From positions 9,362,501 through 9,426,500 of the forward strand of contig NC_088315.1 in NCBI RefSeq assembly GCF_910592395.1: a stretch of DNA of 64,000 nt, given 5' to 3'. Below the pieces are notes generated by a model. That model had not been told where the DNA came from and ran no database searches. It worked only from the letters and a program-made list of their open reading frames with translations. The stretch comes from Lineus longissimus. Its lineage: Eukaryota > Nemertea > Pilidiophora > Heteronemertea > Lineidae. Both the position numbers and the translations under genes were made by a program. Of the stretch, positions 1 to 64,000 are shown one piece after another; position 1 is the first letter of the stretch, and the number at the start of each line of letters is the position of its first letter.

Positions 1-108
1 GTGATCTTTCTCGCTATATGTCGTAGTGATAGCAGATGAGAAGATTAGCACTGCCCAGATCGTTCTTTTGTTAGCAATGCAACCTTCTGCCTCAATGTTA
101 TAATGCAT
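1..108 (-). CDS. Small hydrophobic ORF, partial at window edge
   Basis: The ORF opens with ATG at 108-106 (MHYNIEAEGC...) and runs off the left edge after 36 codons. The same reading frame recurs at 41768-41947, where it ends in ...SLPWA and a stop. The visible part contains a hydrophobic stretch (WAVLIFSSA). I do not recognise it. In copy 1 it lies immediately outside the leader side of the unit, whereas at 41.8 kb it lies next to the opposite end of copy 4. That is what a head-to-tail array with this sequence as inter-unit spacer would give. Whether it is translated is unknown. Confidence 0.3.
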   Translation of the reverse strand, partial: MHYNIEAEGCIANKRTIWAVLIFSSAITTTYSEKDH

Positions 109-120
109 AGCACGGATAAT

Positions 121-503
121 TCAAAGGAAGAAACCATTTATAAACGAACTACGTCCGGGGATGGACATATTTGGCCGATTTTGAAAGTGTTGAGTGAGAC
201 CTGAGTCATTTATTTCTAAAGGCCACTTCGTATAAGTACAATTTAAATTCCAAGTATAGTCTAAAACTTTACATTTTTCCGAAATGGTTGGAGATGTTGA
301 CATCATGCTTTCACAAAATGTTGGAATGACGAACGTAACGGATTTTTTTGATGGGTTTTTTTCCGTAAGAAGTCTTGCCCGTTGGCAGAAACAAATGAGT
401 CTTTTAACCAATCGAAAGGAAAGACATCGCATACCAAGCTGTCGTCTACCAAGTCATCTTCCACTCTACGATAGTAGTTCCAAAAGTCAACTTCCTCATA
501 AGC
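121..503 (-). CDS. Conserved small divergent ORFs at the unit end (copy 1)
   Basis: Two overlapping frames are open on the - strand. The more protein-like one (503-303) reads AYEEVDFWNYYRRVEDD and continues to ...RSSFQHFVKA and a stop. The other (432-121) encodes 103 residues ending in ...SSFINGFFL. Both recur in copy 4 (52623-53020), and the first recurs in copy 2 (26652-26885). Length differences between copies inside the first frame are multiples of three, which mildly supports coding. No family is recognised. They are transcribed divergently from the large ORFs, if they are genes at all. Confidence 0.3.
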
Positions 504-540
504 TTAAAAACAATTCAAGGTTTGACTGAATTATCACGCT

Positions 541-1835
541 ATTCCCATTTAACTATCAAATGGATCAAGGTATTAAAGCTCTCCGTGAAACAATCGCTTC
601 GAGCGGATCCATGCAGTGGCGACGACGCGCTGCGCGGGGACGAGGAACGGCATTGCGGAAAGAGCGCCAAGAGTTGGGCGTGCTAAATAACGAGTAACGC
701 CGTTTTCTAATATATAAAGAAGTTGAAACAGAGAGTTAGGAATAGCATTTGGGGAGGGTTAGGATTATAAGGTTGGGTAGGGGTCGAAATTTAAATGAGG
801 GCTTACTTAAACCACAGTGTGGCAAAGCAATTGCATTACGGGACTCGCGTATAAATAGTCGTTGTCTTTATTTGATGCACTGTGGCCATTATCACGCAAG
901 ACCCGAATGGTATGACGTGAGTCCCAAAATGACAGTTTGAGTTATCATGATTTCCGGTCACTTCGCCACTTGGTCTTCAAATTCGAATGGAGCAGTGATT
1001 GTATCCATTGATGGTTTAAACTAAAGAACCAGCTTCAGTCTACAGACTACAATCAGCAGGCATCACTCACCCTTGCTGTATTATTGGCAAGATTCGATAG
1101 GCAAATTCCGTAATCTGCCGGCAAAATGCAATTTGCCTTTCAAACCATACTTTAAGAGTCGTTTTAGAAGAATGTTAATCAAATTATCTGCAACGTCTAT
1201 ATTAAGAAGCCTTTTGGTCATCCCGATTAGCAGATATAATAGCAAAGTACATGTACCTCTATGGGACGAAGAGAGTTTGGCACACTTCCTTATCGTTACC
1301 AGAAGACATTCGTCTGATGCTACATTTTATTCATTGGACACTAAAATGGGAATGAATCAGAGATAAAGAGATCAGCATGGGTGTTGCTCAGAGACAGGCG
1401 GTTTTTGAACATGTTGTCGATAACTTGGCTTTTAAACATGTCGATCTAAAAATGAAGGGCCAAATATTAAGCCAAATCATGTGTGTTGCCATATGTCTGA
1501 TAACAAAAGGATGTCTCACTGTCAATTATTTGCACGTCGGAGACAGTTATTGCGAATTGAGTAAGCGGAGGGGAAGGTGTATGGGAAAGGGTGAGCTTGG
1601 TTACCATCAGGGATCAAGAATGCTTCAAAAGAAGGTAATAGGTCATCAAAACAACCTCATCTGTTATCTTTTGAGCATGCTGAATTGTCAACAAGGGTGT
1701 TTGGAGCTTGCTTCAAATAGTTTACCATTTCTGTAATTTCCATTTTCTCTCGAAGGCATCAACTGGTCAGATTTCCGGCGCTGTCAACGGACGTTTTCTC
1801 TTGCTACTTTTCTTGAACCCGGTCCGTTAGATTCG
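541..1835 (+). other. Leader block, copy 1 (short conserved ORFs)
   Basis: The block lies upstream of the 316-codon ORF. Open frames on this strand are 749-940 (63 aa), 1073-1366 (97 aa, MLYYWQDSIGKF...) and 1377-1736 (119 aa, MGVAQRQAVFEH...). The last two are 10 bases apart in different frames. The 97- and 119-residue frames recur in whole or part at 24139-24697, 25536-26121, 35261-35912 and 51411-51969. Changes between copies are mostly replacements, so selection in these frames is not evident. The opposite strand also carries protein-like frames in copies 2-4 (for example 51404-51625, MEITEMVSYLKQ), broken by a stop in copies 1 and 2b. I therefore cannot say which strand, if either, is coding. 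Confidence 0.4.
850..858 (+). promoter_or_regulatory. Candidate TATA box of the unit
   Basis: TATAAATAG follows a conserved GGACTCGCG. The same sequence is intact on the - strand at 25008-25016 and 26336-26344 in copy 2. In copies 3 and 4 (near 36131 and 52286) it reads GAATAAATAG. It lies about 1.1 kb upstream of the 316-codon ORF, so it would drive a long leader or a spliced transcript. Motif match only. Confidence 0.3.
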
Positions 1836-1944
1836 TTGTCTGTCATTTTGCCGTCATTTTGCCGTCATTTTGGCGTTAAAAAAAGAAATCACGCGAAGGT
1901 GAATGGTTCGATGACGTCTCATATATTCTGTTCAGCACAGGTAC

Positions 1945-2895
1945 ATGTATACACGGGGTGCCCGGGCAGTACTTATACCACCCAAACATATCACACATTA
2001 CCACCGCAACCTCGAGTATCTTATAGCAAGATCTTTGGAAAATTCAGGAGATGTTTACCTTTCAATTTACGAGTATAAGCCAAATACTCATGTGTTTCGG
2101 GTGAAATACAATGGCTCATATTTCCAGCGGAAGCCGAGAGGATCATTTAGCTACTTTGATAAGTTCCTCTTGATTTTTGATGGCCATGAAGTCTACATGT
2201 ATGATTTTACAAAGGGTATTGTAAACGGTAGTCTAATTCTGCCCAAGGAGGGCAGGCAGTGTCTTGAAAAAGAAGTAAACTACCCCATATATACCTTGGT
2301 TTTAACTTTAAACTTTGCTGAAAAGGCCTTCATGATGTGCGTTGATGGTTCACAGAGTATTTCTTTCTTTGACTACTACGTAGAAACAGGCTCAGAGCCT
2401 GTTCTACGGTTAACTAATAAAACGCATCTTCACTTCTCTCATGTTGACAAAGTAAAGCCAACCTGGTTCGACCACAGCTTATTCGTAGTTGGTTTTATAC
2501 ATCAGCGTCAAAACTATTTGACTGTGGCCGTATATCATTACAAGCAAGGACAATCATCCGGGTATAGCTTACTTAAGACACACTTAATCCAAGGCAACTC
2601 AGGCGGGGCAAAATCTTTTTTCATCATATCAAATCCAAACTATGGAGTTAAATTTGTCCTCTTAAAAAAATATCAGAGTGGGGTGATGTTAGGCTTTGGG
2701 TTTGTCATTGAGTGTAACAAAAAGAAGCCTCTGCAAAAGGCCTACATGAGAAAAGTCTGCACACACGTAAGTCTTGAAAAATATGTTGGTACCCGTGCTG
2801 AAATCAATAAGAAAGGCCAAATATTGCACTTTATTCGTTCAAAGCATTTAAACTCAAACACAATGTATGTGAATAAATATACAAGAGCAAACTGA
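1945..2895 (+). CDS. 316-residue propeller-like protein, copy 1
   Basis: Intact ORF of 316 codons. An in-frame TGA lies 27 bases upstream of the ATG, so the start is this ATG or a splice acceptor at CAG 1939-1941 just before it. There is no signal peptide or membrane segment. The chain is a series of hydrophobic strand-like runs with aromatic and Asp endings (FDKFLLIFDG at 71-80, VYMYDFTKG at 83-91, ISFFDYY at 139-145, YLTVAVYHY at 191-199), as in WD/kelch-type propellers. No named family is recognised. Homologous blocks can be laid against the 337-residue neighbour: FDKFLLIF with YDRYIVLS, LILP with LVIP, GFVIEC with GFRISC, KGQILHFIRSK with DGTLYHIVRVS. It differs from copy 3 at roughly 26 residues, yet length and frame are unchanged. 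Function unknown. Confidence 0.7.
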   Translation: MYTRGARAVLIPPKHITHYHRNLEYLIARSLENSGDVYLSIYEYKPNTHVFRVKYNGSYFQRKPRGSFSYFDKFLLIFDGHEVYMYDFTKGIVNGSLILPKEGRQCLEKEVNYPIYTLVLTLNFAEKAFMMCVDGSQSISFFDYYVETGSEPVLRLTNKTHLHFSHVDKVKPTWFDHSLFVVGFIHQRQNYLTVAVYHYKQGQSSGYSLLKTHLIQGNSGGAKSFFIISNPNYGVKFVLLKKYQSGVMLGFGFVIECNKKKPLQKAYMRKVCTHVSLEKYVGTRAEINKKGQILHFIRSKHLNSNTMYVNKYTRAN

Positions 2896-3735
2896 ACAAG
2901 AAAAGTCCTGCGATATTGGCTCTCGATCATAACTTGTCCACTGTAATGTATTTCTTAGTAGGCATCACTTACTTTCACCTACCACGCAGTGGTTTTCCGA
3001 GTTTCGTTTGAGGACCTCAAACAAATGTCCCAGATCTTTTTGGGCTGGTATTATCTGCCCCTGCTGAGCGACGACTGGTGTTGACGATTCCTGACGATGA
3101 CTGGTTTTGTAGGGGGGCCAATTAAGCCATTCAAATCAGCCACCATCAACCATTGTTTGACAGGACTGGCTTCCTAAGATCTGGATTAAAATATGACCGC
3201 GCTAAATGTGCGCATTGTCAGGATCTGAAGTTTTGCAATTTCAGTGGAATATGCCAAAACACCCAAAGAGGTACAATGTATTTTTAGATTTTCAAACTGA
3301 TGTTGCATTTTTGGCTTTGGTGTTTGAACGAAAAATGTTGGCATCTGAGTATTGATTCCTCTCATTCGTCTGACTTCTTTTGTTCAAACACTGAAGCCGG
3401 AGACACCATGCCAGTTTAAAAATCTCAACATATACACTCCTTGGATGTCTTGGAAAACACTAAAAACAATATGAGGTAAATGTCAATTTGATGGACGGTT
3501 AATACAAGGGCTCAGTTGAAATAGGTAGTCCTCAATTTGAAGCTGGATAATCTCGGAATCAGACGATTAGTTACTAGCTCAAAATTCTGACATTTTAAAC
3601 TAGGTCATTTACCTATATAACTTTTCGAGTGCACTTGCTTTGTACTACATCAGTGACAGACTGTCTTGATAAACCTTAAACTGGGCCGTAGCTAGAGGTG
3701 CTTGGCGCGGAAGGGAGGGCAAATGTCCCTCCATA
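2896..3735 (+). other. Intergenic spacer with imperfect foldback (copy 1)
   Basis: No ORF is supported. The stretch is colinear with 20722-21553, 32777-33599 and 48939-49766. It contains an imperfect inverted repeat, with left arm 3253-3329 (starting CCAAAACACCC) and right arm 3382-3454 (ending GGATGTCTTGG), separated by about 50 bases. The right end, 3640-3735, leads into the TIR of the Myb-bearing element. Confidence 0.6.
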
Positions 3736-3794
3736 AGCCTCTTTTACACTACACAGTTTTTTAACCCGGTTAAACCGTGCCGTGCTCGACCCGG
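3736..3794 (+). repeat. Orphan TIR end of the Myb-bearing element
   Basis: The 59 bases starting AGCCTCTTTTACACTAC match the end of the element at 9898-9956. The flank here is ATA (3733-3735), matching ATA at 10875-10877. This end therefore pairs with the right end at 10874, and the 9898 end is the extra one. The intervening 6.1 kb was inserted or rearranged into the element. Confidence 0.65.
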
Positions 3795-4210
3795 TGTGAC
3801 AGATGATATAGTCCGCCTGGAGTCATGGTCCGGAGGACCATGATCCCTAGGGACAGGGGTAGTAGTCCTAACCGGACTTCTATCTCTAACCTTCCTATAG
3901 GTAGATTACTATAATACTAATAGTATAAGTAACGGACTATAATCTCTAGCGGACTATATACACTTTTACAACCATGACAGAAATCATAGTCCGCATGTCC
4001 TTTTCATAATCAATACTTATTACGCTATGGTTCATTCATTATCGCAATAACAAATAGGTTAACAATTAGTAGCCGACCGTCAACCGCTCCGTGGTGTATT
4101 TGTAAAGGTGAAGTTCTTATAAGTACCATGAACCGAGTTCGACTCCGGGCGCTCCCACCTTTTTTTATGTAATATTTTCCTATATCATGGGTGTGTCGCA
4201 TTTGATTCAT
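3795..4210. other. MITE-like segment plus tRNA-like 3' end
   Basis: Bases 3811-3964 are bounded by ATAGTCCGC and GCGGACTAT and hold a short internal palindrome (CATGGTCCGGAGGACCATG). The same terminal motif bounds 9793-9890 in the opposite sense. Near the right end, GAGTTCGACTCC (4135-4146) is one base off a pol III B box and is followed by GGGCGCTCCCACC and a T7 run (4160-4166). That resembles the 3' half of a tRNA or a tRNA-derived SINE. No matching 5' half or A box was found, so it is not called a tRNA gene. Confidence 0.4.
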
Positions 4211-4443
4211 TTTTTATCCGAAGTGATGTGACGTCAAGAGCACGTGATTTCCTAATGAGCTCAGTTGGTTTTGAAAATCCGACCGTGACGGACCTGCTGT
4301 TGGGCAGCTCTGGTGTTCGGCATGGTTGGTTTCGAAATCAGCGCTACTATTGTGGATTGTGCACTTGGCTCGGTGAGTATATGCACTTGGCTCGGTGAGT
4401 TAGTGTATAGCCGGGGAGTAACCCTTCTTGGCGAGGGTAGGCT

Positions 4444-4890
4444 CAAGGCTGCCGGAATGCCTGATTCGTCAGGATGGCCGAGGTGATAAGCCGGACGTGA
4501 CCTTGTTTGGACGAGGTGGGCCAGGCTGTCGGAATGCTTGATTCGTCAAGATGGCCGAGGTGATAAGCCGGACGTGACCTTGTTTGGACAAGGTGGGCCA
4601 GGCGGTCGGAATGCTTGATTCGTCAAGATGGCCTAGGTGATAAGCCGGAGGTGACCTTGTTTGGACGAGGTGGGCCAGGCTGTCGGAATGCTTGATTCGT
4701 CAAGATGGCCGAGGTGATAAGCCGGACGTGACCTTGTTTGGACAAGGTGGGCCAGGCTGTCGGAAGGCTTGATTCGTCAAGATGGCCGAGGTGATAAACC
4801 GGACGTGACCTTGTTGGACAAGGGGGCCAGGCTGTCGGAATGGTTAGTTCGTCAAGATGGCCGAGGTGATAAGCCAGAGGACCGACTCTT
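4444..4890 (+). repeat. 77-bp tandem array, about six units
   Basis: CCAGGCTGTCGGAATG-type starts recur at 4521, 4598, 4675, 4752 and 4827 (spacing 77, 77, 77, 75), with a weaker first unit near 4444. The array sits in the 5' untranslated part of the retroelement. Long - strand ORFs across it are produced by the repeat and are not genes. Confidence 0.85.
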
Positions 4891-5895
4891 GAATGAGCAA
4901 ATTGCGGGTTATCCTGTTTGGTCGGGATAGGCCCGAGGGCAGGCCATGCTAGGTTTGCCCAGATGAGATATAAGAAAGTAGAATGGTAGCACGGGGCTGT
5001 TTGAGCTAGTGCAGAGTAATGTAGAATAAGCCATTTAGGAACCAAAGTGGGGAGTTGTCAGCACTGGCCGCCTTTGGGAAATAAGTTTTGTGACCGCAAT
5101 GGGCGTTTTGATAAAGTGAAGTAGGAAGTTGATGGCGCTGAACCGAGTGGGTTGTTTAGTTATATGTATATGTAAGTTTACGTACATCAAGTGAGTATAC
5201 CATTATCGAGCTTAGTGCGTAATGTTGCAGTGCATTTACATGTATGTTCAAGACTAACGGGTTTTTGGTTAAAGACATACCGGGGCCAACTCGGTCAGGC
5301 ACTGAAAGTTGGTGCCCCTTTTAAGAAATACGTGTCGATTGTGTGACTGCGAGGTTGGTCGGGCTCTAGGCGGTGTGTTTGTATGTGGTTAGAAGGAAGG
5401 TAACCAAGCCGTAGCTATTCTATTGTTAGGCTGGATTCGGTTATGGTTTTGACAGAGTCGTTTCATTGTCTCGTCGGATTAGTAGTTAGTGGTTTTTGGA
5501 AAACAGGTTTCATGTTGTTGTATATGGAAGTTGGAATAGTTGACAATCTGAGGTGGGTTTATTTATGTGGTTGATAGCCCATGCTATTTTTTACTGATTT
5601 CTGATGGGGGATAAAGTGGTCGGCTGTAGTACTGGCTCACTGGACGTGGACGTAATTTTGGGCGGGGTAAGCGCGTCAGGCAACAGGTGTATTTAGTGGG
5701 AATGACATTCTATTGTTAGGAATGTAAAGAGTTCTGTAAGTTTCCTGAGGTCTTTTACATATATGTCTCAAGTAACTCAGGTTTAGTAGTTTTAGGGCGT
5801 GCACCACCGGCCTTGGAACTTTAAGGATTGCATAATTGGTTGAGGCCGTTGGTTAAAATTGTGTGAACACGTCGGGTTTCATATCTTCCTCGTAG

Positions 5896-7539
5896 TTGCT
5901 TATTTTGCAGTCGCTTTGGGGAGGGCAAGATGCTTTCTCTCTTGTTTCCTGGGACACTGATGCCCAGTTGGAACAGGAGGGGGAGGGTCTGGCCTTGCCC
6001 CTATTGATGATATCGGGAACTAGGAAGAATAGACTATGCCATGATGAAAGGTTCTTAAACCTTTTCATGAAACACATGCCTTTTTCCCTGGAAGGTTCTG
6101 GTCTCATCCCGGGTCTGATAGAGAAAGGGGATTTCATGGCATCCACTGACGAGAAATCTGCTTATCTCAACGTATTTTTGTCCGAGAGGACCAGAACGTT
6201 TTTTGGAATACAATTTGGTGGGTGGTATCTGGTTTATAACTGCTTGCCGTTTGGATGGTCTTTGTCTCATTTCGTTTATCAATCGATAGGGATGCAGGCA
6301 ACGACGTTTTTGAGATTAAAAGGGGTGATCACAACCCAATATCTGGATGACAGGTTTCTTGGTCCGGCAAGGTTTGTAACAGGTTCGAAGTTACAACAAA
6401 CGGGGATCTCGATATTTTGCAACGCGGCAACCCTGTCTCTGCTAGGCTACACCATCGAATTTCTGAAGAGTATATGGTTTCCGTCCTGTTCATTGCTTAA
6501 CCTTGGGTTGATAGTTCACTCGGATTCAAGGCAATTTCAGATCCCTGCGGATAAGAAACTGAAATTTAGAGAATTAAGGGAACAGATTTTGGCGGAGGCC
6601 GTGGTTCCCGTAAGGACTTTGCAAAAGTTCATTGGCAAATGCGTTTCGTTCAAAATCTGTGTTCCTACCGCAAGTCTTTACATTCGGACAATGGCTATTG
6701 AAATTGGTCGGTCAGGAAAAGCCAAGGCAGACATTCGGGTTGAAGGGGACTTGAGGGAGGAAATAGTGTTCTGGCGCTTCCTGGATGGCTTTTCGGATTG
6801 GGCTAATTGGAGGGGTGAACGCCATGTGGATTTGAACTTGTCCACGGATGCCAGTGGCTTCGCTTGGGGGGCCACCCTGCCCGATGGTCGGGAGGTGCAT
6901 GATTTCTGGCCACGGGATGACAACAGACCAATCCATCTGAAGGAGACTGAGGCTTTGTTGAAGACTCTGCAGGCGATTCCTGAGTGGTCACGGGACAAAC
7001 GGGTAGATGTATCTGTTGACAATCTGGCGTTGGTAACATCATGGGCTAAGCAGGGGGCTAGAGACCCTCCGTTTGTCAAACTACTCAAGTCCATATTTCA
7101 GGTGATTTCTAGACTAAATTGCGATTTGAAGCTAACTTACGTACCTTCGAAGGAAAACACGGCGGATGCTGCTTCTCGTAATTCGTCTCCGAGAGACGCA
7201 AGGTTATCAGTGGAGGCTTGGTCGGGGTTAGAAAGGTTGTTTGGACCCCATACCCTGGATTTAATGGCATTAGATTCCAACGCAATGCTGGATAGGGATG
7301 GTAACGCGTTGCCACACTTCACGCCTTACCCACTTCCGAGATCAGCGGGGGTTAACGTTTTGACGAAGATACTATCCGGCACGGAAAATTACCATTGTTT
7401 CCCGCCTTTTTGCATGATAGGTTCGGTCTTGACTTTCGTGTTACATGAAAACCCTAGGCCACTTCGGGTAACCTTTGTAGTTCCTCGGCTATCTCCTCTT
7501 CCGTCTTGGTGGCCGGTTTTGATGTCGGTGGCAAGGTGA
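5896..7539 (+). CDS. Reverse transcriptase-RNase H of DIRS-like element 1
   Basis: The 547-codon frame carries RT motifs in order: LCHDERFLNL (48-57), STDEKSAY (83-90), FGIQFGGW (103-110), LPFGWS (117-122) and the catalytic YLDDRF (149-154). A DIRS-type RNase H follows, with STDASGFAWG (Asp318), the KETEALL glutamate (about 351) and DVSVDNL (Asp375). A conserved tail (DLMALDSNAM, HFTPYPLPRSAGVNV) is typical of the group. The product would copy the element's RNA into DNA. The N-terminal part of the RT that is present in element 2 (FIANELEQR...) is missing or out of frame here, so the first residues are probably not native. The next frame, for the recombinase, is broken. Confidence 0.88.
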   Translation: MLILQSLWGGQDAFSLVSWDTDAQLEQEGEGLALPLLMISGTRKNRLCHDERFLNLFMKHMPFSLEGSGLIPGLIEKGDFMASTDEKSAYLNVFLSERTRTFFGIQFGGWYLVYNCLPFGWSLSHFVYQSIGMQATTFLRLKGVITTQYLDDRFLGPARFVTGSKLQQTGISIFCNAATLSLLGYTIEFLKSIWFPSCSLLNLGLIVHSDSRQFQIPADKKLKFRELREQILAEAVVPVRTLQKFIGKCVSFKICVPTASLYIRTMAIEIGRSGKAKADIRVEGDLREEIVFWRFLDGFSDWANWRGERHVDLNLSTDASGFAWGATLPDGREVHDFWPRDDNRPIHLKETEALLKTLQAIPEWSRDKRVDVSVDNLALVTSWAKQGARDPPFVKLLKSIFQVISRLNCDLKLTYVPSKENTADAASRNSSPRDARLSVEAWSGLERLFGPHTLDLMALDSNAMLDRDGNALPHFTPYPLPRSAGVNVLTKILSGTENYHCFPPFCMIGSVLTFVLHENPRPLRVTFVVPRLSPLPSWWPVLMSVAR

Positions 7540-7719
7540 GTTATTGTCCTTGGTCGGAGTGATGATCGGGATGTGCTAGAGATCCCGTCAAAGCGGGGTT
7601 ATATCTCTTCACCGTTATTGTACCCCTTGTTGGCAGCTAGGCTCGTTCTAGAATAAGAGGTTAAGAGCTGGTTGAGCGTGGGCTTAGGATTATGTGTCGG
7701 TAGTTGATCGTAGTTTTAT

Positions 7720-8954
7720 GTGGTAATAGCGTTTCTTCTTGTTCCCCTTCAGAGAGGTGCCCATGGTCTGCCTTCGGGGTTGGAGGTTGCTGAATTGCGC
7801 AGACGGGTCGATTCCCTGATGGACGGGTTCAAATCATCGTGTTATCAGATTCGCAAGTCGAAACTTCAGAAGAATTTGGAATTATCCTTGGAAAATCTCG
7901 GGAAGGTTCTTGATACATGTACTCCGGATGATATTTGTTTATATCTGGCATGGGCCGACAGAGACGGGAAAACAGTGGTGCAAGTTATACAGTGCCCTGC
8001 TATAGGTCAGAGATTACCCACATGTGCCTGCCCAAGGAGGTGGCGTCCAAGATCTCACAAGTTAGGGACATATTTGATCGATTGGGAAAGCCTAAAGGGT
8101 GGTCCTCCGCGAGCCAGGGGAATCCGGTTCGTTCGGATCAGGTGGCAATTTATTTGAGACAAATTCGGGTAGAGCAGAGCAAAGCCCATTTAATGGTGTC
8201 TCAGGCGAAACCTTTGTTCATATCGAAACTACTTTTGCTGGCAATGTACATAGACAAGGAATAAGGCCGACAGGATATCCCTCTGCACACAAAGTTTGTT
8301 CTGGCAAGGGACCAGGCTATGTTAAAATTAATGTTTTTGGTGGGGACAGGGCGCATGATGCTGGGATAATGTTGTCGCAGGAAATTCGGGAATTGCCTGC
8401 GGGTGCGGCGTTTATCATTAAGCATACCTGGGGGGAAGACTCATCGTGCCGATAATCCCAACATCTTTTCGGTGTTTCGTTCGAGGGTAGCTGTGGTGTG
8501 TCCGGTCTTGGGTTTAAAGACGTATTTTCAGGTTGCCAGTTCGTTCGGCGTGGATTTAAATACGTGGTTTCTGTTTAGGCCTCTCGCGCACCAGAGGGTT
8601 GTTGATAGCCCCCTGTCATATGAGGTCACCTATCAGAGGTTAAAGCATTATTTGGGGAAAATAGAGGCAGATGAGGGGGAAACGCCTCTTAGTTTGAGGG
8701 GCGGCTGTGCGATATCAATCCGTTTTTTGTCATCCAAAGTGGTGCCTTCACAGCCAGATATTGAAGCCATGATGGATCACATTGGTTGGTCGTCCGAATC
8801 GGCGGCTTTACGCTACGCTAGGTCGGGGAAGCTCGACCAAGCAGCTAAAATGGCCGCAATTATGTCGGCAGCTTCTGTTGAAGACTGGAGGCAGGTGGAG
8901 GGGGAATATATCGAGGAATGCGATCTGCCGAGTCCGTTTCCTCAGAAGGTGTAG
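7720..8954 (+). pseudogene. Tyrosine recombinase of DIRS-like element 1 (frameshifted)
   Basis: Homology to the intact recombinase at 54199-55467 is spread over several frames (7720-8157, 7935-8264, 8099-8455, 8403-8954), so at least three frameshifts have occurred. Recognisable pieces are the CACP knuckle near 8025, GGDRAHD (first catalytic Arg), SLRGGCAIS (second catalytic Arg) and HIGWSSESAALRYAR (catalytic His and Tyr). The His expected three residues before the second Arg is Leu. The enzyme would have integrated the circular cDNA; this copy is inactive. Confidence 0.8.
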
Positions 8955-9792
8955 AGTGGTTGTCCGATGTGGAGGACTCCTGTTTGGGAAAAGTGTACAT
9001 GGTTGGGATGTAGTATTTGCAATGTTGTACTGAATAAAGGTTCATCACTAAGAGATTGACGTTGGTTAGTTCTTTAGCGGGTAGTGGTGTTTGGGGCGTT
9101 TATTTGATATGAGTTTTATTGAGTGATGGGGGTTAAGGTGTGGAGTAGATGGAGAGGCAATATAACTCATATCAGATAATCCCCCAAATATGAGGGAAAC
9201 TCTATCATGACATTAGCGCCCGGAGGGGTTAACTCGTAGCGTTTCGGAGAGAGAGCGATCTCATGTCCATTACTTAAAGGCACAGAGCATGCATATGATG
9301 ACGCACCGCTTTGGATACTTGATTATCCGAAGTGGTGTGACGTCAAGAGCACGTTATTGCCCAATGAGCTCAGCTAAATTAGTGCACTGTAGAGTGTTAG
9401 TCCTTAAATATCTGTAATGCAAAGCTCGGCTGTCGATATTTCATGGCCATTATATCAAGATATTCTGTACGTGATACATGGTTATATCTTTTCAGCTCTT
9501 CCAAGTTGGGACTTTGGTGCTTAAAAAGAACAATAGGAGGGCAGACAGAAAGGGGGGGGGAGCAGGATGAACCTTGGCTGGGCCCATAAACAGTCGAAAA
9601 AAGGAACGAAAGTGGAACTTACATAATATCAAAAGGAGGAAAAACTAGCAAAGTTGGCGTAAACGCATGCCAGCTTAAAGTTTACAACGTTTAAATATAT
9701 TGTGAATTCTTTGAAAATAAACACTGTTCATTGAGAAAATTCGCCTCCATCTTTATTATTGCATTTGAAAAACTTCTCTCCTCTTGGCATCA
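8955..9792 (+). other. 3' region of element 1 and flank
   Basis: No gene is seen. It holds a small inverted repeat (GATATGAGTTTTA near 9110 with AACTCATATCAGA near 9165), the right-hand direct repeat ending near 9376, a G9 run near 9550 and AT-rich sequence up to the MITE. Confidence 0.4.
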
Positions 9793-9890
9793 AGGCGGAC
9801 TATCACCCCCGTTAACCCCAGGGCTCATAGTCCAGATCGGACATTAATCCCTGGTGCTAAGACCATGATACCTAGTGGGGATAGTCCGCC
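9793..9890. mobile_element. 98-bp MITE with GGCGGACTAT ends
   Basis: The segment starts GGCGGACTATCACC and ends GGGGATAGTCCGCC, a perfect 10-bp terminal inverted repeat. The interior is too short to code. It shares its terminal motif with 3811-3964. Confidence 0.55.
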
Positions 9891-9897
9891 GAACTAT

Positions 9898-10874
9898 AGC
9901 CTCTTTTACACTACACAGTTTTTTAACCCGCTTAAACCGTGCCGTGCTCGACCCGGGCCGAGCCCGCCTCTGATGTACCATTTACACTACGCACAAGAAT
10001 CCATCTCTGTCACCGCGCCAATTTACCTGGATCGACGCTCCGTCTCTGTTTGAGATAGGAAATTCTCATTGGCATTATTGGCATCTGCATCATCTGTTGC
10101 TGTGGAGGTCGAAGCCCGACTACTTGGCCTAGTGCTGTGCAGATTCGCTGCCTGAGGCTGCTGCGGACACTTTCTTCGCTTTTCCTTTTGCCTTGGGTTT
10201 CTTTGCTGCCGATTGTAGCAAAATTGAAAGCCTGGACATGGGCCTTGTACCTAGAATCTCGTGCATTTTGTCAAAATATTCCCATTCCTTTCTACCTTTT
10301 CCAGAGCGAACGTTATTGTCTAAAACTTCACGATATTTCTTCTTCAGCTTCTTGATCTTTTATTGACACTGCTTTCACTCCCTGTCAGGGAAACCAGCTT
10401 CCTCCAGTCCTTTTGCAATCTCCTTGTACCATTTGTTGTTGTGGTGTGTTCCTTCTAGTTGGGCCTGGGTAACATCTCCCCCCCCCCCCACAAGGCAATC
10501 AATATTTTGGTCTCATCTGCCGACCACGCTGTACCACGAGTTGCCATTTTAACGGCTTCAAAAGGGTAAAACACAATAAAGAATGGAAAAACGCTGACAG
10601 CAGTCAATGGCAGTTCGCGGGAATGACACCGAGGGTTCAAGGTCGATCAGTGAGCATGGAAGTAGGTCGAGCCTGGTAGCGTGTCTACACACTGCGTTTT
10701 TCATGCCGAGCCTTGCCCGACCCGGGTCGAGCTCACCACCCTTTGGGGGGTTCGACCCACATGAAAGTAGCACAGTGCCGAACCCTCTCAACCCATTTAC
10801 ACTACGTGTTATTTTTCAGAGACGCGCTCGACGCGGGCCGAGCGCGGTTGAAAATGCGTAGTGTAAAATGGGCT
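9898..10874 (-). mobile_element. TIR element with Myb/SANT-like gene, copy 1 (longest version)
   Basis: The ends AGCCTCTTTTACACTAC and GTAGTGTAAAATGGGCT are imperfect inverted repeats. A longer subterminal repeat is rich in CTCGACCCGGG-type palindromes. Compared with 19999-20719 and 48220-48935, this version keeps about 250 extra bases (10550-10800) next to the start of the Myb-like gene, so it is the least deleted copy. No transposase is present, so it is non-autonomous. A Myb/SANT-like second gene and a 3-bp target duplication suggest the PIF/Harbinger superfamily. Confidence 0.65.
9982..10547 (-). pseudogene. Myb/SANT-like DNA-binding protein (decayed), copy 1
   Basis: It begins MATRGTAWSADETKILIALW, the first helix of a trihelix/Myb-SANT-like domain. 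Further pieces match the usual second and third helices and linker (QCQEKIKKLKKKYREVL..., then W..FDKIHEILGTRP), and a Ser/Thr/Ala-rich tail follows. A run of ten C on the + strand (near 10480-10489) breaks the frame, and a TGA shared with copies 2 and 4 interrupts the domain after FPDRE. Proteins of this kind act with Harbinger transposases in DNA binding and nuclear import. This copy is not functional. Confidence 0.6.
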
Positions 10875-11112
10875 ATAGAGTTACAAAAACGTGTTTTTGC
10901 GGTTTTTGGCTGATGTTCAAACAGATGGAGGACAAAAGAGGTGTGTTGCCCCCCCCCCGCCATGACGAAAAAAAGCGCGCTTATGATCAGCAATATTACC
11001 GAAATCATCTCAAAGATGACGGTATCAAGAAAACAAATATCAGCTGTGTAACATTTAACAGTTCTACTACTAATTTATTAAGGGTAATCGAAAGATACGG
11101 TACAGACGCAGA

Positions 11113-12126
11113 ATGAGAGCGAGGTTTTTACCACCTGTGATATTACGAATTGGCAGCAATGATAGGTTGCTTTATAATCACGTGACTGGCGCCATTGGTG
11201 TCCTGACAGACATCCGTGGTAAACAGGATTACAACGTGTGCATGTTTCGGCTGAATTCAAAGCAAGGTATATTCGTTCTCACCCATAGGACAATCCTTCA
11301 TGTAAACAAATTAGTGTGCGCTAAACTGTATCTAGCAAGCGATGCACTGGTCTATGATAGATACATCGTCTTAAGTTGCTGGGAAGAGCAAAAGTATCTG
11401 ACATTTATCCTCTTTGACGTCAGGCGTGGCATCGGCACTAGGAAACTAGTCATACCGGAAATGGACCCGTGCGTAAGTGGGGTGTATGTGTCGAAGTTCG
11501 ATATTTTGCTCCGACACGGGACATTAGTCATTGATTGCAAGCGATATAGCCAGTCTGTCATTAGGATGTATTCATTTAATCTGAATGAAAGCGCCGTTAT
11601 TAGACCTTCGTCCAAAGGCGCTATAGAAATAAACGTCCCGGTGTCTGCTTACGACAGATTTTTCCTTGGCGAAGACTTCGTGTACTTTATCATTGGTGAA
11701 AAAGAAGGGAACGATTATTCAGGATTGTATTTATACTGGTTTAGAAGAAGCAAACATTTTACTCTCCCAGGCTCCAGCACCGAATTTAGTTCCATTATCA
11801 ACTTTACAGATCTCCAGTTATTAAATTTCAACTATTGGTTTAGGGAATCAGACCGCCTTATAATTCTAACTGCGGTCCTTGGAAGGAATAACGAGCAAAT
11901 ATTGACAGCATTCTTTGGATTTAGAATCAGCTGCGTCATGAGCCGCGTCGATACAACTTTAGCCATTGATCATGTTGACATTGATTTGAGATACCAGATT
12001 TCCAGAAGCAAGTTAAAGGACTTCATCCAAATGTTAGACGGCACACTCTATCATATTGTAAGGGTTTCCAAGTCCGTGACGAAAAGGTATTGGAAACACG
12101 TGGAGATATTCACAACAAACGACTGA
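11113..12126 (+). CDS. 337-residue propeller-like protein, copy 1
   Basis: Intact 337-codon ORF with no signal peptide or membrane helix. Strand-like runs alternate with turns (VYDRYIVLSCW 80-90, YLTFILFDV 95-103, GTLVIDCKRY 136-145, FVYFIIGE 189-196, GLYLYWF 204-210, RLIILTAV 248-255, GTLYHIVRVSK 310-320). I recognise no named family; a beta-propeller is the best structural guess. It is a distant paralogue of the 316-residue protein upstream. Residues 238-240 (NFN) differ in every copy. Against copy 2 there are about 18 replacements. Between codons 16 and 130 I count 8 replacement and 3 silent changes, so the rates are near parity yet the frame never breaks. Confidence 0.7.
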   Translation: MRARFLPPVILRIGSNDRLLYNHVTGAIGVLTDIRGKQDYNVCMFRLNSKQGIFVLTHRTILHVNKLVCAKLYLASDALVYDRYIVLSCWEEQKYLTFILFDVRRGIGTRKLVIPEMDPCVSGVYVSKFDILLRHGTLVIDCKRYSQSVIRMYSFNLNESAVIRPSSKGAIEINVPVSAYDRFFLGEDFVYFIIGEKEGNDYSGLYLYWFRRSKHFTLPGSSTEFSSIINFTDLQLLNFNYWFRESDRLIILTAVLGRNNEQILTAFFGFRISCVMSRVDTTLAIDHVDIDLRYQISRSKLKDFIQMLDGTLYHIVRVSKSVTKRYWKHVEIFTTND

Positions 12127-12167
12127 TCATCAAGGGCCAATTTTTATATAAACAATTTGAGTTGATT

Positions 12168-12383
12168 ATGAAGAACACAGGTATCTTGAGTTTAGGGAGA
12201 TGCTATTCCAGGTTTTTTATGATGCGCGAAGTGTATCATCATGTCGCCTGGCCCCCGCGGATAATAATGTCGACAGAGGTGGAAAAGGTTGACGTTTGTC
12301 GGAACAAAATGTCCTTGGCGCTCTTAGAAAATGGCCTCCTGTTCACATATTTTCGCCTTTTTTGGCCATGGATATGGGCATGA
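12168..12383 (+). CDS. Third small ORF of the unit, copy 1
   Basis: It starts 42 bases after the 337-codon stop with MKNTGILSLGRCYSRFFMMR and reads through YHHVAWPPR to LLFTYFRLF. It then diverges from copy 3 because of a one-base difference in a T run near 12355. No family is recognised. The frame could be a separate gene or a downstream exon. Confidence 0.35.
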   Translation: MKNTGILSLGRCYSRFFMMREVYHHVAWPPRIIMSTEVEKVDVCRNKMSLALLENGLLFTYFRLFWPWIWA

Positions 12384-12882
12384 TAGTGAAAAGAGATGTC
12401 TTCATAGTGCTAACTATGAAATCTATTGAAGGGCAGTTTGATATGGTGAAGACTGAAACTAGCTGTAGTAAGCTGGCTGGAGTGGTTTAGTTGTAACCCT
12501 TTGTTCCAGGTAAGGAATTGCCACAATGCTGATGGCAGCACCAAATTTTAAAGGAATTTATCGTTACCGACATGCTGCAGCCAGCTAGAAAGTGGTGATG
12601 ACTCATGACTTACAGGTAACAGTAGTTCAGTAAGTGAAGTCAGAATACAATTTAAAAAGCTTTAACTATTATTCATGAAAGTCGAGTGGTCACAATACAG
12701 AAAACAATCCTGAATAAAGAAACGAACAGTATTGGCAGTCTACAAGGACATGGATTTCGGTAATCATTTACATAAAACAGAGAGAGTTGCTAACTCCTCC
12801 CAGAACTTTTTGTGGAACCCCCAAGTATTAAAAAATTCACTGACTATCGTAGAGAAGAACTCGAGAGTAACAGTGACAGTGA
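12384..12882. other. Non-coding spacer
   Basis: No supported ORF is present. The sequence is colinear with the - strand of copies 2-4 and ends in a short (CAGTGA)n run at about 12871-12893, just before the cysteine-rich frame. Confidence 0.5.
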
Positions 12883-13272
12883 CAGTGTACCATTGATTTT
12901 TTAAGTAAAGCATGGTGTTGCGATGATTTAAATTTTGTGCTGTCTATGTATTTCCACTTGACTAATTCCTATGCCAATGGGCTGAAGAAACTAAGCGTTA
13001 ACCGTTTCATTGCCAAATGCGACTGTGGTCGATGTGGCCTTATGTTACCGTGTGGAAACTGCGACTACATTCGTTTAGGCAAATGACTTGACTGCATCGC
13101 TGGAATCTATAGTGCGGTTCGAATACATTTTCTTCACAATTTTTGGAAGAAACAAAAAGTCGGATTTGACGATTATATCAATTCGTCTCGTAATGTTCTC
13201 TCAAGGTGTTTCATCAGGTTCTGGGAACCATGGCATGATCGAGTCAGAATCCATCACTGCGATGTTGGTTAG
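12883..13272 (+). pseudogene. Cysteine-rich ORF, copy 1 (one stop codon)
   Basis: This is the same 130-codon frame as the intact copy at 17521-17910, with CDCGRCG and CGNC clusters and a Trp/His-rich tail. It is interrupted by TGA at 13084-13086, where copy 2 has a Cys codon. Copies 3 and 4 carry the same TGA, so either copy 2 reverted or was converted, or the real exon ends before this point. The terminal TAG (13270-13272) overlaps the stop of the opposite-strand frame. Confidence 0.45.
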
Positions 13273-13621
13273 AAGAAGGTTGCACCGACAACTCTGTTGT
13301 CAAGGAAACATGTCACCTTAGTTAAGGGATAGAAATTTGTTTTTTCATCGTTTTCTTTGCCACATTTCAAGCATTTGTTGGTAACTGACTTTTTGGTCGT
13401 TTTATCTTTGATCTGCAGTAAGCCGTGTCGATGATAGAATTCTTCATTGTATCAACTGTGTCATAACACCAGGAGCTGTCGTCACTATCAAGTTGTCCGG
13501 TCACAAAGGTGGGCAACGTTTCCTCGTCCTTGACATCTAGGAGAACTAAATCACCACCAAGAAAAACTGAAAGGATGACAAGATAATATAGGTGCAGAAA
13601 ACATGGCAGGTCAATTAGTCC
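13269..13621 (-). other. Convergent opposite-strand ORF pair, copy 1
   Basis: Two overlapping frames both read as protein-like. One (13621-13367) begins GLIDLPCFLHLYYLV and contains DLVLLDVKDEETLPTF. The other (13451-13269) contains GLLQIKDKTTKK and CLKCGKEN and ends VVGATFF. The switch lies near ATGAAGAATTC. All four copies keep both pieces, so this is either an old shared frameshift or an unrecognised splice. Family unknown. Confidence 0.35.
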
Positions 13622-14256
13622 TTAATAAGTAGGTCAGTAAGTTAAGAAAGTAGGTCAGTTGAAACCAACTCCTCATAAGCTGAAGTTGCCAAAAATGTCG
13701 AGATTGGCTATAAAGGTCGTTTAGGTGAGCGTGTAACGAAAGATGGTCAGTTGAAATGTAATCCACAGAGTCGCTTAAGTTTGATGCAAACATGAATAAC
13801 TTGGCGTTAGCAGTCATCAATAAGTAGGTCACGAAAGTTGGTCAGTCCAAATATGCCTAAAATAAAGTAAAGTTTGATATTTATCACGACCACCTTGGCT
13901 CGAACTGTCTCATTTAGTGGGCCAGTAGATCATGCAAGTAGGTCAGTTCAAACCAACTCCTCATATGCTGAAGTTTAATACCAAACGTCTAGATTAGCTC
14001 TAAAGGCGAAGGTGCGACAGTCACAAAATATGGCCAATCTAATGCTCATAAACTGAAGTTTGATGCAAAACATGAATAACTTAGCGTTAATGGTCATCAA
14101 TAGGTAACGAAAGTGGGTCAATTCAAACATGCCAAAAAAACTAAAGTTTGATGCCAATCACGACTACCTTAGCTCGAACGGTTATTAAGTCACAAAAGTG
14201 GCTCAGTCCAAACCTTTGAATTAAAACCAAACACGACTGCCTTAGCTCCGGCGGTA
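13622..14256 (-). repeat. Seven-unit tandem repeat of 73-98 bp, copy 1
   Basis: Reverse complement of the arrays described for copies 2-4. Recurring words are GAGCTAAGGTAGTCGTG, CAAACTTCAG and GACCTACTTTCGTGACC. Short ORFs across it come from the repeat. Confidence 0.8.
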
Positions 14257-14262
14257 TTTGAT

Positions 14263-14535
14263 AATGTTGACGTCAGGCTTGGCATCTGCACGAGGAAACT
14301 AGTCATACCGGAAACGGACCCGTGCGTAAGCGGTGTGCATGTGTCAACGTTTCGTTTTTTGCTCCGACACGGGACATTAGTCATTGATTGCAAGCGATAT
14401 AGCCAGTCTGTCATTAGGATGTATTCATTCAATCTGAATGAAAGCGCCGTTATAAGACTTTCCACAAAAAGCGCTATCGAAATAAACGTCCCGGTGTCTA
14501 CTTACGACAAATTCTTCCTTGGCGAAGAAGTCCAC
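14263..14535 (+). pseudogene. Truncated fragment of the 337-codon gene
   Basis: This is an internal slice of the 337-residue gene, about residues 102-188. It enters at DVRLGICTRKLVIPE and leaves at DKFFLGE, where the frame runs into unrelated sequence. It joins the end of copy 1 at TTGA/TGACGTCAGG, a microhomology present in both parents. It differs from all four full copies (for example VSTFRFLLRH), so it derives from a further, unseen paralogue. Confidence 0.8.
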
Positions 14536-15145
14536 TGTTCGAATCCAAGTGAGTAGACACGAAGGCATGCATGAGTCTTTCAATGCTCCTTTGACCAATC
14601 CTGTACATCTATGATAGGACAATGCAGCATGAGAGGACTCTTTGACGAAAAATGTATTCTGTTCTTCAAACGACTCTCTGCAATATCCGAGCAATCACTG
14701 CCGCTCAATGTATTTGAATTTCGCTATAACTCACTGTGTCAAGGGGAAAACAACGCTCAACTAGGTTTCATTCCTTACTTATGTGCTACACTAGATAGGT
14801 CTCCTTCGCATTCTTGAAAGTTTCTTAAGCCGTGAACATTTTGTTTACCTGAATTGCTGCCAGACGAGACGCTTAAATTACTGATTAATATATCATTCTC
14901 AATCATGAGAACATTGCTTTCACAGAAGACTGTAGATAAAATGGACTTGACAGAACTCTCAAAATTGAGAAATCATTGGCCTATTCTTCACTCATCTGGC
15001 TTGCAGCTTTAGAATATCCATGCATTGAGAGACATTTTGCTTTCCTCGCGAGACTTAACACACTTACTATTTTCTCAGAGCAGGTGTAACAGTAACAAAT
15101 GCCACCCTGGAAAAGTGTCCGGCCCTATTGTATTCTGCAATATAG
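14536..15145 (+). other. LINE-like upstream remnant
   Basis: No intact ORF is present. Short open stretches (14611-14817; MRTLLSQKTVDKMDLTEL near 14904) precede the zinc-knuckle frame in the same direction and probably belong to the same decayed LINE. Confidence 0.3.
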
Positions 15146-15505
15146 TTCTATAGAGACCCTGACGTCAATAGCTCTGAGATTGAAGCGCATAATAGAATCC
15201 TTTATTCCCGGGCATTCTGTCCTAGGATATTTGAAACTTCTACACCGGCACAGTGCCCTAGGTGCTCTAAGTCCTTCACTAACCCACACGTACCTTTCTT
15301 CTGTTATTGCCCCGACTTCAGTGCAAATCGTGAACTATTTTGGCAGCGTGTGGAGCACGAATGTAATATATATGTTATGGCGGCTCTTTGGAATATGGAT
15401 GATTGCGAGCTTTCCGAAACACTGCTCGGTCGGCAGCTAGATGGGTACACCGACAATATGACATTGCTAAAAATTGTAGCTGAAAGCTGGATGGTCAACG
15501 CGTGA
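15146..15505 (+). pseudogene. C-terminal zinc-knuckle domain of a LINE ORF2-like protein
   Basis: The frame is open for 119 codons after a TAG at 15143-15145. It contains CPRCSKSFTNPHVPFFC, an exact C-x2-C-x7-H-x4-C knuckle of the type found after the reverse transcriptase in many non-LTR retrotransposons. The text that follows (CPDFSANRELFWQRV) fits a LINE C-terminus. The RT domain itself is not seen upstream. This is a 5'-truncated fragment placed exactly at the centre between the two inverted unit copies. Confidence 0.5.
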
Positions 15506-15757
15506 TCATCTACATGATCTAAGCATGTTCAAAATACAGTATAGGCCTCTCATTGTAATACCGCACTGCAGCAGACTTCAGACTATATGATACCAATCTG
15601 TACATATTTTACTTGCACTTTTACTTGTTGTTACACCACCTTGTTCTCATATTTTTTGTCTTCTAACTACTGTATATCAACACAACGTCCACGGTAATCC
15701 AGGGAATTGATCCTTCCCTTCTCGGTGACACAAACAAGTTTGCAATGTCTGTATTCA
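15506..15757. other. Centre spacer between inverted copies
   Basis: I see no gene. It is probably the 3' tail of the LINE fragment. The sequence becomes unit copy 2 at ACTGACGATAAGCGG (15758). Confidence 0.4.
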
Positions 15758-16090
15758 CTGACGATAAGCGGATTGATTTGGATCATAGAGCTGATTCCTC
15801 GTCATGTGATCCCGTACTCGAACAGCAATGATTCGTTCAATCAGTTTGGATAAATGTAAAACTAGATACATGCCAGTAACTTGGTAACTCATCCTTGTCC
15901 AGAGACGGCTTTTTAGCATTGGTTTCTCAAAGGCCGACTTTAGGCGAGAGGGAACATGTCCTTGCTGCAGTGACTTATTGAGACCTCCAATACCAAAATG
16001 GCGGTCTTCCTTGTTTTTACTGGTTTTCTCTCTCCCTCTCTCTCCGTATCCAATCTGCGGTTTCAGCAGGACAACTCAAGGACTAAACAA
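15758..16090 (-). pseudogene. LINE reverse-transcriptase fragment, copy 2
   Basis: Same remnant as at 28540-28889, truncated at the array centre. The - strand encodes pieces of a CR1/L2/Jockey-type RT N-terminal region (VPSRLKSAFEKP, then LKKPSLDKDELP in the fuller copies) followed by a frameshifted SKLIERIIAVRV. Confidence 0.5.
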
Positions 16091-16560
16091 CGTATCACCC
16101 TGAATGTATCAGGGATTGTTGATATTTGTGATGACCAGAAGTGATTTAATTATGTGCAGAAATGAAATAAAATCTGAATTTTGGCGCCAGTATTTCTAAA
16201 GCTTTGACTGCTAAATCAATTGTAGTCCGAACGTCAGCTTTTGCCGAACAACTGGTGATTAAGGGAATTTGCTAATCCATTATTCGAGCGGCACCCCGCC
16301 GATGATCACCACGATATACCATACTCCCAAGCTCCAGTGGTGGGAAGGCAAACTATGGCTGAGATGACTCTCCTGCTTATTGAGCAGCACCCACTGCGTT
16401 GTCCACGCAAAGTCAGACGGCTACCTAAAATGTGGAAGAGGGAATGATTCGAGGATGCACCCACTGTTATGATTAAAAAACCTTGACGTCTGTGACCGTG
16501 AAAATTAGGTCAAGGTCAAATCTGTCGCCTGTCATGGAATTTAATATCATTAAATACCAC
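16091..16560. other. Non-coding spacer next to the tandem repeat
   Basis: No gene is recognised. It includes a conserved GGTCAAGGTCAAAT motif near 16510 and is about 95% alike in copies 3 (28890-29360) and 4 (44334-44808). Confidence 0.45.
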
Positions 16561-17165
16561 CAGAGCTAAGGTAGTCGTGTGTGGTATTAAATCAAAGGTT
16601 TGGACTGAGCCACTTTTGTGACTTAATGACCGTTCGAGCTAAGGTAGTCGTGATTGGCATCAAACTTCAGTTTTTTTGGTCTGTTTGAATTGACCCACTT
16701 TCGTTACCTGTTGATGACCGTTAACGCTAAGTTATTCATGTTTTGCATCAAACTTCAGTTTATGAGCATTAGATTGGCCATATTTAGTGACTGTCGCACC
16801 TTCACCTTTAGAGCTAATCCAGACGTTTGGTATTAAACTTCAGCATATGAGGAGTTGGTTTGAACTGACCTACTTGCATGATCTACTGGCCCACTAAATG
16901 ACAGTTCGAGCCAAGGTGGTCGTGATAAATATCAAACTTTACTTTATTATCGGCATATTTGGACTGACCAACTTTCGTGACCTACTTATTGATGACTGTT
17001 AACGCCAAGTTATTCATGTTTGCATCAAACTTAAGCTTCTGTGGATTGCATTTCAACTGACCATCTTTCATGACATGCTCACCTAACGACCTTTATAGCT
17101 AATCTCGATATTTTTGGCCAAACTTCAGCTTATGAGAAGTTGGTTTGAACTGACCTACTTATTAA
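16561..17165 (+). repeat. Tandem repeat of 73-98 bp, copy 2
   Basis: Diverged units begin GAGCTAAGGTAGTCGTG, GAGCTAAGGTAG, ACGCTAAGTTATTC, GAGCTAATC, GAGCCAAGG, ACGCCAAG and AGCTAATCTCG. The last unit lacks about 21 bases present in copies 3 and 4. Confidence 0.8.
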
Positions 17166-17524
17166 GGACTAATTGACCTGCCATGTTTTCTGCACCTATA
17201 TTATTTTGTCACCCTTTCGGTTTTTCTTAATGACGATGGTGATTTAGTTCTCCTAGATGTCAAGGACGAGGAAACGTTGCCCACCTTTGTGAACCGACAA
17301 CCTGATAGTGACGACAGCTCCTGGTGTTATGATACAGTTGATACAATGAAGAATTCTATCAGCGACACGGCTTACTGCAGATCAAAGATAAAACGACAAA
17401 AAAGTCAATTACCAACAAATGCTTGAAATGTGGCAAAGAAAACGACGAAAAAACTAATTCCTATGCCTTAACTAAGGTGACATGTTTCCTTGACAACAAA
17501 GTTGTCGGTGCAACCTTCTTCTAA
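17166..17524 (+). other. Convergent + strand ORF pair, copy 2
   Basis: Frame one (17166-17426, 86 aa) begins GLIDLPCFLHLYY and contains DLVLLDVKDEETLPTF. Frame two (17342-17524, 60 aa) contains GLLQIKDKTTKK and CLKCGKEN and ends VVGATFF. The TAA (17522-17524) overlaps the TAG of the opposite-strand cysteine-rich frame by two bases. Composition suggests that both once belonged to one protein. No family is recognised. Confidence 0.35.
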
Positions 17525-17910
17525 CCAACATCGCAGTGATGGATTCTGACTCGATCATGCCATGGTTCCCAGAACCTGATGAAACACCTTGAGAGAACAT
17601 TACGAGACGAATTGATATAATCGTCAAATCCGACTTTTTGTTTCTTCCAAAAATTGTGAAGAAAATGTATTCGAACCGCACTATAGATTCCAGCGATGCA
17701 GTCAAGGCATTTGCCTAAACGAATGTGGTCGCAGTTTCCACACGGTAACATAAGGCCACATCGACCACAGTCGCATTTGGCAATGAAACGGTTAACACTT
17801 AGTTTCTTCAGCCCATTGGAATAGGAATTAGTCAAGTGGAAATACATAGACAGCACAAAATTCAAATCATCGCAACACCATGCTTTACTTAAAAAATCAA
17901 TGGTACACTG
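17521..17910 (-). CDS. Cysteine-rich protein exon, copy 2 (only unbroken copy)
   Basis: The 130-codon frame is open from an in-frame TGA at 17911-17913, where CAG/TGTACC could be a splice acceptor, to TAG at 17521. There is no early ATG. It encodes a cysteine cluster (CDCGRCGLMLPCGNC, then KCLDC) typical of a small zinc-binding fold, followed by FLHNFWKKQKVGFDDY and a Trp/His-rich end (FWEPWHDRVRIHHCDVG). No named family is recognised. It lies downstream of the 337-codon ORF on the same strand, in the position of a last exon or third gene. The other three copies have a stop at the KCLDC cysteine. Confidence 0.45.
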   Translation of the reverse strand, partial: QCTIDFLSKAWCCDDLNFVLSMYFHLTNSYSNGLKKLSVNRFIAKCDCGRCGLMLPCGNCDHIRLGKCLDCIAGIYSAVRIHFLHNFWKKQKVGFDDYINSSRNVLSRCFIRFWEPWHDRVRIHHCDVG

Positions 17911-18501
17911 TCACTGTCACTGTTACTCTCGAGTTCTTCTCTACGATAGTCAGTGAATTTTTTAATACTTGGGGGTTCCACAAAAAGTTCTGGGAGGAGT
18001 TAGCAACTCTCTCTGTTTTATGTAAATGATTACCGAAATCCATGTCCTTGTAGACTGCCAATACTGTTCGTTTCTTTATTCAGGATTGTTTTCTGTATTG
18101 TGACCACTCGACTTTCATGAATAATAGTTAATGCTTTTTAAATTGTATTCTGACTTCATTTACTGAACTACTGTTACCTGTAAGTCATGAGTCATCACCA
18201 CTTTCTAGCTGGCTGCAGCATGTCGGTAACGATAAATTCCTTTAAAATTTGGTGCTGCCATCAGCATTGTGGCAATTCCTTACCTGGAACAAAGGGTTAC
18301 AACTAAACCACTCCAGCCAGCTTACTACAGCTAGTTTCAGCCTTCACCATATCAAACTGCCCTTCAATAGATTTCATAGTTAGCACTATGAAGACATCTC
18401 TTTTCACTATCATGCCCATATCCATGGCCAAAAAGGCGAAAATAGGTGAACAGGAGGCCATTTTCTAAGAGCGCCAAGGACATTTTGTTCATCACTTGCA
18501 C
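17911..18501. other. Non-coding spacer
   Basis: No supported gene is present. It includes (GTCACT)n at 17909-17926 and a stretch colinear with 12490-12880. Confidence 0.45.
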
Positions 18502-18663
18502 CTAGAATTCATCAGTGATTTTACGTGCCCGACAAACGTCAACCTTTTCCATCTCTGTCGACATCATTATCCGCGGGGGCCAGGCGACATGATGATACAC
18601 TTCGCGCATCATAAAAAACCGAGAATAGCATCTCCCTAAACTCAAGAGACCTGTGTTCTTCAT
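18502..18663 (-). CDS. Third small ORF, copy 2 (short form)
   Basis: It begins MKNTGLLSLGRCYSRFFMMR and ends KITDEF. About 40 bases (near 18488-18530) absent from copies 1 and 3 change the C-terminus compared with the longer copy 3 frame. The same insertion is in copy 4. Confidence 0.3.
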   Translation of the reverse strand: MKNTGLLSLGRCYSRFFMMREVYHHVAWPPRIMMSTEMEKVDVCRARKITDEF

Positions 18664-18667
18664 AATC

Positions 18668-18699
18668 AGAGTCTTTCTATACTGTATAGAAAGACTCTG
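18668..18699. mobile_element. 32-bp palindromic insertion with 8-bp target duplication
   Basis: AGAGTCTTTCTATA, CTG, then TATAGAAAGACTCTG form an almost perfect palindrome flanked on both sides by TCATAATC (18660-18667 and 18700-18707). Copies 1 and 4 have a single TCATAATC and no insertion. Copy 3 has the identical insertion. The 8-bp duplication and palindromic ends suit an extreme hAT-type deletion derivative. Confidence 0.75.
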
Positions 18700-18744
18700 T
18701 CATAATCAACTCAAATTGTTCATACAAAAATTGGCTCTTGATGA

Positions 18745-19758
18745 TCAGTCGTTTGTTGTGAATATCTCCACGTGTTTCCAATACCTTTTCGTCACGGACT
18801 TGGAAACCCTTACAATATGATAGAGTGTGCCGTCTAACATTTGGATGAAGTCATCCAGCGCGCTTCTGGAAATCTGGTATCTCAAATCAATATCAACATG
18901 ATCAATGGCTAAGGTTGTATCGACGCGTCTCATGACGCAGCTGATTCTAAATCCAAAGAATGCTGTCAATATTTGCTCGTTATTCCTTCCAAGGGCCGCA
19001 GTTACAATTATAAGGCGGTCTGATTCCCTAAACCAATAGTCGTAACTTAATAACTGGAGATCTGTAAAGTTGATAATAGAACTAAATTCGGTGCTGGAGC
19101 CTGGGAGAGTAAAATGTTTGCTTCTTCTAAACCAGTATAAATACAATCCTGAATAATCGTTCCCTTCTTTTTCACCAATGATAAAGTACACGAAGTCTTC
19201 GCCAAGGAAGAATCTGTCGTAAGCAGACACCGGGACGTTTATTTCTATAGCGCCTTTGGACGAAGGTCTAATAACGGCGCTTTCATTCAGATTAAATGAA
19301 TACATGCTAATGACAGACTGGCTATATCGCTTGCAATCAATGACTAATGTCCCGTGTCGGAGCAAAATATCGAACTTCGTCACATACACCCCACTTACGC
19401 ACGGGTCCGTTTCCGGTATGACTAGTTTCCTAGTGCCGATGCCAAGCCTGACATCGAAGAGGATAAATGTCAGATACTTTTGCTCTTCCCAGCAACTTAC
19501 GACGATGTATCTATCATAGACCAGTGCATTGCTTGCTATATACAGTTTAGCGCACACTAATTCGTTTACATGAAGGATTGTCCTATAGGTGAGAACGAAT
19601 ATACCTTGCTTTGAATTCAGTCGAAACATGCACACGTTGTAATCCTGTTTACCACGGATGTCTGTCAGGACACCAATGGCGCCAGTCACGTGATTATAAA
19701 GCAACCTATCATTGCTGCCAATTCGTAATATCACAGGTGGTAAAAACATCGCTCTCAT
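18745..19758 (-). CDS. 337-residue propeller-like protein, copy 2
   Basis: Intact. It is closest to copy 4 (they share LDDFIQ at 301-306, RLGIG at 104-108 and MRRVD at 276-280) and differs from it at only a few positions: N16/D17 with E in copy 4, S238/T, Y202/F and V252/L. Residues 238-240 are SYD. It is followed on the same strand by the third small ORF and the cysteine-rich frame. The 316-codon ORF starts 2.7 kb upstream. Confidence 0.7.
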   Translation of the reverse strand: MRAMFLPPVILRIGSNDRLLYNHVTGAIGVLTDIRGKQDYNVCMFRLNSKQGIFVLTYRTILHVNELVCAKLYIASNALVYDRYIVVSCWEEQKYLTFILFDVRLGIGTRKLVIPETDPCVSGVYVTKFDILLRHGTLVIDCKRYSQSVISMYSFNLNESAVIRPSSKGAIEINVPVSAYDRFFLGEDFVYFIIGEKEGNDYSGLYLYWFRRSKHFTLPGSSTEFSSIINFTDLQLLSYDYWFRESDRLIIVTAALGRNNEQILTAFFGFRISCVMRRVDTTLAIDHVDIDLRYQISRSALDDFIQMLDGTLYHIVRVSKSVTKRYWKHVEIFTTND

Positions 19759-19998
19759 TCTGCGTCTGTACCGTATCTTTCGATTACCCTTAATAATTAA
19801 GTAGTAGAACCGTTAAATGTTACACAGCTGATATTTGTTTTCTTGATACCGTCATCTTTGAGATGATTTCGGTAATATTGCTGGTCATAAGCGTGCTTTT
19901 TTTCGTCATAGGGGGGGGGGGGGGCAAAACGCCTCTTTTATCCTCCATCTGGTTGAACATCAGCCAAAAACCGCAAAAACACGTTTTTGTAACTCTAT

Positions 19999-20719
19999 AG
20001 CCCCTTTTACACTACGCATTTTCAACCGCGCTCGGCCCGCGTCGAGCGCATCTCGGCAAAAAAATGACACGTGGCAACTCGTGGTGCAGCGTGGTCGGCA
20101 GATGAGACCAAAACATTGATTGCCTTGTGGGGGGAAGATGTTACCCAGGCCCAACTAGGAGGAACACGCCATAACAAGAAATTGTACAAGGAGATTGCGA
20201 AAGGACTGGAGGAAGCTGGTTTCCCTGACAGGGAGTGAAAGCAGTGTCAAGAAAAGATCAAGAAGCTGAAGAAGAAATATCGCGAAGTTTTAGACAATAA
20301 CATTCGCTCTGGATAAAGGTAGAAAGGAATGGGCATATTTTGACAAAATTCACGAGATTCTAGGTACAAGGCCCATGTCCAGGCTTTCAATTTTGCTACA
20401 ATCGGCAGAAAAGAAACCCAAGGCAAAAGGAAAAGCGAAGAAAGTGTCCGCAGCAGCCTCAGGCAGCGAATCTGCAGACAGCACTAGGCCTAGTAGTCGG
20501 GCTTCGACCTCCACAGCAACAGATGATGCAGATGCCAATAATGCCAATGAGAATTTCCTACCTCAAACAGAGGACGGAGCGTCGATCCAGGTAAATTGGC
20601 GCGGTGACAGAGATGGATTATTGTGCGTAGTGTAAATGGTACATCAGAGGCGGGCTCGACCCGGGTCGAGCACAGCACGGTTTAAGCGGGTTAAAAAACT
20701 GTGTAGTGTAAAAGAGGCT
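19999..20719 (+). mobile_element. TIR element with Myb/SANT-like gene, copy 2
   Basis: The 721-bp element runs from AGCCCCTTTTACACTAC to GTAGTGTAAAAGAGGCT and is flanked by TAT on both sides (19996-19998, 20720-20722). It has lost the segment with the Myb start codon that is kept in copy 1. It has no transposase, so it is non-autonomous. Confidence 0.75.
20068..20635 (+). pseudogene. Myb/SANT-like gene remnant, copy 2
   Basis: The ATG and upstream part are deleted. The frame enters at the TRGAAWSADETKTLIAL position, has a TGA after FPDRE and a shift near 20315 (GGATAAAGG), and then reads EWAYFDKIHEILGTRP. A Ser/Ala/Thr-rich tail follows (20375-20635, MSRLSILLQSAEKK...). Confidence 0.6.
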
Positions 20720-20721
20720 TA

Positions 20722-21553
20722 TGGAGGGACATTTGCCCTCCCTTCCGCGCCAAAGCCCCTCTAGCTACGGCCCAGTTTAAGGTTTATCAAGACAGTCTGT
20801 CACTGATGTAGTACAAAGCAAGTGCACTCGAAAAAGTTATATAGGTGAATGACCTAGTTTAAAATGTCAGAATTTTGAGCTAGTAACTAACCGCCTGATT
20901 CCGAGATTATCCAGCTTCAAATCGAGTAGTACCTATTTCAACTGAACCCTTGTATTAACCGTCCATCAAATTGACATTTACCTCATATTGTTTTTTGTGT
21001 TTTCCAAGACATCCAAGGAGTGTATATGTTGAAATTTTTAAACTGGCATGGTGTCTCCGGCTTCAGTGTTTGAACAAAAGTAGTCAGACGAATGAGAGGA
21101 ATCAAAACGCAGATGCCAACATTTTTCGTTCAAACACCAAAGCCAAAAATGCAACATCAGTTTGAAAATCTAAAAATACCTCTTTGGGTGTTTTGGCATA
21201 TTCCACTGAAATTGCAAAACTGCAGATCCTGATAATGCGCACATCTAGCGTGGTCATCGTTTAATCCAAATCTTAGGAAGCCAGTCCTATCAAACAATGG
21301 TTGATGGTGGCTGATTTGAATGGCCTAATTGGCCCCCCTACAAAACCAGTCATCGTCAGGAATCGTCAACACCAGTCGTCGCTCAGAAGGGGCAGATAAT
21401 ACCAGCTCAAAAAGATCTCGGACATTGTTTGAGGCCCTCAATCGAAACTCGGAAAACCACCAGGTGGTAGGTGAAAGTAAGTGATGCCTACTGAGAAATA
21501 CATTACAGTGGACAAGTTATGATCGAGATTCAATATCTCAGGATTTTTCTTGT
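20722..21553 (-). other. Spacer with foldback, copy 2
   Basis: Colinear with 2896-3735. It contains the same imperfect inverted repeat at about 20998-21208. No supported gene is present. Confidence 0.55.
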
Positions 21554-22504
21554 TCAGTCTGCTCTTGTATATTTAACCACATACATTGTGTTTGAGTTTA
21601 AATGCTTTGAACGAATAAAGTGCAATATTTGGCCTTTCTTATTGATTTCAACACGGGTACCAGCATATTTTTCAAGACTTATGTGTGTGCAGATTTTTCT
21701 TATGTAGCCCTTTTGTAGAGGCTTGTTTTTGTTACACTCAATGACAAACCCAAAGCCTAACATCACCCCACTCTGATATTTTTTCAAGAGGACAAATTTA
21801 ACTCCATAGTTTGGATTTGATATGATGACAAAAGATTTTGCCCCGCCTGAGTTGCCTTGGATTAAGTGTGTCTTAAGTAAGCTATAACCCGATGATTGTC
21901 CTTGCTTGTAATGATATACGGCCACAGTCAAATAGTTTTGACGCTGATGTATAAAACCAACTACGAATAAGCTGTGGTCGAACCAGGTTGGCTTTACTTT
22001 GTCAACATGAGGGAAGTGAAGATGCGTTTTATTAGTTAACCGTAGAACAGGCTCTGAGCCTGTTTCTACGTAGTAGTCAAAGAAAGATATACTCTGTGAG
22101 CCATCAATGCACATCATGAAGGCCTTTTCAGCAAAGTCTAAAAATAAAACCACGGCATATATGTGGTAGTTTACTTCTTTTTCGAGACAATGCCTGCCCT
22201 CCTTGGGCAGAATTAGACTACCGTTTACAATACCCTTTGTAAAATCATACATGTAGACTTCAGGGCCATCAAAAATCAAGAGGAACTTATCAAAGTAGCT
22301 AAATGATCCTCTCGGCTTTCGCTGGAAATATGAGCCATTGTATTTCACCCGAAACACATGAGTATTTGGCTTATACTCGTAAATTAAAAAGTAAACACCT
22401 CCTGAATTTTCCGAAGATGTTGCTATAAGATACTCGAGGTTGCGGTGGTAATCTGTGACAGGTTTGGGTGGTACGAGTACTGCCGGGAGATCCCGTGTAT
22501 ACAT
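21554..22504 (-). CDS. 316-residue propeller-like protein, copy 2
   Basis: Intact, 316 codons. The N-terminus is MYTRDLPAVLVPPKPVTDYH. Variable positions relative to the other copies are Val11, Ser31, Asp123 and Ala281. TAG/TGA stops lie in frame just upstream of the ATG. It is the first large ORF of the unit in the direction of reading; the 337-codon ORF follows after 1.8 kb. The family is unrecognised. Confidence 0.7.
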   Translation of the reverse strand: MYTRDLPAVLVPPKPVTDYHRNLEYLIATSSENSGGVYFLIYEYKPNTHVFRVKYNGSYFQRKPRGSFSYFDKFLLIFDGPEVYMYDFTKGIVNGSLILPKEGRHCLEKEVNYHIYAVVLFLDFAEKAFMMCIDGSQSISFFDYYVETGSEPVLRLTNKTHLHFPHVDKVKPTWFDHSLFVVGFIHQRQNYLTVAVYHYKQGQSSGYSLLKTHLIQGNSGGAKSFVIISNPNYGVKFVLLKKYQSGVMLGFGFVIECNKNKPLQKGYIRKICTHISLEKYAGTRVEINKKGQILHFIRSKHLNSNTMYVVKYTRAD

Positions 22505-23090
22505 ATACCTGTGCTGAACAGAATATCTGAGACGTCATCGAACCATTCACCTTCGCGTGATTTCTTTTTTCGACGCCGCTATGAATGCTCGCTGTACATA
22601 ATGTCCTTGCAGTTATCGGTGTTATACCACAATTAACCTACAGTGGTGACCTATCACCATCCGGAGACTAATAGATTCCGATCCCTAAACAGTTTTATCG
22701 GTCTACCATGTAACACAATAGAAACAAAGCTCTCCAATTACAGTAATGGAGGGTACAACTGCCCAGTAACACAATGAGTTAATCCGCGCCTCTGACATTC
22801 CAAATTCTTAGTATTCATTTATTCTTGATTCTTCGCATTTAAATTTCAGGTGTGGTTTATCCCCGAGACATGAAAAGCTGATACATTCAGTGCAAATTGC
22901 GAAATCTATAATTGCTGATAACGATTACATCTGGGAAACTGCAAAGTCCTTTTGACCAGACTCGGGGACCATCTAACATATGTCACCGACAGGACACGAC
23001 ACTTGAGCCAACTTAACGAGTCAGGCATTCATCATTGCAGCGGTGTAGAAACCTTTTTAGGAGGGGGGGGGGGGGGGGGGGGAGGGGCTG
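22505..23090 (-). other. Upstream leader with poly(G) tract, copy 2
   Basis: About 0.5 kb is shared with copies 3 and 4 and missing from copy 1. It ends in a G-run (about 23063-23082) whose length varies between copies. Short frames here are not conserved well enough to call. Confidence 0.5.
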
Positions 23091-23098
23091 CAAAATGA

Positions 23099-24023
23099 GG
23101 CAGAAGTGTAGAATCCCCCGTCGGAAGTTCCTCCGCTTTTTTTTCAGGAGTGAATCGGTTGTATAGTCAAGTTAGTTCGTCGATTGGTCGGATGGTCGGG
23201 CGGTCGATTGGTCGGGTAGTGACGTCACCCACAGCGGATGACGTCATTCGGGCCCCGCTTGACGTCACTTCGCACACCAGGCAGTCGTCTTTGTGACGTC
23301 GTCACGTCACGTCGCCTCGTCACGTCAGCGAACAGTCTCCGGCGGAATTCCGGCCTGACTTTACAATCCGGTGGTCCATTTCAGCCTCGTTCCAGTCATC
23401 GCACCTACGCATCTCATTATGGGGATTGCTCCGTCTGCTGATGCCTTGACGATCTCGCAACGGCGCACCATTCAGCGACGATAAAAAGTTGAATAGCATT
23501 TTTTTGAAAAGGTTGATTTTGGGATAGTTTGTATCATTGAAAACGTGAGGGCTTACTTGGTACAGACAACTTGATTTTCATTTTTTTTTCAATTTTGAGT
23601 TACCAATCGACCACCCGATCGACCAATCGACCACCCGACCAATCGACCACCCGACCACCCGACCAATCCACCATCCGACCAATCCACCACCCGACCAATC
23701 CACCACCCGACCAATCCACCACCCGACCAATCCACCACCCGACCAATCGACCGCCCGACCAATCGACCACCCGACCACCCGACCAATCCACCATCCGACC
23801 AATCCACCACCCGACCAATCCACCACCCGACCAATCCACCACCCGACCAATCGACCAATCGATCAATCCACCTCGATCATCCCTCATCCCCTATTATAAT
23901 ACCTCCATGCCCCTACGGCTCTGCTATTCAGTGCAATTGATTCCGGGACTACTTTTTATATTTTTTATTTTCATTTTTATTTTTTACTGCGCTACTTTTG
24001 ACGGGGGATTCTACACTCCTTCC
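23099..24023. mobile_element. 925-bp hAT-like non-autonomous element
   Basis: The ends are GGCAGAAGTGTAGAATCCCC and, on the reverse strand, GGAAGGAGTGTAGAATCCCC, giving TIRs of about 30 bp with a few mismatches. Both sides carry CAAAATGA (23091-23098, 24024-24031), and copies 3 and 4 have the single unfilled site. An 8-bp duplication indicates hAT or a related superfamily. The interior has no transposase, only a TGACGTCA-rich stretch (23218-23330) and a minisatellite. Confidence 0.85.
23604..23868 (+). repeat. 16-bp minisatellite (GACCAATCCACCACCC)
   Basis: Units of GACCAATC(C/G)ACCACCC repeat with a higher-order period of about 120 bp (23641 and 23761 blocks). A short reverse-complement piece of the same repeat lies at 23176-23216, so it is partly inverted within the element. 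ORFs of up to 158 codons across it are repeat products. Confidence 0.9.
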
Positions 24024-25050
24024 CAAAATGACAGACAACGAATCTAAAGGGCCGAGTTCAAGAAAAAGTAGCAGGAGAAAACTTCCGTTGATGGCGCCGG
24101 AAATCTGACCAGTTGATGCCTTCGAGAGAAAATGGAAATTACAGAAATGGTAAGCTATTTGAAGCAAGCTCCAAACAACCTTCTTGACAATTCAACATGC
24201 TCAAAAGAAAACAGATGGGGTTGTTTTGATGGCCTATTACCTTCTTTTGAAGCATTCTTGATCCCTGATGGTAACCAAGCTCACCCTTTTCCATACGCCT
24301 TCCCCTCCACTTACTCAATTCGCAATAACTGTCTCCGACGTGCCAATAACTAACAGTGAGACATCCTTTTGTTATCAGACATATGGCAACACACATGATT
24401 TGGCTTAATGTTTGGCCCTTCATTTTTAGATCGACATGTTTAAAAGCCAAGTTATCGACAACATGTTCAAAAACCGCCTGTCTCTGAGCAACACCCATGC
24501 TGATCTCTTTATCTCTGATTCATTCCCATTTTAGTGTCCAATGAATAAAATGTAGCATGAGACGAATGTCTTCTGGTAACGATAAGGAAGTGTATCAAAC
24601 TTTCTTCGTCCCATAGAGGTACTTTGCTATTATATCTGCTGATAGGGATGACCAAAACGCTTCTTAATATAGACGTTGCAGATAATTTGATTAACATTCT
24701 TCTAAAACAACTCTTAAAGTATGGTTAGAAAGGCAAATTGCATTTTGCCGGCAGATTACGGAATTTGCCTATCGAACCTTGCCAATAATACAGCAAGGGT
24801 GAGCGATGCCTGCTGATTGTAGTCTGTAGACTGAAGCTGGTTCTTTAGTTTAAACCATCAATGGATGCAGTCACTACGCCATTCGAATGTGAAGACCAAG
24901 TGACGAAGTGACCGGAGATCATGACAGCTCAAAATGTCATTTTGGGACTCACGTCATACTACGGGTCTCGCGTGAAAATGGTTACAGTGTATAAAAAAAG
25001 ACCATTGCTATTTATACGCGAGTTTCGTAATGCAATTGCTTCGCAACACC
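24024..25050 (-). other. Leader block, copy 2a
   Basis: It contains the 119-codon frame (24498-24139), a 62-codon version of the 97-residue frame (24697-24509) and a TATA-like sequence at 25008-25016. On the + strand it has MTDNESKGPSSRK (from 24029) and a 73-codon frame at 24132-24353. It breaks off near 25050 and the sequence restarts at the far end of the leader. Confidence 0.45.
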
Positions 25051-25054
25051 CACC

Positions 25055-26640
25055 CTCTGAAGTTCAATATTCTTAGTATTTGTTAATTCTTGATTCTGCG
25101 CATTTCAATTTCAGCTGTGGTTTATCCCCAAGACATGAAAAGCTGATACATTCAGTGCAAAGTGCGCAATCTGTGAAAGCTAATAACGACTACATCCGGG
25201 AAACTGCAGAGTCCTGTTGATCTGACTCGGGGAACATCTAACAGATGTCACCAACGGGACACAGCCAGGGAGTCAACATTTGAGCCAACGGGTCAGGTGT
25301 TCATCATTGCAGCGGCGTAGCTACCTTTTTGGTCGGAGGGAGGGGCGGCAAAATGACATACAACAATTCTAAAGGGCCGAGTTCAAGAAAAAATAGCAAG
25401 AGAAAACTTCCGTTGGCGGCGCCGGAAATCTGAGGAGTTGATGCCTTCGAGTGAAAACGGAAATTACTGAGATGGTCAACTATTTGAATCAAGCTCAAAA
25501 CAACCTTCTTGACAATTCGACATGTTCAAAAGATATCAGATGAAGTTGTTTTGATGGCCTATTACCTTCTTTTGAAGCATTCTTGATCCCTGATGGTAAC
25601 CAAGCTCACCCTTTTCCATACACCTTCCCCTCCGCTTACTCAATTCGCAATAACTGTCTCCGACGTGCCAATAATTAACAGTGAGACATCCTTTTGTTAT
25701 CAGACATATGGCAACACACATGATTTGGCTTAATGTTTGGCCCTTCATTTTTAAATCGACATGTTTAAAAGTCAAGTTATCGACAACATGTTCAAAAACC
25801 GCCTGTCTCTGAGCAACACCCATGCTGATCACTTTATCTCTGATTCATTCCCATTTTAGTGTCCAATGAATAAAATGTAGCATGAGACGAATGTCTTCTG
25901 GTAACGATAAGGAAGTGTATCAAACTTTCTTCGTCCCATAGAGGTACTTTGCTATTATATCTGCTAATCGGGATGACCAAAAGGCTTCTCAATATAGACG
26001 TTACAGATAATTTGATTAACATTCTTCTAAAACGACTCTTAAAGTATGGTTTGAAAGGCAAATTGCATTTTGCCGGCAGATTACGGAATTTGCCTATCGA
26101 ACCTTGCCAATAATACAGCAAGGGTAAGCGATGCCTGCTGATTGTAGTCTGTAGACTGAAGCTGGTTCTTTAGTTTAAACCATCAATGGATGCAGTCACT
26201 ACGTCATTCGAATGTGAAGACCAAGTGACGAAGTGACCGGAAATCATGATAACTCAAACTGTCATTTTGGGACTCACGTCATACTTTACGGGTGTTGCGT
26301 GAAAATGGCCACAGTGCATCAAATAAAGACAAGGACTATTTATACGCGAGTCCTGTAATGCAATTGCTTTGCCACACTGTGTTTTAAGTAAGCCCTCATT
26401 TAAATTTCGACCCCTACCCAACCTTATAATCCTAACCCTCCCCAAATGCTATTCCTTACCCTCTGTTTCGACTTCTATTAGAAAACGGCGTTATTCGTTA
26501 TTTAGCACACCCAAACTCTTGGCGCTCTTTCCGCAATGCCGTTCCTCGCCCCCGCGCAGCGCGTCGTCGCCACTGCATGGATCCGCTCGAAGCGATTGTT
26601 TCACGGAGAGCTTTAATACCTTGATCCAGTTGATAGTTAA
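25055..26640 (-). other. Leader block, copy 2b (tandem duplicate)
   Basis: A second, more complete leader. It has 98-codon (25832-25536), 95-codon (26121-25834) and 63-codon (26445-26254) frames and a TATA-like box at 26336-26344. The poly(G) tract is replaced by GGAGGGAGGGGCGG. Only copy 2 has two leaders, which indicates a local tandem duplication of about 2 kb. Confidence 0.6.
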
Positions 26641-26651
26641 ATGGGAATAGC

Positions 26652-26885
26652 GTGATAATTCAGTCAAACCTTGAATTGTTTTTAAGCTTAATATGTGGAA
26701 GTTGGAACTACTATCGTAGAGTGGAAGATGACTTGGTAGACGTCAGCTTGGTATGTGATGCCTTTCCTTTCGATTGGTTAAAAAACTCATTTGTTTCTGC
26801 CAACGAGCAAGACTTCCTAACGGAAACAAAAACCCATCTAAATGATCCGTTACGTTCGTCATTCAAACATTTTGTGAAAGCATGA
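26652..26885 (+). CDS. Conserved small divergent ORF, copy 2
   Basis: It contains WNYYRRVEDDLVDVSLVCD and ends RSSFKHFVKA. It has a 12-bp deletion before WNYYRR compared with copies 1 and 4 and a 3-bp length difference near its end, both in frame. Unknown function; low certainty that it is translated. Confidence 0.3.
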   Translation: MIIQSNLELFLSLICGSWNYYRRVEDDLVDVSLVCDAFPFDWLKNSFVSANEQDFLTETKTHLNDPLRSSFKHFVKA

Positions 26886-26917
26886 TGTCAACATCTCCAA
26901 CCATTTCGGAAAAATGT

Positions 26918-28539
26918 CCATATCATTACGTTACAGGCATCGATGTATGAAGAGTATGTCATTTCTGTTGCACACGACGTTGAGACTTTCGGGCTCTATG
27001 AAAATAGTGTTGCACTTGTGGCGATGACTTGACTGTTACACTCGGTTACTCCAAACCCAGGTGAGGGTTACAACCGTTGCCAATCATAAAGGAAAGATTG
27101 GCATTTGTTGCAATAACTTGTTTTCATCATCTATCTTCTACCAACACATGATCATACCAGAGAATTGAGAAATAGGACATGACTGATTTGAGGTAACCTC
27201 TAATGGAACAACGCAGTCTTGTAGGCTTGTCCTCATCATAGTCATAGCTGTCTGCTCACGTTATCTTTCAAACCATGCAGTAAATCATACTTTGGGTTAC
27301 TTCGTTTCAACTGTTTCAATTATTTCAATTGTTTAATTTCTTTATCATGTTTAGAACATATCATATATTTTTGTATTGAATTCTACTAAATCGATACAGA
27401 CATATTGCGTTTGATCATATACCTATTGATTTGAACATTGTTGCTCATATTGTATATTACCACTAATTGTAGTTCCTTTTTTTCTGTACTTCGCGAATTG
27501 ACAGTCCAAAAATCCGCGAATATGCAGCCGAACCGTGTTGTCCTTGGCTTTCAGGGGCTGTCATATTACCAAGGGCACTATCTTGCAAGAACAGGAAGAC
27601 GATGGGCCAATTAACACAGAGAATTCGTGAACATTCCTCAGATTGTAACTGTGTCAGAACATGTAGATCGTTCGACATCCCTATTACATTCAAGCACAGC
27701 ATCAGGTATGGTTCTTCCAAAAGTAATGATTAGCTGATGCCTTCTGTACAAATTGTGCATATATACTGTGAATACTGATAATGCCTTCATCAGGGAATCC
27801 GCGAGACCTACTGACTAGATTCAGGGAATATCTAACAGATGTCACAGGACTCAGAAAGGTTATCAACACTTGAGCCACCGAGTCAGGTGATCGTCATGGA
27901 CAACGAAGATGTTGCCGATTAGAAAGACACAAAGGTGGTTACCAAAGATGATAAATAGAGATGAAAAAACGAGGGTGCATATCCCCCCCCCCCCAATAAC
28001 GCATATGACAGCTTTTCCTGATTTATCCGACATTCCTCTGACATAGTTGCTCGAAGAATGATTGAAGAATCGATCATCATTTTATTGTCTGGAACTGGCT
28101 ATGAAATAGATATTGATGTGAATAGCACATGCAGTTGTTTTCAAGTTTCAGTCATCGGTAAACTTTACGGCTGGTTAAATCTGTTTGTGCTCACGACATT
28201 GCTTACAAAACACATTTTCTTGTTGATCAGATTTCGATGATCAACACAGCCTTGTTGTCAGGTAAAAGTTTGCTTTTACCGCCATCAAACAAGTACGAAA
28301 TATCGAAAAATAAAGAACATGCAATAAAAAAAACTTTATTACTTTTATAGCCTGCAAGTAGGTACACATCACGTTGCTCAAGTTTTGTATGATATGAAGA
28401 CAATCAACCTCAGCTAGGGAGATTGCTGCCACGGTTCCAGCAAATGAGCCATAGCTCAATATCTGATTCAGAAAGTGCTTTCCCCACACAGAGTACCAAT
28501 TCCTGGCAAGGGGACACGGTTCCCATCAGAAGCTCACTG
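26918..28539. other. 3' part of unit copy 3, no clear gene
   Basis: It holds a second, diverged version of the leader module (27722-27905, matching 34920-35100), a C13-type run near 27987 and a 60-codon + frame (28058-28240, MIEESIIILLSG...) identical in copy 4. AATAAA-rich sequence lies near 28308-28340. A 85-codon frame at 27720-27463 is present only here because copy 4 lacks the region. Confidence 0.4.
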
Positions 28540-28889
28540 TGAGTGCTGTGCCACTGACGATAAGCGGATCGATTTGATTTGGATAGAGCTGATTCCTCGT
28601 CATGTGATCCCGTACTCGAAAAGCAATGATTCGTTCAATCAGTTTGGATAAATGTAGAACTAGATACATGCCAGTAACTTGGTAACTCATCCTTGTCCAG
28701 AGACGGCTTTTTTAGCATTGGTTTCTCAAAGGCCGACTTTAGGCGAGAGGGAACATGTCCTTGCTGCAGTGACTTATTGAGACCGCCATTACCAAAATGG
28801 CGGTCTTCCTTGTTTTTACTGGTTTTCTCTCTCCCTCTCTCTCCGTATCCAATCTGCGGTTTCAGCAGGATAACTCGAGGACTAAACAA
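28540..28889 (-). pseudogene. LINE reverse-transcriptase fragment, copy 3
   Basis: The - strand 84-codon frame contains SLQQGHVPSRLKSAFEKP and LKKPSLDKDELPSYWHVSS, which follows the pattern of the RT N-terminal region in CR1/L2/Jockey LINEs (G.VP...K.A...P..KK..LD...L..Y..VS). The homology continues in another frame (SKLIERIIAVRV, DHMTRNQLY), so a frameshift divides it. It was captured before the units multiplied, because all three - strand units carry it. Confidence 0.6.
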
Positions 28890-29360
28890 TGTATCACCCT
28901 GAATGTATCAGGGATTGTTGATATGTGTGATGACCAGAAGTGATTTAATTATGGGCAGAAATGGATTAAAATCTGAATTTTGGCGCCGGTATTTCTAAAG
29001 TTTTGACTGCTTAATCAATTATAGTCCGAACGTCAGCTTTTGCCGAACAACTGGTGATTAAGGGGATTTGCCAATCCATTATTCGAGCGGCACCCCGCCG
29101 ATGATCACCACGATATACCATACTCCCAAGCTCCAGTGGTGGGAAGGCAAACTATGGCTGAGATGACTCTCCTGCTTATTGAGCAGCACCCACTGCGTTG
29201 TCCACACAAAGTCAGACGGCTACCTAAAATGTGGAAGAGGGAATGATTCGAGGATGCACCCACTGTTATGATTAAAAAACCTTGACGTCTGTGACTGTGG
29301 ACATTAGGTCAAGGTCAAATCTGTCGATTGTCATGGAATTCAACATTATTAAATACCGCC
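28890..29360. other. Non-coding spacer, copy 3
   Basis: Colinear with 16091-16560; no gene recognised. Confidence 0.4.
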
Positions 29361-29985
29361 GGAGCTAAGGTAGTCGTGTTTGGTTTTAATTCAAAGGTTT
29401 GGACTGAGCCACTTTTGTGACTTAATAACCGTTCGAGCTAAGGTAGTCGTGATTGGCATCAAACTTTAGTTTTTTTGGCATGTTTGAATTGACCCACTTT
29501 CGTTACCTATTGATGACCATTAACGCTAAGTTATTCATGTTTTGCATCAAACTTCAGTTTATGAGCATTAGATTGGCCATATTTTGTGACTGTCGCACCT
29601 TCACCTTTAGAGCTAATCTAGACGTTTGGTATTAAACTTCAGCATATGAGGAGTTGGTTTGAACTGACCTACTTGTATGATCTACTGGCCCACTAAATGA
29701 CAGTTCGAGCCAAGGTGGTCGTGATAAATATCAAACTTTACTTTATTTTAGGCATATTTGGACTGACCAATTTTCGTGACCTACTTATTGATGACTGCTA
29801 ATGCCAAGTTATTCATGTTTGCATCAAACTTAAGCTTGTGTGGATTACATTTCAACTGACAATCTTTCGTGACACGCTCACCTAACGACCTTTATAGCTA
29901 ATCTCGATATTTTTGGCCAAACTTCAGCTTATGAGGAGTTGGTTTGAACTGACCTACTTTCTTAACTTACTGACCTACTTATTAA
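29361..29985 (+). repeat. Seven-unit tandem repeat, copy 3
   Basis: Units begin at about 29361, 29434, 29521, 29608, 29706, 29800 and 29896 (period 73-98). The 60-codon frame at 29453-29635 is a by-product. Confidence 0.82.
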
Positions 29986-30344
29986 GGACTAATTGACCTG
30001 CCATGTTTTCTGCACCTATATTATCTTGTCATCCTTTCAGTTTCTCTTAATGACGATGGTGATTTAATTCTCCTAGATGTCAAGGACGAGGAAACGTTGC
30101 CCACCTTTGTGACCCGACAACCTGATAGTGACGACAGCTCCTGGTTTTATGACACAGTTGATACAATGAAGAATTCTATCATCGACACGGCTTACTGCAG
30201 ATCAAAGATAAAACGACAAAAAAGTCAGTTACCAACAAACGCTTGAAATGTGGCAAAGAAAACGATGAAAAAAAAAATTCCTATCCCTTAACTAAGGTGA
30301 CATGTTTCCTTGACAACAGAGTTGTCGGTGCAACCTTCTTCTAA
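29986..30344 (+). other. Convergent + strand ORF pair, copy 3
   Basis: Same two frames as 17166-17524, both open. The CLKCGKEN cysteine is replaced by Arg here (RLKCGKEN). The TAA at 30342-30344 overlaps the opposite TAG. Confidence 0.33.
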
Positions 30345-30730
30345 CCAACATCGCAGTGATGGATTCTGACTCGATCATGCCATGGTTCCCAGAACCTGAT
30401 GAAACACCTTGAGAGAACATTACGAGACGAATTGATATAATCGTCAAATCCGACTTTTTGTTTCTTCCAAAAATTGTGAAGAAAATGTATTCGAACCGCA
30501 CTATAGATTCCAGCGATGCAGTCAAGTCATTTGCCTAAACGAATGTAGTCGCAGTTTCCACACGGTAACAAAAGGCCACATCGACCACAGTCGCATTTGG
30601 CAATGAAACGGTTAACACTTAGTTTCTTCAGACCATTGGAATAGGAATTAGTCAAGTGGAAATACATAGACAGCACAAAATTCAAATCATCGCAACACCA
30701 TGCTTTACTTAAAAAATCAATGGTACACTG
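30341..30730 (-). pseudogene. Cysteine-rich ORF, copy 3 (one stop codon)
   Basis: Same frame as 17521-17910, with TGA at 30529-30527 in place of the KCLDC cysteine. Otherwise unbroken. Confidence 0.42.
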
Positions 30731-31183
30731 TCACTGTCACTGTTACTCTCGAGTTCTTCTCTACGATAGTCAGTGATTTTTTTAATACTTGGGGGTTCCA
30801 CAAAAAGTTATGGGAGGAGTTAGCAACTCTCTCTGTTTTATGTAAATGATTACCGAAATCCATGTCCTTATCGACTGCCAATACTGTTCGTTTCTTTATT
30901 CAGGATTGTTTTCTGTATTGTGACCGCTCGACTTTCATGAATAATAGTTAAAGCTTTTTAAATTGTATTCTGACTTCACTTACTGAACTACTGTTACCTG
31001 TAAGTCATGAGTCATCACCACTTTCTAGCTGGCTGCAGCATGTCGGTAACGATAAATTCCTTTAAAATTTGGTGCTGCCATCAGCATTGTGGCAATTCCT
31101 TACCTGGAACAAAGGGTTACAACTAAACCACTCCAGCCAGCTTACTACAGCTAGTTTCAGCCTTCACCATATCAAACTGCCCT

Positions 31184-31444
31184 TCAATAGATTTCATAGT
31201 TAGCACTATGAAGACATCTCTTTTCACTATCATGCCCATATCCATGGCCAAAAAGGCGAAAATAGGTGAACAGGAGGCCATTTTCTAAGAGCGCCAAGGA
31301 CATTTTGTTCCGACAAACGTCAACCTTTTCCACCTCTGTCGACATCATTATCCGCGGGGGCCAGGCGACATGATGATACACTTCGCGCATCATAAAAAAC
31401 CTAGAATAGCATCTCCCTAAACTCAAGAGACCTGTGTTCTTCAT
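31184..31444 (-). CDS. Third small ORF, copy 3 (longest form, 86 aa)
   Basis: It runs MKNTGLLSLGRCYSRFFMMR to LENGLLFTYFRLF and ends with a His/Tyr-rich tail. It lies just downstream of the 337-codon ORF, on the same strand, separated by the 32-bp palindrome. It is weakly hydrophobic and no family is recognised. Confidence 0.35.
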   Translation of the reverse strand: MKNTGLLSLGRCYSRFFMMREVYHHVAWPPRIMMSTEVEKVDVCRNKMSLALLENGLLFTYFRLFGHGYGHDSEKRCLHSANYEIY

Positions 31445-31448
31445 AATC

Positions 31449-31480
31449 AGAGTCTTTCTATACTGTATAGAAAGACTCTG
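31449..31480. mobile_element. 32-bp palindromic insertion, copy 3
   Basis: Identical to 18668-18699, with the same TCATAATC duplication (31441-31448, 31481-31488). Confidence 0.75.
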
Positions 31481-31525
31481 TCATAATCAACTCAAATTGT
31501 TCATATAAAAATTGGCTCTTGATGA

Positions 31526-32539
31526 TCAGTCGTTTGTTGTGAATATCTCCACGTGTTTCAAATACCTTTTCGTCACGGACTTGGAAACCCTTACAATATG
31601 ATAGAGAGTGCCGTCTAACATTTGGATGAAGTCCTTTAACTTGCTTCTTGAAATCTGGCATCTCAAATCAATATCAACATGATCAATGGCTAAGGTTGTA
31701 TCGACGCGGCTCATGACGCAGCTGATTCTAAATCCAAAGAATGCTGTCAATATTTGCTCGTTATTCCTTCCAAGGACCGCAGTTAGAATTATAAGGCGGT
31801 CTGTTTCCCTAAACCAATAGCTGTAACCTAATAACTGGAGATCTGTAAAGTTGATAATGGAACTAAATTCGGTGCTGGAGCCTGGGAGAGTAAAATGTTT
31901 GCTTCTTCTAAACCAGTATAAATACAATCCTGAATAATCGTTCCCTTCTTTTTCACCAATGATAAAGTACACGAAGTCTTCGCCAAGGAAAAATCTGTCG
32001 TAAGCAGACACCGGGACGTTTATTTCTATAGCGCCTTTGGACGAAGGTCTAATAACGGCGCTTTCATTCAGATTAAATGAATACATCCTAATGACAGACT
32101 GGCTATATCGCTTGCAATCAATGACTAATGTCCCGTGTCGGAGCAAAATATCGAACTTCGACACATACACCCCACTTACGCACGGGTCCATTTCCGGTAT
32201 GACTAGTTTCCTAGTGCCGATGCCACGCCTGACGTCAAAGAGCATAAATGTCAGATACTTTTGCTCCTCCCAGCAACTTAAGACGATGTATCTATCATAG
32301 ACCAGTGCACGGCTTGCTATATACAGTTTAGCGCACACTAATTTGTTTACATGAAGGATTGTCCTATAGGTGAGAACGAATATACCTTGCTTTGAATTCA
32401 GCCGAAACATGCACACGTTGTAATCCTGTTTACCACGGATGTCTGTCAGGACACCAATGGCGCCAGTCACGTGATTATAAAGCAACCTATCATGGCTGCC
32501 AATTTTTAATATCACAGGTGGTAGAAACATCACTCTCAT
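31526..32539 (-). CDS. 337-residue propeller-like protein, copy 3
   Basis: Intact. Residues 238-240 are GYS, residue 77 is Arg (Asp or Asn elsewhere) and 300-302 are KLK, as in copy 1. Private changes include V3, K12, H16, M99, C294 and L327. Its downstream third ORF and cysteine-rich frame look most like copy 4, whereas its large ORFs group with copy 1. Confidence 0.7.
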   Translation of the reverse strand: MRVMFLPPVILKIGSHDRLLYNHVTGAIGVLTDIRGKQDYNVCMFRLNSKQGIFVLTYRTILHVNKLVCAKLYIASRALVYDRYIVLSCWEEQKYLTFMLFDVRRGIGTRKLVIPEMDPCVSGVYVSKFDILLRHGTLVIDCKRYSQSVIRMYSFNLNESAVIRPSSKGAIEINVPVSAYDRFFLGEDFVYFIIGEKEGNDYSGLYLYWFRRSKHFTLPGSSTEFSSIINFTDLQLLGYSYWFRETDRLIILTAVLGRNNEQILTAFFGFRISCVMSRVDTTLAIDHVDIDLRCQISRSKLKDFIQMLDGTLYHIVRVSKSVTKRYLKHVEIFTTND

Positions 32540-33599
32540 TCTGCGTCTGTACCGTATCTTTCTATTACCCTTAATAATTAAGTAGTAGAACCGTTAAATG
32601 TTACACAGCTGATATTTGTTTTCTTGATACCGTCATCTTTGAGATGATTACGGTAATATTGCTGGTCATAAGCGCGCTTTTTTTCGTCATGGCGGGGGGG
32701 GGGGCAAAACACCTCTTTTGTCCTCCATCTGTTTGAACATCAGCCAAAAACCGCAAAAACACGTTTTTGTAACTCTCATTTGCCCTCCCTTCCGCGCCAA
32801 GCCCCTCCAGCTACGGCCCAGTTTAAGGTTTATCAAGACAGTCTGTCACTGATGTAGTACAAAGCAAGTGCACTCGAAAAGTTATATAGGTGAATGACCT
32901 AGTTTATAATGTCAGAATTTTGAGCTAGTAACTAACCGCCTGATTCCGAGATTATCCAGCTTCAAATCGAGGAGTACCTATTTCAACTGAACCCTTGTAT
33001 TAACCGTCCATCAAATTGACATTTACCTCATATTGTTTTTAGTGTTTTCCAAGACACCCAAGGAGTGTATATGTTGAGATTTTTAAACTGGCATGGTGTC
33101 TCCGGCTTCAGTGTTTAAACAAAAGAAGTCAGACGAATGAGAGGAATCAAAACTCAGATGCCAACATTTTTCGTTCAAACACCAAAGCCAAAGATGCAAC
33201 ATCAGTTTGAAGATCTAAAAATACCTCTTTGGGTGTTTTGGCATATTCCACTGAAATTGCAAAACTGCAGATCCTGATAATGCGCACATTTAGCGTGGTC
33301 ATCTTTTAATCCAGATCTTAGGAAGCCAGTCCTATCAAACAATGGTTGATGGTGGCTGATTCGAATGGCCTAATTGGCCCCCCTACAAAACCAGTCATCG
33401 TCAGGAATCGTCAACACCAGTCGTCGCTCAGCAGGGGCAGATAATACCGGCTCAAAAAGATCTCGGACATTTGTTTGAGGTCCTCAAAAGAAACTCGGAA
33501 AACCACCATGTGGTAGGTGAAAGTAAGTGATGCCTACTGAGAAATACATTACAGTGGACAAGTTATGATCGAGAGCCAATATTCAAGGATTATTCTTGT
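32540..33599 (-). other. Spacer lacking the Myb element (excision scar)
   Basis: AACTCT at 32771-32776 is followed directly by CATTTGCCC. Copies 2 and 4 have AACTCTAT, the element, then TATGGAGGGACATTTGCCC. The element plus nine flanking bases are gone. The spacer keeps the poly(G) tract near 32694 and the foldback near 33040-33243. Confidence 0.65.
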
Positions 33600-34550
33600 T
33601 CAGTCTGCTCTTGTATATTTAACCACATACATTGTGTTTGAGTTTAAATGCTTTGAACGAATCAAGTGCAATATTTGGCCTTTCTTATTTATTAGAACAC
33701 TGGCACCTGTATATTTTTCAAGACTTACGTGTGTGCAGATTTTTCTTATGTAGGCCTTTTGTAGAGGCTTGTTTTTGTTACACTCAATGACAAACCCAAA
33801 GCCTGACATCACCCCACTCTGATATTTTTTTAAGAGGACAAATTTAACTCCATAGTTTGGATTTGATATGATGACAAAAGATTTTGCCCCGCCTGAGTTG
33901 CCTTGGATTAAGTGTGTCTTAAGTAAGCTATACCCGGATGATTGTCCTTGCTTGTAATGATATACGGCCACAGTCAAATAGTTTTGACGCTGATGTATAA
34001 AACCAACTACGAATAAGCTGTGGTCGAACCAGGTTGGCTTTACTTTGTCAACATGAGGGAAGTGAAGATGCGTTTTATTAGTTAACCGTAGAACAGGCTC
34101 TGAGCCTGTTTCTACGTAGTAGTCAAAGAAAGATATACTCTGTGGGCCATCAACGCACATCATGAAGGCCTTTTCAGCAAAGTTTAAAAATAAAACCACG
34201 GCATGTATGTGGTAGTTTACTTCTTTTTCGAGACAATGCCTCCCCTCCTTGGGCAGAATTAGACTACCGTTTACAATACCCTTTGTAAAATCATACATGT
34301 AGACTTCAGGGCCATCAAAAATCAAGAGGAACTTATCAAAGTAGGTAAATGATCCTCTCGGCTTTCGCTGGAAATATGAGCCATTGTATTTCACCCGAAA
34401 CACATGAGTATTTGGCTTATACTCGTAAATAAAAAAGTAAACATCTCCTGAATTTTCCAAAGATGTTGCTATAAGATACTCGAGGTTGCGGTGGTAATCT
34501 GTGATATGTTTGGGTGGTATGAGTACTGCCGGGAGATCCCGTGTATACAT
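33600..34550 (-). CDS. 316-residue propeller-like protein, copy 3
   Basis: Intact. It keeps HI at residues 15-16 like copy 1 (PV in copies 2 and 4). It is the most divergent near 281-286 (TGASVL against AGTRVE). The first 316-to-337 gap without the Myb element is 1.06 kb, probably the ancestral spacing. Confidence 0.7.
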   Translation of the reverse strand: MYTRDLPAVLIPPKHITDYHRNLEYLIATSLENSGDVYFFIYEYKPNTHVFRVKYNGSYFQRKPRGSFTYFDKFLLIFDGPEVYMYDFTKGIVNGSLILPKEGRHCLEKEVNYHIHAVVLFLNFAEKAFMMCVDGPQSISFFDYYVETGSEPVLRLTNKTHLHFPHVDKVKPTWFDHSLFVVGFIHQRQNYLTVAVYHYKQGQSSGYSLLKTHLIQGNSGGAKSFVIISNPNYGVKFVLLKKYQSGVMSGFGFVIECNKNKPLQKAYIRKICTHVSLEKYTGASVLINKKGQILHLIRSKHLNSNTMYVVKYTRAD

Positions 34551-36426
34551 ATACCTGTGCTGAACAGAATATCTGAGACGTCATCGAACCATTCACCTTC
34601 GCGTCAAAATCAGTGATTTCCTTATTTCGACGCCGCTATGAATGCTCGCTGTACATAATGTCCTCGCAGTTGTCGGTGTTATACCACAATTAACCTACAG
34701 TGGTGACCTATCACCATCCGGGGACTAATAGATTCCGATCCCTAAACAGTTCTATCGGTATACCATGTAACACAATAGAAACAAAGCTCTCCAATTACAG
34801 TAATGGAGGGTACAACTGCCCAGTAACACAATGAGTTAATCCGCCCCTCTGACATTCCAAATTCTTAGTATTCATTTATTCTTGATTCTTCGCATTTAAG
34901 TTTCAGGTGTGGTTTATCCCCGAGACATGAAAAGCTGATACATTCAGTGCAAATTGCGAAATCTATAATTGCTGATAACGACCACATCTAGGAAACTGCA
35001 AAGTCCTTTTGACCAGACTCGGGGAACATCTAGCAGATGTCACCGACAGGACACGACACTTGAGCCAACTTAACGAGTCAGGCATTCATCATTGCAGCGG
35101 TGTAGTAACCTGTTTGGGAGGGGGGGGGGGGGGGGGGAGGGGCGGTAAAATGACAGACAACGAATCTAAAGGGCCGAGTTCTAGAAAAAGTAGCAGGAGA
35201 AAACTTCCGTTGATGGCGCCGGAAATCTGACCAGTTGATGCCTTCGAGAGAAAATGGAAATTACAGAAATTGTAAGCTATTTGAAGCAAGCTCCAAACAA
35301 CCTTCTTGACAATTCAACATGCTCAAAAGAAAACAAATGGGGTTGTTTTGATGGCCTATTACCTTCTTTTGAAGCATTCGTGATCCCTGATGGTAACCAA
35401 GCTCACCCTTTTCCATACACCTACCCCTGCGCTTACTCAATTCGCAATCTCCGACGTGCCAATAATTAACAGTGAGACATCCTTTTGTTATCAGACATAT
35501 GGCAACACACATGATTTGGCTTAATGTTTGGCCCTTCATTTTTAGATCGACATGTTTAAAACTTAAGTTATCGACAACATGTTCAAAAACCGCCTGTCTC
35601 ATAGCAACACCCATGCTGATCTCTTTATCTCTGATTCATTCCCATTTCAGTGTCCTATGAATAAAATGTAACATCAGACGAATGTCTTCTGGTAACGATA
35701 AGGAAGTGTGTCAAACTTTCTTCGTCCCATAGAGGTACTTTGCTATTATATCTGCTGATAAGGATGACCAAAACGCTTCTCAATATAGACGTTACAGATA
35801 ATTTGATTAACATTCTTCTAAAACGACTCTTAAAGTATGGTTTGAAAGGCAAATTGCATTTTGCCGGCAGATTATGGAATTTGCCTATCGAACCTTGCCA
35901 ATAATACAGCAAGGGTAAGCGATGCCTGCTGATTGTAGTCTGTAGACTGAAGCTGGTTCTTTAGTTTAAACCATCAATGGATGCAGTCACTACGTCATTC
36001 GAATGTGAGGACCAAGTGGCGAAGTGACCGGAAATCATGATAACTCAAACTGTCATTTTGGGACTAACGTCATACTTTACGGGTCTTGCGTGAAAATGGC
36101 CACAGTGCATCAAAGAAAGACAAGGACTATTTATTCGCGAGTCCCGTAATGCAATTGCTTTGCCACACTGTGTTTTAAGTAAGCCCTCATTTAAATTTCG
36201 ACCCCTACCCAACCTTATAATCCTAACCCTCCCCAAATGCTATTCCTAACCCTCTGTTTCGACTTCTTTATATATTAGAAAACGGCGTTATTCGTTATTT
36301 AGCACGCCCAACTCTTGGCGCTCTTTCCGCAATGCCGTTCCTCGTCCCCGCGCAGCGCGTCGTCGCCACTGCATGGATCCGCTCGAAGTGATTGTTTCAC
36401 GGAGAGCTTTAATACCTTGATCCAGA
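34551..36426 (-). other. Leader block, copy 3
   Basis: It includes a G-run near 35118-35137, the 117-codon frame (35614-35261, one 6-bp in-frame deletion), an 85-codon frame (35912-35655) and a 63-codon frame (36236-36045). The + strand 71-codon frame at 35254-35469 is also open. The TATA-like site is changed to GAATAAATAG. Confidence 0.45.
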
Positions 36427-36960
36427 AGTATTAAGGTAGCAGGAAGGGTTGGGCGTTTGTGGTTTCTGAGTCTGAGGGGGTTGGTGTCTGTTGACTGTGC
36501 TTTAAGAGAGACTAGGCATGGCGCCAGTCTCTCTTAAAGCACAGTCAACAGGCATTTGGTCTCAGTATTTGGGTTTTGATTGCCATGACTGTACCCCTGT
36601 AAAAGTCAGAGGAGGAGAAGTTTGGAATGATGAAAGCATTGAAGAAGAAGAAATGTTATTATTGAGGAAAGCAAAATTTATTATGAGACGAGAAGGCAGT
36701 GTCCTGACTTGATTATTTTGAAAATGGCAGTCTGAACACATTAAAAGGTGGAACATGGCATTTTATCGACTTTGAAGTGTTCCGCAGTTAAAGGGAGACT
36801 ATAGGCAGCAGCTAGGTAGGCAAGATAAAGTCATACAAATTTGCCAATAGGGGTCAGTCATATCTCTAGGCATGGCGCCAGTCTCTCTTAAAGCACAGTC
36901 AAGTGGCATTTGGTCTTAGTATTTGGGTAAGTACAGAATCAAGGCAGAATCAAGGCAGCT
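36427..36960. repeat. Foldback element with a third arm
   Basis: Arms TGTTGACTGTGCTTTAAGAG... (36489-36513) and its exact complement (36526-36550) are separated by AGGCATGGCGCC. The spacer plus right arm and following bases (36514-36575) recur at 36868-36928. This looks like a foldback or internally deleted transposon. Confidence 0.65.
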
Positions 36961-39192
36961 CAGAGAGCAATGATTGAACGATGCTGTGGACAAGTCCAAG
37001 GATACTGCATCAGTCACGACCAACTTCTCATCAGAAAGCGTCACCACCAGCATATTCAATGTTCAGTTCCAACCTGTACCAGTCCAATGCACGCCTGTCA
37101 TGGTCAGCAGTGGTCAGCTTAGCGCGATATGGAACATTCTTCCGAAACTCAAGCGAGGGAAGTCTGCTCATTAGCCTATCTCGCGCACTGCTCCTTCTTG
37201 TCAAACATCGTAGTGAAACCTTGGTACAGTGGGGCGTCCTCGAGGATTGCAGCTGGTCGGACAGACGTGAGGTGGAATGTGGGCGGCTGCACTTCTTCGT
37301 TGATGTGCGATGGCAGATAGCACAGTTGTTGCGTTGCATGACAGCTGAAAGTGAATGTGATATCATAGAACTGAGGCGTTTGCAATGAGACTATAGGTGA
37401 AGTAGAAGCAAGGAGTGAAATGGGCCATCTTGCAGTGACTAATATACAGAGTAAGGGCACTGGGTGTTGTTAGATTCAGCATTGAATGTATTCCTCGTAC
37501 AAGCGTGAATAGTGTGGACATACAGTGAGAGGTGAGAGACCCCTATTGACTACTTCTTGTAACTTTATCTTGGATATTATATTAGTGTTGAACTTCTAGC
37601 CATGGATTATGAAGAAATTGAAGTTGTAGGCATGGAATATGAAAAATTATTCAACGTTGAAAGACATTATTCCATGAGGCTTTGCCGTGATCGCAAAGGA
37701 CGCGACGCGATTGGTTCACATGCTAATGAGGTATGATAATGATAATTACCTCTATAATGCTACTTGGATAGCGACTGTGTCGTTGATTGCAACAGTGGTC
37801 TATGTCAATGTGTGCCTGTAATGTCAATGAAGTATGATGAGGTGATGACGATAGTGCAATTGACTAGGTGGCGCATTTTAGAATCAGCAGTGAGCACTGT
37901 GTGTAACATGGTGGAGGCAGCGGAGATAATAACTGTGTCGAAAGTATTGTTATAGGGCCTTCCCTAGGCCCATGGGGTTAAATTTACAATCCACGATTGA
38001 AAAGACGTAGTTTGATCGCATTCAACTATAAATCCATTGAACAGTTGTGTTCCTTGGCTTTAGTCAACCGATGACCTTTTGTTGGGCCATGATCGGGGAT
38101 TGTAAACTGTAAATGTATTATGGACTGGGTCTGGGAGACGGGGGAAACACAAGTGAAATAGACCAAAACAAGTGATTTTGGGCCTTTGGTTTAGACGCAT
38201 GCCCCACGTGCGCCATGCGGGATTAGGCCTATGCGGGATTATACGGTTCATGTGAACTTGTTGACATCTACATGATCTAGTGCCGTTATTGGTCATGGTA
38301 CATGGTAGGCCTAATCATCATGGCAATATGTTTCAGGAAAAGCTCGGAGTAAAATGAACTGCCGATGAATAATGATGTTGTTCATGTTTACCATGTTTAC
38401 TATACATAGCCATAGGGTATGCACTGGCCAGTGCACTTTCTGCACGTCGTCATGGTCATGTACGTACGTGATACCTTGCATATTTTGTTTTTTGAATGCG
38501 CATGCTTTTTGGGCAAAATCACTTGTACCAACACTAATGAATAATGTCTTCTTATCCCTATGACTCCATACACAGTGAGGGCATTGTCCCATTCTCATCA
38601 AATGGTAACTTATTGTACCGTATTAGGGTGGAAGTTGGGGAGCAGATACCTACCGCTGCACGCCTGTCATAATCAGCAGTGATGAGCTTAGCGCGATATG
38701 GAACATTCTTCAGAAACTCAAGCGAGGGAAGTCTGCTCATTAGCATATCTCGCGCACTGCTCCTTATTGTCAAACATCGTAGTGAAATCGTAATGGAAAA
38801 CGTCTGGCTTTGCGCCAGACGTTGAGACTAATAAGTGAAGAACTAGTAGGTAAAGAACTTCTACTTGCGCGAGACTGCTCTGATAAAATTATCATTGCAG
38901 AGACTACGGTGACGTACACATATATTTTTTACAATCAAAAATGCCCTCAAAAGACGACATGGAATGATTATTTTATTGATATTTCCTACTAGTGTATATA
39001 CCTTCCAATTATCACTTTATACAAATAGATCGGCGTTAGGTCGCATGCTTTTCTTTCCTGGTGACACTATAAAGCAAAATAGTTGCAACCCCGTAAATGC
39101 GCTATAAGTCCAATAATAAGTGACGGTGACCCGTTATAAATGTTTTGCCAGCTTCGCTTTTTTGCCGCTACGCGGCGCGTTGGGCCCTTGCG
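36961..39192. other. Unique spacer with a 129-bp direct repeat pair
   Basis: No gene is recognised. 37090-37218 and 38659-38787 are close direct repeats (starting CACGCCTGTCAT). The - strand frame 37460-37176 (94 codons, SCHATQQLCYLPSHINEE) is protein-like but unmatched. A perfect 10-bp hairpin (AACGTCTGGC/GCCAGACGTT) lies at 38799-38823. The remainder is AT-rich and non-coding as far as I can see. Confidence 0.4.
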
Positions 39193-40404
39193 TCCAGACA
39201 TTTGTGACTGCATATGTAATTCAAAATCTTTGCATTTCTTATACATTTGGTTTGTCTTTGACCCATTCTTTCTCCAAAGGATGAACTTTAGGATGGAAAT
39301 TCTTGCACCCAAAAGTGACAATTGTACCCACATCCTGACATGAGTATATCTCATAGATATGGACAGTACTAGTATGTATTTTGTCCCAGTGTAATACCGG
39401 TAACCATTGTACTCAAATCATACTAAGGTATGATTCTGTTCATTCAGTGAGTCTGTCCACATGGTAAAATGTGCTATGTTTGTAAAACGTACTTTGATAA
39501 ATATGTTGAGCAAATTAGTTTCCTGTACATTCATTTCGGTCATTCTGGTCCATCAGAGGTTTTTAAATGAAGGCAACACCCCTTTTCTTTTCAAAACTCT
39601 GATACTGGATTGCAATTAGTCTGGCAAAAATTGAAGGATGTGATGCATGACCATGTACATGTATGTGCAAACAGGTAGCCTGTCTTCCTGGCTGCCACTT
39701 GGGATCCACCACTGGAGCACAAGATTTGTCCCTGCTCCCATGGTCCCTGGAGCAACTTCCCAGTGAATGTTTGAGTAAACCACAGATTCCCAAATCACTC
39801 TGCCCTCAATGATGTCCCTATCCATTGACTCCTTAGACAACAATGAGGTCTTGTTATCATGTCCTAGGAAGAAAGTGAGGACAATGTTCATTTCCCAGGA
39901 TGGATGTTACCCAGTCCTCCAATATGTCCAAAGACGACCTGGTCCTACAAGAGATGTCTTTCCTAAAGTAGGAGTTCCCACCATTGATACTCTCTACTCC
40001 CTACACGCAGAAGACAAAGGTGCAGGCCTACTTTGTACAAACTGTGTTGTTTAGGCCCTTTCAGTGTCTGAGAACGCATTACAACCGATGTCAGCTAGCA
40101 ATCCGATAACTATTGTTCTAGTTCTACTTCATTTAGGGATATTTGGTAACGAACAGAAGAAATACGGCCAAAAACAGGGGTTTTTTTCATCAGAAAACGT
40201 GCTTACAAGCTGCTGGTAGCCATGATTAATCACGTGTTCTGCGGGTAATTCAAAACCCACTCCTGTGCGGTCCAGGGTAGTCCTCGAGGAACTAAGTAGG
40301 TCAAATATGACGTCACTCAGGTAGTCACCCGAGCAAAATTCTATGTTCGATTGCTCCCCGAGTCACTCGGGGAGAACTCGAGTAAGCAATCGAAGTCGGC
40401 CTAC
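39193..40404 (+). mobile_element. 3' part of a Harbinger transposon (5' deleted)
   Basis: It matches 62880-64000 almost base for base, starting at TCCAGACATTTGTG just after the transposase stop in the full copy. It ends with GAGTAAGCAATCGAAGTCGG... (40380-40404), the exact inverse of the left end at 60971-60995. The transposase is absent. Overlapping frames on both strands (39891-39616 and 39809-40054) are identical in both copies. They may be remnants of a second gene, but no Myb motif is visible. Confidence 0.75.
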
Positions 40405-41767
40405 ATTACAACATACGAGGGGGCCTGCCTTCGCGTGCCAAACAAAGGGCCGTCTAGACGCCACCCCGGGTAACGTACAAGGGCCCTCACAGCGACTCAT
40501 GCACTCAGAAGAAAATGTCTGGGGATAAATCCTGAAACCATCGAGCGTGGCTCTCCCACCAGAAGGAGCAAAAAATTGCCGCCAGCCAAAGCTTGCAACG
40601 GTCTGTACCCCAGCCAAAGCTTGCAAGGTAATATATACGCCCCAGCCAAAGCTTGCAAGGCTATCGCCAGCAAAAGCTCGCAACGATATACAGATATACG
40701 CCCCAGCCAAAGCTCGCAAGGCCACCGCCAGCAAAGCTCGCAACGGTGTGAATCAAAGAGACCGGCCGTACACACAACAAACGTTAGAAAACTGTCACGA
40801 TAACCCGAAAAAAGTGAGGAAAACGGGAAATGCGAAAACAAAAATCGGAATAAATAACAAAGTGCCGAGAAAAAACGGCCAGAAGAAGCGATATCCAGGG
40901 AAAGAGAGAAAACGAATATCCAAGGAAGAATCCGCGTGGAAAACCTACCGCGAAATGAGGAGCGGCAAACAAAAGACTGCCTAGACAGACGGCAGGAGAG
41001 AGAATAGTGAACGAGGCCGAATGGGTGGGCATATTTATACTACCGCTCGACGTTAGGTGTCGCCAGGGGTGTGGGGAGTATCGAAGGTGGCGGCACCTAA
41101 TGGTAATGAAAAGAAAAGAATGCACTGAAAGTGCCTTAGAAAGCTTCATTCGGACTCCATAAAAATGTGCAGGTATGAGCACATGGCACCAGTAGTTTGG
41201 TCTCAGCATAAATCGGAGTCGAGTGATCCCCTCTGGGTGATGCCTTGTGGGTCACTCCAGGTACTGGTTTGACGTTACGTCTGATGGATTTAATGAAACG
41301 ACAGAGTGAGACCTCATCGCGTGATCAAAGAAATGAATGAATAGAAAAAGCATGATTTTAAATCAGAAATAAACGCAAACCACGATGAAAGGTAATAATT
41401 TGTGGCAAAACGATAGCACTCAAGAAGAAAGAAAACATATTTTTATTCATTTCTTGCCTAATCCCAAACAGGACGCTTTTAGTGGCAATCGAAACGCTGT
41501 GCGCCCCAAAAGTGAAAATTAGGGCATTATTTTCCAACCATCCTTACAGGAAAACGATAAGAATATGGTTAGGAAAGCTTTATTCAAAATTGTCCATTTC
41601 TATCCAAATTTATGTCAGATTCGTTCTTATCGCATGCAGAACTTCCAAGTAAACATAGGAAGTGGTAACTTATACAGACATGATACATCATCTTGGAAAT
41701 TCAAGGCATATATTATTCATTCCAGAATTTGTGCAACCTCCGTGTTGTTCGGGAAAATTCACCAAAG
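40405..41767. other. Spacer with GCCAAAGCTTGC repeats
   Basis: Six units of CCAGCCAAAGC(T/C)(T/C)GCAA lie at 40570-40745. 40993-41073 is shared with 53625-53705, next to the second DIRS-like element, so part of this stretch is probably DIRS-related. No further gene was found up to 41767. Confidence 0.45.
40547..40984 (+). CDS. Lysine-rich repetitive ORF (145 aa)
   Basis: The N-terminal half is built from the DNA repeat (PAKACK/PAKARK motifs). The C-terminal half is strongly basic (KKVRKTGNAKTK, KKRYPGKERKRI). It has no recognised domain; the composition recalls histone-like or gag-like basic proteins. It may be an accidental frame over a repeat. The opposite strand is also open for 126 codons. 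Confidence 0.25.
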   Translation: MALPPEGAKNCRQPKLATVCTPAKACKVIYTPQPKLARLSPAKARNDIQIYAPAKARKATASKARNGVNQRDRPYTQQTLENCHDNPKKVRKTGNAKTKIGINNKVPRKNGQKKRYPGKERKRISKEESAWKTYREMRSGKQKTA

Positions 41768-41947
41768 CATTACAACATTGAGGCAGAAGGTTGCATTGCT
41801 AACAAAAGAACGATCTGGGCAGTGCTAATCTTCTCATCTGCTATCACTACGACATATAGCGAGAAAGATCACCTCCTTTATACCTACACTCAACTCCTTT
41901 TCTGCTTCTACGATGCTCCGGTAATTTTCAGTTTGCCATGGGCGTAG
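41768..41947 (+). CDS. Small hydrophobic ORF, second copy
   Basis: The frame HYNIEAEGCIANKRTIWAV runs to ...SLPWA and a stop, matching the partial ORF at 108-1. Here the upstream sequence differs from the leader-side context of copy 1 (the join is at CATTACAAC), and an overlapping frame (41565-41828) is also open. No family is recognised. Confidence 0.28.
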   Translation, partial: HYNIEAEGCIANKRTIWAVLIFSSAITTTYSEKDHLLYTYTQLLFCFYDAPVIFSLPWA

Positions 41948-42555
41948 CCGTTGAATGAAAATGATTTATCTTTATCTCCCTACAACTGTATTAAAAACCA
42001 AAAATCTACGTTAATATTTCTCGAGCTTTCTACAAGAACAACAACACATGCTACTATGTCCATATCATTACGTTACAGGCATCGATGTAGGAAGAGTATG
42101 TCATTTCTGTTGCACACGACGTTGAGATTTTCGGGCTCTATGAAAATAGTGTTGCACTCGTGGCGATGACTTGACTGTTACACTCGGTTACTCCAAAGCC
42201 AGTAGAGGGTTACAACCGTCGCCAAACATAAAGGAAATATTGGCATTTGTTGCAATAACATGTTTTCATCATCTATCTTCTACCAACACATGATCATACC
42301 AGAGAATTGAGAAATAGGACATGACTGATTTGAGGTAACCTCTAATGGAACAACGCAGTCTTGTAGGCTTGTCCTCATCATAGTCATAGCTGTCTGCTCA
42401 CGTTATCTTTCAAACCATGCAGTAAATCATACTTTGGGTAACTTCGTTTCAACTGTTTCAATTGTTTCAATTGTTTAATTTCTTTATCATGTTTAGAACA
42501 TATCATATATTTTTGTATTGAATTCTGCTAAATCGATACAGACATATTGCGCTTG

Positions 42556-43074
42556 ATTCTAAAATACCTTGGTACCGTAAAGTCAACTTTTAAATGGAAA
42601 ATGCATAAGCCTCGTTCTGAGAGCGGAGTGTTTTGGACACGCAACCAAGATGCTCTACCAAAGTTCCCTCGGGTTGCACTAAAATGTGGAAACCATGCAC
42701 ACGTCACGTCAATGGAATTTCAGCTCACTTCAGAAGTTTGAGGCTCTCAAAACACTGCTTCAAACACAAATCAGTCAAGGAAGCATCAACCACCCTAAGT
42801 TTTTTAATGAGCACTACACATATTTGCCGAGAAAAACGCTCCAAATAGCCCATTTGCGCGGATTTTAGCATCACTTTGAGCGAGCCGATGCGGACTTCCT
42901 ATGCGCGCTGTACAAAATGTACATGTCTCATTTTCTGCAACGTTGCCGTAACATAATGTAAACAACGGCGCTACCGGCGCTCCTGCCGGGCCGGCGATGG
43001 ATGAATTTGCCAAATTCGCACATATTCAAGTTATTTTCGTGACCTATCTTTTTAAGTTTGGGGTATTTTAGAAT
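42556..43074. mobile_element. 519-bp MITE-like insertion
   Basis: The ends ATTCTAAAATACC and GGTATTTTAGAAT are perfect 13-bp inverted repeats. It is absent from copy 3 at the same place (27408). Internal frames (42547-42868) are short and unmatched. Confidence 0.6.
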
Positions 43075-43076
43075 AG

Positions 43077-43244
43077 AAATTGAACCCGAGGCGGAGGACC
43101 TTGGTTGAGTTACCAAGACACTCGAGGGTGGAGCTAAAATTTCGTCCAAACCCTCGCCTGTCGGCTCGGGTTTGGACTGTATTTTAGCTCCACCCTCGAG
43201 TGTCTTGGTAACTCAACCAAGGTCCTCCGCCTCGGGTTCAATTC
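43077..43244. repeat. Near-perfect 64-bp inverted repeat (hairpin)
   Basis: The arm 43077-43140 and its complement 43181-43244 differ at about one base. The 40-base loop has its own GTCCAAACCC/GGGTTTGGAC stem. It adjoins the right end of the MITE-like insertion. Confidence 0.85.
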
Positions 43245-43984
43245 CTTAATCATATACCTATTGATATTTGAACATTGTTGCTCATTTTGTATATTACCAC
43301 TAATTGTGCCACCGAGTCAGGTGATCGTCATGGACAACGAACATGTTGCCGATTAGAAAGACACAAAGGTGGTTACCAAAGATGATAAATAGAGATGAAA
43401 AAACGAGGGTGCATATGCCCCCCCCCCCCCCCCCCCAATAACGCATATGACAGCTTTTCCTGATTTATCCGACATTCCTCTGACATAGTTGCTCGAAGAA
43501 TGATTGAAGAATCGATCATCATTTTATTGTCTGGAACTGGCTATGAAATAGATATTGATGTGAATAGCACATGCAGTTGTTTTCAAGTTTCAGTCATCGG
43601 TAAACTTTACGGCTGGTTAAATCTGTTTGTGCTCACGACATTGCTTACAAAACACATTTTCTTGTTGATCAGATTTCGATGATCAACACAGCCTTGTTGT
43701 CAGGTAAAAGTTTGCTTTTACCGCCATCAAACAAGTACGAAATATCGAAAAATAAAGAACATGCAATAAAAAAACTTTATTACTTTTATAGCCTGCAAGT
43801 AGGTACACATCACGTAGCTCAAGTTTTGTATGATATGAAGACAATCAACCTCAGCTAGGGAGATTGCTGCCACGGTTCCAGCAAATGAGCCATAGCTCAA
43901 TATCTGATTCAGAAAGTGCTTTCCCCACACAGAGTACCAATTCCTGGCAAGGGGACACGGTTCCCATCAGAAGCTCAGTGTGAG
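43245..43984. other. 3' part of unit copy 4, no clear gene
   Basis: It includes a C-run near 43419-43436 and the 60-codon frame 43500-43682, identical to 28058-28240. No function is assigned. Confidence 0.35.
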
Positions 43985-44333
43985 TGCTGTGCCACTGATG
44001 ATAAGCGGATTGATTTGATTTGGATCATAGAGCTGATTCCTCGTCATGTGATCCCGTACTCGAACAGCAATGATTCGTTCAATCAGTTTGGATAAATGTA
44101 GAACTAGATACATGCCAGTAACTTGGTAACTCATTCTTGTCCAGAGACGGCTTTTTTAGCATTGGTTTCTCAAAGGCCGACTTTAGGCGAGAGGGAACAT
44201 GTCCTTGCTGCAGTGACTTATTGAGACCGCCATTACCAAAATGGCGGTCTTCCTTGTTTTTACTGGTTTTCTCTCTCCCTCTCTCCCCGTATCCAATCTG
44301 CGGTTTCATCAGGATAACTCGAGGACTAAACAA
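43985..44333 (-). pseudogene. LINE reverse-transcriptase fragment, copy 4
   Basis: Same remnant as 28540-28889. The frameshifted downstream part is clearest here (SKLIERIIAVRV then DHMTRNQLYDPNQ). Confidence 0.6.
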
Positions 44334-44808
44334 TGTATCACCCTGAATGTATCAGGGATTGTTGATATGTGTGATGACCAGAAGTGATTTAATTATGGGC
44401 AGAAATGGATTAAAATCTGAATTTTGGCGCCGGTATTTCTAAAGTTTTGACTGCTTAATCAATTATAGTCCGAACGTCAGCTTTTGCCGAACAACTGGTG
44501 ATTAAGGGGATTTGCCAATCCATTATTCGAGCGGCACCCCGCCGATGATCACCACGATATACCATACTCCCAAGCTCCAGTGGTGGGAAGGCAAACTATT
44601 GCTGAGATGACTCTCCTGCTTATTGAGCAGCACCCACTGCGTTGTCCACGCAAAGTCAGACGGCTACCTAAAATGTGGAAGAGGGAATGATTCGAGGATG
44701 CACCCACTGTTATGATTAAAAAAAACCTTGACGTCTGTGACTGTGGACATTAGGTCAAGGTCAAATCTGTCGATTGTCATGGAATTCAACATAATTAAAT
44801 ACCGCCGG
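44334..44808. other. Non-coding spacer, copy 4
   Basis: Colinear with 16091-16560 and 28890-29360; nothing recognised. Confidence 0.4.
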
Positions 44809-45431
44809 AGCTAAGGTAGTCGTGTTTGTTTTTAATTCAAAGGTTTGGACTGAGCCCCTTTTGTGACTTAATAACCGTTCGAGCTAAGGTAGTCGTGATT
44901 GGCATCAAACTTTAGTTTTTTTGGCATGTTTGAATTGACCCACTTTCGTTACCTATTGATGACCATTAACGCTAAGTTATTCATGTTTTGCATCAAACTT
45001 CAGTTTATGAGCATTAGATTGGCCATATTTTGTGACTGTCGCACCTTCACCTTTAGAGCTAATCTAGACGTTTGGTATTAAACTTCAGCATATGAGGAGT
45101 TGGTTTGAACTGACCTACTTGTATGATCTACTGGCCCACTAAATGATAGTTCGAGCCAAGGTGGTCGTGATAAATATCAAACTTTACTTTATTTTAGGCA
45201 TATTTGGACTGACCAATTTTCGTGACCTACTTATTGATGACTGCTAACGCCAAGTTATTCATGTTTGCATCAAACTTAAGCTTGTGTGGATTACATTTCA
45301 ACTGACCATCTTTCGTGACACGCTCACCAAACGACCTTTATAGCTAATCTCGACATTTTTGGCCAAACTTCAGCTTATGAGGAGTTGGTTTGAACTGACC
45401 TACTTTCTTAACTTACTGACCTACTTATTAA
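44809..45431 (+). repeat. Seven-unit tandem repeat, copy 4
   Basis: Unit order and phase are as in copy 3, with few differences between the two copies. Confidence 0.82.
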
Positions 45432-45790
45432 GGACTAATTGACCTGCCATGTTTTCTGCACCTATATTATCTTGTCATCCTTTCAGTTTCTCTTAATGAC
45501 GATGGTGATTTAATTCTCCTAGATGTCAAGGACGAGGAAACGTTGCCCACCTTTGTGACCCGACAACCTGATAGTGACGACAGCTCCTGGTTTTATGACA
45601 CAGTTGATACAATGAAGAATTCTATCATCGACACGGCTTACTGCAGATCAAAGATAAAACGACAAAAAAGTCAGTTACCAACAAACGCTTGAAATGTGGC
45701 AAAGAAAACGATGAAAAAATAAATTCCTATCCCTTAACTAAGGTGACATGTTTCCTTGACAACAGAGTTGTTGGTGCAACCTTCTTCTAA
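45432..45790 (+). other. Convergent + strand ORF pair, copy 4
   Basis: Both frames are open, as in the other units. In addition, the next + strand frame (45802-45984, MMDSDSIMPWFPEP...) is open only here, because the TGA of copies 1-3 reads TTA after DETP. So the + strand has a longer coding-like run in this copy. Confidence 0.33.
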
Positions 45791-46176
45791 CCAACATCGC
45801 AGTGATGGATTCTGACTCGATCATGCCATGGTTCCCAGAACCTGATGAAACACCTTTAGAGAATATTACGAGACGAATTGATATAATCGTCAAATCCGAC
45901 TTTTTGTTTCTTCCAAAAATTGTGAAGAAAATGTATTCGAACCGCACTATAGATTCCAGCGATGCAGTCAAGTCATTTGCCTAAACGAATGTAGTCGCAG
46001 TTTCCACACGGTAACAAAAGGCCACATCGACCACAGTCGCATTTGGCAATGAAACGGTTAACACTTAGTTTCTTCAGACCATTGGAATAGGAATTAGTCA
46101 AGTGGAAATACATAGACAGCACAAAATTCAAATCATCGCAACACCATGCTTTACTTAAAAAATCAATGGTACACTG
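45787..46176 (-). pseudogene. Cysteine-rich ORF, copy 4 (one stop codon)
   Basis: Carries the same internal TGA as copies 1 and 3 at the KCLDC cysteine. The rest of the frame is open. Confidence 0.42.
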
Positions 46177-46767
46177 TCACTGTCACTGTTACTCTCGAGT
46201 TCTTCTCTACGATAGTCAGTGATTTTTTTAATACTTGGGGGTTCCACAAAAAGTTATGGGAGGAGTTAGCAACTCTCTCTGTTTTATGTAAATGATTACC
46301 GAAATCCATGTCCTTATCGACTGCCAATACTGTTCGTTTCTTTATTCAGGATTGTTTTCTGTATTGTGACCGCTCGACTTTCATGAATAATAGTTAAAGC
46401 TTTTTAAATTGTATTCTGACTTCACTTACTGAACTACTGTTACCTGTAAGTCATGAGTCATCACCACTTTCTAGCTGGCTGCAGCATGTCGGTAACGATA
46501 AATTCCTTTAAAATTTGGTGCTGCCATCAGCATTGTGGCAATTCCTTACCTGGAACAAAGGGTTACAACTAAACCACTCCAGCCAGCTTACTACAGCTAG
46601 TTTCAGCCTTCACCATATCAAACTGCCCTTCAATAGATTTCATAGTTAGCACTATGAAGACATCTCTTTTCACTATCATGCCCATATCCATGGCCAAAAA
46701 GGCGAAAATAGGTGAACAGGAGGCCATTTTCTAAGAGCGCCAAGGACATTTTGTTCATCACTTGCAC

Positions 46768-47007
46768 CTAGAATTCATCAGTGATTTTACGTGCCCGACA
46801 AACGTCAACCTTTTCCATCTCTGTCGACATTATTATCCGCGGGGGCCAGGCGACATGATGATACACTTCGCGCATCATAAAAAACCTAGAATAGCATCTC
46901 CCTAAACTCAAGAGACCTGTGTTCTTCATAATCAACTCAAATTGTTCATATAAAAATTGGCTCTTGATGATCAGTCGTTTGTTGTGAATATCTCCACGTG
47001 TTTCCAA
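46768..47007 (-). CDS. Third small ORF, copy 4 (short form)
   Basis: Ends KITDEF like copy 2, because of the shared 40-base insertion. Its open frame extends upstream across the end of the 337-codon ORF. It has no palindromic insertion. Confidence 0.3.
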   Translation of the reverse strand: METRGDIHNKRLIIKSQFLYEQFELIMKNTGLLSLGRCYSRFFMMREVYHHVAWPPRIIMSTEMEKVDVCRARKITDEF

Positions 47008-47984
47008 TACCTTTTCGTCACGGACTTGGAAACCCTTACAATATGATAGAGTGTGCCGTCTAACATTTGGATGAAGTCATCCAGCGCGCTTCTGGAAATC
47101 TGGTATCTCAAATCAATATCAACATGATCAATGGCTAAGGTTGTATCGACGCGTCTCATGACGCAGCTGATTCTAAATCCAAAGAATGCTGTCAATATTT
47201 GCTCGTTATTCCTTCCAAGGGCCGCAGTTAGAATTATAAGGCGGTCTGATTCCCTAAACCAATAGTCGTAAGTTAATAACTGGAGATCTGTAAAGTTGAT
47301 AATGGAACTAAATTCGGTGCTCGAGCCTGGGAGAGTAAAATGTTTGCTTCTTCTAAACCAGTATAAATACAATCCTGAAAAATCGTTCCCTTCTTTTTCA
47401 CCAATGATAAAGTACACGAAGTCTTCGCCAAGGAAGAATCTGTCGTAAGCAGACACCGGGACGTTTATTTCTATAGCGCCTTTGGACGAAGGTCTAATAA
47501 CGGCGCTTTCATTCAGATTAAATGAATACATGCTAATGACAGACTGGCTATATCGCTTGCAATCAATGACTAATGTCCCGTGTCGGAGCAAAATATCGAA
47601 CTTCGTCACATACACCCCACTTACGCACGGGTCCGTTTCCGGTATGACTAGTTTCCTAGTGCCGATGCCAAGCCTGACGTCAAAGAGGATAAATGTCAGA
47701 TACTTTTGCTCTTCCCAGCAACTTACGACGATGTATCTATCATAGACCAGTGCATTGCTTGCTATATACAGTTTAGCGCACACTAATTCGTTTACATGAA
47801 GGATTGTCCTATAGGTGAGAACGAATATACCTTGCTTTGAATTCAGTCGAAACATGCACACGTTGTAATCCTGTTTACCACGGATGTCTGTCAGGACACC
47901 AATGGCGCCAGTCACGTGATTATAAAGCAACCTTTCATTGCTGCCAATTCGTAATATCACAGGTGGTAAAAACATCGCTCTCAT
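46971..47984 (-). CDS. 337-residue propeller-like protein, copy 4
   Basis: Intact. Residues 238-240 are TYD, the fourth distinct version of this tripeptide. It otherwise matches copy 2 except for about six changes (Glu17, Phe202 and Leu252 among them). Confidence 0.7.
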   Translation of the reverse strand: MRAMFLPPVILRIGSNERLLYNHVTGAIGVLTDIRGKQDYNVCMFRLNSKQGIFVLTYRTILHVNELVCAKLYIASNALVYDRYIVVSCWEEQKYLTFILFDVRLGIGTRKLVIPETDPCVSGVYVTKFDILLRHGTLVIDCKRYSQSVISMYSFNLNESAVIRPSSKGAIEINVPVSAYDRFFLGEDFVYFIIGEKEGNDFSGLYLYWFRRSKHFTLPGSSTEFSSIINFTDLQLLTYDYWFRESDRLIILTAALGRNNEQILTAFFGFRISCVMRRVDTTLAIDHVDIDLRYQISRSALDDFIQMLDGTLYHIVRVSKSVTKRYWKHVEIFTTND

Positions 47985-48219
47985 TCTGCGTCTGTACCGT
48001 ATTTTTCGATTACCCTTAATAATTAAGTAGTAGAACCGTTAAATGTTATACAGCTGATATTTGTTTTCTTGATACCGTCATCTTTGAGATGATTTCGGTA
48101 ATATTGCTGGTCATAAGCGTGCTTTTTTTCGTCATGGGGGGGGGGCAAAACGCCTCTTTTATCCTCCATCTGGTTGAACATCAGCCAAAAACCGCAAAAA
48201 CACGTTTTTGTAACTCTAT

Positions 48220-48935
48220 AGCCCCTTTTACACTACGCATTTTCAACCGCGCTCGGCCCGCGTCGAGCGCATCTCGGCAAAAAAACACGTGGCAACTCGT
48301 GGTGCAGCGTGGTCGGCAGATGAGACCAAAACATTGATTGCCTTGTGGGGGGAAGATGTTACCCAGGCCCAACTAGGAGGAACACGCCATAACAAGAAAT
48401 TGTACAAGGAGATTGCGAAAGGACTGGAGGAAGCTGGTTTCCCTGACAGGGAGTGAAAGCAGTGTCAAGAAAAGATCAAGAAGCTGAAGAAGAAATATCG
48501 GGAAGTTTTAGACAATAACATTCGCTCTGGAAAAGGTAGAAAGGAATGGGCATATTTTGACAAAATTCACGAGATTCTAGGTACAAGGCCCATGTCCAGG
48601 CTTTCAATTTTGCTACAATCGGCAGAAAAGAAACCCAAGGCAAAAGGAAAAGCGAAGAAAGTGTCCGCAGCAGCCTCAGGCAGCGAATCTGCAGACAGCA
48701 CTAGGCCTAGTAGTCGGGCTTCGACCTCCACAGCAACAGATGATGCAGATGCCAATAATGCCAAGGAGAATTTCCTACCTCAAACAGAGGACGGAGCGTC
48801 GATCCAGGTAAATTGGCGCGGTGACAGAGATGGATTATTGTGCGTAGTGTAATGGTACATCAGAGGCGGGCTCGACCCGGGTCGAGCACGGCACGGTTTA
48901 ACCGGGTTAAAAAACTGTGTAGTGTAAAAGAGGCT
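48220..48935 (+). mobile_element. TIR element with Myb/SANT-like gene, copy 4
   Basis: The 716-bp element has the same ends and the same TAT flanks (48217-48219, 48936-48938) as copy 2, at the identical unit position. It was therefore present before copies 2 and 4 separated, or was moved by conversion. Confidence 0.75.
48287..48852 (+). pseudogene. Myb/SANT-like gene remnant, copy 4
   Basis: As in copy 2 but without the shift near GGAAAAGG (48530). The TGA after FPDRE remains, so from there the frame SGKGRKEWAYFDKIHEILG is continuous with the Ser/Thr-rich tail. Confidence 0.6.
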
Positions 48936-48938
48936 TAT

Positions 48939-49766
48939 GGAGGGACATTTGCCCTCCCTTCCGCGCCAAGCCCCTCTAGCTACGGCCCAGTTTAAGGTTT
49001 ATCAAGACAGTCTGTCACTGATGTAGTACAAAGCAAGTGCACTCGAAAAGTTATATAGGTGAATGACCTAGTTTAAAATGTCAGAATTTTGAGCTAGTAA
49101 CTAACCGCCTGATTCCGAGATTATCCAGCTTCAAATCGAGGAGTACCTATTTCAACTGAACCCTTGTATTAACCGTCCATCAAATTGACATTTACCTCAT
49201 ATTGTTTTTAGTGTTTTCCAAGACACCCAAGGAGTGTATATGTTGAAATTTTTAAACTGGCATGGTGTCTCCGGCTTCAGTGTTTGAACAAAAGTAGTCA
49301 GACGAATGAGAGGAATCAAAACGCAGATGCCAACATTTTTCGTTCAAACACCAAAGCCAAAAATGCAACATCAGTTTGAAAATCTAAAAATACCTCTTTG
49401 GGTGTTTTGGCATATTCCACTGAAATTGCAAAACTGCAGATCCTGATAATGCGCACATCTAGCGTGGTCATCGTTTAATCCAAATCTTAGGAAGCCAGTC
49501 CTATCAAACAATGGTTGATGGTGGCTGATTTGAATGGCCTAATTGGCCCCTCTACAAATCCAGTCATCGTCAGGAATCGTCAACACCAGTCGTCGCTCAG
49601 CAGGGGCAGATAATACCAGCTCAAAAAGAGACGGACATTGTTTGAGGTCCTCAATCGAAACTCGGAAAACCACCATGTTGTAGGTGAAAGTAAGTGATGC
49701 CTACTGAGAAATACATTACAGTGGACAAGTTATGATCGAGATTCAATATCTCAGGATTTTTCTTGT
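48939..49766 (-). other. Spacer with foldback, copy 4
   Basis: Colinear with 20722-21553. The inverted repeat lies at about 49210-49415. No gene. Confidence 0.5.
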
Positions 49767-50717
49767 TCAGTCTGCTCTTGTATATTTAACCACATACATT
49801 GTGTTTGAGTTTAAATGCTTTGAACGAATAAAGTGCAATATTTGGCCTTTCTTATTGATTTCAACACGGGTACCAGCATATTTTTCAAGACTTATGTGTG
49901 TGCAGATTTTTCTTATGTAGGCCTTTTGTAGAGGCTTGTTTTTGTTACACTCAATGACAAACCCAAAGCCTAACATCACCCCACTCTGATATTTTTTTAA
50001 GAGGACAAATTTAACTTCATAGTTTGGATTTGATATGATGACAAAAGATTTTGCCCCGCCTGAGTTGCCTTGGATTAAGTGTGTCTTAAGTAAGCTATAA
50101 CCCGATGATTGTCCTTGCTTGTAATGATATACGGCCACAGTCAAATAGTTTTGACGCTGATGTATAAAACCAACGACGAATAAGCTGTGATCGAACCAGG
50201 TCGGCTTTACTTTGTGAACATGAGGGAAGTGAAGATGCGTTTTATTAGTTAACCGTAGAACAGGCTCTGAGCCTGTTTCTACGTAGTAGTCAAAGAAAGA
50301 TATACTCTGTGAGCCATCAACGCACATCATGAAGGCCTTTTCAGCAAAGCTTAAAAATAAAACCACGGCATATATGTAGTAGTTTACTTCTTTTTCGAGA
50401 CAATGCCTGCCCTCCTTGGGCAGAATTAGACTACCGTTTACAATACCCTTTGTAAAATCATACATGTAGACTTCAGGGCCATCAAAAATCAAGAGGAACT
50501 TATCAAAGTAGCTAAATGATCCTCTCGGCTTTCGCTGGAAATATGAGCCATTATATTTCACCCAAAACACATGAGTATTTGGCTTATACTCGTAAATTAA
50601 AAAGTAAACACCTCCTGAATTTTCCAAAGATGTTGCTATAAGATACTCGAGGTTGCGGTGGTAATCTGTGACAGGTTTGGGTGGTATGAGTACTGCCGGG
50701 AGATCCCGTGTATACAT
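49767..50717 (-). CDS. 316-residue propeller-like protein, copy 4
   Basis: Intact. Close to copy 2 (PKPVTDYH, AGTRVE) but with Trp52, Tyr114, Ser123, His168 and Glu234 as private changes. Residue 123 is Asn, Asp, Asn and Ser in copies 1 to 4. Confidence 0.7.
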   Translation of the reverse strand: MYTRDLPAVLIPPKPVTDYHRNLEYLIATSLENSGGVYFLIYEYKPNTHVFWVKYNGSYFQRKPRGSFSYFDKFLLIFDGPEVYMYDFTKGIVNGSLILPKEGRHCLEKEVNYYIYAVVLFLSFAEKAFMMCVDGSQSISFFDYYVETGSEPVLRLTNKTHLHFPHVHKVKPTWFDHSLFVVGFIHQRQNYLTVAVYHYKQGQSSGYSLLKTHLIQGNSGGAKSFVIISNPNYEVKFVLLKKYQSGVMLGFGFVIECNKNKPLQKAYIRKICTHISLEKYAGTRVEINKKGQILHFIRSKHLNSNTMYVVKYTRAD

Positions 50718-52600
50718 ATACCTGTGCTGAACAGAATATCTGAGACGTCATCGAACCATTCACCTTCGCGTGATTTCTTTTTTCGACGCCGCTATGAATG
50801 CTCGCTGTACATAATGTCCTTGCAGTTATCGGTGTTATACCACAATTAACCTACAGTGGTGACCTATCACCATCCGGAGACTAATAGATTCCGATCCCTA
50901 AACAGTTTTATCGGTCTACCATGTAACACAATAGAAACAAAGCTCTCCAATTACAGTAATGGAGGGTACAACTGCCCAGTAACACAATGAGTTAATCCGC
51001 GCCTCTGACATTCCAAATTCTTAGTATTCATTTATTCTTGATTCTTCGCATTTAAATTTCAGGTGTGGTTTATCCCCGAGACATGAAAAGCTGATACATT
51101 CAGTGTAAATTGCGATATCTATAATTGCTGATAACGATTACATCTGGGAAACTGCAAAGTCCTTTTGACCAGACTCAGGGACCATCTAACAGATGTCACC
51201 GACAGGACACGACACTTGAGCCAACTTAACGAGTCAGGCATTCATCATTGCAGCGGTGTAGAAACCTTTTTAGGAGGGGGGGGGGGGAGGGGCGGCAAAA
51301 TGACAGACAACGAATCTAAAGGGCCGAGTTCAAGAAAAAGTAGCAGGAGAAAACTTCCGTTGATGGCGCCGGAAATCTGACCAGTTGATGCCTTCGAGAG
51401 AAAATGGAAATTACAGAAATGGTAAGCTATTTGAAGCAAGCTCCAAACAACCTTCTTGACAATTCAACATGCTCAAAACAAAACAGATGGGGTTGTTTTG
51501 ATGGCCTATTACCTTCTTTTGAAGCATTCTTGATCCCTGATGGTAACCAAGCTCACCCTTTTCCATACACCTTCCCCTCCGCTTACTCAATTCGCAATAA
51601 CTGTCTCCGACGTGCCAATAATTAACAGTGAGACATCCTTTTGTTATCAGACATATGGCAACACACATGATTTGGCTTAATGTTTGGCCCTTCATTTTTA
51701 GATCGACATGTTTAAAAGCCAAGTTATCGACAACATGTTCAAAAACCGCCTGTCTCTGAGCAACACCCATGCTGATCTCTTTATCTCTGATTCATTCCCA
51801 TTTTAGTGTCCAATGAATAAAATGTAGCATCAGACGAATGTCTTCTGGTAACGATAAGGAAGTGTATCAAACTTTCTTCGTCCCATAGAGGTACTTTGCT
51901 ATTATATCTGCTGATAGGGATGACCAAAACGCTTCTTAATATAGACGTTGCAGATAATTTGATTAACATTCTTCTAAAACAACTCTTAAAGTATGGTTAG
52001 AAAGGCAAATTGCATTTTGCCGGCAGATTACGGAATTTGCCTATCGAACCTTGCCAATAATACAGCAAGGGTGAGCGATGCCTGCTGATTGTAGTCTGTA
52101 GACTGAAGCTGGTTCTTTAGTTTAAACCATCAATGGATGCAGTCACTACGCCATTCGAATGTGAAGACCAAGTGGCGAAGTGACCGGAAATCATGATAAT
52201 TTAAAATGTCATTTTGGGACTCACGTCATACTTTACGGGTCTTGCGTGAAAATGGCCACAGTGCATCAAAGAAAGACAAGGACTATTTATTCGCGAGTCC
52301 CGTAATGCAATTGCTTTGCCACACTGTGTTTTAAGTAAGCCCTCATTTAAATTTCGACCCCTACCCAACCTTATAATCCTAACCCTCCCCAAATGCTATT
52401 CCTAACCCTCTGTTTCGACTTCTTTATATATTAGAAAACGGCGTTATTCGTTATTTAGCACGCCCAACTCTTGGCGCTCTTTCCGCAATGCCGTTCCTAG
52501 TCCCCGCGCAGCGCGTCGTCGCCACTGCATGGATCCGCTCGAAGCGATTGTTTCACGGAGAGCTTTAATACCTTGATCCAGTTGATAGTTAAATGGGAAT
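50718..52600 (-). other. Leader block, copy 4
   Basis: It includes a G-run near 51276-51287, the 119-codon (51770-51411), 62-codon (51969-51781) and 63-codon (52392-52201) frames, and + strand frames MTDNESKGPSSRK (51300) and 51404-51625. The TATA-like site reads GAATAAATAG. Confidence 0.45.
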
Positions 52601-52622
52601 AGCGTGATAATTCAGTCAAACC

Positions 52623-53020
52623 TTGAATTGTTTTAAAGCTTATGTGGAAGTTGACTTTTGGAACTACTATCGTAGAGTGGAAGATGACTTGGTAGACGAC
52701 AGCTTGGTATGTGATGCCTTTCCTTTCAATTGGTTAAAAAACTCATTTGTTTCTGCCAACGAGCAAGACTTCCTAACGGAAAAAACCCTTCAAAATTACC
52801 CGTTACGTTCGTCATTCAAACATTTTGTGAAAGCATGATGTCAACATCTCCAACCATTTCGGAAAAATGTAAAGTTTTAGACTGTATTTGGAATTTAAAT
52901 TATACTTATACGAAGTGGCCTTTAGAAATAAATGACTCAGGTCTCACTCCACACTTTCAAAATCGGCCAAATATGTCCATCCCCGGACGTAGTTCGTTTA
53001 TAAATGGTTTGTTCCTTTGA
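52623..53020 (+). CDS. Conserved small divergent ORFs, copy 4
   Basis: Frame one (52623-52838) reads FKAYVEVDFWNYYRRVEDD... to RSSFKHFVKA and is the longest version. Frame two (52730-53020) covers the 96-residue partner ending SSFINGLFL. No family is recognised. Confidence 0.3.
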
Positions 53021-53030
53021 ATTATCCGTG

Positions 53031-54198
53031 CTGTGTCTACCGATCGAGTTAGTTTATTATGCAGAACAGCTTTAGTGAGGTAGAGCTACAGATATTTGCC
53101 TCCTATCAACCAAAGTGTGTTGGGCGCAATGATTTCTTGATGCGACTGGGGCGTTTAGTGACACAGAGCGTGGTACAGCGTGCGTTCTCCCGCCAAATTG
53201 ATACGAGCGTTTTGGACCAAGTTTGATTCAACGGGCGAATAGACCGCTTTGCGCCGTTTTGACCACGGATTTTTTGGGAATTTTAATGTCCAGTCTCATG
53301 GTGGTTAGGTTATGAGCCAGAAAAATTTTCCCTTTGAGTATATGGGGCGGCAACTTGGCAGAGCTCGGTAAATTCTTGGCCTGATTTTTGGCCACCGAGC
53401 AGGATTTGCACACATCCTCGGCGACACCCATCGTCTCGCTTGGGAGTATTGGGAGAGACGAACAACTTTGCTTGAAAGTTGTTCAGCGAGAAAATGGTGA
53501 AGCCAAAAAAGGGGAGGAGGGAGGGCAAAACTAACCGTGCGGGGGTTGAGCCTTCTAACCCGACGGGGGGCACAAGCAGTCTAGCCGAAGTGTAGAGCAC
53601 CTCACTTGCAACACCTATCCTAGACAGGAGAGAGAATAGTGAACGAGGCCGAATGGGTGGGCATATTTATACTACCGCTCGACGTTAGGTGTCGCCAGGG
53701 GTGTGCACACATCCTCGGCGACACCCATCGTCTCGCTTGGGAGTATTGGGAGAGACGAACAACTTTGCTTGGAGTGGCGAAATAAAGGGTTTATCCCTTT
53801 TCCGAGGACTTCTTGGCCTCCATACCCCAAAACTATCCCAAAACTCCCAAAACCTCCGAACGGTAGAGCCACCGCAAAGGAACAGAGAACGAAAAGCGAA
53901 ACAAAAGAAGAGACTGAAGCAACCAGAATGATTAAGCAAAGAGAGTTTTATTAATGAGTATACACGAGGGAGAAAGATTTAGAAAATATCTTGGTCCCAA
54001 AATCGCATTTATATGATATCCGAGTTAACATTTCGAGATTGACCTGTCATATATAGCAGAACTTTACAACAATTTAATTACAGTGCAGATATAGCCCGGG
54101 AAGGCTGTAACAGTCGGAGACATGCTCGGCCGCGAGCAGTAGGCCCAATAACCTAGAAATGAATGGCATAAACACGATAATCACCTGGGAAAGCACAG
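53031..54198. other. Non-coding junction with two short duplications
   Basis: 53408-53474 recurs at 53705-53771 (starting GCACACATCCTCGGCGACAC). 53625-53705 recurs at 40993-41073. 53900-54198 is the AT-rich 3' flank of the DIRS-like element. Short frames on both strands over the duplications are not credible genes. Confidence 0.5.
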
Positions 54199-55467
54199 CT
54201 ATACGGCGGGGGGCAGTTGGCTGAAAGTTGAGGACCTCCCGAAAATACTTTCCAGCTCGTCGGCGAAGGGAACAACGGATGCGAGGCGCTGTGCGGTTTC
54301 AGCAGCATCTTCTAGAGACGCCTCTCTGGTGTAATAATCACATGTATTCTTTGAGAACCAGCCGACGTGCTTCATGGCCTCTTCGCTTGACTCTGCGGCT
54401 CCAGAGAGCTTTAAGGTAATAGCGCAACCGGCTCTCAAGCTGGGGGGGGGGGGGGTTTCGCCCTCGTAAATGCCGAGTGTCGTGAGATATAGGACGAAAC
54501 GAGAATACATGGCAGAGTAACCTACGCTCTTGTCCAACACCCTGCCAGACTCCGCGACAACCCTAAATAGATAGCCGAGCGAGAGATTTGCGCCGAAAGA
54601 TCTAGCCCATTGTATGTATCTTTCGATGGCAAGGACTGGGCATACGAGCTTATCCTCGCATCTTTTGATTACAAAAGTATTGCATTTACCGTCAGTTCTG
54701 CGGATGACCTTTGTGAAGGAATGTGATATAGCAAAACCAGAGTTATCAGGGAGGTAACGAACACCCTGACTAGGCATTCGAGCTAAATCGGAGAGCCTAT
54801 CGCCTGCAAAAAATTGTAATTTGAAAAACGCTTGATCTCTGACTAGGACGAAGTATTGCTTAAGGGATAGATCTGGCCTTTGGAATTGATTGTCGCTGTA
54901 AGCAGATAATTTTTTTAGTTTAGAAAGGAAGAAAGGTTTGGCCTGTTTGGGCAAGATTTGGGCCTTCGCCTGCTCTTCAGAGACTTGTTTAAGATAACGT
55001 TTAACTATTGAAGCCTTCGCTGGGTTGCCTATACAACCGAGCCAATCCTTACCCCTTCCCTCGTCATCAAAAATGGAAGCCAATTTCTGCACCAGATTAA
55101 CCACAGATCCCGACGCCAGCCTAAGGGGGCAAGCACAACGGGGCTTGCCCTTTTCACCGAGAAAAGGACAAGCTATCTTGTGGACCTTTGTTTTACCGTT
55201 ATTATCTCTCCAAACGAGAAATTTTCTTACATCGTTCGGAGTACAGGAATGCAAAGTGGGCTTGAGGGGGAGTTGAGACAGGAAATTAGAGAGACTAGTA
55301 TGAATGCTGCACTTCCTTTTGACGCTGTCTGAAGTAGCGCTAAGCTCGTCTAAATACCGAAGGCGACTATCAATATCCCGTAAATTGACTTCACCGAATG
55401 GCGATCTTTTTGTCGACACCTGAAACGATAGGGCGATAGGGCGCGTTATTTGAAAGATAACCTGCAC
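54199..55467 (-). CDS. Tyrosine recombinase of DIRS-like element 2
   Basis: Intact 422-codon frame. An N-terminal region with a CxC zinc motif (KPRCACPLRL, about 108-117) precedes the catalytic domain, with GDRLSDL (first Arg), SLRAGCAITL (second Arg) and MKHVGWFSKNTCDYYTR (late His and nucleophilic Tyr). The His normally three residues before the second Arg is Pro here (PPPSLR), at a G11 tract on the + strand (54443-54453) that may hide a base error. The enzyme would recombine the circular cDNA into the genome without an integrase. Length is normal for the group. The RT frame lies just upstream. Confidence 0.88.
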   Translation of the reverse strand: MQVIFQITRPIALSFQVSTKRSPFGEVNLRDIDSRLRYLDELSATSDSVKRKCSIHTSLSNFLSQLPLKPTLHSCTPNDVRKFLVWRDNNGKTKVHKIACPFLGEKGKPRCACPLRLASGSVVNLVQKLASIFDDEGRGKDWLGCIGNPAKASIVKRYLKQVSEEQAKAQILPKQAKPFFLSKLKKLSAYSDNQFQRPDLSLKQYFVLVRDQAFFKLQFFAGDRLSDLARMPSQGVRYLPDNSGFAISHSFTKVIRRTDGKCNTFVIKRCEDKLVCPVLAIERYIQWARSFGANLSLGYLFRVVAESGRVLDKSVGYSAMYSRFVLYLTTLGIYEGETPPPPSLRAGCAITLKLSGAAESSEEAMKHVGWFSKNTCDYYTREASLEDAAETAQRLASVVPFADELESIFGRSSTFSQLPPAV

Positions 55468-57685
55468 ACGACTAGAGCGAACTTTAGGCCAAAATTGTCT
55501 AAAATAAAACCTTGCTTAGAGGGGATGTTGACGATACCCTTATCCCCAATACGCCCTAGGGCGAATGATGAGCGGCGGTGATGGGTAAGCAACGGCAGAG
55601 CAACTGAAGATGATGGTGCCATTTGAACTACCATTGTGACAAAGGGCACTGTTTGCTGCCTTAGGAAACGGATTAAGGGCAGAACGAGATTCGGCGGAGG
55701 GAATACATATGGATTCCGCTCTTGGGCCAACGTTTGAGCAAAGACGTTTATGCCGGACGAATTTGGGGTTGGCGTAGGGGTGAAATGCCTCAAAGGGGGG
55801 CGCCTGATGGGGCTGACATAACGTTTGAATCCAAAGCCATGAGATCTGTAGAGTGCGGGCCAAAAGCCGACTCTACTCTGCGTCAGGACGATGCTGATAA
55901 CATCGTGTGGGATATATTCAGCGATCTAGATGGGGCGTCCGCAGGGTTTTGCGCCGAAGGGATGTAAAGCAGGCGGAGATCAATACTCAACTGGAAGACG
56001 AGCTGGAAGATTTGTTTTAGAATGTCATTTAACGGAGACGATTTAGAACCTTGGTTTCGCCAAGCGAATATTAAAGGTTGGCTGTCAGTCATGACGTCCA
56101 CTCTACTATTGGAAATTGAAGATCGTAGAGACTGGAGGGCTTTTAATAGCGCATCGGCTTCTTTTAACAGGATTGGACGGGTGTCAGAATTTGCCCAAAA
56201 GTCAGAAAAGCACAAGCCTTTGTTTTCGCTTTGCCCCCCCCCCCCATAATCGTAACGCCATATTTGTAGAGCGAGGCGTCAGTTGCTATTGTCACCTGTT
56301 TGTGTGATTCGGACTTCCAAGAGAGACAGCCATCCCAGAAATCTAGGAATCTCCAATGTTCTACTTCCTTGCGCAGGCCGCCCTGAATCTTTACTTCCCG
56401 AGCATTCTTTATGCCTACAGAAATAGCTTTATTGACCTCCCTGGTATACAGAGCCGCTGCCGGCACGGCCAACACCATGGACACACACTTTCCCGCAAAG
56501 CGCTGTAGGGTTTTGATATTACTTTGTGGGAGGGACAAAATATGCTCGCGAAGCGAAATGAAATTTGATTTTTTGTCAGGGGGAAGGATGTAGGCCTGTT
56601 TTATCGAATCGACCATGAAGCCCAAATGCTTGAGCAAAGTAGTGTTTAGGTCGAGGCTGACTTTGTGGAGGGAAAATGTGTAGCCCAGTCTAGTTAAGAG
56701 CTGTAATAGACAGTAGCAGACGACGACGATCGTTATTTTTAGCGCGATGGCGTGAGAATTAATCGTTTCCACCGCGAATCTATCATCAATGTATTGCGTT
56801 GTCCTGATACCAAAAGAGCGCAGGTAATTTGTTGCGACCAACCCCACCGACTGATAAATGAAGGCAGAGGCCTTCCAACCAAAGGGTAGCGTTTTACACT
56901 GCATAACCCACCCGCCAAACTGGATGCCAAAGTATTTCCTAGACCGCTTGGAGATAAAAATATGGTCATATCCCGATTTTTCGTCAGTGGAGATCATTCT
57001 AGCATTGCGGTCGACTAAACGGTAAACGTGGTTGAGGGTTTCTAAATGAAACGGGCTGTTTTTAATCCAGAGATTGAGGAATCGCTCATCGTGGCATAAT
57101 CGAGGTTTAGAAGGTTCTACGGTTAAAGGCATTATGATGAAAGGCATATCGCATTCACCAACTTTACCAAGGAGTTCTATTGCACCAGACTTTATTCTTT
57201 GCTCTAGCTCATTAGCGATGAAATTAGCAAAATTTGCAGATGTGGAAAAATTTTGAAAAAATTTTGAAGGGGGAGCGTCAGACTCGTATGCCTCACCCTT
57301 AAGATTACCCTTATACGGTATGAAAAAAATCAGAAACATCAACACCATGGCGAATCCAAGAAAGAATTACGTTTGCAGGCGGATTGTCATGCTGAACTAG
57401 CAGGATTATTCTCTCCCATTGCTCTTTAGCATCATGCAGCTGTCCAGCTAGGAAATATTCTGGGTCTCTTAAAGGTAACACGTTAGAATCAAAAGGGGCG
57501 TTGTCCAGCAAGACAGCTTCAAAATCCAGGTTCACGTGGACCGAAGGCTGAGTTTCCCGTCCTGCAAGAGTTGTCCATACCGCAGACGAGCGTTTAGAAT
57601 CGAGAGCTGATAAGGGGTCGAAAGACACTTGCAATTCCCAATCGGGCACTTTAAACCCCAGAGAAGAAACGACCTGAAAATACAA
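55468..57685 (-). pseudogene. Reverse transcriptase-RNase H of DIRS-like element 2 (three frame breaks)
   Basis: The 57685-57311 frame (QVVSSLGFKVPDW...SWIRHGVDVSDFF) follows a TTTTCAG acceptor-like sequence. The 57348-56164 frame carries FIANELEQR, LCHDERFLNL, STDEKSGYD, FGIQFGGW, LPFGWK, YIDDRF and TIATDASLY (RNase H). The 56215-55883 frame has LKEADALL, DVMTDSQPL and IPSAQNPADAPSR. The 55793-55468 frame has HFTPTPTPNSSGINV. Each break falls in a homopolymer: T7 near 57330, a C-run near 56237 and C6 near 55797. They could be true decay or sequencing error. Confidence 0.85.
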
Positions 57686-59669
57686 TGAGATAGCGGTTAC
57701 TAACGACGGCTATCGAACTGTAAACGGTATGGACATGAAGGACAGAAAACTCAGTCTCCGACCCACGTGAAGGCAGAGCTCCACTAGGGCAGGCGCCCTG
57801 GGTACGGAAACCGAAAGAAAAAAGGTGGCAAACTAAATGGGCGGCTTGGCCTGCTTCATTTTGTCACAGTCACGTATGTAGTGGTCCGGGGAGTGACAGA
57901 AATAACTAGAACTGGCAAAGCCAGATCGACGGTTTTCGTTTGGGGAAACTGGTATTGGCACCTGGAGGTCACATGATGTAACATGTCAGAGGAGAATGGA
58001 GAGATTGATGTTCACACCAGAACCCAGTGGGCTATTGCTCAATAAATTTGGCTTTCGGAGCTCAGTGCGACACAGACCAGTAGGTTTTGTGCGCCTTCTT
58101 ATTTCTGCATCCTCCATGATGAAACCAATCCCATTTCAATCGGATGTAGCATATAGGAGAAAAAAGCCTGCGGTTTACCTACCTAACCTAGGGTAACCGC
58201 TAAAAAAGCGACGAAGTTAACTTTGCTGGTCAATACTACAAAAGTAAAATCAGTAGCCTGTGCCTCTTTGCACTTCCACAATTGCTGATTTCTTTCGAGA
58301 AAAAACTTAATTACCTACCGACCCAGTCGAAATCGAATGTCGAATGCAAAATGGCGAATTGTTAATGACAGCCTACTAAATTGCGACAGTAACCGACAAC
58401 ATGGCTCTCGATTCAAATCACTATCTAAACTATCAATAAATGCCACAAAATGAATAAAATTTATTAAAATCCAGTTTGTAGATTATTAAAAAATTAATAA
58501 GGATTACCCGTTGCAATAAAAAACTGTTGTGGAAAGTTGTCTATGAGTGTCGAATAGGGTCGCAAATTAGTAAGACCCAATGTGATTCGCGTCATTAGTT
58601 TGGTTTCAGAACCCACCGCTAGGGCTAGAAGGGTAGGTATCTTGGCTTGCTCAGGATCTACCATTCGCCGAAACCAAACGCCACCTGGCGTTAAAAGGAG
58701 TAAGCTCCACAAACGCTCGCAGTGCCGTTATTTTACCCTTTTGGTGTTTGTCGCTTTTTCAGTCAGCGCCATCTATCGTCAAAACTACTGACAAATTTTG
58801 CGTTGCCACTTAATATATATTGTTTCATGCTAAAATTGCATTTTCTCCCTTACGCCAACCCCGATTTGCATGAAACTTTCTTTATCCGAAGCGGAACTCT
58901 AATACGCACAAAACATCAGGAGACACGTCACCCCGATTTCGTCAACGGTTTCGACGATAGAGGGCGGTTAGTGAAAAAAAGTAAAAAAATCCATTAAATG
59001 CCACCTATTATCAAAACCTGTAACTATAACGTGACTTCGTCGGTAACATCTGGTGGGTAATGAGATTCTGCATCAGATGAAATTAATCTGATTCAATTCG
59101 GAGTTCGCATTCGGAAGTTATAGCTCTTGTAAGAAAAACAAGATGGCTGGTCTGGAGGCCATATTGAATATCCGATCGCAACCAAAACCTATATATTCCC
59201 TGGGCATCATAGGGAGGCATTGTTCTATGCCACTAGAATAAACTCAAAGGCTCGCAGTGCCGATATTTTACCATTTTGGTGTTTGCCCCCTTTTTTCAGT
59301 CAGCGGCATCTATCGTCAAAACTGTTGACAAATTTTGGGTCGCCACCCTATATATTTTATGCGCAACAAGATTCTGCATCAGTTGAAAGTAGTTTCGTTC
59401 AAATCGGAGTGCGCATTATGGAGAAAAAGCCATTATTAGATTTTCACTTAGCGCCCTCTAGCGGCCGACCCCCTCAATGAATTTCGTAATTAGGGCAAGG
59501 AGGATCAACTTCAGACTTGGGCCTATCATATGAAATAAGTTCCACATCTACAGCTATCACCATCTCTGAGATTTGCTCTGCACAAAAATCCGTAGAAAAA
59601 AGAAAGAAAGAAAGAAAGAAAAAACACAAGCAAAGCAATAGGTTTTCGTTTTTTGAGAAAAACGAAAAC
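57686..59669. other. Intron or inserted DNA within element 2
   Basis: No gene is recognised. About 58716-58810 and 59251-59345 are direct repeats of about 90 bp (TCGCAGTGCCG... GCCATCTATCGTCAAAACT). An AAAG-type microsatellite lies near 59602-59622. A GCGCCCTCTAGCGGC motif, common at short interspersed element ends, lies near 59450. Probably a nested MITE pair inside an intron between gag and RT. Confidence 0.4.
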
Positions 59670-60803
59670 CTAACAAGTGTAGGCAGCTCTGCCGCCGTAA
59701 GTACTCCCTGGACCACCACGGAAAGGGCGCCTTCCATATCCTCCACCGTTTTGAGTAATTTGAATACCCTCTACCACCCGAATTAAGTAGCGGGGAAAGC
59801 AGTTGAGAGATAGCCAGTTGGGGGGTATAGATCCGCCAGGGGCGACTTGGCCTCTCGAGGAGGGGATTGCTATACAGGCTCAGGGGGACGCTCTGGAGAA
59901 AACTGTGGAGGCATTGGCTTTGGCTTGAGGCATTTAACTAGCGCCTTGGAGATCACATCGGCAACCCCTCCCCCTAACACGCCGCAATGTCTACTTTTCC
60001 CTGGTGCCTTCTGGCTTGCCGGTAGAGATCCTCATAGAGGCTGGAGTCCTTCGATTTTGTCGCAGCCGCCGTTGTTGCCAACTCGTCCAAGAAGAGTAAA
60101 AGAAGAGACTCATTCGGCTCTTGCTGGAGAGCCAGGGACCTCACCTTCTCTTTAGCAGCCTGCGTTGCGAAATCGGTGTCAGAAGTTTTTTGAACTTTGG
60201 CGGCAGGAGGGAGCGGCAGAGGGGAAACAACAGCGTCCGCGTCAGAGGACGACAGGGGCTCGGCCGCCGAAGGAACCGCGGATGGAGGTGCAGGCTTGGA
60301 CTAGAAAGAAAAGAACACGACTCATTTTACTGTGGGAGACAGGGAGGGACTCGGACCGGAGGCGGGATGTATGGAACGATCTGTCATTAAGTACTTACAT
60401 ATAAATAATCTCAGCGACTACGACTGGTACGTAAGCCAACGAGCTTTGTGAGAAAGCCTCAGACGTGGAAAGAGAAAATCGCTTATAGCTTAACCGAGCT
60501 TACCCTGAGAGACTGGCCGGTGGGCTGACCAATGGAGTTGGCGAGGACAACCGTATGATGCAAAAGTAGAGGGGTCGAATCCTGATCTCGCCCTAGCATT
60601 TTCAGTGTATCGTCGGTGTCTTCTCCCGTCAACTTGGAGAAGTGGAATCGCATTCTATCCATTGACATGCCGTCCAGCGGTTCATCCTTTGAAATTCTAG
60701 CCAATTGTTTTGGGGACTCCGCAGCTGCCATCGCTTTAAAGAGCGGCAATAAGTTTTTACCCCGCAGAGAGTGACGCTTTTTCAAAGTAGTAGGGAGAAC
60801 CAT
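59670..60803 (-). pseudogene. Gag-like exons of DIRS-like element 2
   Basis: Exon one (60803-60504, 100 codons) starts with ATG right after TATTTTCAG and ends at AGG/GTAAG. It contains LARISKDEPLDGMSMD. Exon two starts after TTTTCTAG at 60300 (SKPAPPSAVPSAAEPL, a Pro/Ala/Ser linker, then LLLLFLDELATTAAATKS). It shifts frame near 59976, has one further stop, and ends in a Gly/Arg-rich tail (GGGYGRRPFRGGPGSTYGG) at 59670. A proline/serine linker and RGG-type end suit a nucleic-acid-binding gag. Inference rests on position and composition. Confidence 0.55.
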
Positions 60804-61146
60804 CTGAAAATATAAGCAGCGGTAGTGCAAAGGATAGGACCGTAACAAAGCGAGTAAACAATCACCGAGAAAAAAGGCCATAATACAGAAGTTAAATAGG
60901 TCTAACGGGCTTGCATAATATAACAAAGGAAAAGTAACAAGCAAAAGCTCCAGTCCGAGCAAAGCACCTCGTAGGCCGACTTCGATTGCTTACTCCAGGC
61001 ATGGAGGTATTATTAAGATACCTCCATGCTCCAGGGAAGAGTGCGAGTGCCCGAGCGTGACGTCACCGATGAGGTAATGCGTGCTCTGCGCATGTCGAGT
61101 GAGGGGAACAATCGAACGGCCCGCGAGAATGGAGTAGCGAATAATC

Positions 61147-62847
61147 ATGGCGGCGCCGAACTTAAATCGTGAGTTTGTGATAAGTTTTTTCCAATTTGAC
61201 GAGTTACTCCAGCCCCCAGACGGTCAATTCCTTGGCAAAACATCGTTCATGATCGCTGCTGCTCTGACATTATGCATGCGAAGGTCTAAAGTCCCAAAGA
61301 TCCAAGGATTCTGCGAAGATGTTGTGCCCATGTTCAGCCTGCGTGACTTTTCAATGCATTTTCGATTCAGCAAGGGCATATTTGTCTCTGTTCTGAATGA
61401 AATTCAGGAAGACTTGGTTAGCAACCACTTTGGAGGCAGGGATCCCGTCAGCCCCGAGAAGCAGTTACTTGTATTCATGTGGTACATAGTCAACCAAGAA
61501 TCTATGAGGCAAATAGCTCTCCAGTTTGACTTGTCTATATCGACCGTGTGCTTGAAATTCAAGAAAGTAGCCCGAGCCATCATCCGCAGATTTATTCAGG
61601 TGTGTGTACAGTGTAGTATTTGCCCTGTGTAGGTCCAGGCTTTTTCTTCCTTTACAACAACGACAAATTCATTGCTGAATAAAATTCGTTCGTTGGTTGC
61701 CGAGTGTTGCTCATGCTGCTGGCTGGCTGGCTGTGTTTTGAAACGAATGAACACTGGCCAAAATCGTATGGAAAATCTTAAGAAAAATCAGCCTAGCCTA
61801 GCAACGACTAGCCAGGCCCAACAGAGACAGCTTTGAGCTTGGCTTATTCAAAACCTTGTCCTTTTTAATTTCAGGTGATCAATTGGCCGACCGTACAAGA
61901 ACAGGCCCAGATATCAGCAGCGTTTGAGGCAACCAACCAGCTACAGGGTGTCATTGGGTTACTCGATGGGACGCACATTGAGCTGACTGGCTGTATTGGA
62001 AGGGATCAGGACTACATCAACAGATCCAGATATCCATCAATGCAGTTACAGGTATAATGTCAAAATCACTGATTTTATGTGTCAATCTGAGATGAAGATC
62101 CATGCAGTCACCCTTGCAGGTTAATTGTCTTCAGTTGGATAGAATGGCCCTGAAATCTACAATGATTTTTGAAGGTTGTGAGACATTAATTCAATTAATA
62201 GAGTAAAATGAATAAAAACTCACATCAAGTTAAGGCCACATTGAACTAGAATGTTGAATCCTACGTTTTATCTTTCCCACCATTTGTCTTCTCATGTTTT
62301 GATGGTTTGCTTTCAGCTTGTGGTAGACCACAAATTAATGATTAGAAATGCAACTACAGGTTGGCCTGGATGTGCCCATGACGCCAGGGTGCTTCGCAAT
62401 AGTGCTCTGTTCGAACGTGCTGAGGCTGGTCAGGCAGTGGCAGATGGCAACATAATCTTGGCAGATTCTGCCTATCCGCTGAAGCGTTGGCTGATTACAC
62501 CATTCCAGAACAATGGAAATTTGACAAGAGAGCAGCGAAATTTCAACCGCAGGATATCAGGGTGCCGACAAAGTGTTGAAAGGGCCATTGGTCATCTGAA
62601 GGGACGGATGAGGAGGTTGAAAGAGGTCATGGGGCATGATGCTGATGAGGTCGAGGAACTCATCATGGCAGCATGCATTCTGCACAATCTTTGCATCATT
62701 GAGGATGATGACATTGATCATTATATTGATATGGACCTGCCACCTCATCCAAATCGTTTACCAAATATGATCCGAAATGCTCGTGATGGAGTGGTGCGTC
62801 GACAACAAGTGATGCACGAAATCAATCAGCTGAGAGATGCGGTCTAA
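61147..62847 (+). CDS. Harbinger transposase (DDE nuclease), three exons
   Basis: Exons 61147-61599, 61875-62051 and 62317-62847 join in phase 0 to 386 residues, the usual size for this family. Introns are GT-AG (61600-61874, 62052-62316) with TTTCAG acceptors. An N-terminal helix-turn-helix-like part (QESMRQIALQFDLSISTV) precedes the DDE_Tnp_4/HARBI1-type nuclease: GLLDGTHIEL (Asp182), PGCAHDARVLRNS, LADSAYPL (Asp260) and SVERAIGHLKGR (Glu298). All three catalytic acids are present and no frame is broken, so it could be active. It would cut and paste elements with the matching inverted repeats, normally helped by a Myb-like partner that I do not find in this element. Confidence 0.92.
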
Positions 62848-64000
62848 ACCATTTATTCTGCAAGGACTATGTAAAATGATCCAGACATTTGTGACTGCAT
62901 ATGTAATTCAAAATCTTTGCATTTCTTATACATTTGGTTTGTCTTTGACCCATTCTTTCTCCAAAGGATGAACTTTAGGATGGAAATTCTTGCACCCAAA
63001 AGTGACAATTGTACCCACATCCTGACATGAGTATATCTCATAGATATGGACAGTACTAGTATGTATTTTGTCCCAGTGTAATACCGGTAACCATTGTACT
63101 CAAATCATACTAAGGTATGATTCTGTTCATTCAGTGAGTCTGTCCACATGGTAAAATGTGCTATGTTTGTAAAACGTACTTTGATAAATATGTTGAGCAA
63201 ATTAGTTTCCTGTACATTCATTTCGGTCATTCTGGTCCATCAGAGGTTTTTAAATGAAGGCAACACCCCTTTTCTTTTCAAAACTCTGATACTGGATTGC
63301 AATTAGTCTGGCAAAAATTGAAGGATGTGATGCATGACCATGTACATGTATGTGCAAACAGGTAGCCTGTCTTCCTGGCTGCCACTTGGGATCCACCACT
63401 GGAGCACAAGATTTGTCCCTGCTCCCATGGTCCCTGGAGCAACTTCCCAGTGAATGTTTGAGTAAACCACAGATTCCCAAATCACTCTGCCCTCAATGAT
63501 GTCCCTATCCATTGACTCCTTAGACAACAATGAGGTCTTGTTATCATGTCCTAGGAAGAAAGTGAGGACAATGTTCATTTCCCAGGATGGATGTTACCCA
63601 GTCCTCCAATATGTCCAAAGACGACCTGGTCCTACAAGAGATGTCTTTCCTAAAGTAGGAGTTCCCACCATTGATACTCTCTACTCCCTACACGCAGAAG
63701 ACAAAGGTGCAGGCCTACTTTGTACAAACTGTGTTGTTTAGGCCCTTTCAGTGTCTGAGAACGCATTACAACCGATGTCAGCTAGCAATCCGATAACTAT
63801 TGTTCTAGTTCTACTTCATTTAGGGATATTTGGTAACGAACAGAAGAAATACGGCCAAAAACAGGGGTTTTTTCATCAGAAAACGTGCTTACACGCTGCT
63901 GGCAGCCATGATTAATCACGTGTTCTGCAGGTAATTCAAAACCCACTCCTGTGCGGTCCAGGGTAGTCCTCGAGGAACTAAGTAGGTCAAATATGACGTC
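62848..64000 (+). other. 3' half of the Harbinger transposon
   Basis: Nearly identical to 39193-40314. Frames on both strands (63578-63303, 63480-63250 and 63496-63741) are preserved in both copies. One may belong to the second Harbinger gene, but no domain is recognised. The window ends before the right inverted repeat. Confidence 0.6.

Follow-up and report, generated by a model that had tools for sequence, protein, structure and literature searches.

The window analysed here, a 64-kb stretch of the Lineus longissimus genome, contains four units that are best explained, at a probability of roughly 0.65, as tandem and inverted duplicates of one multi-exon gene locus whose copies convert and diversify. 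Each unit would comprise two alternative terminal exons that are distantly homologous and have their own stops, here called A (a 316-codon frame) and B (a 337-codon frame), with a short PAN/apple-like exon ahead of them. Our best reading of the family is that it is tandemly expanded, gene-converting and fast-evolving, and that its PAN-like proteins are probably secreted.

Organisation of the array

The four units (Table 1) aligned to one another at mostly 93–97% pairwise identity, with unit 1 inverted relative to units 2–4 (plus versus minus in the strand listing), while the DNA flanking both frames varies among units through insertions. The original prediction of a four-copy array of paired, intact open reading frames, multiplied and inverted within surroundings that gain and lose elements, was borne out on each of these points, A and B being open in all eight instances. 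A ninth, truncated copy of the 337-codon frame spans 87 codons at 85% identity. Units 3 and 2 adjoin, downstream end to upstream end, with a 502-base piece common to unit 4. The transposon genes found lie in single units or are missing from unit 3. Searching the Lineus longissimus genome showed that a much larger array extends past the window, which cuts through it.

Table 1 Units, exons and fragments in the 64-kb window (positions within the window)
Feature	Position	Strand	Basis or remark
Unit 1	106..14270	+	Unit alignment and element genes; contains DIRS-like insertion at ~3795-9897
Unit 1 PAN/apple-like cysteine-rich exon	1356..1634	+	Open to predicted donor GAAG|GTAATA; Pfam PAN_1 E=0.0047, under gathering score; donor kept in 5/5
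Unit 1 terminal exon A (putative)	1936..2895	+	316-codon frame extended upstream by 3 codons to acceptor TTCAG|CAC
Unit 1 terminal exon B (putative)	11083..12126	+	337-codon frame extended upstream by 10 codons to acceptor AAG|GGT
Truncated exon B fragment, residues 102-188	14269..14529	+	Still-open frame
Unit 2	15756..26917	-	Unit alignment
Unit 2 terminal exon B (putative)	18745..19788	-	ORF and acceptor
Unit 2 terminal exon A (putative)	21554..22513	-	ORF and acceptor
Unit 2 PAN-like exon, copy adjoining exon A	24241..24519	-	Exon comparison and donor
Unit 2 second PAN-like exon, tandem duplicate of leader	25566..25844	-	Stops only past donor
Unit 3	26914..36425	-	Unit alignment
Unit 3 terminal exon B (putative)	31526..32569	-	ORF and acceptor
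Unit 3 terminal exon A (putative)	33600..34559	-	ORF and acceptor
Unit 3 PAN-like exon	35363..35635	-	Carries 6-base in-frame deletion
Unit 4	42056..53035	-	Unit alignment
Unit 4 terminal exon B (putative)	46971..48014	-	ORF and acceptor
Unit 4 terminal exon A (putative)	49767..50726	-	ORF and acceptor
Unit 4 PAN-like exon	51513..51791	-	Exon comparison and donor

The family across the genome

Genome-wide, 39 near-complete B loci were recovered, 31 in one piece (28 without and 3 with a stop) and 8 in pieces, together with 35 near-complete A loci, of which 8 are in pieces and the other 27 are unbroken and stop-free. All of the intact near-complete loci, 28 for B and 27 for A, sit on chromosome 8, and a one-piece A lies upstream on the same strand for 25 of the 31 one-piece B copies, usually at a distance of about 1.05 kb. 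The claim that no frame had been lost, which stood for the eight instances in the window, did not extend to the family, as 11/39 B and 8/35 A near-complete loci are stopped or split and more fragments exist. Most near-complete copies (28/39 and 27/35, respectively) are nevertheless intact.

More remote members occur on 13 contigs, mostly as open frames of >300 codons. Through members on C10/C5 and C15, A could be joined to B (hhalign 95–97%), a link that places both in one superfamily. Direct comparison of A with B gave at most 0.3% in hhalign and P = 0.70 in local alignment, and a marginal P = 0.03 in global alignment.

Gene model

Both A and B are preceded by a phase-0 splice acceptor, the AG of which is retained in all 26 distinct B contexts and all 13 distinct A contexts. 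Upstream of them, each of the four units has a PAN-like exon ending in a phase-0 donor (phase 0 in all five window copies), and the donor edge QKK|V is retained in 4/4 divergent PAN-like copies. At the two most divergent loci compared by tblastn, similarity stops within 2 codons of the proposed donor; in two closer relatives (L043 and L044) it continues beyond the donor, which counts against the exon model. The PAN-like exon also lies upstream of a homologous terminal exon on C15 (L039) and C10 (L051), and the C10 copy scored 58 bits against a profile of the other copies, compared to a maximum of 8.3 for shuffles (0/2000). Judging from the splice phases, the PAN-like exon may be joined to either A or B, or to both through alternative splicing. 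The predicted product would then carry an N-terminal PAN-like domain and a C-terminal module of ~320–350 residues, and would probably be extracellular. Leader frames were inspected by eye for ATG-led hydrophobic starts that might represent a signal-peptide exon, and none was convincing.

The small exon is named PAN-like only, because its PAN_1 scores fall under the Pfam gathering score wherever the match was found. PAN_1 was the sole Pfam family at E ≤ 10 in all five window copies (E 0.0033–0.014), with 15.7–17.7 bits against a gathering score of 21.4, and one divergent C8 relative, a single locus read twice, matched it at E 0.0097 and 0.011 (15.9–16.2 bits); the Pfam scan gave no PAN match for the C10 and C15 copies. 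All four divergent copies examined carry the four core cysteines of the PAN/apple framework and one following cysteine. The C-x3-C-x5-C-x12-C spacing of the unit 4 exon and the hydrophobic pattern of the small exon resemble those of PAN/apple proteins (PF00024, for example the plasma kallikrein heavy chain), from which the locus differs in the sub-threshold score of this exon and in a C-terminal module belonging to no known family. When a four-copy profile was compared to the PDB, three of the four matches were to plasma kallikrein, an apple-domain protein (E 0.89–0.95), and the top row was a ribosomal protein (E 0.28).

Sequence exchange and selection

Variable sites in the exons group units 1 and 3 against units 2 and 4 (23:0), whereas those in the tail group units 1 and 2 against units 3 and 4 (14:0; Fisher 1.6e-10). 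Such mosaics among copies indicate gene conversion, by which copies would swap sequence, and the arrays suggest that copies multiply through unequal exchange and inversion.

None of the 18 small indel events in the units falls in coding sequence (1,965 of 6,221 shared alignment columns; P ~0.001 if events were spread by length). Across the genome, median dN/dS was 0.52–0.74 in five dS bins for B (28 distinct intact exons) and 0.37–0.90 in six bins for A (13 sequences from 12 loci), and open frames are still present at 20–25% protein divergence. Within the C-terminal module, amino-acid changes concentrate in a few zones; codons 232–242 of B, a zone picked post hoc, hold 57 non-synonymous and 5 synonymous changes versus 625:303 (Fisher 1.3e-5). 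Clustering of variable sites within 15 bases was significant in both exons only, while of five non-coding stretches one ('mid', P 0.009) also showed clustering within 3 bases; very short-range clustering is therefore not peculiar to the exons. Copies mostly retain their frames and change fastest in these few zones, in support of the diversifying gene family originally proposed.

Alternative explanations

A and B could instead be independent, ATG-initiated single-exon neighbours, with the PAN-like frame belonging to another gene. An ATG is indeed present in 24/26 distinct B contexts and 12/13 distinct A contexts, each frame has its own stop, and the two are usually spaced by about 1 kb. The ATG is, however, absent from intact relatives (2/26 B and 1/13 A contexts), splice sites of compatible phase are retained, and C8, C15 and C10 each have the PAN-like exon upstream of a homologous one. 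Because of the missing ATGs, the matching phases and the upstream exon, we dropped the single-exon model as unlikely and regard A and B as probably large 3′ terminal exons. A different challenge comes from the window itself, where substitutions alone show no constraint, so that the rest of the genome was needed: non-synonymous to synonymous counts of 50:16 and 34:15 match neutral simulation, and frames would be stop-free by chance in 7% and 14% of cases. Together with the broken near-complete loci and fragments, this would fit recent segmental duplicates in neutral drift whose intact frames are leftovers. Frames that stay open at the divergence given above and among distant members located on other contigs, as well as the B dN/dS medians, contradict such drift for the wider family, and the explanation was set aside once the genome had been searched; it is very unlikely, and applicable to single copies at most.

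The proposal of a large mobile element that carries the units as cargo draws on the repetition of ~10 kb units in both orientations, the spread of remote relatives over many contigs and one broken A–B pair on C7 at 10.80 Mb. A search of the four units for common ends and a common transposition gene found neither: the ends vary from copy to copy, and no transposase is present in all four, the transposon genes being distributed unevenly as described. Close intact copies are, moreover, limited to chromosome 8. The cargo reading was abandoned on the unit ends and is extremely improbable; duplication of a multi-exon locus remains the preferred explanation.

Searches for relatives and fold

No relative of A or B was found in Pfam, NCBIfam or the PDB, nor at E ≤ 0.1 among 5.8 billion proteins from many animals and assembled-read collections, in which a control query, a transposase, returned 122 relatives. 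These results agree with the original statement that the proteins match no recognised family. The empty protein searches also count against the preferred explanation. Viral contigs yielded no relative of either, a phage collection searched with A only yielded none, and the family was absent from the open-access literature searched for such families. In the searches made, A and B thus have no relative outside the Lineus longissimus genome. FAINT (DUF529) was rejected as a candidate family: two of three copies scanned matched it over 26 residues at 10.6 and 13.3 bits, short of the gathering score of 20.7. Among further small frames of the unit, of which a subset was scanned, no family rose above noise.

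AlphaFold2 models of A and B, each built from four near-identical sequences, reached pLDDT values of 33.6 and 30.3. Likeness to beta-propellers lies in the beta-rich character of these low-confidence models, in repeats that look hairpin-like by eye and in a suggestive 53–59 codon rhythm of amino-acid changes; unlike propellers, A and B have no family match, significant internal repeat or confident model. Cross-blade HMMs and de novo motifs detected blades no better than in shuffles, and a beta-propensity spectrum gave P 0.89–0.92 for a blade repeat. In a register test with anchors chosen by eye, 47/5000 shifts over all windows reached the observed count, which in cross-tests of A versus B was reached by 38/337, 10/316, 3/337 and 77/316 shifts. 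Periodicity of amino-acid changes gave P 0.009 (B) and 0.008 (A) for single codons, 0.12 and 0.025 for blocks of 5, and 0.20 and 0.09 for blocks of 10. Only the register and periodicity tests point toward the propeller-like character originally proposed, and they do so suggestively.

Possible role

Fast-changing families of this kind often have recognition functions. Tandem arrays, gene conversion, raised dN/dS and hot zones are shared with fast-evolving tandem recognition or secreted families of invertebrates, from which this family differs in its large module without a named family. By this analogy and the clustering of changes, the simplest role, which we put at somewhat less than even odds, may be that of a set of recognition or binding proteins, with binding surfaces that diversify from one copy to the next. 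More tentatively still, and on balance doubtfully, a genome-wide superfamily confined to ribbon worms or close kin might consist of PAN-like proteins whose C-terminal module represents a new family, possibly a new fold, with arrays of paired alternative last exons diversifying at the binding face as an unrecognised recognition repertoire.

A family that counts dozens of intact and fast-evolving members on a single chromosome, with kin on 13 contigs and no named relative in the searches made, stands out even in a phylum with sparse sampling, and one assembly displays its paired terminal exons together with gene conversion and localised changes of amino acids. If the family is a recognition or defence repertoire, these clusters would offer a system for studying how invertebrates without rearranging receptors diversify their binding proteins.

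Repeat units in the window

Self-blast of the window resolved four units with mutual identity mostly 93-97%, each carrying open frames from ATG of 316 codons (A) and 337 codons (B). The repeated intact-frame units of the original prediction are thus real by both self-blast and frame calls, and a ninth piece encoding part of B lies beyond the eight frames. Units 2 and 3 adjoin head to tail, and a 502-base piece recurs downstream of unit 4. In unit 1, A and B are parted by a DIRS-like retroelement, with about 59 unit bases duplicated on its flanks. A 650-base piece, whose unit 4 copy encodes a Myb/SANT-like DNA-binding domain, is found in units 1, 2 and 4 and is missing from the matching place in unit 3. 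A 16-base tandem repeat (16.8 copies) lies within a predicted intron of unit 2.

Features of the window and their positions
Feature	Position	Strand	Remark
Unit 1	about 106-14270	+	self-blast
Unit 2	15756-26917	-	self-blast
Unit 3	26914-36425	-	self-blast
Unit 4	42056-53035	-	self-blast
Ninth piece	14269-14529		B residues 102-188
502-base piece	26914-27415; 42056-42557
DIRS-like insertion, unit 1	about 3795-9897
Flanking duplication	3736-3794; 9898-9956
650-base piece	9898-10546; 20072-20719; 48290-48935		units 1, 2, 4
Tandem repeat	23620-23872		unit 2
Indel-free stretch	12359-13556		downstream of exon B
DIRS-like element with ALOG	54199-57709	-
Harbinger-type pieces	61147-62847
Near-identical pair	39193-40314; 62880-64000		99.6% identical

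Preservation of the frames

The four-unit alignment held 0 indels in 1,965 coding columns versus 18 events among the 4,256 remaining shared columns (P about 0.001), the latter including a small cysteine-rich, PAN-like exon upstream of A and B, with one in-frame 6-base deletion, as well as a 1,198-column indel-free stretch. This stretch and its counterparts lack any indel in the four units and have only 2.8% variable sites, below the exons; no family match to their short frames rose above noise. Substitutions alone within the window are not decisive for constraint: non-synonymous to synonymous counts (50:16 for A, 34:15 for B) were the same as in neutral simulation, and the chance of zero stops was 7% for A and 14% for B.

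Size of the family

We searched a genome of 391,118,348 bases in 30 contigs, in which the window occupies C8:9362501-9426500 and all match counts are lower bounds. The B query (E<=0.01) found at least 57 places. Of these, 31 were one-piece full-length matches, all on chromosome 8 at 9.30-12.35 Mb, 28 of them stop-free and 3 carrying stops; another 25 were rows of pieces, and 1 was a remote row on contig C15. The pieces resolved into 5 partial loci and a further 8 near-complete ones, of which 7 are on chromosome 8 and 1 is on C7. The A query found at least 71 places: 27 one-piece full-length matches, all on chromosome 8 and all stop-free, 34 rows of pieces (8 near-complete and 11 partial loci) and 10 remote rows on C5, C7, C10 and C20, reaching 10.4 Mb on C20. 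For 25 of the 31 B matches in one piece, an A match in one piece lies upstream on the same strand within 12 kb, mostly at a spacing of about 1.05 kb. Beyond chromosome 8, the A-B pair also occurs in broken form, at C7:10799163-10801958.

The array is therefore larger than the four copies first described. Because a frameshift splits a match and so biases one-piece counts toward intact copies, the fair intact fractions are 28/39 for B and 27/35 for A; the absence of frame loss holds for the eight window frames but not for the family, in which most copies nonetheless keep their frames.

A PAN-like exon and conserved splice signals

The leader frame that carries the PAN-like exon spans 126 codons (124 in unit 3), with stops at codons 103 and 123 in the extra leader copy of unit 2. 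The sole Pfam match of this frame was PAN_1, which fell short of the gathering score in 5/5 copies (E 0.0033-0.014). When four divergent PAN-like exons were combined into a profile, it returned four PDB rows, one for a ribosomal protein (E 0.28) and three for plasma kallikrein (E 0.89-0.95); kallikrein is an apple-domain protein, and its rows are weak, yet of the same family as the Pfam match.

Splice signals are conserved in phase (slashes mark boundaries). All five PAN-like frames have the phase-0 donor GAAG/GTAATA, with 14 of 93 codons variable before it (omitting four codons at the deletion) versus 17 of 33 after (P 9e-5). By tblastn, similarity to the two most divergent of the loci tested (C8 at 9.30 Mb; C15) stops within 2 codons of the donor, whereas it continues past it in two closer relatives (L043, L044); QKK/V at the donor is retained in 4/4 divergent copies. 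Exon A has the phase-0 acceptor TTYAG/CAC in 12 of 13 distinct contexts, the 13th being a broken copy that retains AG, and exon B has AG/G, also phase 0, in 26/26. The ATG is missing from 1/13 A and 2/26 B contexts, all three with open frames, so these ATGs need not be starts. From these signals, the PAN-like exon would be spliced to A and B as terminal exons; one such exon may serve both through alternative splicing, or further first exons may exist.

A and B as members of one superfamily

Searches of Pfam, NCBIfam and PDB gave no convincing family for the terminal modules. Their best weak rows, FAINT (E 0.085), DUF1583_N (0.061) and CitB (0.017), each fell under its own cut-off. Protein-database searches, which require shared five-residue words, found no relative at E<=0.1 among 429 and 1,099 candidates in a database that may omit this species' own proteins. 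The main text of a paper on ribbon-worm secretions (PMC9132205) does not contain 'PAN domain', 'apple domain', 'propeller' or 'orphan'.

At the C15 locus L039, a PAN-like frame is followed first by a frame of 287 codons and then by one of 326 codons, which is homologous to B (97% in hhalign, E 1e-10). A C10 locus (L051) has a 351-codon frame with a PAN-like frame upstream; the latter scored 58 bits against a profile built from its C8 and C15 counterparts (0/2000 shuffles above 8.3 bits). Queried with the L051 exon (E<=0.001), the genome gave at least 69 rows, of which 34, on 13 contigs, lay outside the C10 clusters (8 rows) and the C8 cluster; 30 of these fell in open frames of >=300 codons and 4 had a stop inside the match.

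Direct comparison of A with B did not establish a link. The C10 and C5 terminal-exon profile matched A (96%) and both C15 frames (287-codon, 95%; 326-codon, 96%) but not B directly (2%), so the A-B link runs through intermediates. Short-motif tests agree in part, with 1, 2 and 2 per 1000 shuffles in three comparisons with the C15 frames and 28 and 251 for A versus B. A ten-sequence alignment has in common a YDFRxGxxxGKLxxP region and a C-terminal G..xH...K.

Selection and gene conversion

Median dN/dS was 0.52-0.74 in five dS bins for 28 distinct intact B exons, and 0.37-0.90 in six bins for 13 A sequences (12 loci, with unit 4 twice, once cut at the locus end; 4/13 cut there in all). Amino-acid change is uneven along both exons. 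Parsimony counts were 682 non-synonymous to 308 synonymous for B and 382:201 for A, with non-synonymous-rich zones at B codons 68-77, 123-132, 233-242 and 298-307 and A codons 116-125 and 281-290. The strongest, B 232-242, had 57:5 versus 625:303 elsewhere (P 1.3e-5), and A 114-125 had 38:10 versus 344:191 (P 0.04), both zones being picked after the data were seen.

Gene conversion has occurred between units, because informative sites group units 1+3 against 2+4 in the exons (23:0) and 1+2 against 3+4 in the downstream tail (14:0); stretches excluded from this test gave 0:2, 3:0, 9:1 and 1:0.

Mobile elements and the nature of the family

A further DIRS-like retroelement has an open frame of 422 codons that encodes an ALOG domain (E 9e-23) and, judging from its motif, a tyrosine recombinase. 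Reverse transcriptase and RNase H pieces adjoin this frame. ALOG-bearing DIRS elements are described in PMC3537659 from cnidarians, molluscs, echinoderms, amphioxus and a brown alga, the animal copies being reported there as inactive. The Harbinger-type transposase pieces have their best named relatives in molluscs (23/26 among listed matches bearing a species name).

The original prediction had left the units as either a diversifying family or the cargo of a large mobile element; they are best read as a gene family, and the cassette reading is not supported. Its predicted products may be secreted and may act in recognition.
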